Source: Flavihumibacter soli
GTDB taxonomy: Bacteria > Bacteroidota > Bacteroidia > Sphingobacteriales > Sphingobacteriaceae
DNA length: 64,000 nt
Direction: 5' to 3'
NCBI RefSeq assembly: GCF_010692725.1
Contig: NZ_JAAFZB010000096.1
Coordinates: 248,001 to 312,000, forward strand
Each line of letters starts with the position of its first letter. The stretch's first letter is position 1. Under the pieces are notes generated by a model, which did no database searches, was not told the DNA's origin, and was given only the letters and a program-made list of their open reading frames with translations. Of this stretch, positions 1-64,000 are shown in pieces. A program made the translations under genes and the position numbers.

Positions 1-1
1 T

Positions 2-358
2 GGGAATGATTTTGAAACTCTGGAAGGAGAACTAAATGTAAAAGGAACGATCTATAAGCTGATAAAAAAGAAGATTTCAAGGGATACACTTATTGTTTTA
101 TGCATTAATCATCCAGAAAAGACCAGGATCGAAAAAGATGGCAACGATTATTTCAAAAAAGTAAATGATCTCACATCTGATACCTCAAAGAAGCCCGAAT
201 CGAAGGTTAAAACCGATTACGTCCTTCAGGATAAACTTGTAAACGTCTGTCTGATTGCCATATTTCATAAAACTGCCTTTTCTACATTCGTTTCAAATTC
301 ATTATTAAAAGGTCACTACCCTCTCATAACCTCCCCGCCCGAACTTCCGGTTTCCTGA
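2..358 (+). CDS. Hypothetical protein, 3' end only
   Basis: An open frame enters from the left edge and runs 118 codons to a TGA at 356-358; the 5' end lies outside the window. The translation is rich in Lys and Asp, has no membrane segment, and ends in a short Pro-rich tail (ITSPPELPVS). Codon use looks ordinary for the window. I do not recognise the family. It reads in the same direction as the AhpD/TonB operon that starts 159 bp downstream, but the gap argues against tight coupling. Coding status rests only on frame length and composition. Confidence 0.5.
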   Translation, partial: GNDFETLEGELNVKGTIYKLIKKKISRDTLIVLCINHPEKTRIEKDGNDYFKKVNDLTSDTSKKPESKVKTDYVLQDKLVNVCLIAIFHKTAFSTFVSNSLLKGHYPLITSPPELPVS

Positions 359-509
359 TCCAAATCATGATTTCTTGTTTGATTCTGCAAAACAGCGAAT
401 TACTGTCGCTGATCTTGCTGCAATAGCAGAATTCTCATCAAATCATGATGGGAGCCTTAAAACTGATGTTTTAAGATCCTTAGTGTTTAAATTATCCAGG
501 ATTAAATAA
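330..509 (+). other. Start-less open stretch, possible gene remnant
   Basis: A third-frame stretch of 59 codons is open from 330 to a TAA at 507-509. It overlaps the last codons of the upstream gene and stops 8 bp before the next start codon. It has no in-frame ATG; the only alternative start is a TTG at 375. The translation after 354 looks protein-like (for example ITVADLAAIAEFSSNHDGS), but I cannot name a family. It could be a frameshifted remnant, a sequencing error joining it to the upstream gene, or chance. Confidence 0.2.
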
Positions 510-517
510 GAACCGAC

Positions 518-1078
518 ATGCCTCATATTTCTTTAGAAGAGCATTTGCCCGGCATTACCGGCCTGCTCGAATATCGTTTGGATACAGCATATCCTATTCG
601 TGATCTAACACAAATTCTGTTAAGAGGTCCCTCGACCTTAAGCCAGGCAGAAAGAGAACTGATTGCCACGGTTGTTTCAGCCGGCAACCAATGCCAGTTT
701 TGTACCGCTGCACACACGGCTGCTGCAGATATCCTGTTAGGCGAGAGCCATACCAGTGATATGGTTAAAAATGATCTGTCTGAAGCGCCGGTGAGCGAAA
801 AGATGAAAGCCTTGCTTGAGATCGCAAAGTGCGTACAGGTCTCCGGCAAAAAGGTTAGTCCTGAGCTTATCCAGAGAGCTAAAAGCCTGGAGGCAAGCGA
901 CCTCGAAATTCATGACACCGTACTGATAGCCGCTTTATTTTGCCTGTACAATAAATATGTTGACGGGCTTGCCAGCGTTACCCCTACCGACCCTGCGTTC
1001 TACCAAACTTTGGGAAACAAAATTGTAAACCTGGGATACCTCAGATCTCAACCTAAACCTGACAAACAAACCATTTAA
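518..1078 (+). CDS. AhpD-like carboxymuconolactone decarboxylase family protein (paralogue 1)
   Basis: A 186-residue all-helical protein of the carboxymuconolactone decarboxylase/AhpD family. The redox core is visible: Glu46/47, then Cys59-x-x-Cys62 (CQFC) and His66, the CxxCxxxH arrangement that AhpD-type enzymes use for peroxide or disulfide chemistry. It is therefore expected to be a thiol peroxidase or oxidoreductase rather than a true decarboxylase. No signal peptide, so cytoplasmic. It is the first gene of a five-gene operon with gaps of 6-11 bp, followed by a TonB receptor, an MFS transporter and two paralogues. Its Cys and His residues sit at the same positions as in both paralogues. 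The substrate is unknown. Confidence 0.85.
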   Translation: MPHISLEEHLPGITGLLEYRLDTAYPIRDLTQILLRGPSTLSQAERELIATVVSAGNQCQFCTAAHTAAADILLGESHTSDMVKNDLSEAPVSEKMKALLEIAKCVQVSGKKVSPELIQRAKSLEASDLEIHDTVLIAALFCLYNKYVDGLASVTPTDPAFYQTLGNKIVNLGYLRSQPKPDKQTI

Positions 1079-1089
1079 TCAAAGATCAA

Positions 1090-3876
1090 ATGAAAGCAAC
1101 CATACTCATTTTATTATTTGCCGCATTTCTCATTCCCGGAATTTCATATTCTCAAACGGTTTCGCAAACGGGGAGTATTGGAGGAACTATCACGGATGCC
1201 GCAACTAATCAACCGCTGGCAGGAGCCAGTATTAATATTAAAGACCTGATGGTAGGTACCATTACTGACAGCAAAGGTAAATTCAGGCTTAAAACCTCAG
1301 TACCCTTACCCTATAAAATTATTGTTTCCGGTATGGGATATATCCGACAGGAAATTTTAATAGAAAAATCCTCTGACGATATTACGATCACATTGTCCCC
1401 GCGGCTAACGTTAATGGACGAAGTAGTGGTTGCGGCTTCCAGAGTAGAAGAAAATATAATGCAATCTCCCGTAACGGTCGAAAAAATGAATAACAGGGCC
1501 ATACGGGAAACACCTTCCATGAGTTTTTACGATGGTCTCCAAAATTTGAAATCGCTGGATGTCGTTACAAGCGGTTTGACTTTTACCTCTGTCAATACAC
1601 GAGGTTTTGGAGGGATTGGAACCGGACGATTTCTGCAGCTGGTTGACGGGGTGGACAATCAAACCCCGGGCTTAAACTTTTCCGTCGGCAATTTATTTGG
1701 TTTGTCGGACCTGGATGCTGAAAGCGCCGAATTAATCCCCGGTGCCGCATCAGCGCTTTACGGTCCGGTGGCCTTTAACGGCGTGTTGATGCTAAGGAGT
1801 AAAGATCCTTTTCAATACCAGGGTTTGAGCGTTCAGAGCAAGGTGGGGGCTAATCATTTGAACGATACTTATACTGAAACATCCCCATTGTATGACCTTT
1901 CTGTCCGCTTTGCGAAAGCCTTTAATAATAAATTCGCGATCAAGTCGAACGTTTCTTATTTCAAAGGCCTGGACTGGTATGCCACCAATTATTCGGATGT
2001 CGATCCCAGTACGCCGGTCTCGTCCCGCGGCAGCGGCAATCCCGGGAAGAACAGTCTGAATATTTATGGCGATGAGGTGGCGCAAAATATTGCAGGTGTT
2101 GGCCGTATATCCAGAACCGGTTATGAAGAGCGCTATCTGACAGATTACCATGTAGATAATTTAAAGTTGAATACCGCCCTTCATTACCGCATTGGCAATA
2201 ACCTGGAAGCCATTTACCAATATAATTTCGGAAAAGGCACTGCCAACTATACAGGAAGCAGCCGCTTTTCGATCAATAATTTCACACTGCAGCAGCATCG
2301 CCTGGAACTGAAAGGCAGCCAATTTTTTATCAGGGGCTATACAACTATCGAAAATTCCCATGATTCATATAATTCCCGTACACTGGGTCAAAAGATCAAC
2401 CAGACATGGGTTCAGGACCTGACCGGAGCTCTTGTTACTCCTGACAAGGCCGATGCCACCTGGTTTTCAAGGTACGAGGCCGCCTATAAAGGCAATATTA
2501 CCACCGTAAGCGCTAATGATCATGCATCTGCACGGACCTTTGCCGACCAGGGACGCTTTCTGCCCGGTACCACTCAATTTGAGGCTGAAAAAGATAAGTA
2601 TCAGTTCATCCAGGGATTAAGCGGAGCCGGCATTTTCAGCAATAGCAAACTGTATCACGCGGAAGGCCAGTACGATCTTAGTAACAAAATTAAAGTACTG
2701 GATGTGCTTGCCGGTGGTAATATCCGGAAGTATGATATGTTTACCAATGGAACCCTGCTGGATGACAAGGATCAGAAGATCACGAACAGCGAATACGGAG
2801 CTTTCATACAGCTCTCCAAATTGCTCCTACAGGATAAGTTAAAACTGGTTGCTTCAGCCCGTTACGATAAGAACCAGAATTTTGACGGCAGCTTCACCCC
2901 AAGAGCCTCAGCCGTGTATTCGCCTGTAAAAAACCACAACTTCAGGGCGTCATTTCAAACCGGCTTCAGAAACCCCACCCCGGTTGATCAGTATATCAAA
3001 TTATTCGTGGGACCTATAACGATTCTTGGTGGTGCGCCCGGTAACAGTAAGGGAATGAATGTGTATGAAAATTCCTTTACTTCCAGTTCTGTTGGTGCCT
3101 TCGGTGCTGCTTTTGGAGCCGCTGTTGCATCCGGTACCAATCCGCAGACAGCCATGGCAAACAACAAACAATTATTACAGCAATCACATGTTCCATACAT
3201 TAAACCGGAGCGTATTGACAGTTACGAAGTGGGCTACAAAGGCCTGATCAGCGAAAAGTTGTTTATCGATCTGAACTATTATTACAGCAATTACCAGGAC
3301 TTTATTCTAAACCAGGTAGTGATCGGTACCCCAAGCCCTGTTTTAAATAGTGATGGCACCATAAACCCTGCGGCAGCCGGCGAAATTTTAAATCGTCAGG
3401 CCCAGGCTTACCAATTATATACCAATGCATCGGATAAAGTGAGCGCACAGGGATCATCATTAGGTTTAACCTGGTATTTACCCAAAAGCTACCAGCTAAG
3501 CGGCAACACTACCTGGACCCGCTTTGATCTGAAGAATGCTAACCCAAATAATATTCCGGCATTTAATACACCTAAATTTATCTCCAATGTGGCTTTGAGT
3601 AACCACAATGTATTTAAGAACACAGGCTTCAGTATCAATTACAGATGGCAGTCTGCTTTCGACTGGGTGGGCTCATTTAACGGTCTGCAGCCCGGCAGAA
3701 TTGACGCTTACGGGCAATTAGGAGCGCAGGTGAGTTACAAACTCCGTACGTTAAAATCCACGCTGAAGATAGGTGGCTCCAATCTCACTAATAAGTATAA
3801 CGTACAGGCTTACGGCTCGCCAGCTGTTGGGGGTGTTTACTACGCCTCTATCACATTTGATGATCTGTTAAAATAG
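1090..3876 (+). CDS. TonB-dependent outer membrane receptor with N-terminal CarboxypepD_reg domain
   Basis: A 928-residue outer-membrane active-transport receptor. A signal peptide ends near residue 21. A CarboxypepD_reg-like domain follows at about 28-105 (GGTITDAATNQPLAGASI). A plug is next, with the TonB-box-like segment DEVVVAA near 110 and SALYGPVAFNGVL near 217-229, and then a long beta-barrel ending in an aromatic-rich strand. It is a free-standing receptor without a SusD partner, so a small ligand is more likely than a glycan. It lies 11 bp after the first AhpD-like gene and 6 bp before the MFS gene, which suggests outer- and inner-membrane uptake of the substrate handled by the AhpD-like enzymes. 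Confidence 0.9.
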   Translation: MKATILILLFAAFLIPGISYSQTVSQTGSIGGTITDAATNQPLAGASINIKDLMVGTITDSKGKFRLKTSVPLPYKIIVSGMGYIRQEILIEKSSDDITITLSPRLTLMDEVVVAASRVEENIMQSPVTVEKMNNRAIRETPSMSFYDGLQNLKSLDVVTSGLTFTSVNTRGFGGIGTGRFLQLVDGVDNQTPGLNFSVGNLFGLSDLDAESAELIPGAASALYGPVAFNGVLMLRSKDPFQYQGLSVQSKVGANHLNDTYTETSPLYDLSVRFAKAFNNKFAIKSNVSYFKGLDWYATNYSDVDPSTPVSSRGSGNPGKNSLNIYGDEVAQNIAGVGRISRTGYEERYLTDYHVDNLKLNTALHYRIGNNLEAIYQYNFGKGTANYTGSSRFSINNFTLQQHRLELKGSQFFIRGYTTIENSHDSYNSRTLGQKINQTWVQDLTGALVTPDKADATWFSRYEAAYKGNITTVSANDHASARTFADQGRFLPGTTQFEAEKDKYQFIQGLSGAGIFSNSKLYHAEGQYDLSNKIKVLDVLAGGNIRKYDMFTNGTLLDDKDQKITNSEYGAFIQLSKLLLQDKLKLVASARYDKNQNFDGSFTPRASAVYSPVKNHNFRASFQTGFRNPTPVDQYIKLFVGPITILGGAPGNSKGMNVYENSFTSSSVGAFGAAFGAAVASGTNPQTAMANNKQLLQQSHVPYIKPERIDSYEVGYKGLISEKLFIDLNYYYSNYQDFILNQVVIGTPSPVLNSDGTINPAAAGEILNRQAQAYQLYTNASDKVSAQGSSLGLTWYLPKSYQLSGNTTWTRFDLKNANPNNIPAFNTPKFISNVALSNHNVFKNTGFSINYRWQSAFDWVGSFNGLQPGRIDAYGQLGAQVSYKLRTLKSTLKIGGSNLTNKYNVQAYGSPAVGGVYYASITFDDLLK

Positions 3877-3882
3877 CAAAGC

Positions 3883-5130
3883 ATGCAAACTCAAATCAAA
3901 AACTCTGAAACCAACAGCAAGGGCCGGTCCCTGCTGTTGGCTGTTTGCCTGGTCTGTTGTGCCTTCTGCGGCTATTTCGCTACGCTCATGTCTGTCTATC
4001 TGCCTGTGGTAGTAAGAGAACTGGTCGGAAATGTAGGCCCGGAGGAGCTGGGCGAAGTAAGTGCCTGGATCGCTTCAATGTTCCTGTTCGGCTGGATGCT
4101 GGGGGGAATATTCTTCGGCTTTCTTGGGGATAAAATAGGCAGGTTAAAGGCGTTTTCAATCGCGGTAATATTATATTCCTCATTGAATATCCTGATCGGC
4201 TTTACCCAAAACTGGGTATTGATCGTTGCGCTCAGGTTTATCTCCGGCATTGGTGTCGGAGGAACCTTAGTGGTAGCTACCATTTTGATAGCCGAAGTAT
4301 GGCCCGCAAGATCCCGCGCCATTGCGCTGGGAATACTTGCGGTAACCTTTCCTGTGGGGATCGTCTCGGCTGGGATTGCAAATAATGCCTTTTCAGACTG
4401 GCGGACAGCATTCTTGCCAGGCATGATTCCGCTGACGGCAGCTGTCACGGCTATCCTCTTTTTAAAAGAAAGTACGGAATGGACCCGCTTACAAAAACCA
4501 GGTAATCAACAGGGCAGTACCTCCCTGCTCCTGACAGAAAATAGAAATAATATCATCAAAGGCTCCCTCATATTCGGGACTATGCTAATCGGTTTATGGG
4601 CCATATTTTCATGGATGCCAACGTGGGTACAGAGCCTGTTTGCTGATCCCGGTCAGGGCCAGACAGAAAGAGGGATAACGATGATGCTTCTGGGTGGTGG
4701 CGGTATCATCGGCGGAGCGCTGTCGGGCTTTCTGATCAATTACCTGGGCTATAAAAGAACGTTATTAATTGCGTTTGCCGGAAGTTTCCTCATGTGCTTC
4801 CTGCTTTTTAAAACCAACCGGGTTTTTTCTGAGATCATTTACCTGGAAAGCGCTTTGCTGGCTATTTTCTTTGGTATCAGCCAGGGTGCCCTGTCATCTT
4901 ACCTGCCTGAACTGTTCCCAACACATATCCGTTCAACAGCAACCGGCTTCTGCTTTAACATCGGCCGGCTGGCTACCGCAGCGGTAGTGTTTTTTGTCGG
5001 AACCCTGGTGACCGTCCTTGGAGGCTACGGAAATGCGGTGCTCGTATTTTCTATTACATTTTTAATTGGTTTTGCAGTAACGCTTCTTTCACCCGAAGCG
5101 AGGCCGCATACGGAGGCAAGTATAATTTAA
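3883..5130 (+). CDS. MFS transporter
   Basis: A 415-residue inner-membrane protein with about 12 hydrophobic segments. The major facilitator signature between TM2 and TM3 is present (FGFLGDKIGRLKAFS), and a second copy of the fold begins near residue 225. The pattern resembles the aromatic-acid/sialic-acid:H+ symporter branch, but the substrate cannot be read from sequence. The start at 3883 is 6 bp after the TonB receptor stop, and the next AhpD-like gene starts 10 bp downstream, so co-transcription is likely. It is probably the inner-membrane step for the receptor's ligand. Confidence 0.88.
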   Translation: MQTQIKNSETNSKGRSLLLAVCLVCCAFCGYFATLMSVYLPVVVRELVGNVGPEELGEVSAWIASMFLFGWMLGGIFFGFLGDKIGRLKAFSIAVILYSSLNILIGFTQNWVLIVALRFISGIGVGGTLVVATILIAEVWPARSRAIALGILAVTFPVGIVSAGIANNAFSDWRTAFLPGMIPLTAAVTAILFLKESTEWTRLQKPGNQQGSTSLLLTENRNNIIKGSLIFGTMLIGLWAIFSWMPTWVQSLFADPGQGQTERGITMMLLGGGGIIGGALSGFLINYLGYKRTLLIAFAGSFLMCFLLFKTNRVFSEIIYLESALLAIFFGISQGALSSYLPELFPTHIRSTATGFCFNIGRLATAAVVFFVGTLVTVLGGYGNAVLVFSITFLIGFAVTLLSPEARPHTEASII

Positions 5131-5140
5131 CAGATAAAGT

Positions 5141-5686
5141 ATGGCATATATTAACGTACCAGAAGGTGTTCCTGGCATAAGAAGTTTAGTCATGTTCAGG
5201 CCGGAAACCGGCAAGCCTTTGTATGAGCTTGCCCAGGCTTTATTACGGAGTCCGTCATCTCTGAGCGAAGCAGAAAGAGAACTCATAGCAGCTTTTGTCT
5301 CCTCAAAGAACAACTGTATGTTTTGCATGAGCAGTCATGCGGCGGCGGCCCGGTATCTTTTTAAGGATCAGAAAAGAGTAGTGGATTTTGTGCTCCATGA
5401 TTATCAGGAGGCACCTATCGCTGAAAAATTGAAAGCCTTGTTGAACATTGCAGGCAAGGTTCAACAGGATGCGAGAACCGTAAAGGCCGATGATGTGGAC
5501 CGGGCAAAAGAAACCGGCGCTACAGAACAGGAAATTCACGATACGGTTCTGATTGCTGCATCCTTCTGCATGTTTAATCGCTATGTAGACGGGCTTGCAA
5601 GTTTAACGCCTGAAGATCCTAAAGATTATGAACCTATGGGCGAGCGCATGGCTGAAATGGGTTATTCACTCCCTAAAAAAGATTAA
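5141..5686 (+). CDS. AhpD-like carboxymuconolactone decarboxylase family protein (paralogue 2)
   Basis: A 181-residue paralogue of the gene at 518. The redox core is kept at identical positions: Cys59-x-x-Cys62 (CMFC) and His66, preceded by the AERELIA helix at 45-51. It shares the N-terminal PGI-rich segment and the C-terminal segment IHDTVLIAASFCMFNRYVDG with its neighbours. No signal peptide. It lies 10 bp after the MFS gene and 6 bp before the third copy. Conservation of the cysteines in all three copies argues that each is an active thiol enzyme; whether they form homo- or hetero-oligomers is unknown. Confidence 0.85.
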   Translation: MAYINVPEGVPGIRSLVMFRPETGKPLYELAQALLRSPSSLSEAERELIAAFVSSKNNCMFCMSSHAAAARYLFKDQKRVVDFVLHDYQEAPIAEKLKALLNIAGKVQQDARTVKADDVDRAKETGATEQEIHDTVLIAASFCMFNRYVDGLASLTPEDPKDYEPMGERMAEMGYSLPKKD

Positions 5687-5692
5687 TTATAT

Positions 5693-6235
5693 ATGGCACA
5701 TATAGATTTAAAGAACGATTTCCCCGGTATCAGGGGCCTGATGGCCTTTGATCCGGACGCTGCCGATGCATTGAATGGTTTAGCCAATGTGCTTCTCCGC
5801 CGGGAAAGCACGCTTTCAAAGGGCGACCGCGAAATGATCGCCACGTTTGTTTCTTCGCAAAACGATTGTTTGTTCTGCCAGAGTGTTCATGGCGCAGTAT
5901 CAAGCTATCATCTGGATGATTCAGATGGGATACTTATTCAACAGGTAAAAAATGATTTTACGAAGGCTCCTCTTTCCAGCAAAATGAAAGCATTGCTGCA
6001 TATAGCGGGCAGCGTGCAGAAAAGCGGCAAAGCGGTAAGCAGCCAGCAAATTGATGATGCGAAAAGTGCGGGTGCATCGGACCAGGAAATACACGATACC
6101 GTATTAATTGCAGCAGCCTTCTGTATGTTTAACCGCTATGTAGACGGATTAAACACCTGGGCGCCTACAGATCAAAGCATTTATAAGGAACGGGCGGAAG
6201 GGATTTCTGCGAATGGGTACACCAAGCCCGGATAA
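5693..6235 (+). CDS. AhpD-like carboxymuconolactone decarboxylase family protein (paralogue 3)
   Basis: A 180-residue paralogue and the last gene of the operon. It again has Cys59-x-x-Cys62 (CLFC) and His66, with GDREMIA replacing the AERELIA helix of the other copies. The C-terminal half closely matches paralogue 2 (FCMFNRYVDGL), suggesting these two separated more recently than paralogue 1. Cytoplasmic, with no membrane segment. After the stop there is a 120 bp AT-rich gap to the convergent PAS gene, with no clear terminator hairpin. Confidence 0.84.
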   Translation: MAHIDLKNDFPGIRGLMAFDPDAADALNGLANVLLRRESTLSKGDREMIATFVSSQNDCLFCQSVHGAVSSYHLDDSDGILIQQVKNDFTKAPLSSKMKALLHIAGSVQKSGKAVSSQQIDDAKSAGASDQEIHDTVLIAAAFCMFNRYVDGLNTWAPTDQSIYKERAEGISANGYTKPG

Positions 6236-6355
6236 AGAAGGTTCGTTTGCTCAACAATCCTGTTAAACTCTTCCAAAGGTGCATCGATCGCTATTTAAAA
6301 AATATTTATTCAGCTGCTGCTTAAAGTCTGCCCAGCCCGAAAATTATATTTTATA

Positions 6356-6742
6356 TTATTGAACTTCATGATCTGAAAGCTCCTTGGTAAGTTTCGTAAA
6401 GCCAATTACTTCCCCATCATCGCTGTGCAGGGCAGTGATCAGTATACTTCCCCAAAAAATCGTCCCATCTTTTTTCAGGCGTCTGCCGATATGCCTTGCT
6501 CTGCCTTCCTTTTTTGCCAACTCTATCAGCTGTTCAGGAAGGAGCGCTTGTCTGTCCTGGGGCATATAAAATATTCTGAAATTCTGACCGAGGATTTCTT
6601 CCTCCTTATAGCCTTTGATTTTTTCCGCCCCTTTATTCCATGATAAAATGGCACCATCAATATCAAGCAAAATAATAGCATAATCCTGTATTTCTGCGAT
6701 CATCCTCTGATGCAGTTTTTCAAGCAGGTCCTTTTTTTCCAT
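6356..6742 (-). CDS. Single PAS-domain protein
   Basis: A 128-residue protein made almost entirely of one PAS domain (about 12-122): ILLDIDGAILSWNKGAEKI, the helix YKEEEILGQNF, and the closing PAC-type strands around FWGSILITALHSDDGEVIGF. There is no output domain, so it is either a stand-alone sensor/adaptor that interacts with a kinase or a truncated kinase input module. The start at 6742 leaves a short N-terminal helix. The two orphan hybrid-less PAS kinases elsewhere in the window are possible partners, but nothing links them directly. Confidence 0.75.
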   Translation of the reverse strand: MEKKDLLEKLHQRMIAEIQDYAIILLDIDGAILSWNKGAEKIKGYKEEEILGQNFRIFYMPQDRQALLPEQLIELAKKEGRARHIGRRLKKDGTIFWGSILITALHSDDGEVIGFTKLTKELSDHEVQ

Positions 6743-7062
6743 TATTACTCTTTCTAAAAATGCGAAGGTAAAAAATTAGTGATGGATAAGTCTCAATTAT
6801 CTCCCTTACCAGTTGATTGAGCACTTTTGGCACAGGCTAATCTTTCTTTTCTGGTTTTTAGTTTAAACTAAAAAAACGATTCCATAAACTGAATACGAAA
6901 GCTGAGAGGATAAACGATTTATAACAGATACTTTAGAAACAAGATAATGAATTGCAACAAAGGTTCTCATATGAACCACTAAATTTTATTAACTTTAAAG
7001 CTACAACTAACCTATCTAAAGAAACCCGTTTAAATTCAGACACCAATTTTAGCCATCACAGA
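6743..7062. other. Divergent intergenic region
   Basis: 320 bp between the leftward PAS gene and the rightward isomerase-like gene. It must hold both promoters. It is AT-rich, with runs of A around 6872. I see no convincing ORF, hairpin or repeat. A TTG at 6952 is in frame with the downstream gene but would add 37 residues without signal-peptide character. Confidence 0.4.
6763..6770 (-). promoter_or_regulatory. Candidate -7 box for the PAS gene
   Basis: Read leftward this is TACCTTCG, one base off the Bacteroidota -7 consensus TAnnTTTG, 20 bp upstream of the PAS gene start. A TTG lies about 23 bp further upstream, within the range for a -33 element. Pattern match only. Confidence 0.4.
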
Positions 7063-7962
7063 ATGACTTCCAGAAAAGAATTTTTAAAATATGCAGCCCT
7101 GTATTCTGCGGCTTTAGCTTTACCAGGGTTTGCAAACGCAAATGCTAAATCCCGCTATAAATTAGGAATTCAATTGTATTCAGTCAGGGAGTCGATGGAA
7201 AAAGACCTCAGGGGAACACTTAAGCAAATAGCCGGATTCGGATACCAGGAAGCGGAGACTTATGGATTTAATTATGGGAACAATAAATACTATTGGGGCC
7301 TGGAACCAAAGCAGGCTAAGAGTTTGTTAGATGAAGTTAATCTTACCACTTCCTCGGGTCATTATGATCTGGATAAATTTTTCCAGAAGGGCCAAAGTTC
7401 GGCGCTGGCGAAATATGTGGATGAATGTATTGAAGGTGCGAACACATTAAAGCAGAAATATATTGTCTGGCCATGGCTCGCTCCCGAATACAGAACCATT
7501 GATGAGTTTAAACGGCTTTCAACCACCCTGAATATCATCGGGGAACAAATAAAGAAAGGCGGGTTACAATTAGCTTATCACAATCATGATTTTGAGTTTA
7601 TTAACCTGAATGGCCAATTGGGGTTCGACATATTATTACAGGAGACCGATCCAAGCCTGGTAAAGTTAGAACTGGATATTTATTGGGCGACTTATAGATC
7701 ACCATACACGATCCATGATCTGTTCATGAAGCAACCGGGCCGGTTTGTAGTCTGGCATTTAAAAGATATGGATTTGAAAAATCATGATCTGCATACTCCT
7801 GTGGGAGATGGAACAATTGATTTCCAGGCGATCTTCAAAGATGCTGCCCTTTCCGGAGTTACAAATATGTTTGTAGAGCAAGGAAATAATTATGTTCCCG
7901 ATGCCTTAAGCTGCATGAAAAAGAGCGCTGCTTATGTTAAAAGACACCTCCTTGATCTATAA
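7063..7962 (+). CDS. Exported sugar phosphate isomerase/epimerase-like TIM-barrel protein
   Basis: A 299-residue protein of the xylose isomerase-like TIM-barrel superfamily. I chose the ATG at 7063 because it gives a Tat-like leader (TSRKEFLKYAAL, then a hydrophobic run ending near ALPGFANA). The barrel begins with LGIQLYSVRESM. Likely metal-ligand segments are YHNHDFEF, KLELDIYWA, WHLKDMD and MFVEQGN, typical of the family. It would isomerise or epimerise a sugar or inositol derivative in the periplasm; the exact substrate is not evident. It stands alone, with 394 bp to the next gene. Confidence 0.78.
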   Translation: MTSRKEFLKYAALYSAALALPGFANANAKSRYKLGIQLYSVRESMEKDLRGTLKQIAGFGYQEAETYGFNYGNNKYYWGLEPKQAKSLLDEVNLTTSSGHYDLDKFFQKGQSSALAKYVDECIEGANTLKQKYIVWPWLAPEYRTIDEFKRLSTTLNIIGEQIKKGGLQLAYHNHDFEFINLNGQLGFDILLQETDPSLVKLELDIYWATYRSPYTIHDLFMKQPGRFVVWHLKDMDLKNHDLHTPVGDGTIDFQAIFKDAALSGVTNMFVEQGNNYVPDALSCMKKSAAYVKRHLLDL

Positions 7963-8356
7963 TAACATTTTAACTTGAGAGGAGTCACCCTACGGCGAAT
8001 TACAACTCCTTTTGTCTCTTTCATTAGAAGCCACAACCTCGCAAAACTTTTTCATTTAGAATTATCCTGGGATCTGAGAAGGTAAGTCGGGCTTTGGTCA
8101 TTTCTGTCAACCGCAACTTCGAAGTTCATCAAAAATTGTTATTCCAATTTTACAGGGTGGGATCAATTGCATTTTGCATTCGTATAAGGAGCGTCATAGA
8201 TTTTTTAAAATGATTCCGGTATAAATGTTAAATTAAATTGAATGAAAAGATACCCGTGACATCAGAGATTTAAAGGCTCAAAAGAATTTTCGGCAAGTAC
8301 TACTAAAACACCTGCAATTTTTGCGAGCGTTGGCGGTATTTAAATCCCAAAGGAAT
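7963..8356. other. Intergenic region without a recognisable gene
   Basis: 394 bp between the isomerase-like gene and the response regulator. It contains a weak hairpin just after the first gene, a perfect 12-bp palindrome (AACTTCGAAGTT) at 8115-8126, and AT-rich sequence around 8205-8245. No ORF with coding character is visible. The palindrome could be a dimer-binding site, but it occurs only once here. Confidence 0.4.
7980..8010 (+). terminator. Weak terminator candidate after the isomerase-like gene
   Basis: AGGAGT (7980-7985) pairs with ACTCCT (8005-8010), followed by TTTTG. A six-pair stem with a 19-nt loop is weak; the call rests mainly on the position 17 bp after the stop codon and the T run. 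Confidence 0.28.
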
Positions 8357-8740
8357 ATGATTCAGAAAATACTAATCGTTGATGATGACAGCATCGCAGG
8401 TTTTCTTCACAAGCTGCTTATCAGCGAATGCGGCTTTGAGCATGAACTGCTAACATTTGATAATGGCAGGATTGCCCTGGAATATCTGAATAATAAAAAT
8501 CCCGAATTCGACAGATGTATCCTGCTATTAGATATCAATATGCCTGATATAAATGGCTGGCAATTATTAGAAGTTCTCGAAACTTCATCTTTTCGGGCAA
8601 AGCTCAAGGTTATCATGATTACATCTTCCATTGACCCGGCCGATGTTAAGAAGTCAAAGAATTACCCACTCGTTACACGTTTTTTCGTCAAGCCTTTAAC
8701 CGGCGATGTCTGTGCTGAATTGCAAAGCGCACTAGCGTAA
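8357..8740 (+). CDS. Single-domain response regulator (CheY-like)
   Basis: A 127-residue receiver domain with no output domain. The acidic pocket is Asp9-Asp11 (ILIVDDDS), the phospho-acceptor is Asp59 (ILLLDINMPDINGW), the switch Thr/Ser is at 89-90 (MITSS), and the conserved Lys is 112 (FFVKPL). I preferred the ATG at 8357 because it places the first beta-strand at residue 3, as usual; a TTG at 8321 would add 12 unlikely residues. It would relay phosphate from a histidine kinase, possibly one of the orphan kinases at 37252 or 60455, but no partner gene adjoins it. Confidence 0.88.
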   Translation: MIQKILIVDDDSIAGFLHKLLISECGFEHELLTFDNGRIALEYLNNKNPEFDRCILLLDINMPDINGWQLLEVLETSSFRAKLKVIMITSSIDPADVKKSKNYPLVTRFFVKPLTGDVCAELQSALA

Positions 8741-8823
8741 TCCGTTAACCTAACAGAGCCTTATCGGCCTGGGCAGAAATTTATTATATACTGAACATAC
8801 TAAAAGAACAGTTTACTAAGATC

Positions 8824-8851
8824 GTGCAATAACATGATAGGATTGTGCAAT
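8824..8851 (+). promoter_or_regulatory. Candidate operator: GTGCAAT direct repeat, 21-bp spacing
   Basis: GTGCAAT occurs at 8824-8830 and again at 8845-8851, exactly 21 bp start to start, which puts both copies on the same DNA face. It is 113 bp upstream of the lipoprotein gene. It resembles AraC-type operators, and an AraC-type gene lies 1 kb downstream. The left copy sits in a 23-bp segment (8817-8839) that recurs identically at 22930-22952. Confidence 0.45.
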
Positions 8852-8963
8852 GGGTCAACCGCGAATGCTTGTTAATTTAGATTTGCCAAGACACTAATCT
8901 ATTTTTTTAATCGCAGGTGCTTACAGTCATTCCGGTTTAGTCTATCAAGTTAATATTCACACC

Positions 8964-9563
8964 ATGAAAAATTTCAAACCAATTATTATTGTGCTGCTTG
9001 TGATTTCCATATGCGCCTGCGGAACCAGCACTTCCATAACACGGTCCTACAAAAAACCGGGAACAACGGCGAAGACATATAAGAAGATCTTCTTATCAGT
9101 CATCGCCTCTGATGTAGCAACGAAACAGACCATTGAAAGTCAACTGGCTTCAGCTCTTCAAACAAATGGTATTGAGGTGGTTAAGAGTATAGATGCTTTT
9201 CCTCCGAGCGAGAAAGTGGCAGATAAAGAAACACTCCTGGGCAAAATAAGATCTTATAACCCGGAAGCAATTGTTACGGTAGCACTTGTTGATAAAGAAA
9301 CTGAACAAAGGTATGTGCCAGGTAATTTTTACAATTATTATTCCGGGTGGTACGGAAGTGTGTATTCCCCTGGCTATTATACCAATGACAAGGTTTACTA
9401 CCTGGAAACAAATCTTTATGATGCCACGGCGGAAGATCTGATCTGGTCGGCTCAATCTGAAACTTATAACCCAAGCAACCTGGAAAGCTTTGTAGAAGGC
9501 TACAGAAAGGCGATCCGAAAGAAGTTGCAGGAAGACGGAATAATTCCGCCGCCCCAGAAGTAA
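8964..9563 (+). CDS. Putative lipoprotein of unknown function
   Basis: A 199-residue protein with a lipoprotein leader: a hydrophobic run from about 6 to 18 followed by ICACGTS, with the lipid-accepting Cys near residue 20. The mature part has an alpha/beta pattern (KKIFLSVIASD, EAIVTVALVD), a Tyr/Gly-rich stretch (GNFYNYYSGWYGSVYSPGYY, about 113-132) and a basic C-terminus. It resembles small DUF4136-type envelope lipoproteins in layout, but I cannot confirm the family. It is monocistronic: a candidate operator lies upstream and a strong terminator follows 33 bp after the stop. Confidence 0.68.
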   Translation: MKNFKPIIIVLLVISICACGTSTSITRSYKKPGTTAKTYKKIFLSVIASDVATKQTIESQLASALQTNGIEVVKSIDAFPPSEKVADKETLLGKIRSYNPEAIVTVALVDKETEQRYVPGNFYNYYSGWYGSVYSPGYYTNDKVYYLETNLYDATAEDLIWSAQSETYNPSNLESFVEGYRKAIRKKLQEDGIIPPPQK

Positions 9564-9595
9564 ACAGAAACACGCCTACGAAAAGCTGATATACA

Positions 9596-9633
9596 TTAGT
9601 GAATGCTGATAACAAATATTCAGCATTCACTAA
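9596..9633 (+). terminator. Strong hairpin terminator after the lipoprotein gene
   Basis: A perfect 14-bp stem, TTAGTGAATGCTGA (9596-9609) with TCAGCATTCACTAA (9620-9633), loop of 10 nt, followed by CCTTTCCTCTT. It starts 33 bp after the stop codon. The stem is symmetrical, but the next gene points the same way, so termination of the lipoprotein transcript is the simplest reading. Confidence 0.75.
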
Positions 9634-9857
9634 CCTTTCCTCTTAAGACTTCTCCCCCCTGCCCCTCCTATTTTGCTATTTAGGCAACCGACCTTTCACT
9701 TTAATTAAAATCCCCTCTCATACTCGTAAAAAGCCACTTTCAATTTGCCTACTATAGTTTTATACTGTAAATTATCTTAGGAAAGTGATCGGGGAGAATA
9801 AAAAACCAGCGAGGCTTGAGATTAATAAATGCATTCTGTAAACAAAATTCATGGCCT

Positions 9858-10781
9858 ATGAAAAGATTTATTAACCCTCTCCCTCAAACACCGATACAAG
9901 AATTGAAAGATGTGGTGGAGCACAGACGAGTGTATTCAATGGCCCACTGTGAGTTAAATATATTCGAGACAATACATTCCGAGCATCAAATTTCCTTCTG
10001 CAGTAATTACCCGGTTATCAGCACAATGGTTACCGGTAAAAAAATAATACGCTTTTTTGATGAAGCGCCGTTTGATTACCTTCCCGGTGAAAGTATTATA
10101 ATTCCCGCAAACGGAAATATACTTATTGATTTTCCGGATACAAGTGAAATCAATCCTACGCAATGCACGGTGTTATATCTTGACCATCAAAAAATTAGTG
10201 AAGCAGTAACCTACATTAATGAATCTCTGCCAAGGGCAGAAGAAAATGGGGAATGGAAACTGCATTTTGATCATTGTCTTCACTTTCATAACAACCAGAG
10301 TTTTGTTGAAGTGATCAATAATCTGATCCAGATTATTTGTTCCGAAGAATACCTCGTTAAAGAACCTCTGGTGGAAATAATGATCAAAGAGCTGATCATA
10401 CGGATATTGCAACAGGAGAACCTCCGATTTTTACAGGAAAATTCGGTAACATATTCCAACACAAACAGGTTTGCTTACCTCATTAAGTATATTGATGAGC
10501 ATCTCACCAGTACTTTAAAGATCACAGACCTCTGCCAGATAGTTTATATGAGTAAACCCAGTTTATTCAGAACATTCAAAAATGAATTTGGGATCTCGCC
10601 CATTGAATTCATCATCAGGGAACGTATAAGGTTAGCCAAGAATTTACTGGCAAGTCAGAACAGCATAAAAGAAAGTTGTTTCAAATCCGGATTTAATAAC
10701 CTGCATTATTTTGTCCGAACCTTTAAGCGGGTCGAAGGTATTACACCAAAAACGTATACCAGCCTGTTGCAAACCCAATAG
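9858..10781 (+). CDS. AraC-family transcriptional regulator
   Basis: A 307-residue regulator. The N-terminal half is a cupin-like effector domain of the type seen in Bacteroidota AraC regulators (RRVYSMAHCELNIFET, FDYLPGESIIIPANG). The C-terminal 100 residues hold the two AraC helix-turn-helix motifs, with LCQIVYMSKPSLFRTFKNEF and CFKSGFNNLHYFVRTFKRVE. I chose the ATG at 9858, which begins MKRFINPLPQTP; a TTG at 9816 would add 14 residues of no obvious role. It lies directly left of the sulfatase island, and RTGCAA repeats spaced 21 bp flank it, so it is the natural candidate for a regulator of the island. Confidence 0.87.
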   Translation: MKRFINPLPQTPIQELKDVVEHRRVYSMAHCELNIFETIHSEHQISFCSNYPVISTMVTGKKIIRFFDEAPFDYLPGESIIIPANGNILIDFPDTSEINPTQCTVLYLDHQKISEAVTYINESLPRAEENGEWKLHFDHCLHFHNNQSFVEVINNLIQIICSEEYLVKEPLVEIMIKELIIRILQQENLRFLQENSVTYSNTNRFAYLIKYIDEHLTSTLKITDLCQIVYMSKPSLFRTFKNEFGISPIEFIIRERIRLAKNLLASQNSIKESCFKSGFNNLHYFVRTFKRVEGITPKTYTSLLQTQ

Positions 10782-10881
10782 TCTTTCCCGGATTCGATTC
10801 AGGTTTTTGGAAAGGGGGCGCCTGAAACCCCGAAGATTCCTTTTCGCTGGTTCTAATTGCCCATGAAAACCAGATAGAATA

Positions 10882-10909
10882 ATGCAAAAAGCAGATTTCA
10901 TCATGCAAA
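10882..10909 (+). promoter_or_regulatory. Candidate operator: ATGCAAA direct repeat, 21-bp spacing
   Basis: ATGCAAA at 10882-10888 and 10903-10909, exactly 21 bp start to start, 100 bp after the AraC stop codon and about 170 bp upstream of the MscS gene. It shares half-site and spacing with the sites at 8824, 21822 and 37001. Confidence 0.42.
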
Positions 10910-11079
10910 ACCTTTTCTGATATATTGGCTAAATTACATCATAAACATTATATCGAAGGGGTCAATCACGGTTGCACGTTTGCAATCAAGTGATTAATTG
11001 CTAACCCGTCAATTCCTTCCTTCGCAGGGATCCCAATAGCAGAATCATAATCTTTGACCATAGAACTAAACACAAAAAG

Positions 11080-11898
11080 ATGGAATACGTAGAAGAACTC
11101 AAGGTACTGATGTTCACCTATCTACCTCCCTTTATTCTGGCCCTGTTCGTCCTGATCGTTGGATGGTGGATCATCGGAAGGATTTCGAAGCTCATTTTTT
11201 CCAAATTAGGTAGGATCGACCTGTCATTGAGGGCATTTTTAACGAGTATGCTGGAGATAATCCTCAAGGTATTACTGGTTATCAGCGTGGCGGGTATGGT
11301 AGGAATTCAAACCACTTCCTTTATTGCCCTGATCGGTGCTGCCGGCCTGGCTGTTGGCCTGGCACTGCAGGGTACACTTGCCAATTTTGCCGGGGGAGTA
11401 CTGATCATTATTTTTAAACCTTACCGCGTTGGCGATTTGATTGAAGCACAGGGGAAGACGGGCCAGGTCAAAACCATCCAGATCTTTAATACCATTTTAG
11501 CCACAGGAAAGGGAGAAACGGTCATCCTTCCGAACGGGGCCGTATCAAACGGCATCATTGTCAATTATACCACAGAGGGATCAAGCCTAGTTGAAGTGCA
11601 GGTGGAACTTGACAGCGAAACAGACCTGAAAAGGGTCCGCTCAATTGCAATCCCTTTAATCGGGGAGGATAAACGGGTATATGATTCACCTCCTCCCAGT
11701 GTCGATCTTCTCGCTTTGAAACCCGGGGCCATGGTTCTGGCTTTCAGGGCACGGACAAGTCCGGCTTCGGGCAGTGAAGTCTATGGGGCCATGATCGAAA
11801 AAATAAAAACCATGATATCCAACTATAATTTACCGACTCCGGTCAGACGGGTAAATGTGCACAACAGTTTCGAAGATGATTTCCAAAGGGATCTTTGA
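11080..11898 (+). CDS. Small MscS-type mechanosensitive channel
   Basis: A 272-residue inner-membrane channel. Three hydrophobic segments lie at about 12-35, 55-80 and 85-110. The third carries the MscS pore signature GLAVGLALQGTLANFAGG, followed by the beta-domain (YRVGDLIEAQGKTGQV, VILPNGAVSN). Length fits the E. coli MscS class. It would release small solutes under membrane tension. It is the first gene of a rightward trio with the HAD and DUF502 genes, converging on the sulfatase run; a 21-bp-spaced direct repeat precedes it. Confidence 0.9.
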   Translation: MEYVEELKVLMFTYLPPFILALFVLIVGWWIIGRISKLIFSKLGRIDLSLRAFLTSMLEIILKVLLVISVAGMVGIQTTSFIALIGAAGLAVGLALQGTLANFAGGVLIIIFKPYRVGDLIEAQGKTGQVKTIQIFNTILATGKGETVILPNGAVSNGIIVNYTTEGSSLVEVQVELDSETDLKRVRSIAIPLIGEDKRVYDSPPPSVDLLALKPGAMVLAFRARTSPASGSEVYGAMIEKIKTMISNYNLPTPVRRVNVHNSFEDDFQRDL

Positions 11899-11904
11899 TT
11901 GAGT

Positions 11905-11935
11905 TGTCAGGTATCAGCTGTCAGGTATCAGGTTT
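11905..11935. repeat. Short dispersed TCAGGTATCAG repeat
   Basis: Two copies of GTCAGGTATCAG joined by a CTGTCAG unit, 6 bp after the MscS stop codon. The same words make up the longer array at 41881-42065, so this is one member of a dispersed intergenic family. Confidence 0.55.
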
Positions 11936-11968
11936 CGATTAATCTATCCAGAAAAATACATCACCGTT

Positions 11969-13018
11969 ATGAAACCATTAGGTTCTTTTAGATACTTGTT
12001 TATAGCGGGTTTAGCAGCCCTTGTCATTAGTAGTGGTCACATAGACAAAGGGTTTGATCTCCCTGACAGTTCCTCAGACAAAATAAGGGAAATACAATCT
12101 GACCCATTGCCTTCATGGAATGATGGACAGGCCAAAAAAGCGATTACAGGTTTTGTGAAGGCAATAACCACGGAACGTTCTCCGGGTTACGTAGATGTGA
12201 AAGACCGGATAGCCGTGTTTGACAACGATGGCACTTTATGGGCGGAACAGCCTCTGTACTTTCAGTTCCTGTTTGCTATTGACCGGGTGAAAGCGATGGC
12301 ACCGCAGCACCCGGAATGGAAAGATAAAGAGCCTTTCAAGTCCATTTTAGCAGGCGACGTTAAAAAAGCCTTGGCGGGCGGTGAAAAAGGCCTGATGGAA
12401 TTGATGATGGTCACACATGCGGGCATGACCACGGAAGAATTCAGTAAAATAGTAAAAGACTGGGTCAGCACCGCCAAACATCCGCGTTTCAAAAAGCCTT
12501 ATACTGCATGCGTTTATCAGCCCATGCTGGAACTGCTTGATTATTTAAGGGCAAATGGCTTTAAAACCTTTATTGTATCCGGAGGTGGCATTGAATTCAT
12601 GCGACCCTGGGCAGAAGAAGTGTATGGAATTCCGCCTCAGCAGGTTGTGGGCAGTAGTATTAAAACAAAATTTGAAGAACGCAACGGCCAGCCCGTGCTT
12701 GTCCGTTTACCGGAAGTCAATTTCGTTGACGATAAAGAAGGCAAGCCCGTAGGCATTCAGCAGCATATAGGGAAACGCCCGATCGCCGCCTTTGGTAATT
12801 CTGACGGGGATTTTCAAATGCTGGAATGGACCACCTCTGGCAAGCCGCCCCGCTTCGGGCTTATTGTTCATCATGACGACTCCGTTCGTGAGTGGGCCTA
12901 TGACCGGAACTCCCATATTGGCAGGCTGGAACGCGGTCTTGATGAAGCTTCAAAAAGAAAATGGATCATCGTAAGCATGAAAAACGATTGGAAAACAATA
13001 TTCCCGGGAGACAAGTAG
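11969..13018 (+). CDS. Exported HAD-superfamily phosphatase-like protein
   Basis: A 349-residue protein with an N-terminal hydrophobic export signal (about 10-22) and a haloacid dehalogenase fold. Motif I is FDNDGTLW (catalytic Asp-Asn-Asp near 88-90), motif II is probably FIVSGGG near 203-209, and motif IV is FGNSDGDFQM near 276-285. It resembles the phosphoserine-phosphatase-like branch. The predicted reaction is periplasmic phosphomonoester hydrolysis; the substrate is unknown. It lies between MscS and DUF502 next to sulfatase genes, which suggests joint removal of phosphate and sulfate esters, although that is inference. Confidence 0.8.
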   Translation: MKPLGSFRYLFIAGLAALVISSGHIDKGFDLPDSSSDKIREIQSDPLPSWNDGQAKKAITGFVKAITTERSPGYVDVKDRIAVFDNDGTLWAEQPLYFQFLFAIDRVKAMAPQHPEWKDKEPFKSILAGDVKKALAGGEKGLMELMMVTHAGMTTEEFSKIVKDWVSTAKHPRFKKPYTACVYQPMLELLDYLRANGFKTFIVSGGGIEFMRPWAEEVYGIPPQQVVGSSIKTKFEERNGQPVLVRLPEVNFVDDKEGKPVGIQQHIGKRPIAAFGNSDGDFQMLEWTTSGKPPRFGLIVHHDDSVREWAYDRNSHIGRLERGLDEASKRKWIIVSMKNDWKTIFPGDK

Positions 13019-13060
13019 AAAGCCTTCGGACCGTTTCCTCATTTCTAAAAAAGCACAAGA

Positions 13061-13684
13061 ATGAAACGCTTATCGGCATTGATCAGAGCTTTGATCATCA
13101 GGGGGATGATCATTCTCCTGCCTCTCATCGCACTAATCGTTCTGCTGGAAAAAACTATTGGATTTCTCGGCAAACTCCTGCTTCCCATTACAAGCAGAAT
13201 TTCTTTGGGCTATGACGGCCCGCTAATTCGCCTGGCTTTCAGTCTGGTGGTGCTGCTGCTAATCTGCCTGATTGCCGGACTATTTGCAAGGACCAAACCA
13301 TGTCAGAATTTAATTTCCTATATCGAAACCCAAATCCTGTTACTGATACCGGGGTATTCGTTTGTCAAAAGTATGAGCGCAAATTTAGCAGGGGTTGAAG
13401 ACATAGATCTGCAACGGGTGGTTCTCGTCAGGTATGACGATTCAAGTCAGATCGGTTTTCTGATTGAGGAGATCGGGGATAAAGCAGTGGTCTACCTGCC
13501 CGACGCACCACATCCCTTATCGGGATCTGTAATTATCTTCCAAAAGGAACGGGTTAGCGATTTACCCATTACCTCCAAACAAGCTCTCAGCCTTTTTACT
13601 CAAATGGGTAAAGGCACTTCGCGATATTTGAATGCTGATATAAAAAAGGTCTCTCCTTCTGCTGCTAAACCTCCACCAATGTAA
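13061..13684 (+). CDS. DUF502 family membrane protein
   Basis: A 207-residue protein of the DUF502 family, recognised from two N-terminal transmembrane segments (about 8-32 and 55-75) and the downstream segment RTKPCQNLISYIETQILLLIPGYSFVKSM, shown here only as a landmark between residues 77 and 105. The soluble C-terminal half has IGFLIEEIGDKAVVYLPDAP. The function is not established. It is the last gene of the MscS-HAD-DUF502 trio and faces the convergent DUF202 gene across 146 bp. Confidence 0.82.
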   Translation: MKRLSALIRALIIRGMIILLPLIALIVLLEKTIGFLGKLLLPITSRISLGYDGPLIRLAFSLVVLLLICLIAGLFARTKPCQNLISYIETQILLLIPGYSFVKSMSANLAGVEDIDLQRVVLVRYDDSSQIGFLIEEIGDKAVVYLPDAPHPLSGSVIIFQKERVSDLPITSKQALSLFTQMGKGTSRYLNADIKKVSPSAAKPPPM

Positions 13685-13830
13685 CCGGTTGTGTCAGTCT
13701 TGATTTTTCCGCCGAAGAAGCAATCCAATATTCCAGACTTGATGTGGAGGCGATAATTGAAATGATTGATAGCCCTTTCAGCAATAGAAGGGGATTATCA
13801 TATTAACACATTCCCATATTCGCATATTAG

Positions 13831-14214
13831 CTATTGTCTGAACAATGCTCCTAAAAACAGTAAAAGACCAAATACCAACGTTAAAATAGCGAGCAGTGCC
13901 GAGAGTGACCTCTGGGCATGAGGATAGAACTCCTTTAAGCGCCTTAACGCCTGCTGATGCTGGATCTGTGCCAAAAGAAGGCCCAGAAGGCCAAAGCAGA
14001 TCATGACCAGGCCAACTACTCTTGGAGTGATAAGTCCCTCAACCCCACCTGGCTTTTTGGTCATTTCCTCGAAAAATTTATAGATGGTAAAGCCGAATGA
14101 AATCATGGATGTCGAGGTTCTGATCCACGCCATTAAGGTCCGTTCATGCGCGAGCAGCGTTCTCTCGAAGGCAAGATCGTTGCTGCTTATACCTGCAGTA
14201 TTTTCTTCAGCCAT
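13831..14214 (-). CDS. DUF202 (YidH-type) membrane protein
   Basis: A 127-residue protein with the DUF202 signature near its N-terminus (FERTLLAHERTLMAWIRTS) and three transmembrane segments at about 30-48, 68-88 and 103-124. The function of the family is unknown. It is the last gene of the leftward run that begins with the short sulfatases and lies 7 bp after the pentapeptide-repeat gene, so the two are almost certainly co-transcribed. Confidence 0.85.
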   Translation of the reverse strand: MAEENTAGISSNDLAFERTLLAHERTLMAWIRTSTSMISFGFTIYKFFEEMTKKPGGVEGLITPRVVGLVMICFGLLGLLLAQIQHQQALRRLKEFYPHAQRSLSALLAILTLVFGLLLFLGALFRQ

Positions 14215-14221
14215 TGCCTTA

Positions 14222-15067
14222 TTATTTGATGATACAGTTCACTTTTTTTGAATCACCCCAATTTACTGTTGAGACATCCGCACCAGAGAAATCGGTATTG
14301 TGAATTGTTGAATTAGAAAAATTAACATTTACCAGTTTGGAGTCGCGGAATGAGGTACCTAACCTGGAAGTTATCCTGGTGGTCAATCTTCTTAAAGCTT
14401 CAAAACCCGGCGTACCGGCTAAAGCCCTTTTACTGATCAAAGCACAACTGAGTGCCATTATCACCGTTCCTATTCCACCGCCTACGCTTTTACCAAACAT
14501 ACCGCCGCCCAGGGCGACAACGATGAACAGGATATTAGAAGATAATGTTCCCGCTGCTGCCCGGGCTACTGTTCCAACCATAAACATGACCGCTACCAGT
14601 ATATATGCGAGAACAAGATACACCGACCCCATGCCGGTGCCCGCTCCCGTCAGGTAAGCTAGCAGTCCAACCAGCAATGCAATGAAGGAAGCCGGCAATA
14701 TCAGGTTACGGATCGCAGTGCCCACCCCTTTCCAATAAGAATAAACAATAAAGAGGATTATAAGGACTATTGAGGCGATCCCTGCAGTCCTGATATAGGC
14801 ATCCCCAGAGGCCAGCATACCCTGAATGGTACGACCGGCAAGCATGGCTATGTAGCCTGAAAACAGGGAAATGATCAAGGCGGAAATAAAAACTAACACC
14901 TTGTTTGCAGGAGGAATTCCAGTTCTAACCCGGCTAAGATCAGCACCTGTAAGATTGGAACCAGTGAAATCAGCTCCGCGAAGATCGCTGCCCTCGAAGC
15001 TTACATTACTCAGGTCCTGATCTTTAAATGAGACCCTCTGAAGATTTTTATTGGCATAGTTATCCAT
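14222..15067 (-). CDS. Membrane protein with pentapeptide repeats at both ends
   Basis: A 281-residue protein built in three parts. An N-terminal block of about eight pentapeptides (NLQRV, DLSNV, DLRGA, DFTGS, NLTGA, DLSRV) precedes roughly 180 residues with six or seven hydrophobic segments. A C-terminal block of about seven degenerate pentapeptides follows (KLVNV, NFSNS, DFSGA, DVSTV). The two blocks could pack into one short beta-helix on the cytoplasmic face. The start at 15067 gives an 8-bp overlap with the DUF1622 stop; an ATG at 15079 is also possible. The function is unknown. Confidence 0.75.
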   Translation of the reverse strand: MDNYANKNLQRVSFKDQDLSNVSFEGSDLRGADFTGSNLTGADLSRVRTGIPPANKVLVFISALIISLFSGYIAMLAGRTIQGMLASGDAYIRTAGIASIVLIILFIVYSYWKGVGTAIRNLILPASFIALLVGLLAYLTGAGTGMGSVYLVLAYILVAVMFMVGTVARAAAGTLSSNILFIVVALGGGMFGKSVGGGIGTVIMALSCALISKRALAGTPGFEALRRLTTRITSRLGTSFRDSKLVNVNFSNSTIHNTDFSGADVSTVNWGDSKKVNCIIK

Positions 15068-15470
15068 GGTCTTTATCAATTAATTTATCCTGCACCTGTT
15101 TCTCCGCAGCGATTCGTGATAACTCCATTTGTTCGGTGAGCTCCCTGTTCAGGAAATAATTCAGGAAGGTCCTGATAATAGCAACAGCTCCTAACTGGAT
15201 TAATTGTTCATTTGTTGGGGCTATAATAGTGCCTACGATATCAGCAGCCAATTGAAATTCAAGGGCTACCACCAGCCAGCCCCCAAATGTCATTCGGAAA
15301 TACATATGAGGCGGATATCCGATTAAGCGATTACCTTTCCTTAGAGTGCGGACAATAGAAACAAACACGCCCAATACAATAAATAACAGCGAAATGGCAT
15401 TTAATATGATTTCTGTAAATTCCCCCCAGATGAATACTCGGGCTTTTATTATCTCTATAAGCTCATACAT
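15060..15470 (-). CDS. DUF1622 family membrane protein
   Basis: A 136-residue integral membrane protein recognised as DUF1622 from the core RMTFGGWLVVALEFQLAADI and the following IIRTFLNYFLNREL. It has about three transmembrane helices and a charged C-terminal tail. The function is unknown. It overlaps the downstream pentapeptide-repeat gene by a few bases, a sign of translational coupling, and lies 40 bp after the outer-membrane barrel gene. Confidence 0.83.
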   Translation of the reverse strand: MYELIEIIKARVFIWGEFTEIILNAISLLFIVLGVFVSIVRTLRKGNRLIGYPPHMYFRMTFGGWLVVALEFQLAADIVGTIIAPTNEQLIQLGAVAIIRTFLNYFLNRELTEQMELSRIAAEKQVQDKLIDKDHG

Positions 15471-15510
15471 ATGTCGATGAATAATCTGTCCTTAATTCTC
15501 ATGCACCGGC

Positions 15511-16326
15511 CTATTGTGGGAAAACAAGCGTTATCACACCTCGGAACCCAAAAGCGGCCAGATGTTCATCCGGTCCGCCTAGTGGAACTCTTGGCCCCAC
15601 TGCAATTGAAACTGTTTGTTTTCCTAGTTTGGTCACGCCGGAAACCACCGGGTTCAGGTATGCCAGTGTGTAGCTTTGCTCCCAATTGCATGTGATCTCA
15701 GAATTAACACTGACACTGGCACCGCTCTTCCAGCTTTTTGATAAAAATGGTTGCAGAAACAACTGGTTCAGATCGCTCCGGTCATCGTCGCCTGCGAACG
15801 ACCAGATCTGATTCGTCAGGAAGCCATAAGTCAATCCCTTGGCTTGTTTTAGTACTAATAAGGTGGGTCCTATTCCCCATTTCCGGGTGCTGAGAAGATC
15901 ATCCGTGCCTATCGGAACTAAAAAAGCCGGGCCGGCTCCCCAGATGAAGCCACCTTTGCCTCCAACGGGGGAAAAAAAAGCGGAGATAGTGGCATCACTG
16001 AGACCAAACTCACTGTTCCCGGCACCGCTTATATCATGCTGATCCACAATTGGAATGATGTACCGTGTAATGAGATTTAATTTAGGGCTCAGTTTAATCG
16101 GTATAACAGGCTGAAAGTTAAGCGTGAATTTGGATCCATTCAAATCACCAATACCATAGTCCACATTGCTCTGAAATGGCACGCTGATCAGGCTGGCAAC
16201 GGGGTTAGACAGCTTATCTGCCAATTCCTGGGCATCGGAAGCCGGCTTTTCCTGAGCGCTGACATTTGAAAAAAAGATCAGGCCCGCAACTAGCAGAACA
16301 ATTTTGCTGCTCATGTTTTCGGTCAT
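15511..16326 (-). CDS. Outer-membrane barrel-like protein ('neuromedin U'-annotated family)
   Basis: A 271-residue exported protein. A signal peptide ends at about residue 24 (FFSNVSAQ). The rest is a series of amphipathic beta-strands ending in VITLVFPQ. The pattern IPIKLSPKLNLITRYIIPIV, then FFSPVGGKGGFIWGAGPAFLVPIG, matches a family often labelled 'neuromedin U' in bacteria, related to outer-membrane transporter-like barrels. Either of two close ATG codons could serve. It probably forms an outer-membrane pore; its position inside the sulfatase run suggests it passes a sulfated substrate. Confidence 0.68.
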   Translation of the reverse strand: MTENMSSKIVLLVAGLIFFSNVSAQEKPASDAQELADKLSNPVASLISVPFQSNVDYGIGDLNGSKFTLNFQPVIPIKLSPKLNLITRYIIPIVDQHDISGAGNSEFGLSDATISAFFSPVGGKGGFIWGAGPAFLVPIGTDDLLSTRKWGIGPTLLVLKQAKGLTYGFLTNQIWSFAGDDDRSDLNQLFLQPFLSKSWKSGASVSVNSEITCNWEQSYTLAYLNPVVSGVTKLGKQTVSIAVGPRVPLGGPDEHLAAFGFRGVITLVFPQ

Positions 16327-16388
16327 TTCAGGAACGACACCTTTTGAAAAGTTAAGATCTAATTTTCAAAAACCGAGCCCATCCCTAA

Positions 16389-16402
16389 ATTCTTAATTCT
16401 TA
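16389..16402. repeat. Heptamer ATTCTTA, two copies over a stop codon
   Basis: Two ATTCTTA units overlap the end of the barrel gene at 16393, so its last codons (Lys-Ile-Lys-Asn-stop) are written by the repeat. The same heptamer forms arrays at 34217 and 42198. Confidence 0.5.
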
Positions 16403-17262
16403 ATTTTCGACGTGCTCCAGGGCCTTTTTCCAAATGCATAGGTTGCCGCAAACGACGGTCCGTTATAACCCCATTTCAGATGCCCTTCCAAAGTATTTCT
16501 GGTCACATCAACCCGGAAATTTAGCCCGGTATAGGCAAGCGCAAGGTGCAGGTGTTCTATTGGCTTGTAAGTGACGGCAATATTATAGGTCGTTATTCTG
16601 CCATCGGTTTCGTCAACCTTTAACGACAAATATCCGAGCTCCCCGTTTACTGCGACACGATCGCTAATGGCGTAGCCCCCCCAGATACCGAGGTCAGGAA
16701 GGGGAGCTGTAAAATCAAAATCGGAACTCGCTGTGCCGCCCACATTCGTACCGACGACCGTAAGGCCGGTGCCGGTCTCGACAACATGCGTCCCGATCAT
16801 CAATCCAAGCTCGTACCGTGGTTTAGCAAGCACCGCATAACCATAGGAAAAACGATAGATCTTTGTTTCAAAAAAAGCGTCTATTTCCGTGTTTACCGGG
16901 TAAGTTTCGTCACCGAAAATGATCTCCTCGTCCAGCGTTTTAGAAACATCCCGGTTAAGGAAGAAATACTTCAGGTCAAAGCGTGAACGCCGCCAGGCAC
17001 GCCATTGCAGCTCCGCGACGAAAGTGGTCGTTGACTTTTCAAAACCAAGATCATCCTCCAGATCGAGATCAGTACCAATGGTACCGCTATTGCCGCTCAC
17101 CCGGATGTTCGTTTCACTTATCGGGATGAACACCCCGGCGCTGATTTTGTACCGCTCGACAAACCATGGAGCAACTGGTGTAGAAGCATCCTGGCAATAA
17201 CCCAAATATCCCTGTAACAGCAACGGTGTTACCAAAAGGATAAGTTTTATATGTGTAGCCAT
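16393..17262 (-). CDS. Putative outer-membrane beta-barrel protein
   Basis: A 289-residue protein from the ATG at 17262, which gives a clean leader (a hydrophobic run ending in GYLGYCQD). An ATG at 17301 would add 13 polar residues. Alternating strands such as AELQWRAWRRSRFDLKYFFL and LHLALAYTGLNFRVDV suggest an OmpW-like or OprF-like eight-to-twelve-strand barrel. The family is not identified. It lies between the formylglycine-generating enzyme and another barrel, so it is probably the second outer-membrane component of the sulfatase operon. Confidence 0.6.
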   Translation of the reverse strand: MATHIKLILLVTPLLLQGYLGYCQDASTPVAPWFVERYKISAGVFIPISETNIRVSGNSGTIGTDLDLEDDLGFEKSTTTFVAELQWRAWRRSRFDLKYFFLNRDVSKTLDEEIIFGDETYPVNTEIDAFFETKIYRFSYGYAVLAKPRYELGLMIGTHVVETGTGLTVVGTNVGGTASSDFDFTAPLPDLGIWGGYAISDRVAVNGELGYLSLKVDETDGRITTYNIAVTYKPIEHLHLALAYTGLNFRVDVTRNTLEGHLKWGYNGPSFAATYAFGKRPWSTSKIKN

Positions 17263-17328
17263 TTTTTCAAATACTAATTTCTCCTCTATAAATCGATACA
17301 TCAGGACACCGGACCGTCCAACCTTTCC

Positions 17329-18303
17329 TTATTTCTCCCTCACAATACATCTAAAACCCAGGTGATTCATACCGGTATCGATCATTTGCGGCTGGCGTGC
17401 CGCAGGCCTGTAACGCAGGCAATAATTCGGTGCGCACAAATGTGAGCCACCCTTGATCACTCTCCGGGGTATTTTCACATCCGGCTGACAGGGATCGTAA
17501 CTTCCTTCCGGGGAGCTAACCCGTGGATTCAGTGGGGTGCAGCAGCTCTTATGGTCTTTCGCAAGTTCACCCGGGTGGGCAACATACCAGTCGATCGTCC
17601 ATTCCCAAACATTGCCGGCCATATCATAAAGACCATAACCGTTCGGTTCATACGAGCCTACCGGCGATGTTCCTTCATACTTATCGATCAATAAATTTTC
17701 ATAAGGAAATTCGCCCTGCCAGGTATTGGCCCGGGGTTCGTGAAGCTGGGCATCGTCATTACCCCAGGTAAAATCCATTCCTTCCAGCCCCCCCCTTGCA
17801 GCGAACTCCCACTCGGCTTCTGTGGGTAGTTGCTTTCCAGCCCATTTCGCATAAGCCTCTGCATCCTCGAAAGCAATATGAATCACGGGATGATCTTCTA
17901 ATCCATCCAGAGTACTTTGAGGGCTTCTCGGATGCCTCCAGTATGTCCCGGGAACCCATGCCCACCAGTTAAAATAGTTTTTCAGATCGACGGGGCCCTT
18001 CGCTTTTTGAAAGACCAGGGCCCCGGGAACCAGTAACGCGGGGTCTGCGCCGGGAAACTCTTCCGGATTAAGCGGTCTCTCAGCAACCGTGATATAACCT
18101 GTTTCCTCAACGAATCTTTGATACTCTGCATTCGTAACTTCAAACTTATCGATATGAAAACCGTCGACAGCCACTTCGCGAACAGGCTTCTCGTCGGGAT
18201 AAAACTTATCTGAACCCATAAGGAATTTCCCCCCCGGGATATAGATCATATTCTTCAGTCTGCCTGACTTTGTTTCCTCGGATAAGTTTGGTGTGTCTAT
18301 CAT
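17329..18303 (-). CDS. Formylglycine-generating enzyme (SUMF1-type sulfatase activator)
   Basis: A 324-residue enzyme that oxidises the active-site Cys of sulfatases to formylglycine using oxygen. The fold begins with IPGGKFLMGSD and includes PVIHIAFEDAEAYAKWAG, LPTEAEWEFAARGG and GNVWEWTIDWY. Both copper-binding catalytic cysteines are present with the right spacing, Cys290 and Cys295, in GGSHLCAPNYCLRYR, corresponding to the pair in the human enzyme. This separates it from the many SUMF1-like proteins that lack them. There is no signal peptide, so it acts in the cytoplasm, where sulfatases are modified before or without export. It lies 150 bp downstream of two sulfatase genes. Confidence 0.93.
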   Translation of the reverse strand: MIDTPNLSEETKSGRLKNMIYIPGGKFLMGSDKFYPDEKPVREVAVDGFHIDKFEVTNAEYQRFVEETGYITVAERPLNPEEFPGADPALLVPGALVFQKAKGPVDLKNYFNWWAWVPGTYWRHPRSPQSTLDGLEDHPVIHIAFEDAEAYAKWAGKQLPTEAEWEFAARGGLEGMDFTWGNDDAQLHEPRANTWQGEFPYENLLIDKYEGTSPVGSYEPNGYGLYDMAGNVWEWTIDWYVAHPGELAKDHKSCCTPLNPRVSSPEGSYDPCQPDVKIPRRVIKGGSHLCAPNYCLRYRPAARQPQMIDTGMNHLGFRCIVREK

Positions 18304-18453
18304 AGTATAGCGATTTTTGTACCCGGATCTTAATATGTAATAACTATGTCAATTAACGCGGAAGCCGGTCCCTTTGTCTGCAATAAACAGCGACCAGGAC
18401 TTCCTGCATTATTCCATAAGTTTTAAAGCGGCTAAGGTATAATCTGCTTATTA

Positions 18454-19986
18454 TTAATCGCCGCTTGCTGCTTCAGCCATTTTCGCCAGTGCATCATCCA
18501 CGGTAAATGAGTTAGGCCTTTGCACAGCAGGAAAGTCTCTGAATGTTTCTGCAAATTTGCCCGCAGCAGCCTGCGCTGCATAGATGAAGTACGCATTATG
18601 AAGCATCCAATCGTAATATGAGTTTGATGTAATAGGCGCAAACTCGTACGGATCGATACGCAGGTTAAAGATCTTTGGCAAGCGCAACCGCACAAAAGGT
18701 TCCGCCCATACACCCAACGTACCTTCCAAACGCTGTTCCATGAATACGAGTTTCCAGTTATCAAAACGAATCCCCAGCATGTCACCGTCGTCGCTGAAAT
18801 AGAAAAAGAATTTGCGTGGAGCTTCCTTTTCTTCACCGGTTAAATACGGTAATAGGTTATAGCCGTCAATATGATTTTTGTAGGTGCGTCCAATGGCCTG
18901 ATAACCATTCTTCAATTTATCCACAACATCAGAGGCGCCAGCCATTGCAAGAAATGTCGGCAACCAGTCGTGCTGTTGAACGATCTCATTAGAAACAGAA
19001 CCTGCTTTTATTTTACCCGGCCATCTTACCAGCAGCGGGATACGAAAAGCTCCTTCCCAGTTGGTGTTTTTTTCGCTGCGGAATGGAGTGGTTCCTGCAT
19101 CGGGCCATGAATTTCTATGTGGACCATTGTCGGTGGAGTACACGACAAAAGTGTTTTCAGCAATACCCAATTCATCAAGCAGGTCAAGCATTTGGCCAAC
19201 ATTCTTATCATGATCTACCATTGTGTCATGATAAGGTGATTGCCAGCGACCCGCCTGTCCCAGACTTTTTTCCTTTGTATGGGTAATGAAGTGCATATGG
19301 GTGGTGTTCAGCCAAACGAAGAATGGCTTACCGTCATTCTTCTGCCTCTTGATGAAGTCGGTGGCGGCGGCAACGAACTCATCATCGCAGGTCTCCATTC
19401 TTTTCACATTGAGTGGACCCGTATCTTCTATTTTTTGTTTACCTACCTTTCCCCATCTGGGCATTTCAGTGATATCGTCTTTATCTGTTGCCCAGGAATG
19501 AATAACACCTCGAGGCCCGAAGGTTTCTTTGAATTTAGGATCCTTTGGATAGTTGTACATCTCGGGTTCTTCTTCCGCGTTCAAATGATATAAATTCCCG
19601 AAGAATTCATCGAAGCCATGATTGGTAGGCAACATGTGGTTTAAATCGCCAAGGTGGTTCTTTCCGAATTGCCCTGTTGCATAGCCCTGTTCCTTTAACA
19701 ATGCAGCGATCGTTATCAGTTTGTCATTCATGCCGATAGGCGCTGCTGGGATACCAACCTTAGATAAGCCGGTACGATAAACACTTTGACCGGTGATAAA
19801 CGAGGATCGCCCAGCCGTACAGGACTGTTCACCATAAGAGTCAGTAAACATCATTCCCTCTTTTGCTATCCGATCAATGTTGGGAGTTTGGTAACCCATC
19901 AATCCGTGCGAATAACAACTTAAATTTGAAATCCCAATGTCATCTCCCCAGATGACAAGAATGTTCGGTTGTTTTTGCTCTGCCAT
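18454..19986 (-). CDS. Short arylsulfatase, CTAGR active-site motif (copy 1)
   Basis: A 510-residue type I sulfatase. Metal ligands begin with GDDIG (Asp15-Asp16), and the formylglycine site is Cys56 in SCTAGRSSFITGQ. The motif is C-x-A-x-R, a permitted variant of the usual C-x-P-x-R. Further sulfatase segments are FGKNHLGD, NTTHMHF and YSTDNGPH. I chose the ATG at 19986 because it begins MAEQKQPNIL and clears the upstream gene; the longer frame to 20064 would overlap it. No signal peptide. The 58-bp gap to the paralogue upstream indicates a tandem duplication in one operon. The substrate is unknown. Confidence 0.9.
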   Translation of the reverse strand: MAEQKQPNILVIWGDDIGISNLSCYSHGLMGYQTPNIDRIAKEGMMFTDSYGEQSCTAGRSSFITGQSVYRTGLSKVGIPAAPIGMNDKLITIAALLKEQGYATGQFGKNHLGDLNHMLPTNHGFDEFFGNLYHLNAEEEPEMYNYPKDPKFKETFGPRGVIHSWATDKDDITEMPRWGKVGKQKIEDTGPLNVKRMETCDDEFVAAATDFIKRQKNDGKPFFVWLNTTHMHFITHTKEKSLGQAGRWQSPYHDTMVDHDKNVGQMLDLLDELGIAENTFVVYSTDNGPHRNSWPDAGTTPFRSEKNTNWEGAFRIPLLVRWPGKIKAGSVSNEIVQQHDWLPTFLAMAGASDVVDKLKNGYQAIGRTYKNHIDGYNLLPYLTGEEKEAPRKFFFYFSDDGDMLGIRFDNWKLVFMEQRLEGTLGVWAEPFVRLRLPKIFNLRIDPYEFAPITSNSYYDWMLHNAYFIYAAQAAAGKFAETFRDFPAVQRPNSFTVDDALAKMAEAASGD

Positions 19987-20044
19987 TTTAATCCACTTTA
20001 AATAAATAAATCCGGTTAATATGATCTCACGGTTGTATTTTAAC

Positions 20045-21562
20045 TTAGTGACCGCCAGTTCCAAGTCCTTCCATTTTTTCGATCACTTCATCAATATTAA
20101 AGCTTGCCGGTTTTTGTCTCGGAGGAAAGTCTTTAAATGATTGGAGCCATTTGTTTACCACTGCTTGTCCCGGAACCGTGAAATACAATTGATTGCTGGT
20201 ATCAAATGGCATAGCACTTTCATCGGCCCGCTCGAAGGGATCAGAACGCAGATTATAAACATCCGGCAGGCGCAGTTTTGTAAATTCTCTTTTCCACACA
20301 GCAAGGCCCTTGTGTTCCTGAATTGCGAAATGCAGTTTTACATTTTTCAGTCGTACAGCACACAGTTCGCCGTCATCGTTCCAGTAAAGAAATTCCCTGC
20401 GGGGCGATTCGCTTTCCTCACCCTTGAAAAATGGCATCAGGTTATAGCCATCCAGATGTACTTTGAAGTCCTTGCCGTTTGCCTTGAACCCCTTTTTCGC
20501 TTTTTCTACCAGATCAGGGTCGCCCGCAGCTGCGGCAAATGTCGGTATCAGATCCTCATGAGCACAGATTTCATTAATTACCTGACCGGGTTGGATCACA
20601 CCCGGCCAGCGGATGACCATCGGAACCCGGAAACCGCCTTCCCAGCAGGTAGCCTTCTCACCGCGGAAGGGAGTTTGCCCGCCATCAGGATATGACAGGA
20701 CTTCCGCACCGTTATCAGTTGTGAATACAACAATGGTGTTATCGGCTATTCCCAGGTCGTCCAGTTTCTGTAAGAGCTGTCCAACATAACCGTCGAGTTC
20801 CACCATACCGTCAGGATATAGGCCAAGCCCGGTTTTTCCCTGGCTCGCGGGTTTGAGATGCGTCCACACATGCATACGTGTGGTGTTCACGTAACAGAGG
20901 AAAGGCGAACCTGCCTTCTGCTGGCGATCTATAAAATCAAGAGCCGCCCCAACAAATTCCTCATCTACGGTCTCCATGCGTTTTTTAGTCAGCGGTCCCG
21001 TATCTTCTATTGTTTGCTTACCAACCCTTCCCCATCTTGGCTGTTCAGTTGGATCGTCTTTATCGGTCGCCTTACACCGCAGCGCCCCGCGAGGACCAAA
21101 CATGTCTTTGAAACGAGGATCTTTCGGATATTTAGGATCTTCCGGCTCCTCCTCGGCGTTCAGATGATAGAGGTTACCAAAGAACTCATCAAAACCATGA
21201 ACAGTGGGTAGGAATCTGTTAAGGTCACCCAGGTGGTTTTTCCCAAACTGCCCGGTGGCATAGCCGTACTCTTTCATGATTTCTCCGACTGAAGGGTCTT
21301 TTTCGCTAAGCCCGATAGCGGCTCCCGGTAAACCAACTTTGGTTAAGCCGGTGCGGATAGGTGACTGGCCGGTAATAAATGCGGCACGTCCGGCTGTACA
21401 GCTTTGCTGTCCATACCAATCAGTAAACACAGCTCCTTCTTTTCCGATCCGGTCAATGTTCGGCGTTCTATAGCCCATCATTCCCATATTATAGGCGCTT
21501 ACATTGAACCATCCTATGTCATCTGCCATGATGAATAAGATGTTTGGTTTTTGATTTGCCAT
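20045..21562 (-). CDS. Short arylsulfatase, CTAGR active-site motif (copy 2)
   Basis: A 505-residue paralogue of the gene at 18454. Asp14-Asp15 (MADDIG) begin the metal site, Cys55 is the formylglycine residue (SCTAGRAAFITGQ), and FGKNHLGDL and TTDNGAE follow at the expected places. Like copy 1 it starts directly with the catalytic domain and has no leader. It is the first gene of the leftward run that includes the formylglycine-generating enzyme and the barrels. A 394-bp divergent region with a candidate operator lies upstream. Confidence 0.91.
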   Translation of the reverse strand: MANQKPNILFIMADDIGWFNVSAYNMGMMGYRTPNIDRIGKEGAVFTDWYGQQSCTAGRAAFITGQSPIRTGLTKVGLPGAAIGLSEKDPSVGEIMKEYGYATGQFGKNHLGDLNRFLPTVHGFDEFFGNLYHLNAEEEPEDPKYPKDPRFKDMFGPRGALRCKATDKDDPTEQPRWGRVGKQTIEDTGPLTKKRMETVDEEFVGAALDFIDRQQKAGSPFLCYVNTTRMHVWTHLKPASQGKTGLGLYPDGMVELDGYVGQLLQKLDDLGIADNTIVVFTTDNGAEVLSYPDGGQTPFRGEKATCWEGGFRVPMVIRWPGVIQPGQVINEICAHEDLIPTFAAAAGDPDLVEKAKKGFKANGKDFKVHLDGYNLMPFFKGEESESPRREFLYWNDDGELCAVRLKNVKLHFAIQEHKGLAVWKREFTKLRLPDVYNLRSDPFERADESAMPFDTSNQLYFTVPGQAVVNKWLQSFKDFPPRQKPASFNIDEVIEKMEGLGTGGH

Positions 21563-21956
21563 AATAGTGTTATTTGAGTATCATCACTTTAGTAGGTAGA
21601 TCAATTAACCTAACCTGCCACTCAGCTATTCAGCCATTGATCCTATACTAAATTTTGTTTCCCAAATGCTGGCTCTACCTGCAATTGTCTTTGTACTGGA
21701 GACTCTGAAAAATGCTGCTGTATTCGCATAGGATCATCCCGGATACCGGTTTCTTAGCCAATTATTAAAATTAACCACAATAAAAGTTTGATAAAACACT
21801 TCAGATCAACTATAGACGAAAGTGCAATGGATTGATACGATTGTACAGGCGAAGACTCATAATCAGCACATAAATTATCTGTCACGTATCCCAGCTTTCT
21901 GTTTTTTCTATATATTGTAGTTGCACCAGGTTAAGTACTTCCCAGCATTCATTGTC
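21563..21956. other. Divergent intergenic region upstream of sulfatase operon 1
   Basis: 394 bp between the short sulfatase (leftward) and the acyltransferase (rightward). It has no ORF with coding character. It holds the element at 21792-21849 that is also found upstream of the second sulfatase run (see the operator entries at 21822 and 37001). A TTG at 21921 is in frame with the acyltransferase but is not needed. Confidence 0.5.
21822..21849 (+). promoter_or_regulatory. Candidate operator, 21-bp-spaced half-sites, upstream of sulfatase operon 1
   Basis: GTGCAAT at 21822-21828 and the degenerate GTACAGG at 21843-21849, 21 bp apart. The surroundings align with 36971-37028 without gaps: TAAAACA 30 bp before the first half-site, TATAGA 11 bp before it, and ATTGATA between the half-sites. 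It lies 260 bp upstream of the sulfatase start and 135 bp upstream of the acyltransferase start. Confidence 0.45.
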
Positions 21957-22862
21957 ATGAAAAAAGCGCTGTATTTCCTCTTAAAATTGCTTCTATACAT
22001 TGTATCCCTGTTGCCTTTTGCCCTGATTTATATGATCTCGGATCTTCTATATATTACGATGTACCGTGTTTTCGGGTATCGGAAAAAGGTTGTCTTTGAA
22101 AACCTCCGAAAATCATTTCCTGATAAGTCAGAAGATGATATTAAAAACATAGCCGAGAAATTCTACCGCTTTTTATGTGATCAGATTATGGAATCGGCTA
22201 AGATGCTGACGATCTCAGAAAAAACGGTCAGGAAAAGATTCAGGCTAAATAATGTGGATGAAATCCACAGACATTTCAATAATAACAGACCTGTAATAGC
22301 TGTGACCGGTCATTACGGTAACTGGGAATGGGGGATCCTGATCATTTCAATCCTGGTAAAATCACCGGTATTTATAGCTTTTAAACCAATAAAAGATAAG
22401 CGTTTCGAATACCTGATCAATACCATGCGGAGCAGGTTTAACGCGGTCCTGGTTCCGATGAAAAGCATTCTGAGGAAAATCTCAGAATGCAAGAGTCCCT
22501 ATATTCTTGTTTTAGTCAGCGATCAGACTCCTGCAAGAGCTGAGATAAGCTATTTCACTCAGTTTATGAATCAGCAAACGCCTGTATTCCTGGGAACAGA
22601 AAAACTGGCAAAGCTGTCCGGGAGCCCGGTAGTTTATTCGCACATCGATCGCATCAGGCGGGGCTATTACGAATGCACCTTCGAAACGCTTTTTGAAGAA
22701 CCGAACATTACCGCAGAAAAAGAGATTACCGAAACCCATACAAGAAAGCTCGAGGAAATAATCAAACGGAAACCGGAACTCTGGCTTTGGTCGCACAGAA
22801 GATGGAAATATGCACCTGTCGAAGATGCGGGCAGGGCAGCTCTTGACCAGCAGCTGCTTTAG
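21957..22862 (+). CDS. LpxL/HtrB-like lysophospholipid or lipid A acyltransferase
   Basis: A 301-residue membrane-anchored acyltransferase. An N-terminal hydrophobic segment at about 5-30 precedes the catalytic domain. The HX4D/E motif is HYGNWE near residue 113-118, followed by the family segment SDQTPAR near 183-189. It would transfer an acyl chain to a lipid A precursor or another lipid at the inner membrane. I took the ATG at 21957 over an upstream TTG. It is the first of three rightward envelope genes that split the two leftward sulfatase runs. Confidence 0.82.
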   Translation: MKKALYFLLKLLLYIVSLLPFALIYMISDLLYITMYRVFGYRKKVVFENLRKSFPDKSEDDIKNIAEKFYRFLCDQIMESAKMLTISEKTVRKRFRLNNVDEIHRHFNNNRPVIAVTGHYGNWEWGILIISILVKSPVFIAFKPIKDKRFEYLINTMRSRFNAVLVPMKSILRKISECKSPYILVLVSDQTPARAEISYFTQFMNQQTPVFLGTEKLAKLSGSPVVYSHIDRIRRGYYECTFETLFEEPNITAEKEITETHTRKLEEIIKRKPELWLWSHRRWKYAPVEDAGRAALDQQLL

Positions 22863-22929
22863 AACTTTAGTCTGCATATAATAAGTACTGTCTGATCTCG
22901 TGATGTCTGAGTTGAAACCGGATTGAAAA

Positions 22930-22952
22930 TAAGATCGTGCAATAACATGATA
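22930..22952 (+). promoter_or_regulatory. 23-bp element identical to 8817-8839
   Basis: The segment contains GTGCAATAACATGATA and matches 8817-8839 over all 23 bases, although the flanks differ. The second half-site, 21 bp on, is poor here (ATGTATA). It lies 74-96 bp upstream of the exported-protein gene at 23026. Confidence 0.4.
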
Positions 22953-22984
22953 ATATAATGTATATATCAGGTTGTTTTCAAGGC

Positions 22985-22992
22985 TAATTTTG
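22985..22992 (+). promoter_or_regulatory. Candidate -7 box TAATTTTG
   Basis: An exact match to the Bacteroidota TAnnTTTG -7 consensus, 34 bp upstream of the ATG at 23026. No clear -33 partner is visible, so it is a pattern match only. Confidence 0.4.
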
Positions 22993-23025
22993 ATTGTGCC
23001 ATAACCGCATCGGAAAACAATCATT

Positions 23026-23523
23026 ATGAACCTCATAAAAACTGCCATGAAATATCTGTTCATTTTGTTCGCAACCCTGCTTCTTAATATCAGCCCAGCC
23101 TCAGCGCAAAGCGATAAGGAAGATGTAGAAATCCTCCAGGCAACCTATGGTAAGGAGAAAAAAGAACTGGTTAGACAGTATCTGAAAGCACCAAAGGATT
23201 CCGTAGCATTTTGGAAAGAATACGATGAATACGAAATAAAGCGTAAGGCCATAGGTCGGGAAAGGCTGGAACTGCTTCGCCAGTATGTAGAATCCTATGA
23301 AACGATGACAGGTCCTGTAGCATCTAAAATAGTGACCAAAACCATCGAAAACGATAAAAAATATTCAGAATTATATCATCAGTATTATTCCCGCTTCAGC
23401 AAAATTATCGGAAGCGTAGAGGCCGCGAGACTTTTCCAGCTCGAATATTACCTGCAAACCATGATCAGGGAAACTATACAGGAAAATCTACCCGGGATTA
23501 AAGAACTTGATAAAAATGAATGA
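23026..23523 (+). CDS. Exported hypothetical protein
   Basis: A 165-residue protein with a signal peptide (hydrophobic run then PASAQSDK near residue 27). The mature region is charged and predicted helical (EKKELVRQYLKAPKDS, ELLRQYVESYETM). I do not recognise a family; small helical periplasmic proteins of this kind are common in the phylum. An in-frame ATG at 23047 would also keep the leader. It lies 56 bp upstream of the Omp85-like gene, so the two may be co-transcribed. Confidence 0.68.
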   Translation: MNLIKTAMKYLFILFATLLLNISPASAQSDKEDVEILQATYGKEKKELVRQYLKAPKDSVAFWKEYDEYEIKRKAIGRERLELLRQYVESYETMTGPVASKIVTKTIENDKKYSELYHQYYSRFSKIIGSVEAARLFQLEYYLQTMIRETIQENLPGIKELDKNE

Positions 23524-23578
23524 ACCAGAATAAAAAGCCTTTGTCATGTTTTACCGGTAAAAATGCAATCATAACCTT

Positions 23579-24875
23579 ATGAGCTGCTATAAAAAAAAAA
23601 TACCTCTCCAATGCGACAGGGCTTTTACTCTTTACCATCATTTTAGGTGTAACAAACTATTGCTTTGCCCAGCAAGACAGTGCGAAATTGAAGGTATGCC
23701 CTCCAAAAGATCTTTCTGACATTTTAAGTAAAAAAAACAGGGATACTGCCTATATAGAACCGGATAAGAAATTTTCGACATTGCTTGTCCCTGTTATAGG
23801 TTCATCGCCTTCCACTGGATTTAGTTACGGCCTGGCAGGCCAGATCAGTATCTCCGGCGAGACGGCTACCGACCGGACTTCATCCATTTCCGGAAATCTG
23901 ACCTACACTACAAAAAACCAATTCATGCTGCTTATAAAAAACAATGTTTTTGCGATGAAAAACAAGGTTTTTTTCTCGGGTGACTGGCGTTTGTTCCTAT
24001 ACTCGCAGCCAACCTACGGCTTGGGAACCAACGCGCCGGGAGATGAATTGAAGTACATCTGGGACCTGAACGGACATAATACCTCTGAAGATTCTCTTGT
24101 GCAGCCTATGCGGTTTGATTATATAAAGATTCACCAGACCGTCTCCTGGGATATACAAAACAACTGGTTTGTCGGCGGCGGACTTCATTATGATAATTAC
24201 TGGAATATCAAGGACCAGGTTCTTGACACTGCTGCAGGACGGGTAACCAGCCATTACACGTATAACCGGTTTCATAACTTCAACACTGAAAAATATACCG
24301 TCTTCGGACTCAGTGCGAATTTCGTTTATGATACCAGGGATAATCTTATAAATTCATATAAGGGAACGTTCGCCAATTTTAATTTCCGGTATAATCCGAC
24401 CTTCCTTGGGAACGACAAAACCAGCACCATTACTTTTTTGGAGTTCCGAAGTTTCCATTCACTGTCTAAGGAAGTTCCCAGAAAAGTAATTGGATTTTGG
24501 GCCCTTGCAAATTTTATCAGCAGTGGCGAAGTTCCCTACCTGCTGCTACCGGCTTTAGGCTATGACCAAAGGGGACGCGCCGGCCGGGGTTATGTACAGG
24601 GCCGTTACCGGGGAGAGGACCTGGTATATGTAGAAACTGAGTATCGCTTTCCAATTTCTAAATGCACGGGGATCCTCGGTGGGGCTGTTTTTGCCAATGC
24701 TACAACAACCAGCAATCGTGATTTAAACGTAGAATTGTTTGATTATTTAAGGGCTGGCTATGGCATGGGACTCAGAATCATGGCCGACAAAAAAAGCCGT
24801 ACAAATATTCAGATTGATGTAGCCTTTGGCAAGAACTCGGGCGGGTTTTACTTTGGTGCTTCGGAAACGTTTTAA
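23579..24875 (+). CDS. Omp85/BamA-like outer-membrane barrel protein with out-of-frame start (A10 tract)
   Basis: The body of the gene, open from 23583 to 24875, encodes a barrel of the bacterial surface antigen (Omp85) type: YDTRDN and NSYKGTFANFNF, then RGYVQGRYRGEDLVYVETEY and a final aromatic strand. The same frame upstream encodes a good signal peptide (KKKYLSNATGLLLFTIILG...CFAQQ) but has no start codon: a TGA at 23580-23582 blocks it. The ATG at 23579 is one base out of frame; reading nine rather than ten A residues in the tract at 23591-23600 would join it exactly. As written, translation from that ATG ends at 23717-23719. It could be a sequencing error, phase variation or polymerase slippage. 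The intact product would be about 431 residues. Confidence 0.75.
23591..23600 (+). repeat. Homopolymer A10 at the 5' end of the Omp85-like gene
   Basis: Ten consecutive A residues four codons after the ATG at 23579. Tracts of this length are prone to replication and transcription slippage. Loss of one A restores the frame of the downstream signal peptide and barrel. Confidence 0.85.
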
Positions 24876-24927
24876 ATTCTCTGACAGGCTTTCTCCTGCT
24901 ATAGAATCTGCCGATTTTATTCTTAAT

Positions 24928-25911
24928 TCAACTCAATGGCTGCGCCTCGGGAAACTTCCATGTGCCATTTAATATTTCGGTACGCGGGCGATAAAGCCGC
25001 ACTGTATAACTCCAGTCCGGCACGATCGGAATGCAATTGCCGCTTACCTCTTGACAGCCGCCGAATTGGATCGTGACCGAGCCATCTGCATCCGGTTTAG
25101 CCGTAAGGTTGTTGAAGGAATAAACTTTGCTCTCGTTTTGCGGAATGTAGCCGTCTTTGTTGTAAACGATCACCGACCAGAAACCATCGACAGGTACGTC
25201 CCTGACGTTCAGTTTGTACACTGTCCTGCCATCGTTGTTCGGTGGAGTAAAGTTAAGATAGATAGCGTCCTTTTTCGGATTTCCGCCCCATGTAGTGCCT
25301 GCCGAAATGAAATGCTGGATCGGATCAACTTCATACTTTGTCCCGAATGAACGACTCGTGTCGGTAAGAGTTGTTCCCAGTGCTATCAGCGCGTCGCGTA
25401 TTTTCTTCTGGCTAACCGGATCCCACTTAGGAACCTCAAACGTTCCCGGGCCTCCCGGCTGATCGACCTTGATAGCATCCTGAAGCGCGTGCACCTTTTC
25501 CACATCAGACGGGTCATTCGGATCGACCAGTGTCCGTACGCCGACGAGAACGTAACGCGTAACGATATCTTTTTTCGTGAGCGTATGCGGACCGGGCTCG
25601 TATCGTGTCGGCAATGAGTACTCATCTTCACTAATGGTTTGCAGCGACATAAAACGGGTGCCCGAATCGGGCATTGTAATCGTGACGGGTCCTGCGTCGA
25701 GATCAAAGACTGCAGCGGAGTACAGCGTGTCCCGATTCATACGAATGATCGTTTGATTGTCGATAGGCGACAACTCGCGGTGATGCTCAAACTTTCCGAA
25801 GCCACCTTCTTTGAGCGCAACAACACTCTGATACATGTTGGACTCAGCCCGAACGAATGTTTCAACAGTGACGGGTATTGTTTCTGTAGTTGATTTTGCT
25901 TCTGAAGCCAT
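24928..25911 (-). CDS. Short DUF1254/DUF1214 protein (copy 1)
   Basis: A 327-residue protein. The first part is DUF1254-like (NRDTLYSAAVFDLDAGPVTI near 57-76), and the C-terminal third is DUF1214-like (VDGFWSVIVYNKDGYIP, then SVTIQFGG and YTVRLYRP). No enzymatic function is established for these domains. There is no signal peptide, unlike many members. It is clearly paralogous to the gene at 28937 and is the last gene of the second leftward run. A strong Shine-Dalgarno sequence precedes the start, which is unusual in this window. Confidence 0.85.
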   Translation of the reverse strand: MASEAKSTTETIPVTVETFVRAESNMYQSVVALKEGGFGKFEHHRELSPIDNQTIIRMNRDTLYSAAVFDLDAGPVTITMPDSGTRFMSLQTISEDEYSLPTRYEPGPHTLTKKDIVTRYVLVGVRTLVDPNDPSDVEKVHALQDAIKVDQPGGPGTFEVPKWDPVSQKKIRDALIALGTTLTDTSRSFGTKYEVDPIQHFISAGTTWGGNPKKDAIYLNFTPPNNDGRTVYKLNVRDVPVDGFWSVIVYNKDGYIPQNESKVYSFNNLTAKPDADGSVTIQFGGCQEVSGNCIPIVPDWSYTVRLYRPRTEILNGTWKFPEAQPLS

Positions 25912-25919
25912 TTTTTATT

Positions 25920-25925
25920 CTCCTT
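25920..25925 (-). promoter_or_regulatory. Strong Shine-Dalgarno sequence AAGGAG
   Basis: AAGGAG read leftward, 8 nt before the ATG at 25911. Nearly all other genes here lack such a site, so it marks a gene with foreign-looking translation signals. Confidence 0.6.
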
Positions 25926-26054
25926 ATCTTTTTGGATCAGCGATCAATGTTTGTCAGCTGACTTTCTCAATATCCGGCATCACCCACGTCTCGTCGAAAA
26001 GCGGTCATGATTTGCGGTAGTCTTCTCTGGGATTCAGGATCGTTTATTTTAAGC

Positions 26055-27434
26055 CTAAATGTTTACTTCCTCCACATCCCCCATCTTCCAAACCTTATCA
26101 AAGAATGCTTTTTCAGGACCATAGAAACGAGCCAATAACTCAAATTGCCTGTTGGCATCAGTTGGCACCCAATTGGATTCTTTACCTGGAAGTGCTTGTG
26201 CACCAAAATAGATATCCACCGACCCGTCGTTGTTTTTTTGAAGGCCCGGAGTGGTTGATGCCCTGCTGTAATGTTTCGCTCCCGTTATGAGGGCATGGGT
26301 TTCGCGATCGTAAGCGGTGATAGACCAATACAATTTCACCGGAACACCAGGAGGTAAGTGCAGGTGATACAATTTTGAGCCATCAAATGGTTTACTGCTC
26401 TTGTCTTTGGTGGTCATCAGGTAATATTGCCCTGCTCCAATATGCTTTGAACTGAAATAGGCCATAGAATAGATTGCCCCCCTGCTATCAACCGGATAGC
26501 TAGCGGGATCTGAAAAATTATTCTGAAGTCCTTTTGCCACTTCCGGATTTGCCGGCAAAGCCCAGTGTGTTCCGTTATAAAAAGGCGGTGTGAACACCTC
26601 TTCATATTTGTCGTCAATCCAGGCATGTGCATCGGTTATCGCTTCATTAAGAATTTCTTTTGTCCGGGCATCAGGCTTAAATGTTTTTCCTTTTTCGATT
26701 CCGATGTTCCTGAGCTGGTCGATCATCGCCATATCTCGTGTCAACCAGGGTTCCCTTTGTATAAACTGGTTGAGGAGTTCGAAGAAATGTAGGTCATATG
26801 GTATCACATTGCTAAAGGGAACGTCCAGCAGATCAACAAACGTCGTTTGCGGTGGATCGGCAGCTTGTGCCAGCGGGTATATTTTCACTCTTCTACCGTA
26901 GTCAACCGCCCTTTCCAGGTCTTTTTTACTTCCATCGGTCAGGTTCGAGCGGAGTATGGCAAAACCTGTGAAAGTGGATGAGGGCATGCCTATATAGCCT
27001 TCCGGCGGTTTTTCCTGATAACCAGGCGGCAGGATAAGGTACTTAGCGCCTTTTCCCTTGTCGACGCCGGCCGGGCCAATATCTTCAATTGCTGTTTGCC
27101 ATGCATCATCAAGGCTCCCTGTGATGGATGAACTGCCTTCTGCGGGCGGAATTTCCAATACGACCGGCCCCTGGCTGGTATCATACAATGGGTTTACATA
27201 GATCACGTCGGGATTGGGTGTCAATGTCTGATTCTTCGAACTGATCAGACCGGACCAATAAATGATCTGGTTAAAACTACTCCCGGCCTTCTGGAGGCTT
27301 TCGTGTAGTAGTTCGAAATTAACTGCGGGCATACCCCATACCACGGCATTGAAAGCACGACCATATATTACATGTTCATTTATATTGGCGGGATTAAATT
27401 CTGAGGCTGCATTTGAATTTTTAATACTACTCAT
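26055..27434 (-). CDS. Long DUF1254/DUF1214 protein (copy 1)
   Basis: A 459-residue protein from the ATG at 27434. The DUF1254 region spans about 20-160 (YGRAFNAVVWGMPAVNFELL, NPDVIYVNPLYDTSQGPVVL), and DUF1214 covers about 345-450 (VPVKLYWSITAYDRETHAL, SVDIYFGAQALPGKESNWVP). An in-frame ATG at 27503 would add 23 residues without leader character. Cytoplasmic by appearance. It sits between short and long relatives in the second leftward run. The function is unknown; its link to sulfatases is by position only. Confidence 0.85.
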   Translation of the reverse strand: MSSIKNSNAASEFNPANINEHVIYGRAFNAVVWGMPAVNFELLHESLQKAGSSFNQIIYWSGLISSKNQTLTPNPDVIYVNPLYDTSQGPVVLEIPPAEGSSSITGSLDDAWQTAIEDIGPAGVDKGKGAKYLILPPGYQEKPPEGYIGMPSSTFTGFAILRSNLTDGSKKDLERAVDYGRRVKIYPLAQAADPPQTTFVDLLDVPFSNVIPYDLHFFELLNQFIQREPWLTRDMAMIDQLRNIGIEKGKTFKPDARTKEILNEAITDAHAWIDDKYEEVFTPPFYNGTHWALPANPEVAKGLQNNFSDPASYPVDSRGAIYSMAYFSSKHIGAGQYYLMTTKDKSSKPFDGSKLYHLHLPPGVPVKLYWSITAYDRETHALITGAKHYSRASTTPGLQKNNDGSVDIYFGAQALPGKESNWVPTDANRQFELLARFYGPEKAFFDKVWKMGDVEEVNI

Positions 27435-27598
27435 GGTTTTAATTTCCTTAAATGAATAAATTTTTATCGTCAACTCTTTCTTCAAAGTATTTGGGCAGAT
27501 CATAATGTAACCCGCGCTATTGGGAAGGCGTTTTAGTATGTGCTCGACTCCTTCAAAATCTTTGGATCAGATCATTGCTTCGCCATTGTCTGACCTTA

Positions 27599-28900
27599 TT
27601 AACTTCCCTTGCTCCTTGTCAAAGCCGGGGGATAATAGCTTCCATCCCACACCGCTCCTTTCGGTCCGTAAAAGCGGAACGTAAGCCGGTATAGCTGGCC
27701 TTTTGGTGTCGGGAGCCAATTCCCGTCTGGTGCCTCAGCAGGTTTGTCTGCTCCAAAATAGAGCGTCAGTGAACCGTCCGTTCCATATTCAGGCTTTGTT
27801 TCTTTGTTGAGGAGAAAACGATTTTGCGGATTTGGCAGAACCCTCATGTGCGCGTTATCGACTGCAATGACCGACCAGAAATATTTCACGAAGTTTTCAG
27901 GCAAGGCATCTTTGGAAAATGTTACCTGGTAGGAATTGTCGCTGTGCAATGCTTCGCCCGTGCTGTCCAACGCGCATTTGTAATAGATCACATCTTCAAA
28001 AATATTGGCCCAGATGCCACCGTAGTTCACAAGCGTTCTTGTCAGGTAATCTTTCCCATACACGCCTGCAGTTGCCGGCCGCACCCAGCCATTTCTCTGC
28101 GTTCCATGTCCGATCAGTATTCCTGCTTTGCCAAAATCAGCGAAGGCTTTTTGACGAATAACAGAATCAACCCTTGTACGTTCAGCCGGATCGGCAATTG
28201 CCTTAGCTATTTGCTTTACCAATTGTTGAAGGCCTTCCATTCCTTCATTGATATCCGCTTCGCTGCTCAGGGCTACTTCAGCAACGTCAAATGCCTCCAC
28301 ACCCGGTAAATGCGCCATATCAAAATCGGGAACTTTAGGAATCTCGGGAAGTTTGGGATTACCACTTGCTTTAAATGAGAATTGACCCTGTAATGCAGTG
28401 GCCTCATCCCAGTTAAAACCTAATTCAACACGGGAAAGCACTCTTGCATATTTCACAGGCAGATCAACACGTCTTACGCCATCAGGTAATTGCACATTGG
28501 CTTCTTTCAAACAAATGGCGAACTCGCCGTAAGGACGATCAGGAAATGTTCTTTCATTTACATTCGCCAGTGTCTCGCCCCAGCCATTCAGGAACTGTAC
28601 CGTAAAGTAGCGACCGGCTATTTGTGGTACTGTGAGTAAAGTATAGCTGTTATCATCAACCGCTATCCATGCTTCTGAGTAGGCAACATCCAGGTTGGGA
28701 TTTGGCCAATCTACCGCACCAGGTTTACGGTGTATGATCTGGTTCCATTTGAAACCTTCCTTAAAATCAAGGTTCTGCTGGCGAAGGACCAACAGCCGGC
28801 CCAGCAAATAAATATAAGCATCGGATATATCCTGATCAGATATAGCAGAAGAGTTATTCGATGCAGTATCTGAAACAGAGGGACTGAATTGCTTTTTCAT
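27599..28900 (-). CDS. Long DUF1254/DUF1214 protein (copy 2)
   Basis: A 433-residue protein with DUF1254 in the first half (PNPNLDVAYSEAWIAVDD, YFTVQFLNGWGETLANVNER) and DUF1214 in the last 110 residues (VKYFWSVIAVDNAHMRVLPN, SLTLYFGADKPAEAPDGNWL). The ATG at 28900 gives MKKQFSPSVSD; the frame to 28936 would touch the upstream gene. No leader. It lies 36 bp after the short copy at 28937, so the two are probably co-transcribed. Confidence 0.85.
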   Translation of the reverse strand: MKKQFSPSVSDTASNNSSAISDQDISDAYIYLLGRLLVLRQQNLDFKEGFKWNQIIHRKPGAVDWPNPNLDVAYSEAWIAVDDNSYTLLTVPQIAGRYFTVQFLNGWGETLANVNERTFPDRPYGEFAICLKEANVQLPDGVRRVDLPVKYARVLSRVELGFNWDEATALQGQFSFKASGNPKLPEIPKVPDFDMAHLPGVEAFDVAEVALSSEADINEGMEGLQQLVKQIAKAIADPAERTRVDSVIRQKAFADFGKAGILIGHGTQRNGWVRPATAGVYGKDYLTRTLVNYGGIWANIFEDVIYYKCALDSTGEALHSDNSYQVTFSKDALPENFVKYFWSVIAVDNAHMRVLPNPQNRFLLNKETKPEYGTDGSLTLYFGADKPAEAPDGNWLPTPKGQLYRLTFRFYGPKGAVWDGSYYPPALTRSKGS

Positions 28901-28936
28901 AACACTGATTTTCTTAGTTAAATATCCGGTTAGCAA

Positions 28937-29935
28937 TCAACTTACAGGCTGCGCTTCGGGGAATTCCCAACTGCCGTCGAGAATCTCTTTTCCCGGGCGA
29001 TAAAGCCGTACGGTATAATTCCAGTCTTTTGTGATGGGCAGGCAATTCACTGAATCGTCATCGCAACCGCCAAACTGAATGATGATCGAACCGTCTGCTT
29101 CCTTTTTGGCAGTGAGATTGTTTATTGTATAAGCATCCCGGCTGTTCTTTTCATAATACCCGAGGTCATTGTACACACTGACGGACCAGAATGCTTCAAC
29201 AGGCACATCCTTAACAGTAAGCTTGTAAATCGTGTTGCCATCATTCTTTGGAGGCACGACATTTAAGTATTTCGCATCCCTTTCGGGATTACCTCCCCAG
29301 CCCGAAGCAGTTCCAATTAAATGCCGCACAGGATCTACATCTTCCTTTTTACCAAATGCACCTGAAAAATCAGGAATGGTTTCAGCCAATATGAGCAGCG
29401 CACCCCTGACCTTCCACTGAGAGGCGGTGTCCCATTGAGGCACTTCAAATTTTCCAGGGCCACCCGGCTGACCAACTTTTACTGCATCCTGCAAAGTGTG
29501 AACTGCATCCAGATCGTTAGGATCGGAAGGGTCAACCAGTGTTCTTAACCCGATCAGTATATAACGGGTGCCTGCTTGCTCACGATTAAAATTATAAAGG
29601 CCCGCTCCGTATTGCACATCAAAAACATAGTGATCTTCATTCACTGCCATCAATGACATAAAGCGTTTGCCTGCATCGGGCAATGTGATCGTCACCGGTC
29701 CTGCATCCAGGTCGAATACAGCAGAAGAGTAAACTGTATCGCGGTTACCCCGGATCACTGTTTGATCATCTACCGAAAACAGTTCGCGGTAATGATGAAA
29801 CTTTCCAAGACTGTTCTGCTTTACTGCAACCGTAGAAAAATACATGTCTGTTTCGGCACGTGCGAAATTATCAACCGTTACTGTTATAGGTTGGGATGAT
29901 GGGACTTCTGATTTTTCATTTGACTGTGTTTCCAT
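28937..29935 (-). CDS. Short DUF1254/DUF1214 protein (copy 2)
   Basis: A 332-residue paralogue of the gene at 24928, matching it along the whole length (for example NRDTVYSSAVFDLDAGPVTI versus NRDTLYSAAVFDLDAGPVTI). The C-terminus ends with DGSWEFPEAQPVS, compared with NGTWKFPEAQPLS in copy 1. No signal peptide and no Shine-Dalgarno sequence. It lies 143 bp downstream of the GC-rich long sulfatase. The short and long DUF1254 forms alternate in this run, which suggests two functional classes. Confidence 0.86.
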   Translation of the reverse strand: METQSNEKSEVPSSQPITVTVDNFARAETDMYFSTVAVKQNSLGKFHHYRELFSVDDQTVIRGNRDTVYSSAVFDLDAGPVTITLPDAGKRFMSLMAVNEDHYVFDVQYGAGLYNFNREQAGTRYILIGLRTLVDPSDPNDLDAVHTLQDAVKVGQPGGPGKFEVPQWDTASQWKVRGALLILAETIPDFSGAFGKKEDVDPVRHLIGTASGWGGNPERDAKYLNVVPPKNDGNTIYKLTVKDVPVEAFWSVSVYNDLGYYEKNSRDAYTINNLTAKKEADGSIIIQFGGCDDDSVNCLPITKDWNYTVRLYRPGKEILDGSWEFPEAQPVS

Positions 29936-30078
29936 GAGTAAGATTTTTAATGATTACGTTTAATGTTGTCAATCGTGAATGATTATTCCTATTCACCCTT
30001 CACCCATCATAAGTGCCGCTTTCCATGTGCCGTCATAGGCCGAGCGAACCGTTGGCGTTGCTGACGAGCTTAACCTAC

Positions 30079-32457
30079 TTACTGTATGGCCATCGCGACG
30101 GCCAGGCGTTCTTCCGGCTTAATAAGATGGTCCAAATCCTCGGCCGCCTCGCTAACATCGATCTCCACCCATTTCACCTCACCAGTAAACTTCCTGTCGG
30201 AATAGTCCGTGGTGACGGGCGAACCATATTCGTTACCGATATCGCAGGTCTCATCTGCCGAGAAAACCATGAACTCAGTCTTCTCGACCCGGCCATCACC
30301 TATCTGATTACCGTCAAGATAAAGCGTGACTGTTCCGCCCTTCCCAAGCCCGCCGCCGTCGTATGCAAACTCCGCCCGTACCTGGTGTGTGCCTGGAGGT
30401 AGATCATTTTTACCTTCAATATAATATTGTTCCATGCCGTAATAGTTGTAACAATACTTCGGTTTACCGTCCTTCACATAAAGACTCCAGCCACCGATGT
30501 TACCGCCGATGGCGATGATCACTCCCCCGGCACCGGCGTCGGGCACGACCAACTCTGCTGTTACAGCATGGCTTTTATTCTTATAATTGACGATCGAGTT
30601 TTCGGTCAGCCGGCCCATCCCGCCAAACAGGAGCTGGCGATTGCCCCGTACAAGCTGCGGACGGCCTGCAAGGTCAGCGTTCGCGCGTTCGGCCATTCGG
30701 TCATCCATCGGCAGCACATTGTATTTCACAGCTTCGATCATCCACAGCTGCTGCAATTCAGCCAGCTTTGCGGGTTCCGCTTTCGCGATGTCATTCGCCT
30801 GTGTCCAGTCTTTGGTCGTGTCGTATAATTCCCAGACGTCTTCGGCGAAAGTGTGATCTACCACGCTTACCGTATCCCAGGGGATCCGCCGCCGGGTCAC
30901 AGCGGTCCATCCGTTGTGATAGATGCCGCGGTTGCCCATCATCTCAAAATACTGTGTCTTGTGACGTTCATAGGCCTTTGGGTCGTTGAAAGAATAGACC
31001 ATCGAAACTCCTTCAAGCGGTTTCTGCATCACGCCGTTGACATAGGTTGGCTCAGGCAGACCGGCCGCCTCCAGTACGGTCGGTGCTACATCGTTGATGT
31101 GGCAAAACTGGTTGCGGATCTCGCCCTTTGCCTTTATGCCGGCGGGCCAGTGAACGATCGTGCCATTACGGGTACCGCCGAAGTGTGAAGCGATCTGCTT
31201 GGTCCACTGATACGGTGTGCACATCGCATGGGCCCAGCCGACCGCGTAGTGATTGTACGACTCCGGCCCCCCAAACTTGTCGAGGCGCTCGGCGAAATAC
31301 TCCGGCGTTTCAAGGTCGCCGAAGCCGGTGATCGACAGGACCTCATTGAACGTCCCCTTGATAGATCCCTCGGCTGACGCGCCGTTGTCGCCGATAATGA
31401 CGTATATAAGGGTGTCATTCAGGATATTAAGATCCGCCAGCGAATCGATCAGCCGTCCGATATGATTGTCGGTATGGGCCAGGAATGCAGCATAGACTTC
31501 CATTTGACGAGCCAGAATAGGCTTCATCTCGGCAGACATCGAGTCCCAAGACGGAATTTGCTCGTGTCGTTTCGTAAGCGTTGCATCATTGGGAATCACG
31601 CCCAGCTTCTTCTGGCGTTCAAAGGTCTCTTCGCGGACCTTGTCCCAGCCCTGGTCGAACTTCCCATTATACTTTTCGATCCATTCCTTTGATACGTGAT
31701 GCGGCGCATGCGTTGCACCCGTCGCGAAGTACACGAAAAACGGTTTGTCGGGCATCAGCGACTTCTGCTGGCGGATCCACTTTGTTGCCTTCGAAGTCAG
31801 GTCTTCGGTAAGGTGATAGCCTTCCTCCGGAGTCTTTCCTGGCTCTACCGGCGTTGTACCCTCGAACAGCGCAGGGTACCATTGGTTCGTCTCGCCGCCG
31901 ATGAAGCCGTAGAAATATTCGAAACCGCCTCCGCCAGTGGGCCATGCATTAAACGGCCCTACAGGAGTCACTTCCCAGACGGGCACTTCATGGCATTTAC
32001 CGAACTGGGCGGTCGAATAGCCGTTGAGCTTTAAGGTCTCAGCAAGCGGCGCGCAAGTGTTGGGCCGGATCGAGCTATTTCCCGGAGCGCTGGTAGCATT
32101 CTCGGTGATGTTACCCATCCCGACCGTATGGTGGTTGCGGCCGGAAAGCAGAGCCGCCCGGCTTGGCGAGCAAAGTGCAGTGGTATGAAAGCGAGTGTAC
32201 TTAAGCCCGCCCGCAGCAAGCTTCTCCAAATTCGGAGTCTGGCATGGACCGCCAAATGCGCTCGATGAACCGAATCCCGCGTCGTCAATCAGGACCACGA
32301 GCACATTGGGAGCGCCTCGGGGCGGGCGCAGGGGCTCGATCTTCGGATACTTTGTGTCTGGGTCCCTGGCATCAAAGGTTGTAAGACCTACCTGAGCACG
32401 ATCCGGGATCGGTAAGACTGCCCGTTGAATCGAATTATTGTCATGAGTTGCTTGCAT
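30079..32457 (-). CDS. Long arylsulfatase, CSPSR motif; GC-rich, probably acquired
   Basis: A 792-residue type I sulfatase. Asp58-Asp59 (LIDDAG) begin the metal site, and Cys96 is the formylglycine residue in ALCSPSRAALLSG. FGKCHEVP, THAPHHV and IGDNGAS follow. A C-terminal jelly-roll-like region (about 640-780) contains SLYVKDGKPKYCYNYYG. No leader; the N-terminal 45 residues are polar. GC is visibly higher than in the other long sulfatase (36 of 60 bases at 31141-31200, against 31 of 60 at 35341-35400), and a strong Shine-Dalgarno sequence precedes the ATG. Both point to transfer from a GC-richer donor. Confidence 0.92.
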   Translation of the reverse strand: MQATHDNNSIQRAVLPIPDRAQVGLTTFDARDPDTKYPKIEPLRPPRGAPNVLVVLIDDAGFGSSSAFGGPCQTPNLEKLAAGGLKYTRFHTTALCSPSRAALLSGRNHHTVGMGNITENATSAPGNSSIRPNTCAPLAETLKLNGYSTAQFGKCHEVPVWEVTPVGPFNAWPTGGGGFEYFYGFIGGETNQWYPALFEGTTPVEPGKTPEEGYHLTEDLTSKATKWIRQQKSLMPDKPFFVYFATGATHAPHHVSKEWIEKYNGKFDQGWDKVREETFERQKKLGVIPNDATLTKRHEQIPSWDSMSAEMKPILARQMEVYAAFLAHTDNHIGRLIDSLADLNILNDTLIYVIIGDNGASAEGSIKGTFNEVLSITGFGDLETPEYFAERLDKFGGPESYNHYAVGWAHAMCTPYQWTKQIASHFGGTRNGTIVHWPAGIKAKGEIRNQFCHINDVAPTVLEAAGLPEPTYVNGVMQKPLEGVSMVYSFNDPKAYERHKTQYFEMMGNRGIYHNGWTAVTRRRIPWDTVSVVDHTFAEDVWELYDTTKDWTQANDIAKAEPAKLAELQQLWMIEAVKYNVLPMDDRMAERANADLAGRPQLVRGNRQLLFGGMGRLTENSIVNYKNKSHAVTAELVVPDAGAGGVIIAIGGNIGGWSLYVKDGKPKYCYNYYGMEQYYIEGKNDLPPGTHQVRAEFAYDGGGLGKGGTVTLYLDGNQIGDGRVEKTEFMVFSADETCDIGNEYGSPVTTDYSDRKFTGEVKWVEIDVSEAAEDLDHLIKPEERLAVAMAIQ

Positions 32458-32461
32458 TACA

Positions 32462-32470
32462 CTCTCCTTT
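32462..32470 (-). promoter_or_regulatory. Strong Shine-Dalgarno sequence AAAGGAGAG
   Basis: AAAGGAGAG read leftward, 4 nt before the ATG at 32457. It is the strongest ribosome binding site in the window and supports this start. Confidence 0.65.
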
Positions 32471-32602
32471 CATCATTTAACTATTCATTATAGGGCGGTG
32501 AAACCTGATGTATGACTGCAGAGGATGGTTTCCAATAAAAACAGTTATGTGTCCCTGTTTCATTTGCCGCCGAACGCTGATCACTTAGTTCCGCATATAC
32601 GG

Positions 32603-32686
32603 CTAATCCCTCGCCAACACTGCTTTCATTTTCTTTTCAAGATCCACATAGGCATCATCGACTAAGTTGAGATGACTTTGATGAGT
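32603..32686 (-). pseudogene. C-terminal tail remnant of a long sulfatase
   Basis: Read leftward, the segment encodes NLVDDAYVDLEKKMKAVLARD and a stop, nearly identical to the last residues of the sulfatase at 34279 (NLADDAYVDLEKRMEAVLARD). A further match, IKVI for IKVV, lies just upstream, but one base out of frame. Everything N-terminal to it is gone; the DUF1254 stop codon begins 36 bp further right. It is a scar of a third long sulfatase or of an unequal exchange. Confidence 0.75.
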
Positions 32687-32721
32687 AAGATTTTATTGTA
32701 ATTTTTGAAAGTCGATAACTG

Positions 32722-34149
32722 CTATTGTTTTTTAACCGCCGGCGGCGTCCAATTATCTTCCGTAATCTCTTCATCCGGCCAATAGCATCTTATATATAAT
32801 GAAAACGCTTCTTTAGGTGCGGGCAGCCAATTGTTCTTCTTCGATTCTTCCGGCGCAGTGCTTTGCACATATAGTGTAAGTGATCCATCGTCGTCAAATT
32901 GCAGATTCTTATTCTTGGTACCGAGTGAATACCGATTCAATTCATTGGGAGAAAAGAAATGTTCCTTGTTGTAAAGGGTCAAAGACCAGAAACCCTTTAC
33001 AGGTGGCGATTCTCCTTTTTCAAATCTGACCGTATAACTATTATTGCCGTCCAGCCGTTCACCGGAAGCATCGCGATCCTGGTAATAATACTTTGTTTCA
33101 TTAGGTCTGTTCACAAAAATGTTTGCCCTGGCACAGGAAGTTCGGGTGAGGTAATCAAATCCAAACTGTGCGCCGTTCCGCTGCGTGTTCCAGTTATTCT
33201 TTACCGGATAACCCACATTAACAAATTGAAATAAAGGAGCCACCAGTTTCATTTCAGCATCTGCAGCAGCGTGGATGGCCACGACTTTGAGCTTTGGATT
33301 CTTCGTGATGGCTGTCAGTAAGCCATTGATCTGTACATATAGTGCTTCTTCTCCCAATTGTGCCGGTACTTCTTTCAATATATCGGGCAGCTGATCAAAG
33401 AAAGTTTCCGGGTTCACCCATTTTGTTTCAGCCCCACCCGAATTGTCCGGCGGTGTTGATTTCAGTTTCGTCCATTCCGTAATTTTCATTTTCCCATCAA
33501 ACTCACTGAGCGGATACATCGTGATCTGGCTGATCAATGGCTGCACCGCTTTCTTATCCGCCGGATCATCTGATTGGAACACTCTTGGAATAACAATGCC
33601 CAGGGTTGTGGGGCATTTGAATACGTCAGTTATACCATCCGGGATTTTTCCATTCCAGTCAGTGCCGGTCAATAAATAGAAGCCTGGTTTTGTATCATAC
33701 ATTTTCCCAACGCTTGCAAAACCGTCGGTTCGCTGATCGCAAATTTGATACACCCAAAAACGGTCGCCAAAATCGGGCACCTGTATCACTACGGGTTCTC
33801 TACGAAAGTCTAGAGAACCCATGCCATAAACCACATCCTGGTTAGGACAAGCAACAGCTCTTTCCTCAGGCTCCACATAATCTGTAAGCATGCACATGCG
33901 ACTGGGTGGTGCTAGAGGTAATACGCCACCTCCATACATAGGCTCTTTAAGCTGGGCAAATAGCAGGTACCGGTTATGGAGATTCGTCATCGGCCATCCC
34001 CAGAGATAAATGAATTTTGCAAGTGTCTTGACAAACTCTTCCGTGTAGATCGTATTAGCAACTGGCCCGCGAAGCTGTGCTCCTTTCTCTCCGGTTGTCG
34101 TTTTGAATCCGGCATTTGCCCCTTCAGTTTTTTCCATCGTTGTTCCCAT
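32722..34149 (-). CDS. Long DUF1254/DUF1214 protein (copy 3)
   Basis: A 475-residue protein with DUF1254 at about 45-175 (FIYLWGWPMTNLHNRYLL, PNQDVVYGMGSLDFRREPVV) and DUF1214 at about 345-465 (VKGFWSLTLYNKEHFFSPNE, SLTLYVQSTAPEESKKNNWL). The start at 34149 has a second ATG four codons in. No leader. It lies between a complete long sulfatase upstream and the sulfatase tail downstream, which suggests an ancestral repeating unit of sulfatase plus DUF1254 gene. The function is unknown. Confidence 0.85.
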   Translation of the reverse strand: MGTTMEKTEGANAGFKTTTGEKGAQLRGPVANTIYTEEFVKTLAKFIYLWGWPMTNLHNRYLLFAQLKEPMYGGGVLPLAPPSRMCMLTDYVEPEERAVACPNQDVVYGMGSLDFRREPVVIQVPDFGDRFWVYQICDQRTDGFASVGKMYDTKPGFYLLTGTDWNGKIPDGITDVFKCPTTLGIVIPRVFQSDDPADKKAVQPLISQITMYPLSEFDGKMKITEWTKLKSTPPDNSGGAETKWVNPETFFDQLPDILKEVPAQLGEEALYVQINGLLTAITKNPKLKVVAIHAAADAEMKLVAPLFQFVNVGYPVKNNWNTQRNGAQFGFDYLTRTSCARANIFVNRPNETKYYYQDRDASGERLDGNNSYTVRFEKGESPPVKGFWSLTLYNKEHFFSPNELNRYSLGTKNKNLQFDDDGSLTLYVQSTAPEESKKNNWLPAPKEAFSLYIRCYWPDEEITEDNWTPPAVKKQ

Positions 34150-34216
34150 AACCCTAATAGTTTATTTTAAATGTTCGCTCAGCAAATGGTATTTGTACCA
34201 AGCACGCACTCTGTCT

Positions 34217-34276
34217 TCTTAATTCATCATTCCTAATTCATCATTCTTAATTCGTAATTCGTAATTCTTAATTCTC
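34217..34276. repeat. Degenerate heptamer array (ATTCTTA-like)
   Basis: About eight imperfect units of TTAATTC, AATTCAT or AATTCGT directly after the stop codon of the long sulfatase at 34279. Related to the arrays at 16389 and 42198. Confidence 0.6.
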
Positions 34277-34278
34277 CA

Positions 34279-36642
34279 TCAGTCCCTCGCCAATACGGCT
34301 TCCATTCTCTTTTCAAGATCTACATAAGCATCATCGGCTAAGTTGAATACAACTTTGATGATCTCACCACCCTTGAATTCGAACTTCGGTTTATAGGCAC
34401 TACTTACCGCATCGCCTCCGTCATAGCCGATACACAATCCCTCTCCGGCAAGTGCGTAGTGCCCGGATTGAGTCCGAAAATCTGCCTCGGCCTTTGTGTC
34501 GTGATCAAGATGCAGTTTCATCCGTCCGAGTACTTCCAGGTTTTTGCTGATAGATTGTTTATTGAACTCAACACCAATGATATGCTTGCCCGGTTTCGGC
34601 GCATCGCAACTGAGAGTCTGTTCGGGCGGAACGCCGAGGAAATTATAAACGAAATGAATCTTGCCGTCTTTTACAAAAAGCGAATAACCACCAAATCGCG
34701 AGCCCTGGGCGAAAATGACGCCCTGGGCATCATCCTTGAATTCCACTTCCGCCAAAATCTTAAAGGAAGCGCCCAGTGTTCGTGCGGCAGAGGCTTCCGG
34801 AACCTCCGAAGTTCCCGGATAGTATGTATAGCTTCCGCTGGCTGGAGGCGCCTGGTGGAATTCCATTTCATGTATGGTCGCAACGCCAACGTCGATCAAA
34901 GGCAGCACATTATTCTTCTTCGCTTCTTCAAGCCACAGTTTCTTGAGTTCTTCCAATTTTTCGGGGTATTTATCGGCGAGATTATTCGCTTCCGACCGGT
35001 CTTCATCCGTATTGTACAATTCCCACCGATCCTTATCAAAATTTCCCTGGTCAGAAGGCAGCGGTGCATGTTCGGCAGCAGCCTTCCACCCTTTGTGCCA
35101 GATGCCTCTCGTTCCGCACATTTCATAATACTGAGTCTCTTTTCTGGTAGGCGTACTGGCATTGTCGAACGTATATTTCATCGATACGCCGGCCAGGGGA
35201 GCCTGCTTCACCCCATCGATGTAATCGGGCATCGGAATGCCACAGCACTCCAGGATCGTAGGAACGATATCGGTACAATGATGGTACTGATCACGCAGCT
35301 CCCCCTTTGCCTTAATTCCCTTCGGCCAATAAATAACCAAAGGGTCACAAGTGCCGCCTGCATAGGAAGCGTATCGCTTGAACATTTTGTAGGGAGTGGA
35401 AAAAGCTGTTGCCCAGCCTGTAGGATAATGATTGTAGGTGTCAGGACTTCCAAGCTTGTCGATCATCTCCATATTCTGCTTGATGTCGTCGGGATAGCCA
35501 TTGAAGAAACGGTTCTCATTTACGGAACCATTCGGGCTTCCTTCCCCCGAGGCGCCGTTATCGGCGCAATAAAATACCAATGTGTTCTCCAGTTGCCCTG
35601 ATTCGTCGAGGTAATCGATCAGGCGCCCTATTTCAACATCGGTATACTCTGAAAATGCCGCATATACTTCAGCCATACGGCTGAACAATTTCTTTTCATC
35701 ATCATTCAGCGTATTCCACGGGCGAACAGAGTCGCCTTCTGCCAGTATTTCCTTAGGCATCGGATTGATCGGGGTAAGCTCCGTATCCTTTGGCAAAATG
35801 CCCCGATCGATCATCCGCCTGAGCACCCATTCCCGATAGGCCTCATAGCCATCGTCAAACTTTCCTTTATACTTATCAATATATTCCTGTGGAGCATGGT
35901 GCGGGGCATGGTTAGCACCCGGACAATACCACATGTACCAGGGCTTGTCGGGCTGCGACTGCTTCATGTCTCGAATGTATGTTATCGCCTTATCTGCGAG
36001 ATCTTTCGACAGGTGATATCCTTCTTCTGGCTGATAGGGCTGGTCAATAAAATGGTTGTCCTCTATGATCTCGGGATACCACTGGTTGGTCTCGCCCCCG
36101 ATAAAGCCGTAGAATCGGTCATAACCCAGCCCGAGCGGCCATCTTTTTTTGGAAGCGCCGATGCTAAAAGCATCGACAGGGACATTGTGGTTCTTGCCGA
36201 TCCAGAATGTGCCCCAGCCTGCATCACGAAGGATCGTTGCGATGGTTCCGTTCTCAAGTGGTATATGCCCATTGTAACCCGGAAATCCTGTCGCCGCTTC
36301 AGAAATTGTCCCATAACCGTTTTGGTGGTGATTGCGGCCCGTCAAAAAGCACGAACGGGTTGGTGAACAAACTGCAGTCGTATGCCATTGCGTATAGGTT
36401 AACCCTTCCTTTGCCAGCCTGTCCATAGTGGGCATGTCTATGCGCCCCCCATAAGGTGACCAAGCTGCCTGCCCGGTATCATCGTAAAGGATCACCAGGA
36501 CATTTGGGGCTCCTTCAGGAGCTTTGGTATCCAGGAATGCCGGCCAGTCAGGTTTCGAATCGCGTACGTCCAGGCTTATCGTGCCACGAAACCCGTTCTG
36601 TGAACCGTAGATATTTTCAGAACGTTGGTCTGATGGTGTCAT
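34279..36642 (-). CDS. Long arylsulfatase, CSPTR motif
   Basis: A 787-residue type I sulfatase. The first metal ligands are in LYDDTG (Asp54-Asp55), and Cys92 is the formylglycine residue in AVCSPTRSCFLTG. WIGKNHNVP, ANHAPHHAP and CADNGASGEG follow. A C-terminal jelly-roll-like domain of about 150 residues includes SLFVKDGKIHFVYNFLG. No leader peptide. It is the first gene of the second leftward run and probably the native counterpart of the GC-rich copy at 30079. The long form resembles the mycobacterial AtsA-type class; the substrate is unknown. Confidence 0.92.
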   Translation of the reverse strand: MTPSDQRSENIYGSQNGFRGTISLDVRDSKPDWPAFLDTKAPEGAPNVLVILYDDTGQAAWSPYGGRIDMPTMDRLAKEGLTYTQWHTTAVCSPTRSCFLTGRNHHQNGYGTISEAATGFPGYNGHIPLENGTIATILRDAGWGTFWIGKNHNVPVDAFSIGASKKRWPLGLGYDRFYGFIGGETNQWYPEIIEDNHFIDQPYQPEEGYHLSKDLADKAITYIRDMKQSQPDKPWYMWYCPGANHAPHHAPQEYIDKYKGKFDDGYEAYREWVLRRMIDRGILPKDTELTPINPMPKEILAEGDSVRPWNTLNDDEKKLFSRMAEVYAAFSEYTDVEIGRLIDYLDESGQLENTLVFYCADNGASGEGSPNGSVNENRFFNGYPDDIKQNMEMIDKLGSPDTYNHYPTGWATAFSTPYKMFKRYASYAGGTCDPLVIYWPKGIKAKGELRDQYHHCTDIVPTILECCGIPMPDYIDGVKQAPLAGVSMKYTFDNASTPTRKETQYYEMCGTRGIWHKGWKAAAEHAPLPSDQGNFDKDRWELYNTDEDRSEANNLADKYPEKLEELKKLWLEEAKKNNVLPLIDVGVATIHEMEFHQAPPASGSYTYYPGTSEVPEASAARTLGASFKILAEVEFKDDAQGVIFAQGSRFGGYSLFVKDGKIHFVYNFLGVPPEQTLSCDAPKPGKHIIGVEFNKQSISKNLEVLGRMKLHLDHDTKAEADFRTQSGHYALAGEGLCIGYDGGDAVSSAYKPKFEFKGGEIIKVVFNLADDAYVDLEKRMEAVLARD

Positions 36643-37000
36643 GATCTCTGATCTTTAAATAGTTTCACATATGCACTTGTCGGGATAGATCTTACCATTA
36701 TCTGCCTATTTCGCAAGATCCATTAAACAGTTTGGGGGCTAATTCAATAGGGTCCAGCCCGCTCCAGTGCAGCGAGCCAGGGCGTTTTCTGAGCTGTCGA
36801 GAAAAAAGGCAATGCTGAGAGGCGCATTCCGGTAAGGCTGCTTTTAATGGCTATTTCCATAGGCGGTAAACCAGGAAGCTTCATAGGCTGTTGCGACACT
36901 CAGTCAGATAGAATTCAATGCCGCAACATATCCTGATGGAAGAGCAATATTAAATACAATTACTCTGCTATAAAACAGTGAGATACAGGTATAGAGAAAA

Positions 37001-37028
37001 GTGCAACATATTGATAGAATTGTGCCTC
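37001..37028 (+). promoter_or_regulatory. Candidate operator, 21-bp-spaced half-sites, upstream of sulfatase operon 2
   Basis: GTGCAAC at 37001-37007 and GTGCCTC at 37022-37028, 21 bp apart. The block from TAAAACA (36971) through TATAGA (36990) to ATTGATA (37010-37016) aligns gap-free with 21792-21837. It lies 359 bp upstream of the long sulfatase start and 250 bp upstream of the kinase. Confidence 0.45.
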
Positions 37029-37050
37029 TATGGATCGAGTATATCTACTG

Positions 37051-37127
37051 TAGGTCAGGTAGCACTCAGGTAAAGGTTAGTCCACTAAATTAGCGGACTA
37101 ACCACTAGCAGACCCCTGCCTGACCTA
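37051..37127. repeat. Nested inverted repeats (possible cruciform or structured RNA)
   Basis: Outer arms TAGGTCAGGTAG (37051-37062) and CTGCCTGACCTA (37116-37127) match at 11 of 12 positions. Inner arms GGTTAGTCC (37075-37083) and GGACTAACC (37095-37103) match perfectly. The inner loop is 11 nt. No T run follows on either side, so it is not a standard terminator. Confidence 0.6.
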
Positions 37128-37251
37128 AGCACTTCACATCGCCTTTGTTGCTAATGGATATAAAAATATTTGCAAGCGATGCACTTACAAGACATTCGCT
37201 TATATTGCTACTTTTTAGAGCCTTCTTATCCCAAAAACGGGGGTTACACAC

Positions 37252-38772
37252 ATGGATACGAATAAAGCAACAGCGAATACAATGATAGAAGGCATGCTGC
37301 AAACCGCACTTATTTCTGCGCCCATTCCGATCCTGGTTTTTGAGGGCCTCGACATGAGGCTTACCTATTGCAACGATGCGCTGCTGGAACTCTGGTCAAG
37401 GGATAAAAGCATCATTGGAAAGACATTTCTGGAGATCCGGCCTGAACAACGGGACCAGCCTTTCCCGGAACTGCTGAAAAATGTATTTCTTACCGGGAAG
37501 CCCCATACCGATTCAGAAGCCCTGGCCTATATTGTTAAGAATGGTATGCCGGTTGCCTACTATTTCGATTACTCTTATACCGCCATCCGGGATCAAACGG
37601 GGATAATTATCGGTATCCTTGTTATCTGCAGGGATGTCACCCAGCAGGTGCTTGCCAAAAACAAGGTGCTTGAAAGTGAAGCCCGGTTCAGGAACACAGT
37701 GCTTCAGGCGCCGGTAGCTATGGCCATTATCAAAGGGCCTGATTTTATCGTCGAAACGGCAAATAAAGAAAGCCTGCAGCTCTGGAGCCGGACCGCAGAT
37801 ATAATTGGTAAAAAGATCGCAGAGGTCTTTCCGGAAGTTCAGGAACAGGGATTCCTGAATATTCTCAATCAGGTTTATGAAACAGGTGAACTATACCATG
37901 GCAACGAAGTACCGGTTGAGCTGATGAGTTCCTGGCAGCGGATAACTGTTTATATCGACCTGGTCTTTCATCCGATATTTGAAGAGGGTAGGGTGACATC
38001 GATCATGACTGTCGGTTACAATGTGACTGAACTGGTTAAGGCACGTAAAGACGCTGAAAAAAGCGAAGCTGCTGCGATCGAAGCCAGGAATAAACTGGAA
38101 TTGGCGCTTGCTAAAAAAGATGAATTTATCAGCCTTGCCAGCCACGAACTAAAAACACCTTTAACCAGCATCAGCGGCTATCTGCAGGTGATGGAGCGCT
38201 CCAATTTCGAGGGACGCAACAAACTGTTTGTGCAGAAGACATTTCAGCAGGTCAAGAAGCTTAGCAGCCTGGTCTCAGATCTGCTGGACGTTTCCAAGAT
38301 CGAAGCGGGCAGGCTGCAGCTTGTGCGCTGTCCTACAGTTATCAGGGAAGTTATTGATGAGGCCATCGACCTTATCAGGCACGCGCACCCCGATCAGGAG
38401 ATCGGTTTCAGTTCCGATGCAGATAATGTTTCCGTCAACGTTGACCGGCACCGTATTGAACAGGTGCTAATGAACCTCCTGTCGAACGCGATTAAATACA
38501 CGCCCGGTAATGAAAAAATAGAAATAAGACTCAGTGCCGATAATACAAACGTCAAAGTTGAAGTACAGGATCGCGGGATCGGCATCGCCGAATGCCATAG
38601 AACCAAGATCTTCTCTAAATTTCATAGAATCGACGAACTGAATCCGGTGATCTCCGGCCTGGGTATAGGCCTCTATATATCCCGGCAAATAATTGAACGC
38701 CACGCCGGTGACTTATGGGTTGATAGTGAACCGGGGAAAGGAAGTAGTTTTTGTTTCACATTGCCGCTATAA
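37252..38772 (+). CDS. PAS-PAS sensor histidine kinase (orphan)
   Basis: A 506-residue kinase. Two PAS domains lie at about 20-130 and 145-262, a short coiled linker follows, and the HisKA domain has the phospho-acceptor His298 in ASHELKTPLTSISGY. The HATPase domain has the N box (IEQVLMNLLSNAIKY), G1 (DRGIGIAE) and G2 (GLGIGLYISRQ). No membrane segment, so it is a soluble cytoplasmic sensor. No response regulator adjoins it; the CheY-like protein at 8357 is a possible partner. The kinase core is closely related to that at 60455, including a shared 22-base DNA identity. Confidence 0.9.
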   Translation: MDTNKATANTMIEGMLQTALISAPIPILVFEGLDMRLTYCNDALLELWSRDKSIIGKTFLEIRPEQRDQPFPELLKNVFLTGKPHTDSEALAYIVKNGMPVAYYFDYSYTAIRDQTGIIIGILVICRDVTQQVLAKNKVLESEARFRNTVLQAPVAMAIIKGPDFIVETANKESLQLWSRTADIIGKKIAEVFPEVQEQGFLNILNQVYETGELYHGNEVPVELMSSWQRITVYIDLVFHPIFEEGRVTSIMTVGYNVTELVKARKDAEKSEAAAIEARNKLELALAKKDEFISLASHELKTPLTSISGYLQVMERSNFEGRNKLFVQKTFQQVKKLSSLVSDLLDVSKIEAGRLQLVRCPTVIREVIDEAIDLIRHAHPDQEIGFSSDADNVSVNVDRHRIEQVLMNLLSNAIKYTPGNEKIEIRLSADNTNVKVEVQDRGIGIAECHRTKIFSKFHRIDELNPVISGLGIGLYISRQIIERHAGDLWVDSEPGKGSSFCFTLPL

Positions 38773-39011
38773 AGTTTATGGGGTTATAGGCTTATAGGTT
38801 TACGCTGCTTCAAAACATACTTTTAAACAAGGTCAAACAAAATCAAACGCAATTATTATCATTGCGAAAATTTCCGTGCATCCATATTCAGCCGATGAAA
38901 ATTGACAGTAACTGCTGTTCAATTCACCATTCGGGCGGGAATATATTTAATTGAATTGCTTCGGAGAAAAATGCATGCAACCTTAAAATTTTGGACACGT
39001 AATATCGTTAT

Positions 39012-40325
39012 ATGAAAAAACTTTTACCCCTTTTTGCCTTATTCTTCTCTATCCAGGTAAACGCCCAGACTTCCTATACTACCATCGATTCACTGATCGG
39101 CCGGATTAAGACCCTCCAGGCCGGTGCGGAAAACTTAAATTATACTGAGGATGGCAAGACCGTTCAACTCTCCTTTTCTCCGGATAACTTCGGGGTACTG
39201 ATACACAACAGGCTGGCTTATAAATCAGTTTATAAATCTGAGGGTGAAAAAGAGATTCAGGAAATCATTGAAAATATTGATCTGTCAAAGGCAACGGCAT
39301 TGGAAATTATTGAACGCGGGAACCTGGGTACGGTGAGAATGACCTTTCCGCCGGGGCACCTTAAGCCAATGATCTTTATAAACGGGGAACTTCAAAATGC
39401 CCCGGAGGTTACCACTCTGGACTTCTTCTGCAAGCTGGATGCTAATTCCTCAAATCCGGAAGCCCTATACGGATTGCTTGTGGATCTGACCAGCAATTTT
39501 AAACAGGAGACCGGCCGTATCAGCAGCATCAAAGCGCAGTCAGTTTCGTCACAATGGTCTGCATTGCAAAAGACTGTATATCCGGAAAGCTTGAATAGCT
39601 ATGCCGCTTTTTTGAAAGAAAATCCAGGCTCCATATACGCTGCCGAAGCAACGAAAAAGCTTGAGGCGCTTAAGGCACGGAAAATAAAAGAGGACCAGCG
39701 TGCAGCTGAGGCAGCGGCATTAAACGATAAGGTATTGAGCCTGGCCCGTTACGGCGACCAGTCTTACAGAAATTACAAATACTATCAACAAGCAGACTCC
39801 GTGCTCAGCTCGCTGATGTTAAATTATAAGGAAGCTGAAATAGGCAATAGCCGGTACGCTGCATTGAAAACCTATCAGCCGGAGCTAAAACTCCGATACA
39901 ACTGGAACAGGGAGTACTATCAGAAAAAAGGCATGATTGACGAATATGATCGCCTGGTGGAACGTACTGCCATGCTAAACAGCGACTTCATGAGAAAGAA
40001 CAATGCCACTGTCAATGGAACAATGTATGTTAAAGCTACTTTGCTTGCCATCGGCGGGATCGCTACCATGGTTGGCGGGTATGCTGTAATTGCCAAAGAC
40101 GACGCGTTCACTCCCGCCACGCGCCAGGGACTGCTTACTTACGGCGGCGGCGGATTCGGGATCGGTATGCTATGGACCATGATACAGAGTGGTGGCGTAA
40201 AAAAAGCTGGTCGAAGAGCCTCAGCAAGTCAGAAAGAGGCCGATAATTTAAAATCTTCGCTGGGCGAAGTGCTTAATAAGCGGAACCAGTCCCTGAACGG
40301 CCGCTCTTTAATTAATGTCAACTAG
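39012..40325 (+). CDS. Exported hypothetical protein with a C-terminal membrane hairpin
   Basis: A 437-residue protein. The signal peptide ends near residue 18 (SIQVNAQT). The middle is charged and probably helical. Near the C-terminus two hydrophobic Gly-rich segments (about 336-358 and 374-393) form a likely membrane hairpin, followed by a basic tail. I do not recognise a family. It lies 52 bp upstream of the DUF4189-WD40 gene, and the two may be expressed together, possibly as an envelope complex, but that is inference. Confidence 0.7.
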   Translation: MKKLLPLFALFFSIQVNAQTSYTTIDSLIGRIKTLQAGAENLNYTEDGKTVQLSFSPDNFGVLIHNRLAYKSVYKSEGEKEIQEIIENIDLSKATALEIIERGNLGTVRMTFPPGHLKPMIFINGELQNAPEVTTLDFFCKLDANSSNPEALYGLLVDLTSNFKQETGRISSIKAQSVSSQWSALQKTVYPESLNSYAAFLKENPGSIYAAEATKKLEALKARKIKEDQRAAEAAALNDKVLSLARYGDQSYRNYKYYQQADSVLSSLMLNYKEAEIGNSRYAALKTYQPELKLRYNWNREYYQKKGMIDEYDRLVERTAMLNSDFMRKNNATVNGTMYVKATLLAIGGIATMVGGYAVIAKDDAFTPATRQGLLTYGGGGFGIGMLWTMIQSGGVKKAGRRASASQKEADNLKSSLGEVLNKRNQSLNGRSLINVN

Positions 40326-40377
40326 GCAACGCTTCCCGCAATTCATTAAATCAAACACAATCTGAATAATCCTGTTC

Positions 40378-41874
40378 ATGAAACATTCTTTTCCGCTTCT
40401 GCTGATCTTTCTTCTTCTTTTTGTATTCGGCCCTGTCGCAGCACAGCAGCATAATCTGAAGGCACCCACTAACTGCCGCTACGCCAAAGGGCCTGTGCCC
40501 GCTAACTATATTGCCTGCGGCGCCTGCGAAAAGGATAAGGAAAAAGATAAGGACGCAAGAGATGAAGAAAACAGGAAACGCGAACTGGCGAAACCTAAGT
40601 ATAGTGCCCTTGCGGTAGACCGTAAAAACGGGTTTTATTATGGCTGGTCATACGACTATCGGACACTTGCAGAGGCGGAACAAAAAGCACTTCTGGAGTG
40701 CGAAAAAAGGGGCGGAGACTGCTCTATCGTTTTATCGTTCTCAGGTGCGGGATGCGCAGCCTATCGTACAATAAGCGGCACCGTTGGTACGGCCTTTGGC
40801 TGGGGAATAGCTGCGAGCAAAGAGGAGGCCGACGCTATTGCGACCAGGGAATGTTTGGAAAGAAGCGAGGGCAAAACACCTTCGAATTTCGTATGGGCAT
40901 GCAACTCGACCACTACCGCGCCCTTAAAGGAGATCTACAATGCGAAAGATGAAATCGGGGGCACGGAATTTAAAGGGAAACTTGGCAGCACGCATACGGT
41001 CGCCTTTTCGCCGGACGGCAAGAAGCTGGCTACCGGCAGTGGAGCTTATGTCCGGCTATGGTCTTACCCCTCGATGAAATTGCTCCGTGAAATGAAGTCG
41101 AATGACAAATATCGCGGTTCGATTACTGCTGTTGCCTTTTCACCTGATGGAAAAACATTAGCCAGTGGCGAGAATAACGAAGTAAAATTATGGGAGGTGT
41201 CGACCGGCAAACTTATCCGGGTGCTGGGGAAGCATGATTATGAAGTACCCGGACTATCCTTTTCACCGGACGGCAAACTTTTGGCCACGGGCGGGGAATT
41301 CAGCAGGGATAAAGGGAAAATATGGGACCTTGCTACAGGGAACGTGATACATGAGTTAAGCGGCCATGAATTTGGGATCCGCTCCACTCCTTTTTCGCCT
41401 GATGGCAAAACGGTTGCTACTGTAAGCGTCGACGGCTCTTTCAAATTCTGGAACGCAGCGACTGGTAGCCTCCTGAGAACCATGACGGCGACCAATGAGC
41501 AATTAATGGAGGGTGAATTTTCGCCGGACGGCAAAACATTTGTTACCATCGCATTTGACGGCGATAACAGTGTGAAACTATGGAACGTTGCTACAGGCAG
41601 CCTGATCCGGAACTTCGGTTCCCACGACGGATATCTTGGTTATGCTGTAAATTTCTATATGGGCAGTGATAAGATCATCTCCGCCGGCTATAACGATACT
41701 ATGATCATATGGGACGTTCAGACCGGTTCCCGTCTGGCAACAATGAGCGATACTAATATCTGGCGCCTGGCCGTTGCCCCTGATGGAACGGTGGCCGCAG
41801 CAGGCGTAAGAGGCATTCAGCTATGGGAGCCTGACGGATCAGGAGGACTGAGAAAGGCAAAAACAATTGAGTAG
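40378..41874 (+). CDS. Exported DUF4189-WD40 repeat protein
   Basis: A 498-residue protein. A signal peptide ends near residue 22 (FGPVAAQQ). A Cys-rich region at about 70-175 resembles DUF4189 (AEAEQKALLECEKRGGDCSI, then GAGCAAYR). About six or seven WD40 repeats fill 200-490, marked by the recurring core FSPDGK (FSPDGKKLATGS, FSPDGKTLASGE, FSPDGKLLATGG, FSPDGKTVATVS). The repeats would form a beta-propeller that binds another protein in the periplasm or at the surface. Secreted WD40 propellers joined to DUF4189 are not common. No catalytic residues are evident. Confidence 0.82.
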   Translation: MKHSFPLLLIFLLLFVFGPVAAQQHNLKAPTNCRYAKGPVPANYIACGACEKDKEKDKDARDEENRKRELAKPKYSALAVDRKNGFYYGWSYDYRTLAEAEQKALLECEKRGGDCSIVLSFSGAGCAAYRTISGTVGTAFGWGIAASKEEADAIATRECLERSEGKTPSNFVWACNSTTTAPLKEIYNAKDEIGGTEFKGKLGSTHTVAFSPDGKKLATGSGAYVRLWSYPSMKLLREMKSNDKYRGSITAVAFSPDGKTLASGENNEVKLWEVSTGKLIRVLGKHDYEVPGLSFSPDGKLLATGGEFSRDKGKIWDLATGNVIHELSGHEFGIRSTPFSPDGKTVATVSVDGSFKFWNAATGSLLRTMTATNEQLMEGEFSPDGKTFVTIAFDGDNSVKLWNVATGSLIRNFGSHDGYLGYAVNFYMGSDKIISAGYNDTMIIWDVQTGSRLATMSDTNIWRLAVAPDGTVAAAGVRGIQLWEPDGSGGLRKAKTIE

Positions 41875-41880
41875 GTATGA

Positions 41881-42065
41881 GGTATCAGGTAGGTATGAGC
41901 TATCAGCAGTCAGCTATCAGCTATCGGCTTATTTGTCCCTTCGGTTTTTAAGAGCTTTCAGGTATCAGATGTCAGGTATCAAGGTTTCAGCTGTCAGCTG
42001 TCAGCTTGTTTGTCCCTTCGGCTTTTAAAAGCTTTCAGGTATCAGCTAGCAGCATTCAGCTGTCA
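41881..42065. repeat. Intergenic array of TATCAG/TGTCAG units
   Basis: A stretch made of GGTATCAG, AGCTATCAG and AGCTGTCAG words. Within it a 57-58 bp unit occurs twice, at 41911-41968 and 41988-42044, both containing TTTGTCCCTTCGG and ending AGCTTTCAGGTATCAG, with a period of about 77 bp. It lies between convergent gene ends. Related short copies are at 11905-11935. Confidence 0.75.
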
Positions 42066-42197
42066 GCTCTGGGAAGGCAGGTGTAGGTGTGAACCATCAG
42101 CCTTCCCCTTCCATCCTTCCATCCTATTATCTCGGGCTATAACTTACGATCTACTACTTATTACGTTTCACTTAATACTTACAACTCCATTCCTTCC

Positions 42198-42226
42198 ATT
42201 CTTAATTCTTAATTCTTAATTCTTAA
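42198..42226. repeat. Tandem heptamer (ATTCTTA)4
   Basis: Four perfect ATTCTTA units plus one base, about 57 bp after the end of the leftward regulator gene. Similar arrays follow two other leftward genes. Confidence 0.75.
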
Positions 42227-42282
42227 ACCTTCCATCTTTGATCCTTCATCTTTGTTCTTTGCTCCTTACTCCCAACTCCCAA

Positions 42283-45207
42283 CTAACCCACCTGCTCCTT
42301 ACTGATCGTCTGCATTAAGAAGTCGAACAGGTTAGCGTCTGAAGGAATATTCAGTTTCTTTCGCAGCCGGTAGCGGCTCACTTCAACGGCCCGTATGGTA
42401 ATGCTCATCAACTGGGCGATCTCCTTTGAAGATAAATTCATTTTAAGGTATGCACATAATTTCAGCTCATTTGGCGTGAGGTTCGGGTGCCGTTCCTTAA
42501 TGTCTGAGAGAAAGTTGGAGTGTACATGGTCAAAGTGAATGGAGAACTGATCCCAGTCGGCATCCCGCTTTTCGACCTCGTTCAACAGGCGGAAAATCTG
42601 TTTAAAGTCTGCCGAGCTGCTCTCGGCGTTTGGCATTTTTTCCAGGTTTGAAATTACTTCCTTAATCTTGACCAACACTTTTCCGCGTTGCACCAGGTGC
42701 ATAGTGGTACTGGCTAATTCCTTCGTTTTAAAATTCACGTCATTTTCCAGCTTCTCATTCTTAAGCTTGACGATCTCGCTTTCATTTCTTTGCAGCTCCA
42801 GCTGGTGAAGGTATTTTAATTTTTCCTGCTCCCGCTGATGCCTTTTGCGCTGCCATTTTTCAAGAACAATGATAAGGGCAACGAAAATCAGTACATAGAC
42901 CAGGTAACTCAGGCTACTCTGATACCAGGCGGGCAGCACCCTGAAACTATAGGATACCGGCTCTGACGAATTGCCAAGGTTGTTTCTGGCCTTAACCATA
43001 AACGTATATTTTCCCGGTGGCAGGTTGGTGTAGTCTTTTTCACTTTTTTCTGACCAGGTTGACCATTCCTTATCGAAGCCAGCAAGCTTATAACTATACT
43101 GTATGTTATTCTGCTGTTCGTAAAGTGTGGAGGCGTATTCAATATGAATGGTATTGAAATCCCTGTTTAATAGTGCGGGTACTGATTCAGGATCCTGCAC
43201 GGAGGCAATCTGCTTATCTTTCAGGAAGTAGCCGCCAAAAATAATACTGTCGGTTTTTCCCGAGGCTTTCACCTGGCTGATCAGCAGGCTGAGCTTGCTG
43301 ATATTCTGAATATATTTCCTATAGTTCAAATGAAACACGCCTTTATTGGCGCCAATGAAAATATTATTTTCATCTACGGGGTATATCGTTTCAAAGCCCC
43401 CGACTACCTTGGAAGAAAGTTCGGGAAAGTAAATGATCGAATAGGACTTCCCTTGCTCTGGCTGCTTGTAATCCACGATACCCACCTCCTTGTTTGTGAC
43501 GAACCAAACGTTGCCGGAGTGGTCTTCCTTCAGGTACTGAATGGATACATTTTTCAAGGGTTCATAGAGGCTTGGCGAAGGAATAAATTTATTACTGCTG
43601 CTGCTGTACTCGTAAATACCCTTTTCAGTGGCTATGACCATCCGGTTCTTGATCCTGAATACATAATTGTAAAGTGTTGAAGGAAGTCCATCTTTCCGGG
43701 TAAACAGTGTAGTTCGCCTGATCTGGTCTCTGCCTGCCGAAAGTTCGATGCGGTAGACACCATGGTAGGGATGAGAAGCCCAGATGGCGTTTCCTGCGGC
43801 ATCATATAAGGAAAAGCGTAGGGCATCATTAACGCCCGCGAGTCTTCCCTTGTCAATGAACCTGCCCTGCTCGTAATCAATTTTGTGCAGGCCGAGGTAC
43901 GTTCCGGCGATAATTTGCAGGGAAGGAAAAACATCCGAGAGTGGATTGAACAACCAGGTACCGGGAAAAGAAAATATCTGCTGAACAGAGTTCTCGTTCA
44001 CGACAAACGTCCCGTCTTCATGAGCCAGGAGCAGGTTGCTATTGATCTCATCCAGGCCCCATACCTGGCCCTTTGTGTTCTGCACCTCTTCGAAATGTCC
44101 CGGCGATTGGCTGATATCGTTATCGGATGGCAAAATCGGCGACGACCGGAACAGGCCGTTGGAAGTGCCGACGAAAAGTCGTTTGTTAAATAACCTGATC
44201 GCATAACTGGTCACCTGTTTATTGTGGTCCGGATAAATCGACTTAATAGCACTGTTGATTGCCATAAAATCTATTCCGTCATCAAGACCGAGCCATAGGT
44301 TCTTGTTTAAGTCGATGAACAAACTGCGGATGTTATTTTTCTGCAAGCCCTCTGGAAAGGAATATTTTTGGATCAGCCGGCCTTCCTTATTGATGATAAG
44401 AACACCGCCAGCGGTAGTACCAAGGGCATACCAGTTCTTATTGACCGGAATAGCTGTATATATCCGGTCATTGAGAAGCGCCTGATCGAACGTAGTGGTC
44501 CTGGCTGTTAAACGCGAATTCTGAAGTATAAAAAGCCCGTTCTTCAGCGTGGTGACAAGGAAGCTATTTTTATCGTACTCAAGTATGGAGGTGATAGTGA
44601 TCTTCCTGAGCAGCGGATCATTGCAAACCTGCGACCAGATACCATTGCGATACAGCATCAGCCCCCGGTTTCGCTCCTGCGAATACAGGTCCTTGCCGGT
44701 CATACCCAGGTAAAGCCATTCCCTGTCTGCCCTGATCACTTTTAACAGGCCGTCTTTCAGGTGAAGCAATTTGCTTACAGCCCGGAAGAACACCTGGCCA
44801 TTAATGACGCTGATGCTCCAGATGTCGGCGAACTGCCGCTCGTTCTTCGGTATCAGGTGGTTTAATGAATGATACTCCAGTTTTCCGTTTTGATCCGGGA
44901 AAAAGTATCCTATCTCGTCTTGTCCGCCAACATAGATCCTGCCATCATTGTCAATTTCGACCGATCTGACCACTGTTTTATTGGGAAGCGGATGGAGGGT
45001 CCAGAATTTCCCGTTAAAACTCAGGAGGCCTTCGTTATTTCCGAAATACATCACGCCAAATCTGTCTTGCGCGGTGTCCCAGTTCTGGGTACCGCCCTTG
45101 TAGGAGAGGCTACTGTAGTTAATGATCTGTGGGGTGCCGATCTGGTTCTGGGCTGATGAAAAAAAAGGGATTAATAGCAGTAAAAGGAGGAGCGCGCGTT
45201 GCTTCAT
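42283..45207 (-). CDS. Propeller-Y_Y_Y-LuxR transcriptional regulator of the glucan locus
   Basis: A 974-residue membrane-spanning regulator. After a signal peptide (about 1-20) come many Reg_prop-type beta-propeller repeats (about 30-650; for example GTSNGLFRSS, GLDDGIDFM). A Y_Y_Y domain follows near 690-760 (YSYKLAGFDKEWSTWSE, LPPGKYTFMVKARNN), then one transmembrane helix at about 769-786 and a coiled coil. A LuxR-type helix-turn-helix occupies about 905-970 (LTPNELKLCAYLKMNLSSKE, then RAVEVSRYRLRKKLNI). There is no kinase domain, so it would sense glycan outside and act on DNA while membrane-bound. It is divergent from SusC and the likely activator of that operon. Confidence 0.9.
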   Translation of the reverse strand: MKQRALLLLLLLIPFFSSAQNQIGTPQIINYSSLSYKGGTQNWDTAQDRFGVMYFGNNEGLLSFNGKFWTLHPLPNKTVVRSVEIDNDGRIYVGGQDEIGYFFPDQNGKLEYHSLNHLIPKNERQFADIWSISVINGQVFFRAVSKLLHLKDGLLKVIRADREWLYLGMTGKDLYSQERNRGLMLYRNGIWSQVCNDPLLRKITITSILEYDKNSFLVTTLKNGLFILQNSRLTARTTTFDQALLNDRIYTAIPVNKNWYALGTTAGGVLIINKEGRLIQKYSFPEGLQKNNIRSLFIDLNKNLWLGLDDGIDFMAINSAIKSIYPDHNKQVTSYAIRLFNKRLFVGTSNGLFRSSPILPSDNDISQSPGHFEEVQNTKGQVWGLDEINSNLLLAHEDGTFVVNENSVQQIFSFPGTWLFNPLSDVFPSLQIIAGTYLGLHKIDYEQGRFIDKGRLAGVNDALRFSLYDAAGNAIWASHPYHGVYRIELSAGRDQIRRTTLFTRKDGLPSTLYNYVFRIKNRMVIATEKGIYEYSSSSNKFIPSPSLYEPLKNVSIQYLKEDHSGNVWFVTNKEVGIVDYKQPEQGKSYSIIYFPELSSKVVGGFETIYPVDENNIFIGANKGVFHLNYRKYIQNISKLSLLISQVKASGKTDSIIFGGYFLKDKQIASVQDPESVPALLNRDFNTIHIEYASTLYEQQNNIQYSYKLAGFDKEWSTWSEKSEKDYTNLPPGKYTFMVKARNNLGNSSEPVSYSFRVLPAWYQSSLSYLVYVLIFVALIIVLEKWQRKRHQREQEKLKYLHQLELQRNESEIVKLKNEKLENDVNFKTKELASTTMHLVQRGKVLVKIKEVISNLEKMPNAESSSADFKQIFRLLNEVEKRDADWDQFSIHFDHVHSNFLSDIKERHPNLTPNELKLCAYLKMNLSSKEIAQLMSITIRAVEVSRYRLRKKLNIPSDANLFDFLMQTISKEQVG

Positions 45208-45398
45208 TAATTCAAACCGGTATATTTTATCTATTAACTCAAGATATTGAGACGTTAAATATAAAAATTCTATGATGAAAAGAAACTATTGAAGCTGTAG
45301 TAGTTATTTTAACCCTGAAACGCGGTTTTATGTAAAATTTATTGACTCTGTATAGGTTATGTAGTAGTCATAAAAAGACGAGTGTAGTATTAAGCGTA

Positions 45399-45406
45399 TA
45401 CATTTG
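45399..45406 (+). promoter_or_regulatory. Candidate -7 box TACATTTG of the glucan operon
   Basis: An exact TAnnTTTG match 64 bp upstream of the SusC start, in the 263-bp region shared with the divergent regulator. No clear -33 element, as expected if an activator is needed. Confidence 0.5.
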
Positions 45407-45470
45407 AACCTGGGTTATATCCCGAAATTAACCCACTAACCAATAATAACCATTTCTTAAACCAATTTTT

Positions 45471-48400
45471 ATGAAAAGAATGCTTACGCTTATTCTGTTC
45501 ATTTCCTGTTCGCTCTTTAGTCCCGCCTTTTCGCAGGTGCAGGAGCTGCAGGTAAGTGGAAAAGTAACTTCTCAGTCAGATGGCATGCCATTGCCTGGAG
45601 TTACAGTGACTGTCCAGGGGACAACAATCGGTACAGCTACCGATGTTTCCGGAAATTTTTCAATACGAATCGCGAAAGCGGGTGCCGTACTGGAATTCAA
45701 ACAACTGGGAATGATAACCCAGCTTTTTACTGTCAATAACAGTAATCCTATAAATATTGCCCTTGTTGAAAGCAGCAGTACGCTGGAGGAGGTAGTTGTA
45801 GTTGGTTATGGTACTCAGAAAAAGAGTGTTGTTACCGGCGCTATTTCGAATGTAGGTTCTAAAGACCTCGAAAATCAGGTGATCACCCGCGTAGAGCAGG
45901 CTTTACAGGGCCGTGCTTCCGGCTTAACCATTGCTTCGAGTTCCGGTGCTCCCGGCGCTTCAGCGACAGTACGGGTAAGGGGCACTACGACTATCGGCAA
46001 CAGCGATCCGCTTTACGTAGTGGATGGCGTGGTTGTAGATGTAGGTGGTATCGATTATTTGAATCAGAATGATATTGAGTCGATCGAAGTGCTTAAGGAT
46101 GCGGCATCTGCTGCTATTTACGGCGCCCGTGCGGCAAGCGGGGTAATCCTGGTTTCTACCAAAAAAGGTAAAGCAGGGAGCATGAATGTGAACTATGCAG
46201 GCTATTACGGAAATCAATCGCCGGTTAGAAAATTGGATATGCTGAATGCTACTGAATATGCCACTTTGAGAAATGAAGCTTCGGTAGCCGGTGGTGGCGG
46301 AATCATTTTTTCAGACCCTCAGTCATTAGGAGAGGGTACTAACTGGCAGGATGCCTTATTCAATGAGAATGCGGGTATCCAGAACCATGAATTAAGTGTT
46401 AGCGGCGGAAACGAAAAGTCTACGTTCTATACCTCTTTTGGTTTAACTGACCAGGAAGGGATCATCGCCAGCGAAATATCTAACTATAAACGGTACAATA
46501 TCCGCCTTAACTCGGCTCATAAAGTCAAAAGCTGGCTTAATCTTGGTCAGAACCTGGGTTATTCCCGCATTAAGAGCCAGGGTGGCTTAGGAACCAATAC
46601 AGAATTCGGCGGACCTTTAAGCTCCGTATTGAACCTTGATCCCATCACTCCAATTGTAGTTACCGACCCGGCAATAGCCAATGCGTCCCCTTACAGCACC
46701 CAGAATGTTGTTCGTGACGCTAATGGCAATCCTTATGGTATATCACCATACGTTATTCAGGAGATGACAAATCCGTTTGCCTACATCCAGACCCAATTAG
46801 GGAATTACGGATGGTCTGATAATATAGTAGGTAACGTTTATGCGGAGGTTGAGCCAATAAAAGGCTTGAAGTTCCGGTCGTCCCTGGGAGCTAAACTGGC
46901 TTACTGGGGCGGGGAAAGTTTCACACCCATCTATTATTTAAACCCCGCACAGGAAAGCAAAGGCACGGCTTTCAACCGTAACAGGAACCAGGCTTTTAAC
47001 TGGAACCTGGAGAATACCGCGTCTTATTCTAAAGTTGTCGGCCAGCACAGTTTTACCGTACTCGCCGGTCAGGGAGCCTATGTGGACAATAACTCCAGCG
47101 GCTTAAACGTCGCATTTAGCAATATCCCTGCTAGTACTTTCGAGGAGGCTTCATTTAATTTGAAAGTGCCTATTGCCAACAGAAGTACCGATGCTTATGA
47201 AGGCATCAATCATACGGTAAGTTCACTGTTCGGCAGGGTTACTTATGATTTCAATGAGAAATACCTTTTTACCGGAATTGTTCGCCGTGATGGTTCATCC
47301 AGGTTCGGTAGCAACAATAAATACGGTTACTTCCCGTCTGCTTCAATCGGCTGGGTTCCTTCCCGTGAGGACTTCTGGACTGAGAATGATCTGGTGAATA
47401 CTCTGAAAATAAGGGGTTCTTATGGTATTGTAGGTAATGATAACCTGGGAGACTTCCGTTATGTATCCACAGTCGGTACAAACAGAAACTATACGTTCGG
47501 CTATGACAACTACTATATCGGTTACAGCCCGGATGCTCCGGCAAATCCGGACCTGAGGTGGGAAGAAACAAGCCAGCTGAACATCGGTCTGGATGCGATC
47601 CTTTTCAAGGATTTTAATTTCACCTTCGACTGGTACAACAAAAAAACTTCGGGCATTTTACAGACTATCGCTTTACCCGGTTATGCGGGTGTAACCGGTT
47701 CGCCATGGGGCAACGTTGCAGATATGGAGAACAGGGGAGTAGAATTTGAACTGGGTTACCGGAAGCAATTGGGGGACTTCAATTTCGCTATAAATAGCAA
47801 CCTTTCATTCCTGGAGAATGAAGTTACATATTTAGGCGAAAACAAAGCCTTTTTAGATGGAGGTGCAAATGTTCAAAACAGCGCCTATCCTATCACCCGT
47901 ACAGCGGTAGGCGAAGCGATTGGCTCATTCTACGGTTTTAAAACGCAGGGTATCTTCCAGAACCAGGCGGAAGTAGCTGCTTATACCGGAGCTAATGGTA
48001 TGATTCAGCCCAATGCTAAGCCAGGCGATTTCCGGTATGCAGATTTAAACACGGATGGTAAGATCGACCAGGCTGACCGTATGTTCATTGGCGATCCGAC
48101 ACCAAACGTCACTTATGGTCTGACACTGAATGCGAATTATAAAAACTTTGATTTCTTAGCCTTCGGCCAGGGAGTTTCTGGCAACCAGATCTTCCAGGGC
48201 ATAAGAAGGCTTGACCTTCCCAACGCTAACTGGCAATCGAATGCTTTAAACCGCTGGACGGGAGAAGGCTCTACCAATACCTACCCACGGTTATCTACGA
48301 ATGATCCAAACCGCAACTTCTCAAATCCTTCCAGTTTCTTCTTGGAAAGTGGCGATTATTTCAGAATTAAAACCTTACAGGTAGGGTACACTTTGCCGGC

Positions 48401-48584
48401 TTCGCTCAGTAAAAAGGCCGGACTGAGCAAAGCGCGTATCTATGTAAGCAGCAATAACCTGGTAACATTCACCAAATACACAGGTTTTGATCCGGAGATC
48501 GGAACCGGCGGAAGCTACGGCATTGACCGGGGTATTTACCCGCAGTCGCGTTCATTCCTTTTCGGTTTAAATATCGGGTTATAA
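45471..48584 (+). CDS. SusC/RagA-type TonB-linked outer-membrane transporter
   Basis: A 1037-residue glycan importer. A signal peptide ends near residue 22. A CarboxypepD_reg domain lies at about 28-105 (MPLPGVTVTVQGTTIGTATD). The TonB-box region EEVVVVGYGTQKK is near 108-120, and a SusC-type plug follows (QALQGRASGLTIASSSGAPG, VRGTTTIG, PLYVVDGVVVD, IESIEVLKDAASAAIYGARA). The rest is barrel. It pairs with the SusD gene directly downstream to bind and import oligosaccharide across the outer membrane. It is the first gene of an operon to at least 51542, probably to 55800. Confidence 0.96.
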   Translation: MKRMLTLILFISCSLFSPAFSQVQELQVSGKVTSQSDGMPLPGVTVTVQGTTIGTATDVSGNFSIRIAKAGAVLEFKQLGMITQLFTVNNSNPINIALVESSSTLEEVVVVGYGTQKKSVVTGAISNVGSKDLENQVITRVEQALQGRASGLTIASSSGAPGASATVRVRGTTTIGNSDPLYVVDGVVVDVGGIDYLNQNDIESIEVLKDAASAAIYGARAASGVILVSTKKGKAGSMNVNYAGYYGNQSPVRKLDMLNATEYATLRNEASVAGGGGIIFSDPQSLGEGTNWQDALFNENAGIQNHELSVSGGNEKSTFYTSFGLTDQEGIIASEISNYKRYNIRLNSAHKVKSWLNLGQNLGYSRIKSQGGLGTNTEFGGPLSSVLNLDPITPIVVTDPAIANASPYSTQNVVRDANGNPYGISPYVIQEMTNPFAYIQTQLGNYGWSDNIVGNVYAEVEPIKGLKFRSSLGAKLAYWGGESFTPIYYLNPAQESKGTAFNRNRNQAFNWNLENTASYSKVVGQHSFTVLAGQGAYVDNNSSGLNVAFSNIPASTFEEASFNLKVPIANRSTDAYEGINHTVSSLFGRVTYDFNEKYLFTGIVRRDGSSRFGSNNKYGYFPSASIGWVPSREDFWTENDLVNTLKIRGSYGIVGNDNLGDFRYVSTVGTNRNYTFGYDNYYIGYSPDAPANPDLRWEETSQLNIGLDAILFKDFNFTFDWYNKKTSGILQTIALPGYAGVTGSPWGNVADMENRGVEFELGYRKQLGDFNFAINSNLSFLENEVTYLGENKAFLDGGANVQNSAYPITRTAVGEAIGSFYGFKTQGIFQNQAEVAAYTGANGMIQPNAKPGDFRYADLNTDGKIDQADRMFIGDPTPNVTYGLTLNANYKNFDFLAFGQGVSGNQIFQGIRRLDLPNANWQSNALNRWTGEGSTNTYPRLSTNDPNRNFSNPSSFFLESGDYFRIKTLQVGYTLPASLSKKAGLSKARIYVSSNNLVTFTKYTGFDPEIGTGGSYGIDRGIYPQSRSFLFGLNIGL

Positions 48585-48601
48585 TTTAATTGAACAAAAA
48601 G

Positions 48602-50104
48602 ATGAAAAGACTTAATATAAAAGCATTTACAGCCATGGCAGCAGGACTGCTCGTCGTGACTGCTTGTCAGAAAGACTTCCTGGAAGTGGACCCTAAAGGG
48701 ACCCTCCTGGAGTCTAATTATTACCAGAACGCGGATCAGGCCTTTGCAGGCCTGGTGGCTGCATACGATCCGATGGGATTTGAAACAGTGAATACCTACC
48801 ACAACTTCGGCGCTGTGAACAGCGCTTCTGATGATCACGTTGCGGGCGGCGGTGGTTCGGCCGATATGGAGACATGGCAGGTATGGAGTAATTATACGCT
48901 CGATCCTTCCAAAGGTCCTCAGGGCGATTACTGGAACCGTAACTTTACGGGTGTATCGCGATCAAACGTGCTCATAATCAAAGTGGAAGCCGGAATTCCC
49001 GGTCTTGACGAGGCCACTACCAGGAGATATTTAGCGGAGGCTAAGTTTCTCAGGGCATACTACTACTTCGATCTGGTAAGATTATTCAAGAACGTGCCTT
49101 TGTTTACAGCGCCCGTTACCAAAGATGAATTGTTTTCTGCGACTCAGGTCGCACCCGAAGTAATTTACGCGCAGGTGGAGAAAGACCTTGCTGAGGCTAT
49201 TCCTAATCTCCCTCTAACCGTTCCAGGAACTTCAGAAGGTGGCCGCGTTACACAGGGAGCTGGTAAAGCCTTGCTAGGAAAAGTTCTCTTATATCAGAAA
49301 AAATGGTCTGCCGCAGCAGCTCAGTTTGCTGAAGTGAACGGAACGCCGGGTGGTACCAGCAAATATGGCTATCACTTACTTTCGAACTTCGCTGACATCT
49401 TTAAACCGACTAATAAGTTTAATTCAGAATCTATATTAGAAGTTTCGAAGACGTCGACCGTGAATTCCGGCTGGGGTGACTGGAGTAATTTCGCAGGAAA
49501 TGTGGCCGTACAGATGTTTGGTCCGCGTGCTTATTCCGGTCCGACCTATGTTTCCGGATGGAGCTTTAATCCGTTCCTTCCTGAATTTGTGACTATTATG
49601 AAGAAAGATCCACGTTATCCTTTCACTGTTGCAGACGTTGACAGCCTGGAACGCATTGGCAAGGCCACTTATGATAAAGGATATATGAATACAGGGTACT
49701 TCATAGAAAAATTCGCACCCCGGGTTGAGTACAAGGATGATTTCATTCCGCATGAGCTTAACTGGCCAAATGACTATATCGAGATCCGTCTGGCTGATAC
49801 TTACCTGATGGAAGCTGAAGCCTTGGTACAGGGCGGTGGCGATGCGGGAAGAGCAGCAGCTTTATTGAACGCGGTGCGTGCTCGTGTCAAGTTAAACCCC
49901 ACCACAGCAACACTCGACAACATATACCTGGAGCGCCGTCTCGAGCTTGCATCAGAAGGCCACCGCTGGTATGACCTGGTGAGAACCGGAAAAGCAGCAG
50001 CAGCTTTAGGGTCCAGAGGATTTGTAACCGGAAAACATGAGATCCTTCCGATTCCTCTTTCAGAATTAACTAATACCAAACTGGTTCAAAACCCTGGATA
50101 TTAA
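48602..50104 (+). CDS. SusD/RagB-type surface glycan-binding lipoprotein
   Basis: A 500-residue lipoprotein. The leader ends in VVTACQKDFLE, with the lipidated Cys at about 22. The SusD fold shows ARFLRAYYYFDLVRLF-like TPR helices (KFLRAYYYFDLVRLFKNVPL) and the C-terminal signature EGHRWYDLVRTGKA, then EILPIPLSEL. I chose the ATG at 48602; a TTG at 48590 is in frame but unnecessary. It caps the SusC barrel and captures the glycan, and lies 17 bp after the SusC stop. Confidence 0.95.
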   Translation: MKRLNIKAFTAMAAGLLVVTACQKDFLEVDPKGTLLESNYYQNADQAFAGLVAAYDPMGFETVNTYHNFGAVNSASDDHVAGGGGSADMETWQVWSNYTLDPSKGPQGDYWNRNFTGVSRSNVLIIKVEAGIPGLDEATTRRYLAEAKFLRAYYYFDLVRLFKNVPLFTAPVTKDELFSATQVAPEVIYAQVEKDLAEAIPNLPLTVPGTSEGGRVTQGAGKALLGKVLLYQKKWSAAAAQFAEVNGTPGGTSKYGYHLLSNFADIFKPTNKFNSESILEVSKTSTVNSGWGDWSNFAGNVAVQMFGPRAYSGPTYVSGWSFNPFLPEFVTIMKKDPRYPFTVADVDSLERIGKATYDKGYMNTGYFIEKFAPRVEYKDDFIPHELNWPNDYIEIRLADTYLMEAEALVQGGGDAGRAAALLNAVRARVKLNPTTATLDNIYLERRLELASEGHRWYDLVRTGKAAAALGSRGFVTGKHEILPIPLSELTNTKLVQNPGY

Positions 50105-50117
50105 TCTATAAAGTATT

Positions 50118-51542
50118 ATGAAATCAATATTCAAAATATCAAAACTATATTTTCTGCTGGCGGCATTAGCAGGCTTTTTACTAGCCTCATGCAGTCCGGA
50201 AGAATTCAGCGGCTCATTGGGGCCAGCACCAACATCGGATCTTGTAAAGTTCAGCGCGACGCCTGACCCTGCAAATCCAAACATCATCAAATTCAAAAAT
50301 GAGACGCCGGGAACTGTAACAGCAGTCTGGGATCTTGGAAACGGAATCACAGGCGACGGAACCGAGATAAACGGATCTTATGCAGTGAAAGGTGCCTACA
50401 CAGTGAAGCTAACCGTGTTCACCAAAGGGGGGTATGCTGCAAATACCCAAACCGTTAATATTGCTCAGACGAACGTTTCTATGCTTAACCGTGAGGATTA
50501 TAACTTCCTGACAGGTGGCGCATCGGCTGCAAACGGCAAGACGTGGCGTATTGAAGGCGAAACAAAAGGTCACCTTGGAGTAGGTCCGGTAGGTGCCGCA
50601 ACTCCTGAATGGTGGTCAGCCGGTGCAAATGAAAAAGCGAGTGAAGGATTGTATGATGACCGCGTGACTTTTAACCTCAACGGCTTTAAGTTTACCAACA
50701 ACAACAAGGGGAACACCTTCGCCAACTTCGAATTCGTTACAGATCTGGGCGCTCCTGCAGCAACAGGTGACGTAACTGTGCCTTACACCCCGGCTGCAAA
50801 TACAGCCTGGAGCATTGTGGAAGAAGGCGGAAAAAAGTTCCTGGTTATTTCAGGTGGTGGCTTTATCGGATATTATACCGGTACAACCAAATATGAAATA
50901 TTAAGCCTGACAGCAGATGAGCTTTATCTTAAAGGCATCTCTAAGAAGCCGTCTGACGGCTGGTGGCAGCGTTTGGTACGCGAGGATTATGTGAGACCAA
51001 TCGAAGCGAAGCCGATCAAATCAGCTGATATCTTCGATAACTTCGACCAGGATGGAAACGTTACCTGGAAAAAAGAAAATCTTACTCTTAACGAAAGTTA
51101 TGACAACCCGCTTCCTCTTCCGGTTAATACCTCCGCAAAAGCAGCGATGTATGTGAAACAGGAAGGATCAGGTTTTATGTTCGCTAACATGTTTGCGGAT
51201 TTCAACTACAAGTTCGATCTTACTACACGCAACAAGTTCACCCTTAAAGTTTACATTCCAGGCTCGAATGATTTCACTACCGCAGCCGGAGAATCATGGG
51301 CTAACCCGCGTTTATTAAAACAGGTTTCTGTTAAGTTACAGGACGGAACTTCAGCTCAACCATGGGTGAACCAGGTAGAAGTTATTCAGCAGGTTACGCA
51401 AACCGACCGCTGGGTTGAACTTACCTTTGACTTTAGCGGTGCTGTAAGCCGTAAAGACCTGGACAGAGTTGTTATCCAGATCGGTGGCGAAGGCAACCAC
51501 ATCGCCGGATTGTTTTATCTGGACGAATTCAAACTTCTGTAG
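50118..51542 (+). CDS. PKD-domain surface glycan-binding lipoprotein
   Basis: A 474-residue lipoprotein with Cys25 in the lipobox (LLASCSPEEF). A PKD-like domain lies at about 40-115 (VTAVWDLGNGITGDGTEING, AYTVKLTVFTKGGYA). Two beta-rich modules follow: one near 120-290 with KTWRIEGETKGHLGVGP and the surface-type WWSAG, and a C-terminal jelly-roll-like one near 310-474 ending LFYLDEFKLL. No catalytic residues are evident. The position right after SusD is the usual place for a surface glycan-binding protein that helps capture polysaccharide. An inverted repeat follows directly. Confidence 0.8.
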   Translation: MKSIFKISKLYFLLAALAGFLLASCSPEEFSGSLGPAPTSDLVKFSATPDPANPNIIKFKNETPGTVTAVWDLGNGITGDGTEINGSYAVKGAYTVKLTVFTKGGYAANTQTVNIAQTNVSMLNREDYNFLTGGASAANGKTWRIEGETKGHLGVGPVGAATPEWWSAGANEKASEGLYDDRVTFNLNGFKFTNNNKGNTFANFEFVTDLGAPAATGDVTVPYTPAANTAWSIVEEGGKKFLVISGGGFIGYYTGTTKYEILSLTADELYLKGISKKPSDGWWQRLVREDYVRPIEAKPIKSADIFDNFDQDGNVTWKKENLTLNESYDNPLPLPVNTSAKAAMYVKQEGSGFMFANMFADFNYKFDLTTRNKFTLKVYIPGSNDFTTAAGESWANPRLLKQVSVKLQDGTSAQPWVNQVEVIQQVTQTDRWVELTFDFSGAVSRKDLDRVVIQIGGEGNHIAGLFYLDEFKLL

Positions 51543-51566
51543 TCAATAACAGGTCTGATTATTGAC
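51542..51566 (+). terminator. Hairpin after the surface lipoprotein gene
   Basis: GTCAATAA (51542-51549) pairs with TTATTGAC (51559-51566), overlapping the last base of the stop codon. It is the first of two adjacent hairpins between the SusCD part and the glycosidase part of the operon. Confidence 0.5.
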
Positions 51567-51586
51567 CTGCCTCATCACAGTCATCT

Positions 51587-51616
51587 GATCCCTGCAGGAG
51601 AAATCCTGCGGGGATC
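51587..51616 (+). terminator. Strong intercistronic hairpin, GAAA loop
   Basis: GATCCCTGCAGGA (51587-51599) pairs with TCCTGCGGGGATC (51604-51616), 13 pairs with one G-T wobble and a GAAA loop. AAAA and then TGACTTTTC follow, so the T run is weak. It could be an attenuator or a 3'-end stabiliser that keeps SusCD transcripts more abundant than glycosidase transcripts. Confidence 0.65.
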
Positions 51617-51689
51617 AAAATGACTTTTCAAAAGGCTCTGAATGGCAAATCTTGTCAAACATCCTGGAACTCACTTGTTTCATTTATAT

Positions 51690-52562
51690 ATGAAAAATCC
51701 TATTAAAGACATGGTCCCTTCCCTCATCACAAGCTGTCTTTTCCTGCTGTTAAGTGCATGCTCGAAAAAGGATACGCCTGGTGGCTCTATCCCGCCTCCG
51801 GTTGTCAATAAACCGGTTGATAAAGAGTGGCTCTTTGAATCAAATCCGACCTGGTCTGATGAATTTGATTATTCAGGATTGCCTAACACGGAAAAGTGGG
51901 GTTATGACATCGGCGGAGAAGGCTGGGGAAACAATGAACTCCAGTACTATACAAATAATTCTAACAATGTTTCCGTTGGCAATGGAGTGCTAGGCATCAC
52001 TGCGCGGAAAGAAAATATGAACGGCCGTGAGTATACATCTACCAGGCTTGTATCAAAAGGCAAAGGCGATTTCCTCTATGGCCGGATTGAAGTGAAAGCC
52101 AAGCTGCCGACCGGTAAAGGCACCTGGCCTGCGATCTGGATGCTGCCTACAGACTGGGCATACGGCGCATGGCCCAAATCAGGTGAGATCGATATTATGG
52201 AGCATGTGGGTTACGATCAGAACAAGGTTCATATCAGTGTCCATACCGAAGCCTATAATCACTCGATAAATACACAAAAGACAGCAACAAAAGTAGTTCC
52301 TGGTGTCAGCGAAGAATTCCACATTTATCGTATTGACTGGACTCCGTATTCCGTAAAGGGCTTTATTGATGGGGAACAAATGTATCAGTTCATAAACGAA
52401 GGTAAGGGATATGCCGTGTGGCCCTTTGATAAAAAATTCCATCTGCTATTGAACTTGGCTTTTGGAGGCAACTGGGGTGGCGCGCAAGGTATTGACTCGA
52501 CTGTCCTTCCGCAGAAAATGGAAGTAGATTATGTCAGGGTGTATAAAATGATTGAGAAATAA
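51690..52562 (+). CDS. GH16 beta-glucanase (laminarinase-like) lipoprotein
   Basis: A 290-residue GH16 enzyme from the ATG at 51690. The lipobox is LLLSACSKKD (Cys24). The catalytic motif is GEIDIMEHVG, with nucleophile Glu166 and acid/base Glu171. The pattern TWPAIWMLP before it and LLLNLAFGGNWGG after it match the bacterial laminarinase branch (GH16_3), which cuts beta-1,3 or mixed-linkage glucan. The in-frame ATG at 51642 would add 16 residues before the leader. It is probably at the cell surface. It lies 6 bp upstream of the GH30 gene. Confidence 0.92.
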   Translation: MKNPIKDMVPSLITSCLFLLLSACSKKDTPGGSIPPPVVNKPVDKEWLFESNPTWSDEFDYSGLPNTEKWGYDIGGEGWGNNELQYYTNNSNNVSVGNGVLGITARKENMNGREYTSTRLVSKGKGDFLYGRIEVKAKLPTGKGTWPAIWMLPTDWAYGAWPKSGEIDIMEHVGYDQNKVHISVHTEAYNHSINTQKTATKVVPGVSEEFHIYRIDWTPYSVKGFIDGEQMYQFINEGKGYAVWPFDKKFHLLLNLAFGGNWGGAQGIDSTVLPQKMEVDYVRVYKMIEK

Positions 52563-52568
52563 TATTAC

Positions 52569-54029
52569 ATGAATATATTCAAGACAGTGCAATTTCAGTC
52601 ATTCAGTCTGATATTTTTATTCCTGTTCACGGCAGGCTGTAATAAGAAACCATCCGGGGTTGTTAACCCTCCCATCCCCCCAAAACCTGAGCCGGTAAAA
52701 ACAGATGTGTCATTTTACCTGACAACACCTGACCGGTCAAGTTCGCTTGCTAAACAGAATATAAGCTTGCTCTTCTCGGCAAACAGCAACCAGAATCCTG
52801 TGATAGAGATCGACGAGAGCAAAACCTTTCAAACCATGGAGGGCTTTGGCTATACTCTAACTGGAGGTTCCGCAGGTCTGATCAATTCCTTAAGCAGCAC
52901 CGCAAAAGATGCCCTGCTGAAGGAATTATTTTTAACAGATAGTACCCATATAGGGGTAAGCTATTTACGGATAAGTGTAGGTGCGTCTGACCTTAGCGCT
53001 GTGCCCTTCACCTACGATGATATGTCGGCAGGTCAAACTGATCCGACATTAAAGAACTTCACGATTGACAGAGAAAGAACCGACCTTATCCCGGTGTTAA
53101 AGCAGATTATTGCCCTGAACCCGGATATCAGGATTATGGGCTCACCCTGGACTGCACCAACCTGGATGAAAACCAACAACAGTTTTGTTGGCGGGAAGCT
53201 TAAACCAGAGTATTACGGTGTTTATGCGAAATACCTGGTAAAATACATCCAGGCAATGAAGGAGGAAGGTATTACTATCGATGCCCTGACCCCGCAAAAT
53301 GAGCCGCTTCATGACGGTAATAATCCAAGTATGCTGATGCTGGCAAATGAGCAGGCAGACTTCATTAAAAATCATTTAGGCCCTGCTTTCGCTGAAGCGA
53401 ACATCAGCACCAAGATCATCATATATGATCACAATGCTGACAGACCGGATTACCCGATATCGATCATGAATGACCCGGAAGCTAAAAAGTATATAGCCGG
53501 TTCTGCATTTCATTTGTATGGCGGCGATATTACAGCTTTAAGTACGGTTCATAACGCCCATCCCGATAAAGGCCTTTACTTTACAGAACAGTGGGTGGGC
53601 GGCCCCGGCGATTTTGGCGGTGACCTGAAATGGCATGTACAAAATCTGATCGTCGGCGCCCCGCGTAACTGGAGTCGTAATGTTTTGGAGTGGAACCTGG
53701 CAGCTGACCAGAACTACCGCCCCCATACTAATGGTGGCTGCACAACATGCCTGGGCGCTATCACTATCGCCAATAATGTGGTGACACGCAATGTCGCCTA
53801 TTATATCATCGGGCATGCTTCCAAGTTCGTACGCCCGGGCTCCATAAGAATCGAATCCAATAACCTTGCTTCTTTACAGAACGTGGCGTTTAAAACACCT
53901 GACGGCAAAAAAGTACTGATCGTTCTGAATGCCGCCAGCACCCCGCAAACATTCAATATAAAAGCAAACGGAAAGTCTGTTTCCTCTACCCTGCCAAATG
54001 GTGCTGTAGGCACCTACGTATGGCAATAA
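52569..54029 (+). CDS. GH30 beta-glucanase (probable beta-1,6-glucanase) lipoprotein
   Basis: A 486-residue lipoprotein (Cys24 in FTAGCNKKPS). The GH30 barrel begins with MEGFGYTLTGGSA and SYLRISVGASDLS. The acid/base is Glu245 in TPQNEPLHDG and the nucleophile is Glu340 in YFTEQWVGG. A C-terminal beta-sandwich follows, ending GAVGTYVWQ. The pattern fits GH30 subfamilies 1 and 3; next to a laminarinase and SusCD, a beta-1,6-glucanase (subfamily 3) is the more likely role, cutting the side chains of laminarin or fungal glucan. Subfamily assignment needs a tree. Confidence 0.9.
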   Translation: MNIFKTVQFQSFSLIFLFLFTAGCNKKPSGVVNPPIPPKPEPVKTDVSFYLTTPDRSSSLAKQNISLLFSANSNQNPVIEIDESKTFQTMEGFGYTLTGGSAGLINSLSSTAKDALLKELFLTDSTHIGVSYLRISVGASDLSAVPFTYDDMSAGQTDPTLKNFTIDRERTDLIPVLKQIIALNPDIRIMGSPWTAPTWMKTNNSFVGGKLKPEYYGVYAKYLVKYIQAMKEEGITIDALTPQNEPLHDGNNPSMLMLANEQADFIKNHLGPAFAEANISTKIIIYDHNADRPDYPISIMNDPEAKKYIAGSAFHLYGGDITALSTVHNAHPDKGLYFTEQWVGGPGDFGGDLKWHVQNLIVGAPRNWSRNVLEWNLAADQNYRPHTNGGCTTCLGAITIANNVVTRNVAYYIIGHASKFVRPGSIRIESNNLASLQNVAFKTPDGKKVLIVLNAASTPQTFNIKANGKSVSSTLPNGAVGTYVWQ

Positions 54030-54045
54030 ACTTAACACCCCTGAT

Positions 54046-55800
54046 ATGAAAAGATCCTCCCTGTATATTTTTATTAGTTCCGTTGTTCTCTCCTCTTTAC
54101 TTTCAGTTTCCGGCTTACATGCACAGGGCTTCTTAGATGTTAAAGGGAAATATATCGTCAACGACAAGGGCGAGAAAGTTATTCTCAGAGGCATGGGCCT
54201 TGGCGGCTGGATGCTGCAGGAAGGCTATATGCTCCGGTTCCCTAAGGAAGGTCAGCAGCATCGTATAAAGGCCGCAATTGCGGATGTGATCGGAGAAGAT
54301 AAGACAGCTGAATTTTACAATGCCTGGTTGAATAACCATGTTCAGAAAGCTGACATCGATTCGATGAAGGCCTGGGGATTTAACTCGGTAAGGCTGCCGA
54401 TACATTTCAATTTATACACACTTCCGATTGAGAAAGAGCCGGTAAAAGGCCAGAACACCTGGATTAAAAAAGGCTTTGCAATGACTGACAGCCTGCTGGC
54501 CTGGTGCGAGGCCAATGAAATGTACCTGATCCTGGACCTGCATGCAGCACCCGGTGGCCAGGGCAATGACTATAATATTTCCGACCGCGATCCGAATACT
54601 CCTTCTTTATGGGACAGCGAGGAAAACCAGAATAAGACGGTCGCCCTGTGGCGCAAACTGGCGGAGCGATATGCCGATGAACCATGGGTCGGAGCTTACG
54701 ATATCATCAATGAACCCAACTGGGGATTTGCAGACCCTAAGGATAGAAACGGACTGAGAGAACCACACAATATCCCGCTAAAAAAGCTGATGGTCGATAT
54801 TACAAAGGCGATCCGGGAAGTGGATAAGAAACATATCATCATTATTGAAGGCAATGGCTGGGGAAATAACTACAACGGCATTCTGCCCACCTGGGACGAC
54901 AAAATGGTGGTCAGCTTCCACAAATACTGGAACTATAACGACCAGAACTCCATACAGCATTTCATCAACATCAGGGATAAATATAATGTTCCCGTCTGGC
55001 TGGGCGAAACTGGGGAGAACTCGAATGTCTGGTTCACACAGGCGATCAGCCTGATGGAACGGAACGAGATCGGCTGGTGCTGGTGGCCTCTTAAGAAGAT
55101 GGGCTTCAATAATCCCCTTGAGGTCAAAGTAACAAAAGGATACCAGGACCTGCTCGACTACTGGGCAGGTAAGGGTGCCAAACCTTCTGCAAGCGCAGCT
55201 TATAAGACGATGATGGAAATGGCTGACAACACGCTTTTGAAGAACTGTCTTATCCACTACGATGTGATCGATGCCATGTTCCGGCAGGTTCGCAGTGACA
55301 GGGCGATACCATTTAAAAAACATGAAGCTGGTAAAGTGATCAGTGCTGTAGATTTCGATATGGGCAGAAGTAACGCTGCCTATTTTGACAGGGATTCCGC
55401 AGAATATTATATTTCAACCGGCACAGATCGTACAGGTTGGAATTCCGGGAGAACCTACCGTAACGATGCTGTAGACATTCATCGAAGCCAAGCCGCTGAG
55501 GATAGCTTTTATATAACTAAAATCGAAGACGGGGAATGGCTTAATTATACCGTCCATGCTGAAACGAAAGGGAACTATAGTGTGAAGCTTGCTATTGCTT
55601 CCGATAACGCCGCAGGTAGGGTATCGTTGCTGGTTAATGACCTCCCCGCCGGGTCGACCGCTGTGCCGCAGACAGGCGGCGCAGAAAAATGGCAATCCCT
55701 TCTCCTTAAAAACATTCCGCTAAAAGCCGGGGTAAATACCATCCGCGTCAGGGCAGACAAAGGAGGATTCAATTTACACTCACTTCAATTTTCTAAGTAA
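54046..55800 (+). CDS. GH5 glycosidase with C-terminal carbohydrate-binding module
   Basis: A 584-residue exported enzyme (signal peptide to about residue 26, no lipobox). The GH5 barrel spans about 30-400. Landmarks are RGMGLGGWMLQEGY, the acid/base Glu223 in DIINEPNWGF, HKYWNYND, and the nucleophile Glu321 in WLGETGENS. A CBM6-like beta-sandwich fills about 430-584 (DAVDIHRSQ, GEWLNYTVHAE, LHSLQFSK). GH5 enzymes of this shape include exo-beta-1,3-glucanases and related glucosidases, which fits the locus. It lies 16 bp after the GH30 gene and is the last glycosidase gene of the locus. Confidence 0.9.
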   Translation: MKRSSLYIFISSVVLSSLLSVSGLHAQGFLDVKGKYIVNDKGEKVILRGMGLGGWMLQEGYMLRFPKEGQQHRIKAAIADVIGEDKTAEFYNAWLNNHVQKADIDSMKAWGFNSVRLPIHFNLYTLPIEKEPVKGQNTWIKKGFAMTDSLLAWCEANEMYLILDLHAAPGGQGNDYNISDRDPNTPSLWDSEENQNKTVALWRKLAERYADEPWVGAYDIINEPNWGFADPKDRNGLREPHNIPLKKLMVDITKAIREVDKKHIIIIEGNGWGNNYNGILPTWDDKMVVSFHKYWNYNDQNSIQHFINIRDKYNVPVWLGETGENSNVWFTQAISLMERNEIGWCWWPLKKMGFNNPLEVKVTKGYQDLLDYWAGKGAKPSASAAYKTMMEMADNTLLKNCLIHYDVIDAMFRQVRSDRAIPFKKHEAGKVISAVDFDMGRSNAAYFDRDSAEYYISTGTDRTGWNSGRTYRNDAVDIHRSQAAEDSFYITKIEDGEWLNYTVHAETKGNYSVKLAIASDNAAGRVSLLVNDLPAGSTAVPQTGGAEKWQSLLLKNIPLKAGVNTIRVRADKGGFNLHSLQFSK

Positions 55801-55807
55801 TCTATTG

Positions 55808-57025
55808 ATGTTCCTGTCAAAACGCCTGCTATTCATTTGCCTCACAATTGGTGTTTTTGTATTGACCCTTTCCAAGTGTTCGGACCTTAAAAACCAGGAA
55901 TCACGGGATATTCGGGGTCCGGAGTATGCGGATCAAACCAGCTGCATCAGGTGTCACAAGGATATTAACACTTCGTTTTCAGAAACTTCTCACTTTCATA
56001 CCTCTTCGCCTGTCACGGCCGAGCTTGAAGGAATCCCAAAGACTGAAAATACATTCGCATTCAATGACAGCCTGAAAGTGGTCGTTGAGAAACGAAATAA
56101 CCGGACGTTCCAAGTCGCTTACTATAATAATAAAGAAGTGGAGGCCCATCAGTTCGATATTGCATTCGGATCGGGAGAGAAGGCCAGGACATTTGCGTAC
56201 TGGGAACAGAACAGCCTCTTTCAGCTTCCTCTCACCTATTATAAGACCATTAATAAATGGACAAACAGTCCGGGTTTTCCTGATAATCAAATTAGCTTTA
56301 AAAGGGCTATTATAAGCCGTTGCTTCGAATGTCATAGCTCTTTTGCCAAAACGCAGATCGTTAAGACGGGAAGTTTGTCCGTTTCAGAGGAAATCGTAAA
56401 AGGAGCTGTACTTTATGGTATCGACTGCCAGCGCTGTCATGGTCCCTCAGCGCAGCACGTCATATACCATGAACAAAACCCGCAGGAGAAATCCTCGAAA
56501 TATATGACAAGAATAAGTCAACTCTCCCGGCAGCAAAAGCTAGATATGTGTGCTGTTTGCCATTCCGGCAATGATCGTTTAACTCAGATCTCAACATTTA
56601 CGTTTTCGCCAGGCGATACCCTCTCTGACTATTATTTCCCGCAGTACACCCGCAGCAGGAAAGAGCCCGACGTACATGGGAACCAATATGGGATGCTCAC
56701 TGCAAGTGCGTGTTTTATAAAAAGCGATATGGATTGTTCATCATGTCATAACACTCATGTCACCGAAAAAAATAACCCGGCCCTCTTTTCGCAACGCTGT
56801 ATGAGCTGTCACAATGCCGATTCACATCCATTAGCTGGCGAATTAGGCAAGGTCGCCTTAGTGAAAAACTGTATTGACTGCCACATGCCGGTAAAGCCAT
56901 CCAGGCTGATCACGTTCAAGGTGGCAGGAAAAACACAGAAAACACCTTACGAACTACGCAGCCACCAGATTGCTATTTATCCGGAAGAAACAAAAAAGAT
57001 CCTTTCATATCTAAAATCCAGGTAA
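55808..57025 (+). CDS. Seven-haem c-type cytochrome
   Basis: A 405-residue exported protein with seven CxxCH haem-binding motifs in order: CIRCH, CFECH, CQRCH, CAVCH, CSSCH, CMSCH and CIDCH. It resembles the cytochrome c554-type multihaem family. The leader is hydrophobic and ends in LSKCSD; this could be a lipobox with an unusual Lys before Cys. I used the ATG at 55808 rather than the TTG one codon earlier. It would carry electrons in the periplasm or at the outer membrane. It lies 7 bp after the GH5 gene, so it may be part of the glucan operon, which is unexpected. Confidence 0.88.
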   Translation: MFLSKRLLFICLTIGVFVLTLSKCSDLKNQESRDIRGPEYADQTSCIRCHKDINTSFSETSHFHTSSPVTAELEGIPKTENTFAFNDSLKVVVEKRNNRTFQVAYYNNKEVEAHQFDIAFGSGEKARTFAYWEQNSLFQLPLTYYKTINKWTNSPGFPDNQISFKRAIISRCFECHSSFAKTQIVKTGSLSVSEEIVKGAVLYGIDCQRCHGPSAQHVIYHEQNPQEKSSKYMTRISQLSRQQKLDMCAVCHSGNDRLTQISTFTFSPGDTLSDYYFPQYTRSRKEPDVHGNQYGMLTASACFIKSDMDCSSCHNTHVTEKNNPALFSQRCMSCHNADSHPLAGELGKVALVKNCIDCHMPVKPSRLITFKVAGKTQKTPYELRSHQIAIYPEETKKILSYLKSR

Positions 57026-57064
57026 TCGTTCATAAAACCTATCCTTGTTTTTAAGCCTTAAAGG

Positions 57065-58411
57065 CTAAACAAACAGACTCATCAGCAGCACCATCAGGAA
57101 ACCGGTAACCGAAATGAGTGTGGTTGTGACTGTCCAGGAGCGAAGCGTCTGCCGTTCTGTTAATCCAAAATATTTACTGACGAGCCAGAAACCGCTATCA
57201 TTTACGTGTGAAAGAATACTGGCTCCCGAAGCGATCGCTATCACCAGCAGGGCCTTATGCATATCGCTGAATGATGAACCCTCCAGAAATGCAGCGGTCA
57301 TGCCGGCGGCTGTGATCATGGCTACCGTTGCAGACCCCTGCATGATCCTGATCGCGGCAGCCGTGAGATAGGCAAAGAAGAAAGCGGATAAGCCGTAATG
57401 GGTCATCACATCGGCAATCATCTTTCCCGTGCCCGTTTCAGTTAAGATCTCCTTAAAAACCCCTCCCGCCCCGGTTATCAGGATAATAATTCCCGCCGCC
57501 CCCAGCGAACTTGTATTAATATCAAGCAGCTCCTGCTTACTGAAGCCTTTGCGTATACCCAGCAGGTACCATGCGAGAAGATTGGCAATTATCAGCGCGA
57601 CAAATGGGTGTCCAAGCATCTTTATAAGGTCCTTTACAGTCGCTGATACGGGCAGATTGTCACCCATGGGACTATCCAGGTAAGTATTCATCAGGATAAG
57701 CAGCAACGGGAGACCAATTAATGCCAGGATGATCCCCGGGGACGGAAGCTTTGAGTGATTAACCTTCTCATCAAAAAAGGTTGGGGTCTCCACATGTATC
57801 CTTTTAGAAATATAGCTTGCGAATACAGGCCCTCCGATTATTGTCGCCGGAATTCCGGCAAGGATACCTACTCCTATCACCAGCCCCATATCAGCCCCCA
57901 GGATGCTGGCAACGGCTACCGGCCCCGGCGTAGGTGGTACGAACGCGTGTGTAACGGCTAAACCGGCGAGAAGTGGTATTCCATAGTACAGAAGTGATCT
58001 CCCGGTCTTTTTTTGGAGCGCATAGACAACAGGAACAAGTATGACGAAGCCCACATCAAAGAATACGGGGATGCTTACCAAGAAACCGGTTGCTGCCAAT
58101 GCCCATGAGGCCCGCTTTTCGCCTGTCTGTTTCAAAATGTAAGCGGCAAGCGACTGCACACCTCCTGAACTTTCAAGTATAGCGCCGAACATTGCCCCCA
58201 GGCCCACGACAATAGCGATAAAACCCAGGGTGCTCGCCATCCCTGCCTGTATATTCTTCAGGATGTCAAGGGGCGGCATACCGGCAATCAGGCCTACCGT
58301 AATGCTGCAAATAAGAAGAGAAAGGAATGCCTGTATCTTGAAATACAGTATGAGAACTAACAACAGGCCTATGCCTGCAATAACGGCAAATAACAGGGAG
58401 TAATCGATCAT
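57065..58411 (-). CDS. GntP-family gluconate:H+ symporter
   Basis: A 448-residue inner-membrane permease of the GntP family with about 12-14 hydrophobic helices. Family landmarks are VVGLGAMFGAILESSGG near 67-83, FVPPTPGPVAVASILGADMG near 157-176 and VNDSGFWLVSKYFGL near 404-418. It would import gluconate or a related aldonate. The start is one base from the stop codon of the upstream GntK-Gnd fusion, so the two are co-transcribed and the permease supplies the kinase. Confidence 0.93.
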   Translation of the reverse strand: MIDYSLLFAVIAGIGLLLVLILYFKIQAFLSLLICSITVGLIAGMPPLDILKNIQAGMASTLGFIAIVVGLGAMFGAILESSGGVQSLAAYILKQTGEKRASWALAATGFLVSIPVFFDVGFVILVPVVYALQKKTGRSLLYYGIPLLAGLAVTHAFVPPTPGPVAVASILGADMGLVIGVGILAGIPATIIGGPVFASYISKRIHVETPTFFDEKVNHSKLPSPGIILALIGLPLLLILMNTYLDSPMGDNLPVSATVKDLIKMLGHPFVALIIANLLAWYLLGIRKGFSKQELLDINTSSLGAAGIIILITGAGGVFKEILTETGTGKMIADVMTHYGLSAFFFAYLTAAAIRIMQGSATVAMITAAGMTAAFLEGSSFSDMHKALLVIAIASGASILSHVNDSGFWLVSKYFGLTERQTLRSWTVTTTLISVTGFLMVLLMSLFV

Positions 58412-58412
58412 C

Positions 58413-60308
58413 TTATATATTTATCCAATTAGTGTGAAAATTCTGGTCTTCCGGCTTGTCCCGGCGGCGATAGGTATGTGCTCCGAAATAATCGCGCTGA
58501 GCCTGGATCAGGTTAGCAGGTGAATCTGCGCTTGTATACCCCAGGAAATAGTTCAGAGCCGATGACAGGACGGGCAGCGCAAACCCCTGTTGTAAACCGA
58601 GGGCAACGATATCAGCAAAGTCCTGCTGCCAGCCTCTCATTTTAGGAACCCACACCGGCGAGGTGAGAATGGCATCGTCTTCTGTTAAAAGCAGTGCAAG
58701 GTCTTCCATTAATACGGACCGGATGATACAGCCATTGGTCCATATCGCTGCTATTCGTGCAGGATCGAGCTCCCACTGATTCCTCAATGAAGCCTCGCTC
58801 ATCAGGCTAAACCCGATCTGATGGTTAATAAGCCGGGCTGCCGAGTAAGCGTTTTTTACTTTGCTTAGCAGCGCTTCGCGATCGGTAGCTGTAGCTTCTG
58901 CTTCGCGGCTGTATAGTTTCGCCGCAGTAAGTCTCCTTGATCGCATGGCGGAAAGAGTCCTGGCCATTACTGCTTCAGCGAGCGGACCATAGGGTACTCC
59001 ATACTCCAGGGCTGCCAACGCCGACAGTCCGCCGGTTCCCTTTTGTTCCGCCTGATCCAATATCTTGTCCAGAAGTAGCTCCCCGTCCTCCTCCTTTCTT
59101 AAAATATCGATCGTGATCTCCAGGAGATAACTATTCAGCTCCCCGGTATGCCATTCAGAAAAGATACCTGCAATTTCGGAGGGGGGAATTTTCAGAAAAT
59201 GACGCAGGAGATAGTAGATCTCTGACAGTAATTGCATTTCCGCATATTCTATTCCATTATGGACCATTTTAACAAAATGACCTGCCCCGCCCGGGCCAAT
59301 GTAGGCTGAACACGGTTCACCAGCCTGATCCTTTGCCGCGATCAGGTCGAAGTAGTGTGCCATGAGCAAATACGCACGTTCCGAACCGCCCGCCATAATA
59401 GACGGACCTTTCCTGGCACCTTCTTCCCCGCCGGAGATTCCCGTTCCCAGGTAGAGTATATCTTTTTCAGCTAATAGATCCGCCCGGCGAATTGTATCCT
59501 TATAGAACGAGTTACCACCATCAATAACAACATCTCCCGCTTCAAGAATGGGTATCAATTCTTCCAGCTGCTTATCAATAGCGCCTGAGTAGATCATCAT
59601 CATCACTTTTCGGGGTCTTGCCAGTGAATGAATAAAGTCGCCCAGATTATCAAAGCCCCGAAGATTCGGCAGCTTAGGATTATCTGCTATCAAACCGGCT
59701 GCTATACCTTCTTCCCTGCCTTCAACATGGCGGTTATACACAGAAATACTAATTCCCTTTCCTGCCAGGTTTAATGCCAGGCTCTTGCCCATTACCCCAA
59801 GGCCGATCAGGCCAAATTCAAAAGCATTCATCATCTTCACTTTTGACAAGATCTTCGCGACAATTTCTGCCGGGCTGGAGGAGACATTCACCCGGATACC
59901 ATAGTCCGGTTCCTCGAGGGCCGCAAACTGTGATTCAAGTAAGGCAGCCGGCATGAAATGCCCGCTTCGGGATTCCAATCTCTGCAGGATCATTTCGCTA
60001 TTGCCTTCAAGATAAACCCAGGTTATATTTTCGACAGATTGCAGGATCTTTCGATATTGCTCCTTCAAAGCCGAGCAAGCAAGTACGGCTCCTTTTTCGC
60101 CTTCCCATCTGCTAATCCACGCAGCCAGATCTGTCAGCCAGGGATGCCGGTCATCGTCGGTCAGGGCTGTTCCCTGTCTCATCTTGTCGATATTGGACTG
60201 AGGATGAAAATTGTCAGCATCATAAAACGGAAGCCCCAGCTCCTGTGCCAGTGCCTTACCTATGGTGGTTTTTCCACTACCGGCTACACCCATTACAATC
60301 AATATCAT
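58413..60308 (-). CDS. gntK-gnd: Gluconokinase::6-phosphogluconate dehydrogenase fusion
   Basis: A 631-residue fusion. Residues 1-155 are a GntK-type gluconokinase: P-loop GVAGSGKTT, then DADNFHP and DDDRHPWL, with ACSALKEQYR. Residues from about 160 are 6-phosphogluconate dehydrogenase: GLIGLGVMG, GGNSFYKDT, LGTGISGGEEGARKGPSIM and the catalytic Lys/Asn segment GHFVKMVHNGIEY. The reactions are consecutive: gluconate to 6-phosphogluconate to ribulose 5-phosphate, CO2 and NAD(P)H. The frame is continuous across the junction, with ATG codons at 59834 and 59831 that could allow a separate dehydrogenase product. I took the ATG at 60308; the frame beyond begins with TTG. Confidence 0.92.
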   Translation of the reverse strand: MILIVMGVAGSGKTTIGKALAQELGLPFYDADNFHPQSNIDKMRQGTALTDDDRHPWLTDLAAWISRWEGEKGAVLACSALKEQYRKILQSVENITWVYLEGNSEMILQRLESRSGHFMPAALLESQFAALEEPDYGIRVNVSSSPAEIVAKILSKVKMMNAFEFGLIGLGVMGKSLALNLAGKGISISVYNRHVEGREEGIAAGLIADNPKLPNLRGFDNLGDFIHSLARPRKVMMMIYSGAIDKQLEELIPILEAGDVVIDGGNSFYKDTIRRADLLAEKDILYLGTGISGGEEGARKGPSIMAGGSERAYLLMAHYFDLIAAKDQAGEPCSAYIGPGGAGHFVKMVHNGIEYAEMQLLSEIYYLLRHFLKIPPSEIAGIFSEWHTGELNSYLLEITIDILRKEEDGELLLDKILDQAEQKGTGGLSALAALEYGVPYGPLAEAVMARTLSAMRSRRLTAAKLYSREAEATATDREALLSKVKNAYSAARLINHQIGFSLMSEASLRNQWELDPARIAAIWTNGCIIRSVLMEDLALLLTEDDAILTSPVWVPKMRGWQQDFADIVALGLQQGFALPVLSSALNYFLGYTSADSPANLIQAQRDYFGAHTYRRRDKPEDQNFHTNWINI

Positions 60309-60414
60309 ATATGAATGTAAATCAATCCTTTGAATATCCAAAAATGAAGGTGCAAAGTCTAAGAATACGGAATGGCTTAAACCGATTACCTTAGTGGTTG
60401 CAGAGCTATTTAAG

Positions 60415-60422
60415 TATGTTTG
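60415..60422 (+). promoter_or_regulatory. Candidate -7 box TATGTTTG of the second kinase gene
   Basis: An exact TAnnTTTG match, 33 bp upstream of the ATG at 60455. A TTG at 60398 lies somewhat too close for a -33 element. Confidence 0.5.
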
Positions 60423-60454
60423 AACATTTAAAGATCATCCCTGTTTAGATATTT

Positions 60455-62488
60455 ATGAGCGGCTCCCAAATTTACGACACCAGCAATTCTTCATTGAACA
60501 TAGCCGCTGGCAACCATATACATCCAAACGAAATTTTTAATAACCTGCCGGTCGCGATCTATACCTGCGACTGTTCAGGCTATATAACCTGGTATAACAA
60601 AGCAGCGGCGAATCTGTGGGGAAGGGAACCTAAAATTGGCAGTGAGCAATGGTGTGGCTCCTGGAAAATATTTAAATCCAACGGAGACGAACTACCTCTT
60701 GATAATTGCCCTATGGCAATCACCCTTAGAGAAGGGAGACCTGTTGAAGGAGAAGAAGTTATTGTGGAGAGACCGGATGGGAGAAAAATATATGTAAAAC
60801 CCCACCCAGTGCCCATATTCGATTCAGAGGGTACCCTGAAGGGGGCGGCCAATACCTTGATCGATATTACAGAGTCCAGGATCGCCGAAGAAAAGAGTGC
60901 AAAGTTTGTCGCAATTGTCGAGTCATCGCAGGACGCCATTATTAGTAAAAGCCTGGACGGAATAATTCGAAGCTGGAACTTTGCCGCCGAACAATTATTC
61001 GGTTATTCCGAATCAGAGGCCATCGGCAAGCATATCACCATGCTTATTCCTGCTAACCGGATCATTGAAGAGCATCTTATCCTGGGTAAAATAAGGAACG
61101 GTGACAAGGTAGAGCATTATGAAACCTTACGACTCCGCAAAGACGGGTTAGAGATACCGGTTTCTTTAACTATTTCACCAATAAAAGATAAAAAGGGCAA
61201 TATTACCGGTGCATCCAAGATCGTCCGGGATATCAGCCAGCAAAAGGAAGCCGAAATCAAACTGAAACAATATGCTGATAATCTGGAGATACTCAATTCT
61301 GTGGGTAAGGTGGTCTCGGAGAGCCTGGATATAAAGCAGATCCTGCAAAAAACCACTGATGCGACTACCCGGCTATCAGGCGCGTCATTCGGAGCTTTCT
61401 TCTGTAACAAAGCTGACGAAAACGGGGAATCATTGATTTTGTATACACTATCCGGCGCGGAAAAGGAATCCTTTGAGAAGTTTGGAATGCCACGAAACGC
61501 TGCCGTGTTTCATCCGACTTTCAGCGGCCAGGGTATTCTCCGGTCAGATGATATAACAACGGATAAACGATATAGTCATAACAGTCCCCATCAGGATATT
61601 CCTGAAGAACACATGCCTGTAAAAAGTTTTTTATCAGTTCCCGTAATATCAAAAACCGGCAATATCATCGGCGTGCTTTTCTTCGGCCATCCCGAAGCCG
61701 GAAAGTTTAATAAAGAACATGAAGACCTGGTACAAAGCGTCGCTTCGCAGGCAGGTGTCGCCCTGGATAACGCCAAATTATATGAAGAAATAAAGATCCT
61801 GAATTCAAAAAAGGACGAATTTATAGGACTGGCCAGCCACGAATTAAAAACTCCACTAACAAGCATTACAGCCTACCTGCAGGTATTACGTCGCGCCCTG
61901 ACTGACGAACATAGCAAGGATTTCGTGTCTAAAACACTTAGTCAGGTCAATAAACTATCCGCTTTAGTTTCCGACCTGTTGGACGTTTCCAAGATCGAAG
62001 CAGGAAAGCTGCAGCTGACATGTGAACCATTTGATATAAGTACGCTTCTCAATGATACGATAGATATAATGAGTCTTTCTAATCCGGAGCATAAAATAAC
62101 GCTAAACACCGCTGTAAATCACCTTACCGTCCGTGGCGACACACAAAGAATTGAGCAGGTGCTGATCAACCTATTTACAAATGCAATCAAGTATGCTCCT
62201 TCTGCCTACGCAATCGACGTTTCCCTGGAGCAGGAAAATAACCATGTACGGATCGGTGTGAAAGACAATGGAATAGGCCTGCAAAAAGATCAGCTTGAAC
62301 AAATATTCTCCCGATTCTACAGGGTCGACGGCCTTAGCCCACATATGTCGGGTCTGGGAATAGGACTTTACATTTCGCGGGAGATCATTGAACGTCATAA
62401 CGGCCAGATCTGGGTAGAAAGCGATTACGGTAAAGGCAGTACGTTCTGGTTTACCATTCCCCTTTCGGGATTTTCGAAAGACCGTTAG
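60455..62488 (+). CDS. PAS-PAS-GAF sensor histidine kinase (orphan)
   Basis: A 677-residue soluble kinase. PAS domains lie at about 25-140 and 150-265, a GAF domain at about 285-445 (SFLSVPVISKTGNIIGVLFF), HisKA at 455-520 with His462 in ASHELKTPLTSITAY, and HATPase at about 560-675 (IEQVLINLFTNAIKYA, DNGIGLQ, GLGIGLYISRE). No transmembrane helix. No adjacent response regulator. The kinase core is a close relative of that at 37252: both have SDLLDVSKIEAG, and they share 22 identical bases there. Confidence 0.92.
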   Translation: MSGSQIYDTSNSSLNIAAGNHIHPNEIFNNLPVAIYTCDCSGYITWYNKAAANLWGREPKIGSEQWCGSWKIFKSNGDELPLDNCPMAITLREGRPVEGEEVIVERPDGRKIYVKPHPVPIFDSEGTLKGAANTLIDITESRIAEEKSAKFVAIVESSQDAIISKSLDGIIRSWNFAAEQLFGYSESEAIGKHITMLIPANRIIEEHLILGKIRNGDKVEHYETLRLRKDGLEIPVSLTISPIKDKKGNITGASKIVRDISQQKEAEIKLKQYADNLEILNSVGKVVSESLDIKQILQKTTDATTRLSGASFGAFFCNKADENGESLILYTLSGAEKESFEKFGMPRNAAVFHPTFSGQGILRSDDITTDKRYSHNSPHQDIPEEHMPVKSFLSVPVISKTGNIIGVLFFGHPEAGKFNKEHEDLVQSVASQAGVALDNAKLYEEIKILNSKKDEFIGLASHELKTPLTSITAYLQVLRRALTDEHSKDFVSKTLSQVNKLSALVSDLLDVSKIEAGKLQLTCEPFDISTLLNDTIDIMSLSNPEHKITLNTAVNHLTVRGDTQRIEQVLINLFTNAIKYAPSAYAIDVSLEQENNHVRIGVKDNGIGLQKDQLEQIFSRFYRVDGLSPHMSGLGIGLYISREIIERHNGQIWVESDYGKGSTFWFTIPLSGFSKDR

Positions 62489-62664
62489 CTTACTTATATA
62501 ACTCCTGCAGGTTGTTTCGAACTCCTCAGATCAAACGGCTTTATTATACGGGACATAGGCGTCCGCATCTTGGGTAAGTATTTTCTCGTCACCTGAATGA
62601 CTCAGAGCCGTCAGAGCTAAAGAATAATACTTTTAAGAATTAATTGGGACCCAAGTATTCTGAC

Positions 62665-62910
62665 TTACATGGACAAAAGAAGATGATATCCGATCATGTC
62701 ACCGATAATTTGCAGCTCCTCATCGCTCCATGGTAAGGAGTCTTCAGTAACCCAGCGCCCGGTGGAATCCATCATAATGGAACCTAAAGTAAGGTCGTTT
62801 AGAACCAGTAAATAACCACTTGTAGTTTCGGCTTGCGGAATTTCAAACGGAACCACGAAGATCTTTAAGAAGTCATTCCCAATTTTTACTACTGTCTCAA
62901 AAGCTTCCAT
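62665..62910 (-). CDS. Small conserved-looking hypothetical protein
   Basis: An 81-residue protein with alternating strands and a C-terminal helix (SDEELQIIGDMIGYHL). No leader, membrane segment or motif. Its layout resembles small proteins common in the phylum, in which a beta-sheet is followed by one helix, but I cannot name it. It stands alone between the kinase and signal peptidase genes, with ordinary codon use. The start at 62910 is the only reasonable ATG. Confidence 0.6.
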   Translation of the reverse strand: MEAFETVVKIGNDFLKIFVVPFEIPQAETTSGYLLVLNDLTLGSIMMDSTGRWVTEDSLPWSDEELQIIGDMIGYHLLLSM

Positions 62911-63137
62911 CAGAAAAGAAATTTACGCAATAAATCGAATTAAAAAAAGCGGTCATTTAAAAAACCCCTGGGTTCATTAAACGCTTTTACTGGCGGAGTA
63001 TTGTAATCAATAAGGGGGTAGCTTATCAGGCATGAGAGAACCTCTCCGAATGTTTCGGGATTAAATAATTACCGGGAGCTTCCATAACCTGGGGCAACCG
63101 GCACATACGTGAGTATAATGGATTGTCCTCTTTATAC

Positions 63138-64000
63138 TTAGTTAATCGGCTTAAAGATCCGGCTCCAGCGTACAGAATTAAGCAGATCCGAGGTGTTATC
63201 AATACTCATCCAGGTGATCATCGCCTTTCCGACAATATGGTCTTCAGGAACAAAACCCCAGAAACGTGAATCCTCTGAATTATGACGATTGTCGCCCATC
63301 ATCCAGTAATAGTCCATCTTAAAAGTATAACTACTGGCTTTCTTCCCGTTTATTATTACATCACTTCCCGAATGACTCACAGCATTCCGCTCGTATTTTT
63401 CAATGGTCTTCCCATATAAGGCCATGGTCAAGTCATTCAGCTGAATGGTCCACCCTTTTTTAGGCACAGTGACAGGTCCAAAATTATCTTCATTCCATTT
63501 ATACAGGCTGCTTTGAGGAAACGTCGCTTCATCATATTGATCCTTACCTTCTATAAGTGCCTCAACGGATAAAATATTTGAACGGCTTTTAAAATCACTC
63601 AGATGAGCTTCAGGAATGATCATCACATAGGTTGACTGATCCAGCTGCCCGCGAATATCAATAGCAAGATCATGCAGAAGCTCCGGGTTCAGGCTTTCAC
63701 CATCAGTTATAACCCGGTAAGAGGTCTGAGCCTCAGTAGCGTTTTTAACCTCACGGCCGTTGACATACACCTTACTGTTGACAATGGAAAGCACATCGCC
63801 AGGAGTGGCGAGACATCGCTTGATATAATGCGTCCGCATATCAACAGGGCGGGTATCCGCTTCAGGGGGATAGTTAAAAACCACAACATCACCCTTCTGC
63901 ACTGCTGAAAATCCCGGCAACCTGAAATAGGGCAAATGAATGCCGTCCCAATAGGTTTTGATCTTGTGGGAAGTCACGGTTGATTCTAAAAAAGGAACCG
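63138..64000 (-). CDS. lepB: Signal peptidase I, 3' part
   Basis: The last 287 codons of a type I signal peptidase; the frame is open to the right edge, so the N-terminus is missing. A GTG at 63977 is in frame but is not the start, because VPFLEST before it continues the family pattern. Visible boxes are GDVVVFNYP, the catalytic-Lys segment YIKRCLATPGDVL and box E GDNRHNSEDSRFWGFVP. The catalytic Ser box lies outside the window. It is a large insert-bearing form usual in Bacteroidota, cleaving leader peptides at the outer face of the inner membrane. Confidence 0.92.
   Translation of the reverse strand, partial: VPFLESTVTSHKIKTYWDGIHLPYFRLPGFSAVQKGDVVVFNYPPEADTRPVDMRTHYIKRCLATPGDVLSIVNSKVYVNGREVKNATEAQTSYRVITDGESLNPELLHDLAIDIRGQLDQSTYVMIIPEAHLSDFKSRSNILSVEALIEGKDQYDEATFPQSSLYKWNEDNFGPVTVPKKGWTIQLNDLTMALYGKTIEKYERNAVSHSGSDVIINGKKASSYTFKMDYYWMMGDNRHNSEDSRFWGFVPEDHIVGKAMITWMSIDNTSDLLNSVRWSRIFKPIN

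Follow-up and report, generated by a model that had tools for sequence, protein, structure and literature searches.

We analysed a 64,000-nucleotide stretch of Flavihumibacter soli DNA (the window), which contains an island of sulfatase and DUF1254/DUF1214 genes at 11080-36642. Pfam scans bore out the gene content given in the original prediction: four complete sulfatases in two size classes, the sulfatase-activating enzyme FGE, five DUF1254/DUF1214 proteins, an MscS-type channel, an exported HAD phosphatase-like protein, and DUF502, DUF202, DUF1622 and pentapeptide proteins were all present in the predicted positions. On the forward strand, an AraC-type protein (9816-10781; Pfam HTH_18/AraC_N) is a possible regulator of the island. 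It is followed by the MscS-type channel (11080-11898; Pfam MS_channel), the HAD phosphatase-like enzyme (11969-13018; Pfam HAD), which has an N-terminal export signal, and the DUF502 membrane protein (13061-13684).

Operon 1, on the reverse strand, begins with sulfatase S_B (20045-21562; 505 aa, motif CTAGR). It continues with sulfatase S_A (18454-20064; 536 aa, CTAGR), whose likely start is MAEQ at about 19986, and with FGE (17329-18303), which lacks an export signal. The next two genes encode omp2 (16393-17301), an outer-membrane barrel with an OMP_b-brl match under the cut-off, and omp1 (15511-16326), an exported protein without a Pfam match that is probably of the barrel type and has a homologue labelled 'transporter' in a plasmid record. 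The operon ends with a DUF1622 membrane protein (15060-15470), a pentapeptide-repeat protein (14222-15079) whose hydrophobic middle is probably transmembrane, and a DUF202 membrane protein (13831-14214) as the last gene. Two forward-strand genes encode an LpxL-type acyltransferase (21921-22862), which had been missed in the original prediction, and an Omp85-superfamily barrel (23688-24875). The first gene of operon 2, on the reverse strand, encodes sulfatase S_D (34279-36642; 787 aa, CSPTR). Behind it on the same strand lie D5 (32722-34149), sulfatase S_C (30079-32457; 792 aa, CSPSR), the short D4 (28937-29935), D3 (27599-28936), D2 (26055-27503) and the short D1 (24928-25911), where D1 to D5 are the DUF1254/DUF1214 proteins. 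S_C and S_D form the large sulfatase class, and both, as well as D5, are without an export signal.

The motifs of all four sulfatases fit the C-x-(P/A/S)-x-R pattern of type I sulfatases (PF00884). The residues that bind the metal and the sulfate (DD, K-x-H, H, DN, K) align in S_A with arylsulfatase A and in S_C with PAS (1hdh). For S_B and S_D the residues were located by motif scan only, and a single-His pattern gave no match in S_C and S_D. The FGE scored 228 bits against human SUMF1, and its CAPNYC aligned to CHRSYC of human FGE, a cysteine pair which we take to be catalytic. These predicted catalytic residues support desulfation by the island sulfatases. The K-x-H and other residues separate sulfatases from phosphonate/phosphodiester hydrolases; S_A keeps the sulfatase type, and its candidacy as such a hydrolase was dropped. 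Relatives include a Neorhizobium plasmid protein for S_A (81%) and, for S_D, a 77% orthologue within a D5-D3-S_A-HAD-S_D stretch of genome G505.

HAD phosphatases are marked by four motifs, namely DxDx(T/V), S/T, K and D. We found all four in the island HAD (DNDGT at 85, IVSGG at 202, IGKRP at 267 and GNSDGD at 276), and across its mature length the protein matched PDB 4ovy with 448 bits. The name of that entry is HAD hydrolase, nothing more specific. The island HAD is a phosphatase-like enzyme and a core partner of S_A, with phosphatase activity predicted from these motifs.

All of D1 to D5 carry both the DUF1254 and the DUF1214 domain over the curated cut-off. The related structures VPA0735 (2p3y, 3vb9) and VPA0106 (3u07) have entry titles without a function. 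D5, the one protein checked for fold, is predicted to adopt the VPA0735 fold. This DUF1254 fold is a two-beta-sandwich with invariant polar residues, and the alignment of 32 DUF1254 proteins showed invariant D105, R189, D421, N440 and R454 together with several Tyr/Trp. No characterised enzyme was prominent in a fold search against PDB, a lack of match that excludes nothing. The neighbourhoods of D5 contain mostly further DUF1254 genes; D2-like genes adjoin D5 orthologues in several genomes, and D3-like genes do so at L047, L056, L057 and L061. Viral models gave matches to DUF1214/DUF1254 proteins of giant viruses.

Within 11080-36642, SusC/SusD, glycosidases and CBMs had no Pfam match, and the arrangement is not that of a SusC/SusD polysaccharide-utilisation locus. 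The original prediction that SusC/SusD and glycosidases are absent thus holds for the island, but not beyond it: at 45471-55800, GH16, GH30 and GH5 accompany a SusC/SusD pair. The argument from missing glycosidases to a non-polysaccharide substrate is also weak, because a published study models a Malassezia DUF1214 protein as a jelly roll with a proposed glycosyl-hydrolase function (PMC4634964). A sterol, lipid or aromatic sulfate, as the original prediction suggests, is a candidate substrate on which our data weigh neither way. In a glycan-directed reading, the DUF1254/DUF1214 proteins would be glycoside-hydrolase-like and would dismantle a sulfated saccharide or glycolipid together with the sulfatases. 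The jelly-roll model, the invariant residues of the 32 aligned proteins and a beta-glucan-type locus 8.8 kb from the island are consistent with this reading, which we consider unlikely.

The genome has five DUF1254 matches, every one of them in the island, and 14 sulfatase matches, of which 4 lie there. We then compared gene content over 395 genomes of the phylum and found an S_A-type sulfatase in 11, with a HAD of the 4ovy family in 11/11 and DUF1254 in 9/11. Counted per genome among genomes that are related to one another, without phylogeny correction, and with the own genome excluded, HAD occurred in 10/10 S_A genomes versus 3/384 others and DUF1254 in 8/10 versus 7/384. At the genus level the counts were 4/4 versus 2/166 for HAD and 3/4 versus 4/166 for DUF1254. 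In Pseudomonadota (n=297), DUF1254 was present in 22/29 S_A carriers and 34/268 non-carriers. When genomes were picked by D5, 19 of 21 had S_A; G399 has DUF1254 proteins without a signal, yet no S_A match. HAD adjoins S_A in all ten S_A genomes other than our own, on the same strand and within 370 bp (10/10). S_A, the 4ovy-family HAD and DUF1254/DUF1214 occur in the same genomes far above chance, and S_A and HAD are usually side by side.

From 58 listed S_A-type places, 40 regions were taken. Six plasmid regions (H31, H32, H38, H41, H1 and NC_012858) were selected from 60 listed matches blind to their neighbourhood. The 20 control loci were drawn from sulfatase places other than S_A. In the wider set of 92 S_A-type loci, DUF1254 was near 15, FGE near 27 and omp1 near 16 (omp1 0/20 in controls). 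All controls come from one phylum and most of the 92 loci from others, so the enrichments of FGE, DUF1254 and MoxR in this set are partly a phylum effect. The like-for-like comparison of 19 same-phylum loci with the 20 controls retained only HAD (13/19 versus 1/20), omp1 (9/19 versus 0/20) and Omp85 (9/19 versus 0/20). Because overlapping ORFs were kept, the totals for HAD and for omp1 are each two loci higher in this comparison than in the 92-locus count. Adjacency was not significant for DUF1254 (3/19 versus 0/20, p 0.11) or FGE (3/19 versus 1/20, p 0.28). The predicted recurrence of these families was therefore upheld for the co-distribution of S_A, HAD and DUF1254 over genomes and for HAD and outer-membrane proteins as neighbours of S_A, but not for FGE and DUF1254 adjacency within the phylum. 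Excluding our own, 16/22 DUF1254 clusters had no sulfatase within 15 kb, which ruled out a tight universal sulfatase-DUF1254 operon. Some of the six clusters near a sulfatase adjoin sulfatases of other types.

Other island genes recurred rarely at the 92 loci. MscS was found at three and the pentapeptide gene at none, so that both are present as predicted but hardly recur as parts of such islands. Omp2 was found at none, LpxL at one, DUF502 at two and S_C/S_D-type genes at three. Relatives of the window's AraC protein occurred at two loci, and a different AraC family at eight. The AraC and MscS proteins beside the Neorhizobium cluster were not counted as counterparts of those in the window, since they are alike at no more than 22-24 bits.

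These counts bear on the idea that separate, ordinary operons for sulfatases, DUF1254 proteins and membrane proteins lie side by side by chance. The rarity of the S_C/S_D-type, pentapeptide, omp2 and LpxL genes near S_A-type loci, an operon order that varies among phyla and the non-significant FGE and DUF1254 adjacency within one phylum fit this idea; the co-distribution and the S_A-HAD adjacency statistics speak against it. We rejected it for the core, where S_A-HAD and, through co-distribution, DUF1254 count strongly against it, and as an account of the island it is highly improbable. The pentapeptide, omp2, LpxL and MscS genes could be chance neighbours.

The same neighbourhoods raise a role in envelope remodelling or stress, where the enzymes would target a sulfated or phosphorylated lipid or envelope component of the cell itself, not a nutrient. 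The island holds LpxL, Omp85, MscS and DUF502 genes, of which Omp85 recurs in the phylum, and Pfam revealed in it no genes for taking up sulfate esters or sulfonates. Elsewhere, a MoxR/VWA/BatD-type operon adjoins S_A-type sulfatases in 24-26 of the 92 loci, and L,D-transpeptidase and OpuAC genes adjoin the Neorhizobium cluster. However, LpxL and DUF502 are too seldom found at such loci to favour this role, and MoxR is absent from the island, from 19/19 same-phylum loci and from 10/10 loci with signal-less sulfatases. We regard it as doubtful, a little more so than the glycan-directed reading.

We assigned export signals by a hydrophobicity heuristic and inspection by eye rather than a trained predictor, and took the lack of a signal peptide, lipobox or Tat motif as pointing to a cytoplasmic location. 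By this heuristic, the window belongs to one of few genomes whose sulfatases and DUF1254 proteins lack export signals, while the majority of homologues, whether sulfatases, HADs or DUF1254 proteins, have them. A cytoplasmic location, as originally proposed, is thus consistent with the window's sulfatases and DUF1254 proteins, but it does not extend to the homologues in general, most of which look exported. On the sulfatase tree the signal-less state appeared in 13/103 rows with five changes, clustered by genome; the tree left out L087, whose gene is split in two, and L193, whose start is wrong, and by hand L203 was relabelled signal-bearing and one S_A of L089 signal-less. In the large class, 3/3 genes of our genome and 6/6 of G505 were signal-less, and 16/16 elsewhere were signal-bearing. 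Four signal-less D5 orthologues occurred among 29 rows, with one gene counted twice. In G505, a signal-bearing D5 adjoins a signal-less sulfatase, and D3 has a lipoprotein signal.

HAD was signal-bearing in 44/46 rows, with exceptions in G411 and G505. The window HAD keeps its signal, so that it and the sulfatases would occupy separate compartments. The expected co-occurrence of DUF202 and DUF1622 was found with the signal-less form: DUF202 was present at 5/10 signal-less versus 2/81 signal-bearing loci and DUF1622 at 3/10 versus 1/81, with L087 scored signal-less (a separate N-terminal piece without a signal) and L193 omitted. The concerted absence of signals suggests that a whole pathway, not single enzymes, moved into the cell.

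Taken together, these data suggest, with a probability of about 0.6, that the island is an intracellular variant of a recurrent, otherwise envelope-located module that would hydrolyse organic sulfate, and probably also phosphate, esters. In each of the four sulfatases, FGE would oxidise the active-site Cys to formylglycine. Small esters would cross the outer membrane via the barrel proteins and, in the window, then the inner membrane, perhaps aided by the DUF202 and DUF1622 (and pentapeptide) proteins; DUF202 and DUF1622 both track the signal-less form. In the cytoplasm the two sulfatase classes would strip the sulfate, and the DUF1254 proteins may bind, act on or pass along the sulfatase substrate. 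The HAD, with its export signal retained, would take off a phosphate group. The end products would be sulfate for assimilation and a carbon skeleton.

A broader and more tentative version of the module has the same sulfatase-HAD-DUF1254 pathway in both envelope and intracellular forms. The latter would have arisen several times by concerted signal loss in unrelated sulfatase paralogues and their DUF1254 partners, would move between phyla, and would bring DUF202/DUF1622 for uptake or anchoring; DUF1254 would be a new enzyme whose substrate is a small molecule with both sulfate and phosphate groups. Through the island, DUF1254/DUF1214, for which structures but no activity were found, and the small membrane families DUF202 and DUF1622 become linked to a sulfatase and a HAD, and thereby open to functional tests. 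The genome-wise, concerted and repeated absence of signals is also an unusual evolutionary pattern. In the open-licence literature, judged mostly from listings, we found no description of a sulfatase-HAD-DUF1254 module. Likewise, no open-licence paper was found that names DUF1254 with a sulfatase, or that concerns a cytoplasmic or cytosolic sulfatase with FGE and a signal peptide.

In ats/ssu-type clusters, a sulfatase lies beside genes for an ABC transporter or a sulfonate/alkylsulfate oxygenase. The island differs from these, as neither had a Pfam match among its genes. For S_A and S_B, the best relatives of solved structure are of the arylsulfatase A / GALNS type (1auk, 4fdi, 7aj0); the two sulfatases differ from these by CTAGR in place of C-x-P-x-R and by the lack of an export signal. 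For S_C and S_D they are PAS/AtsA of Pseudomonas aeruginosa (1hdh, 4cxk), with residues aligned for S_C only. PAS is a cytoplasmic sulfur-scavenging enzyme. Compared with PAS, S_C and S_D are about 250 aa longer and have no adjoining ABC transporter or dioxygenase genes, and the island adds HAD, DUF1254 and DUF202. Polysaccharide-utilisation loci of Bacteroidota can hold several sulfatases and a maturation enzyme in one island. Our island is unlike them in having no SusC/SusD, glycosidase or CBM inside, and like them in bringing several sulfatases and their maturation enzyme together.

A Pfam scan of the window, which covers 248001-312000 of contig C96 in a 4.44 Mb genome, matched the gene list of the original prediction. 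The SusC/SusD genes, together with the closest relatives of D5, suggest that the host belongs to Bacteroidota. From the gene spacing, we infer two minus-strand transcription units with short gaps: S_B-S_A-FGE-omp2-omp1-DUF1622-pentapeptide-DUF202 (21562 to 13831) and S_D-D5-S_C-D4-D3-D2-D1 (36642 to 24928). Here, S_A and S_B are the smaller sulfatases, S_C and S_D the large-class ones, FGE is the formylglycine-generating enzyme, omp1 (15511-16326) an exported, probably barrel-type protein, omp2 (16393-17301) an outer-membrane barrel, and D1-D5 are DUF1254/DUF1214 proteins. Two plus-strand runs, MscS-HAD-DUF502 and LpxL-unknown-Omp85, also lie within the island (11080-36642); HAD (11969-13018) encodes a phosphatase-like protein. 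The island contains every DUF1254 match of the genome (five) and 4 of the 14 sulfatase matches.

Outside the island, a third large signal-less sulfatase, 43% identical to S_D, was found about 80 kb away (C96:195573-197876, L246). The window also holds a SusC/SusD locus (42283-57025) with a Y_Y_Y/LuxR-type regulator, a PKD protein, GH16, GH30, GH5-CBM6 and a multihaem cytochrome-like protein, which looks like a beta-glucan utilisation locus. At 57065-60341, a GntP-type gluconate permease adjoins a 642-aa protein with a kinase domain (SKI/AAA) fused to 6-phosphogluconate dehydrogenase.

The main reading of the island, as an intracellular form of a recurrent module, rests on co-distribution over genomes and on the clustering of signal-less proteins. 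Among 395 Bacteroidota genomes, DUF1254 was found in 16, S_A (E<=1e-60) in 11 and HAD (E<=1e-40) in 14. With the own genome omitted, and uncorrected for kinship and genome size, HAD occurred in 10/10 S_A carriers vs 3/384 others (p 1e-17), and DUF1254 in 8/10 vs 7/384 (p 2e-11). At genus level, the figures were 4/4 vs 2/166 for HAD (p 4e-7) and 3/4 vs 4/166 for DUF1254 (p 2e-4). By coordinates, each of the 10 non-own carriers has S_A and HAD as same-strand neighbours no more than 370 bp apart. Among 299 genomes of Pseudomonadota, the phylum of the Microvirga genome G411 (S_A at E<=1e-100 in 31, DUF1254 in 58), DUF1254 was present in 22/29 S_A carriers vs 34/268 non-carriers (p 1.4e-12; two genomes originally found via D5 omitted, kinship and genome size uncorrected). 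S_A was present in 19 of the 21 genomes picked by D5. When the 22 DUF1254 clusters of other genomes were checked for a sulfatase no further than 15 kb away, six had one, against an expectation of 0.76 (p 6e-5), and 16 had none. Since the nine same-family genomes of the phylum sample gave no DUF1254, S_A or HAD match at these limits, the data suggest that the island was acquired by transfer.

We also compared the neighbourhoods of 92 S_A/S_B-type loci, most of them outside Bacteroidota, with 20 other sulfatase loci, all from Bacteroidota. HAD (43 vs 1), FGE (27 vs 1), MoxR (24 vs 0), omp1 (16 vs 0) and DUF1254 (15 vs 0) were enriched (p 0.0002 to 0.04). Omp85 (11 vs 0), MscS (3 vs 0) and LpxL (1 vs 0) were not significant, and pentapeptide and omp2 were near none of the 92. 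When the 19 Bacteroidota S loci were set against the same controls, HAD (13/19 vs 1/20, p 4e-5), omp1 and Omp85 (each 9/19 vs 0/20, p 4e-4) were enriched; FGE (3/19 vs 1/20), DUF1254 (3/19 vs 0/20) and DUF202 (1/19 vs 0/20) fell below significance, and DUF1622 and MoxR were near none of the 19. With this control, adjacency counts for less in the case of FGE and DUF1254, and the DUF1254 link rests more on co-distribution.

Export signals were judged by eye and with a hydrophobicity threshold. Among homologues of the sulfatases, HAD and the DUF1254 proteins, most have Sec, lipoprotein or Tat-like N-termini (HAD in 44/46 rows). In the window, HAD and omp1 bear a signal; all four sulfatases, FGE and D1-D5 show none by N-terminus inspection. 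On a quick tree of 103 S_A/S_B-type sulfatases (no bootstrap, direction of change taken from the majority state), the 13 signal-less rows, two being the window's and one hand-labelled, need five changes, five forced by well-supported branches. These rows are 2/2 in the window, 4/4 in G505, 3/3 in Lysobacter gilvus, 2/2 on a Neorhizobium plasmid, 1/1 in G640 and 1/2 in Microvirga tunisiensis. Of 31 genomes or records with at least two rows, 4 are wholly signal-less, 1 mixed and 26 wholly signal-bearing, a clustering matched by 0/20000 shuffles that ignore phylogeny. The S_C/S_D class is signal-less in the own genome (3/3 genes) and G505 (6/6) and signal-bearing elsewhere (16/16). Of 29 rows of D5 orthologues, in which one gene appears two times, 4 are signal-less: those of L045, Lysobacter, Microvirga and G505. 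G505 carries a single stretch D5-D3-S_A-HAD-S_D, in which HAD is signal-less and S_D shares 77% identity with the S_D of the window; lipoprotein signals are present on the D3 of G505 and on a further D5.

The original prediction had also linked DUF202 and DUF1622 to the sulfatases. Across the 92 loci, neither was significant against the controls (7 vs 0 and 4 vs 0). In counts that exclude the window and in which some loci share a genome, both were enriched near the 10 signal-less loci vs 81 others (DUF202 5 vs 2, p 1e-4; DUF1622 3 vs 1, p 0.004), and MoxR was near 0 vs 23 (p 0.06). The DUF202/DUF1622 link thus appears tied to the intracellular form. In a Bacteroidetes MAG with no S_A match, a DUF202 gene is flanked by two signal-less DUF1254 genes (L045 9977-13078).

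Related gene orders were found elsewhere. Two loci (L062, L063) have S_A-HAD-omp1-(D2-D5), and L107 a similar run plus a DUF502 gene. A Neorhizobium petrolearium plasmid carries HAD-FGE-omp1...DUF202-sulfatase-S_A-DUF1622 (S_A 81% identical to the window's), 16 kb of a Rhizobium plasmid hold FGE, sulfatases, HAD, omp1 and DUF1254, and G182 (L126) groups S_A-HAD-FGE-S_C. Two Achromobacter loci (L103, L105) read S-HAD-BatD-VWA/TPR-VWA-DUF58-MoxR-FGE; L113 and L114 have this set rearranged, L113 without FGE. A MoxR/DUF58/VWA/BatD operon adjoins an S_A-type sulfatase and HAD at L097, L103, L105, L185, L187 and others, frequently together with an MFS-spermidine synthase fusion (11/92 loci) or a TPR multihaem cytochrome (13/92). 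At L226 (G140:C31:42806-46554), a HAD relative with an in-frame TGA adjoins an S_C-like sulfatase, so HAD pairs with the large class too.

Beside the observed gene content, catalytic residues, co-distribution and signal-less clustering, a mechanism can be proposed. FGE would activate the sulfatases, desulfation would take place inside the cell, and HAD may dephosphorylate the same compound; DUF202 and DUF1622 may serve in uptake or anchoring, and DUF1254 may play some part. The tight sulfatase-HAD pairing suggests as target a compound, or pool of compounds, carrying both sulfate and phosphate esters. The earlier argument against a saccharide from the lack of glycosidases is weak, since DUF1214 itself has been modelled as glycosidase-like (PMC4634964). 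A fold search of D5 in a viral library found DUF1214/DUF1254 proteins among giant-virus models (Harvfovirus, Satyrvirus).

We found no description of the module or its intracellular form in the literature searched. Taken singly, every enzyme type of the island is already known, and we class the island with sulfatase gene clusters, as a variant of them.
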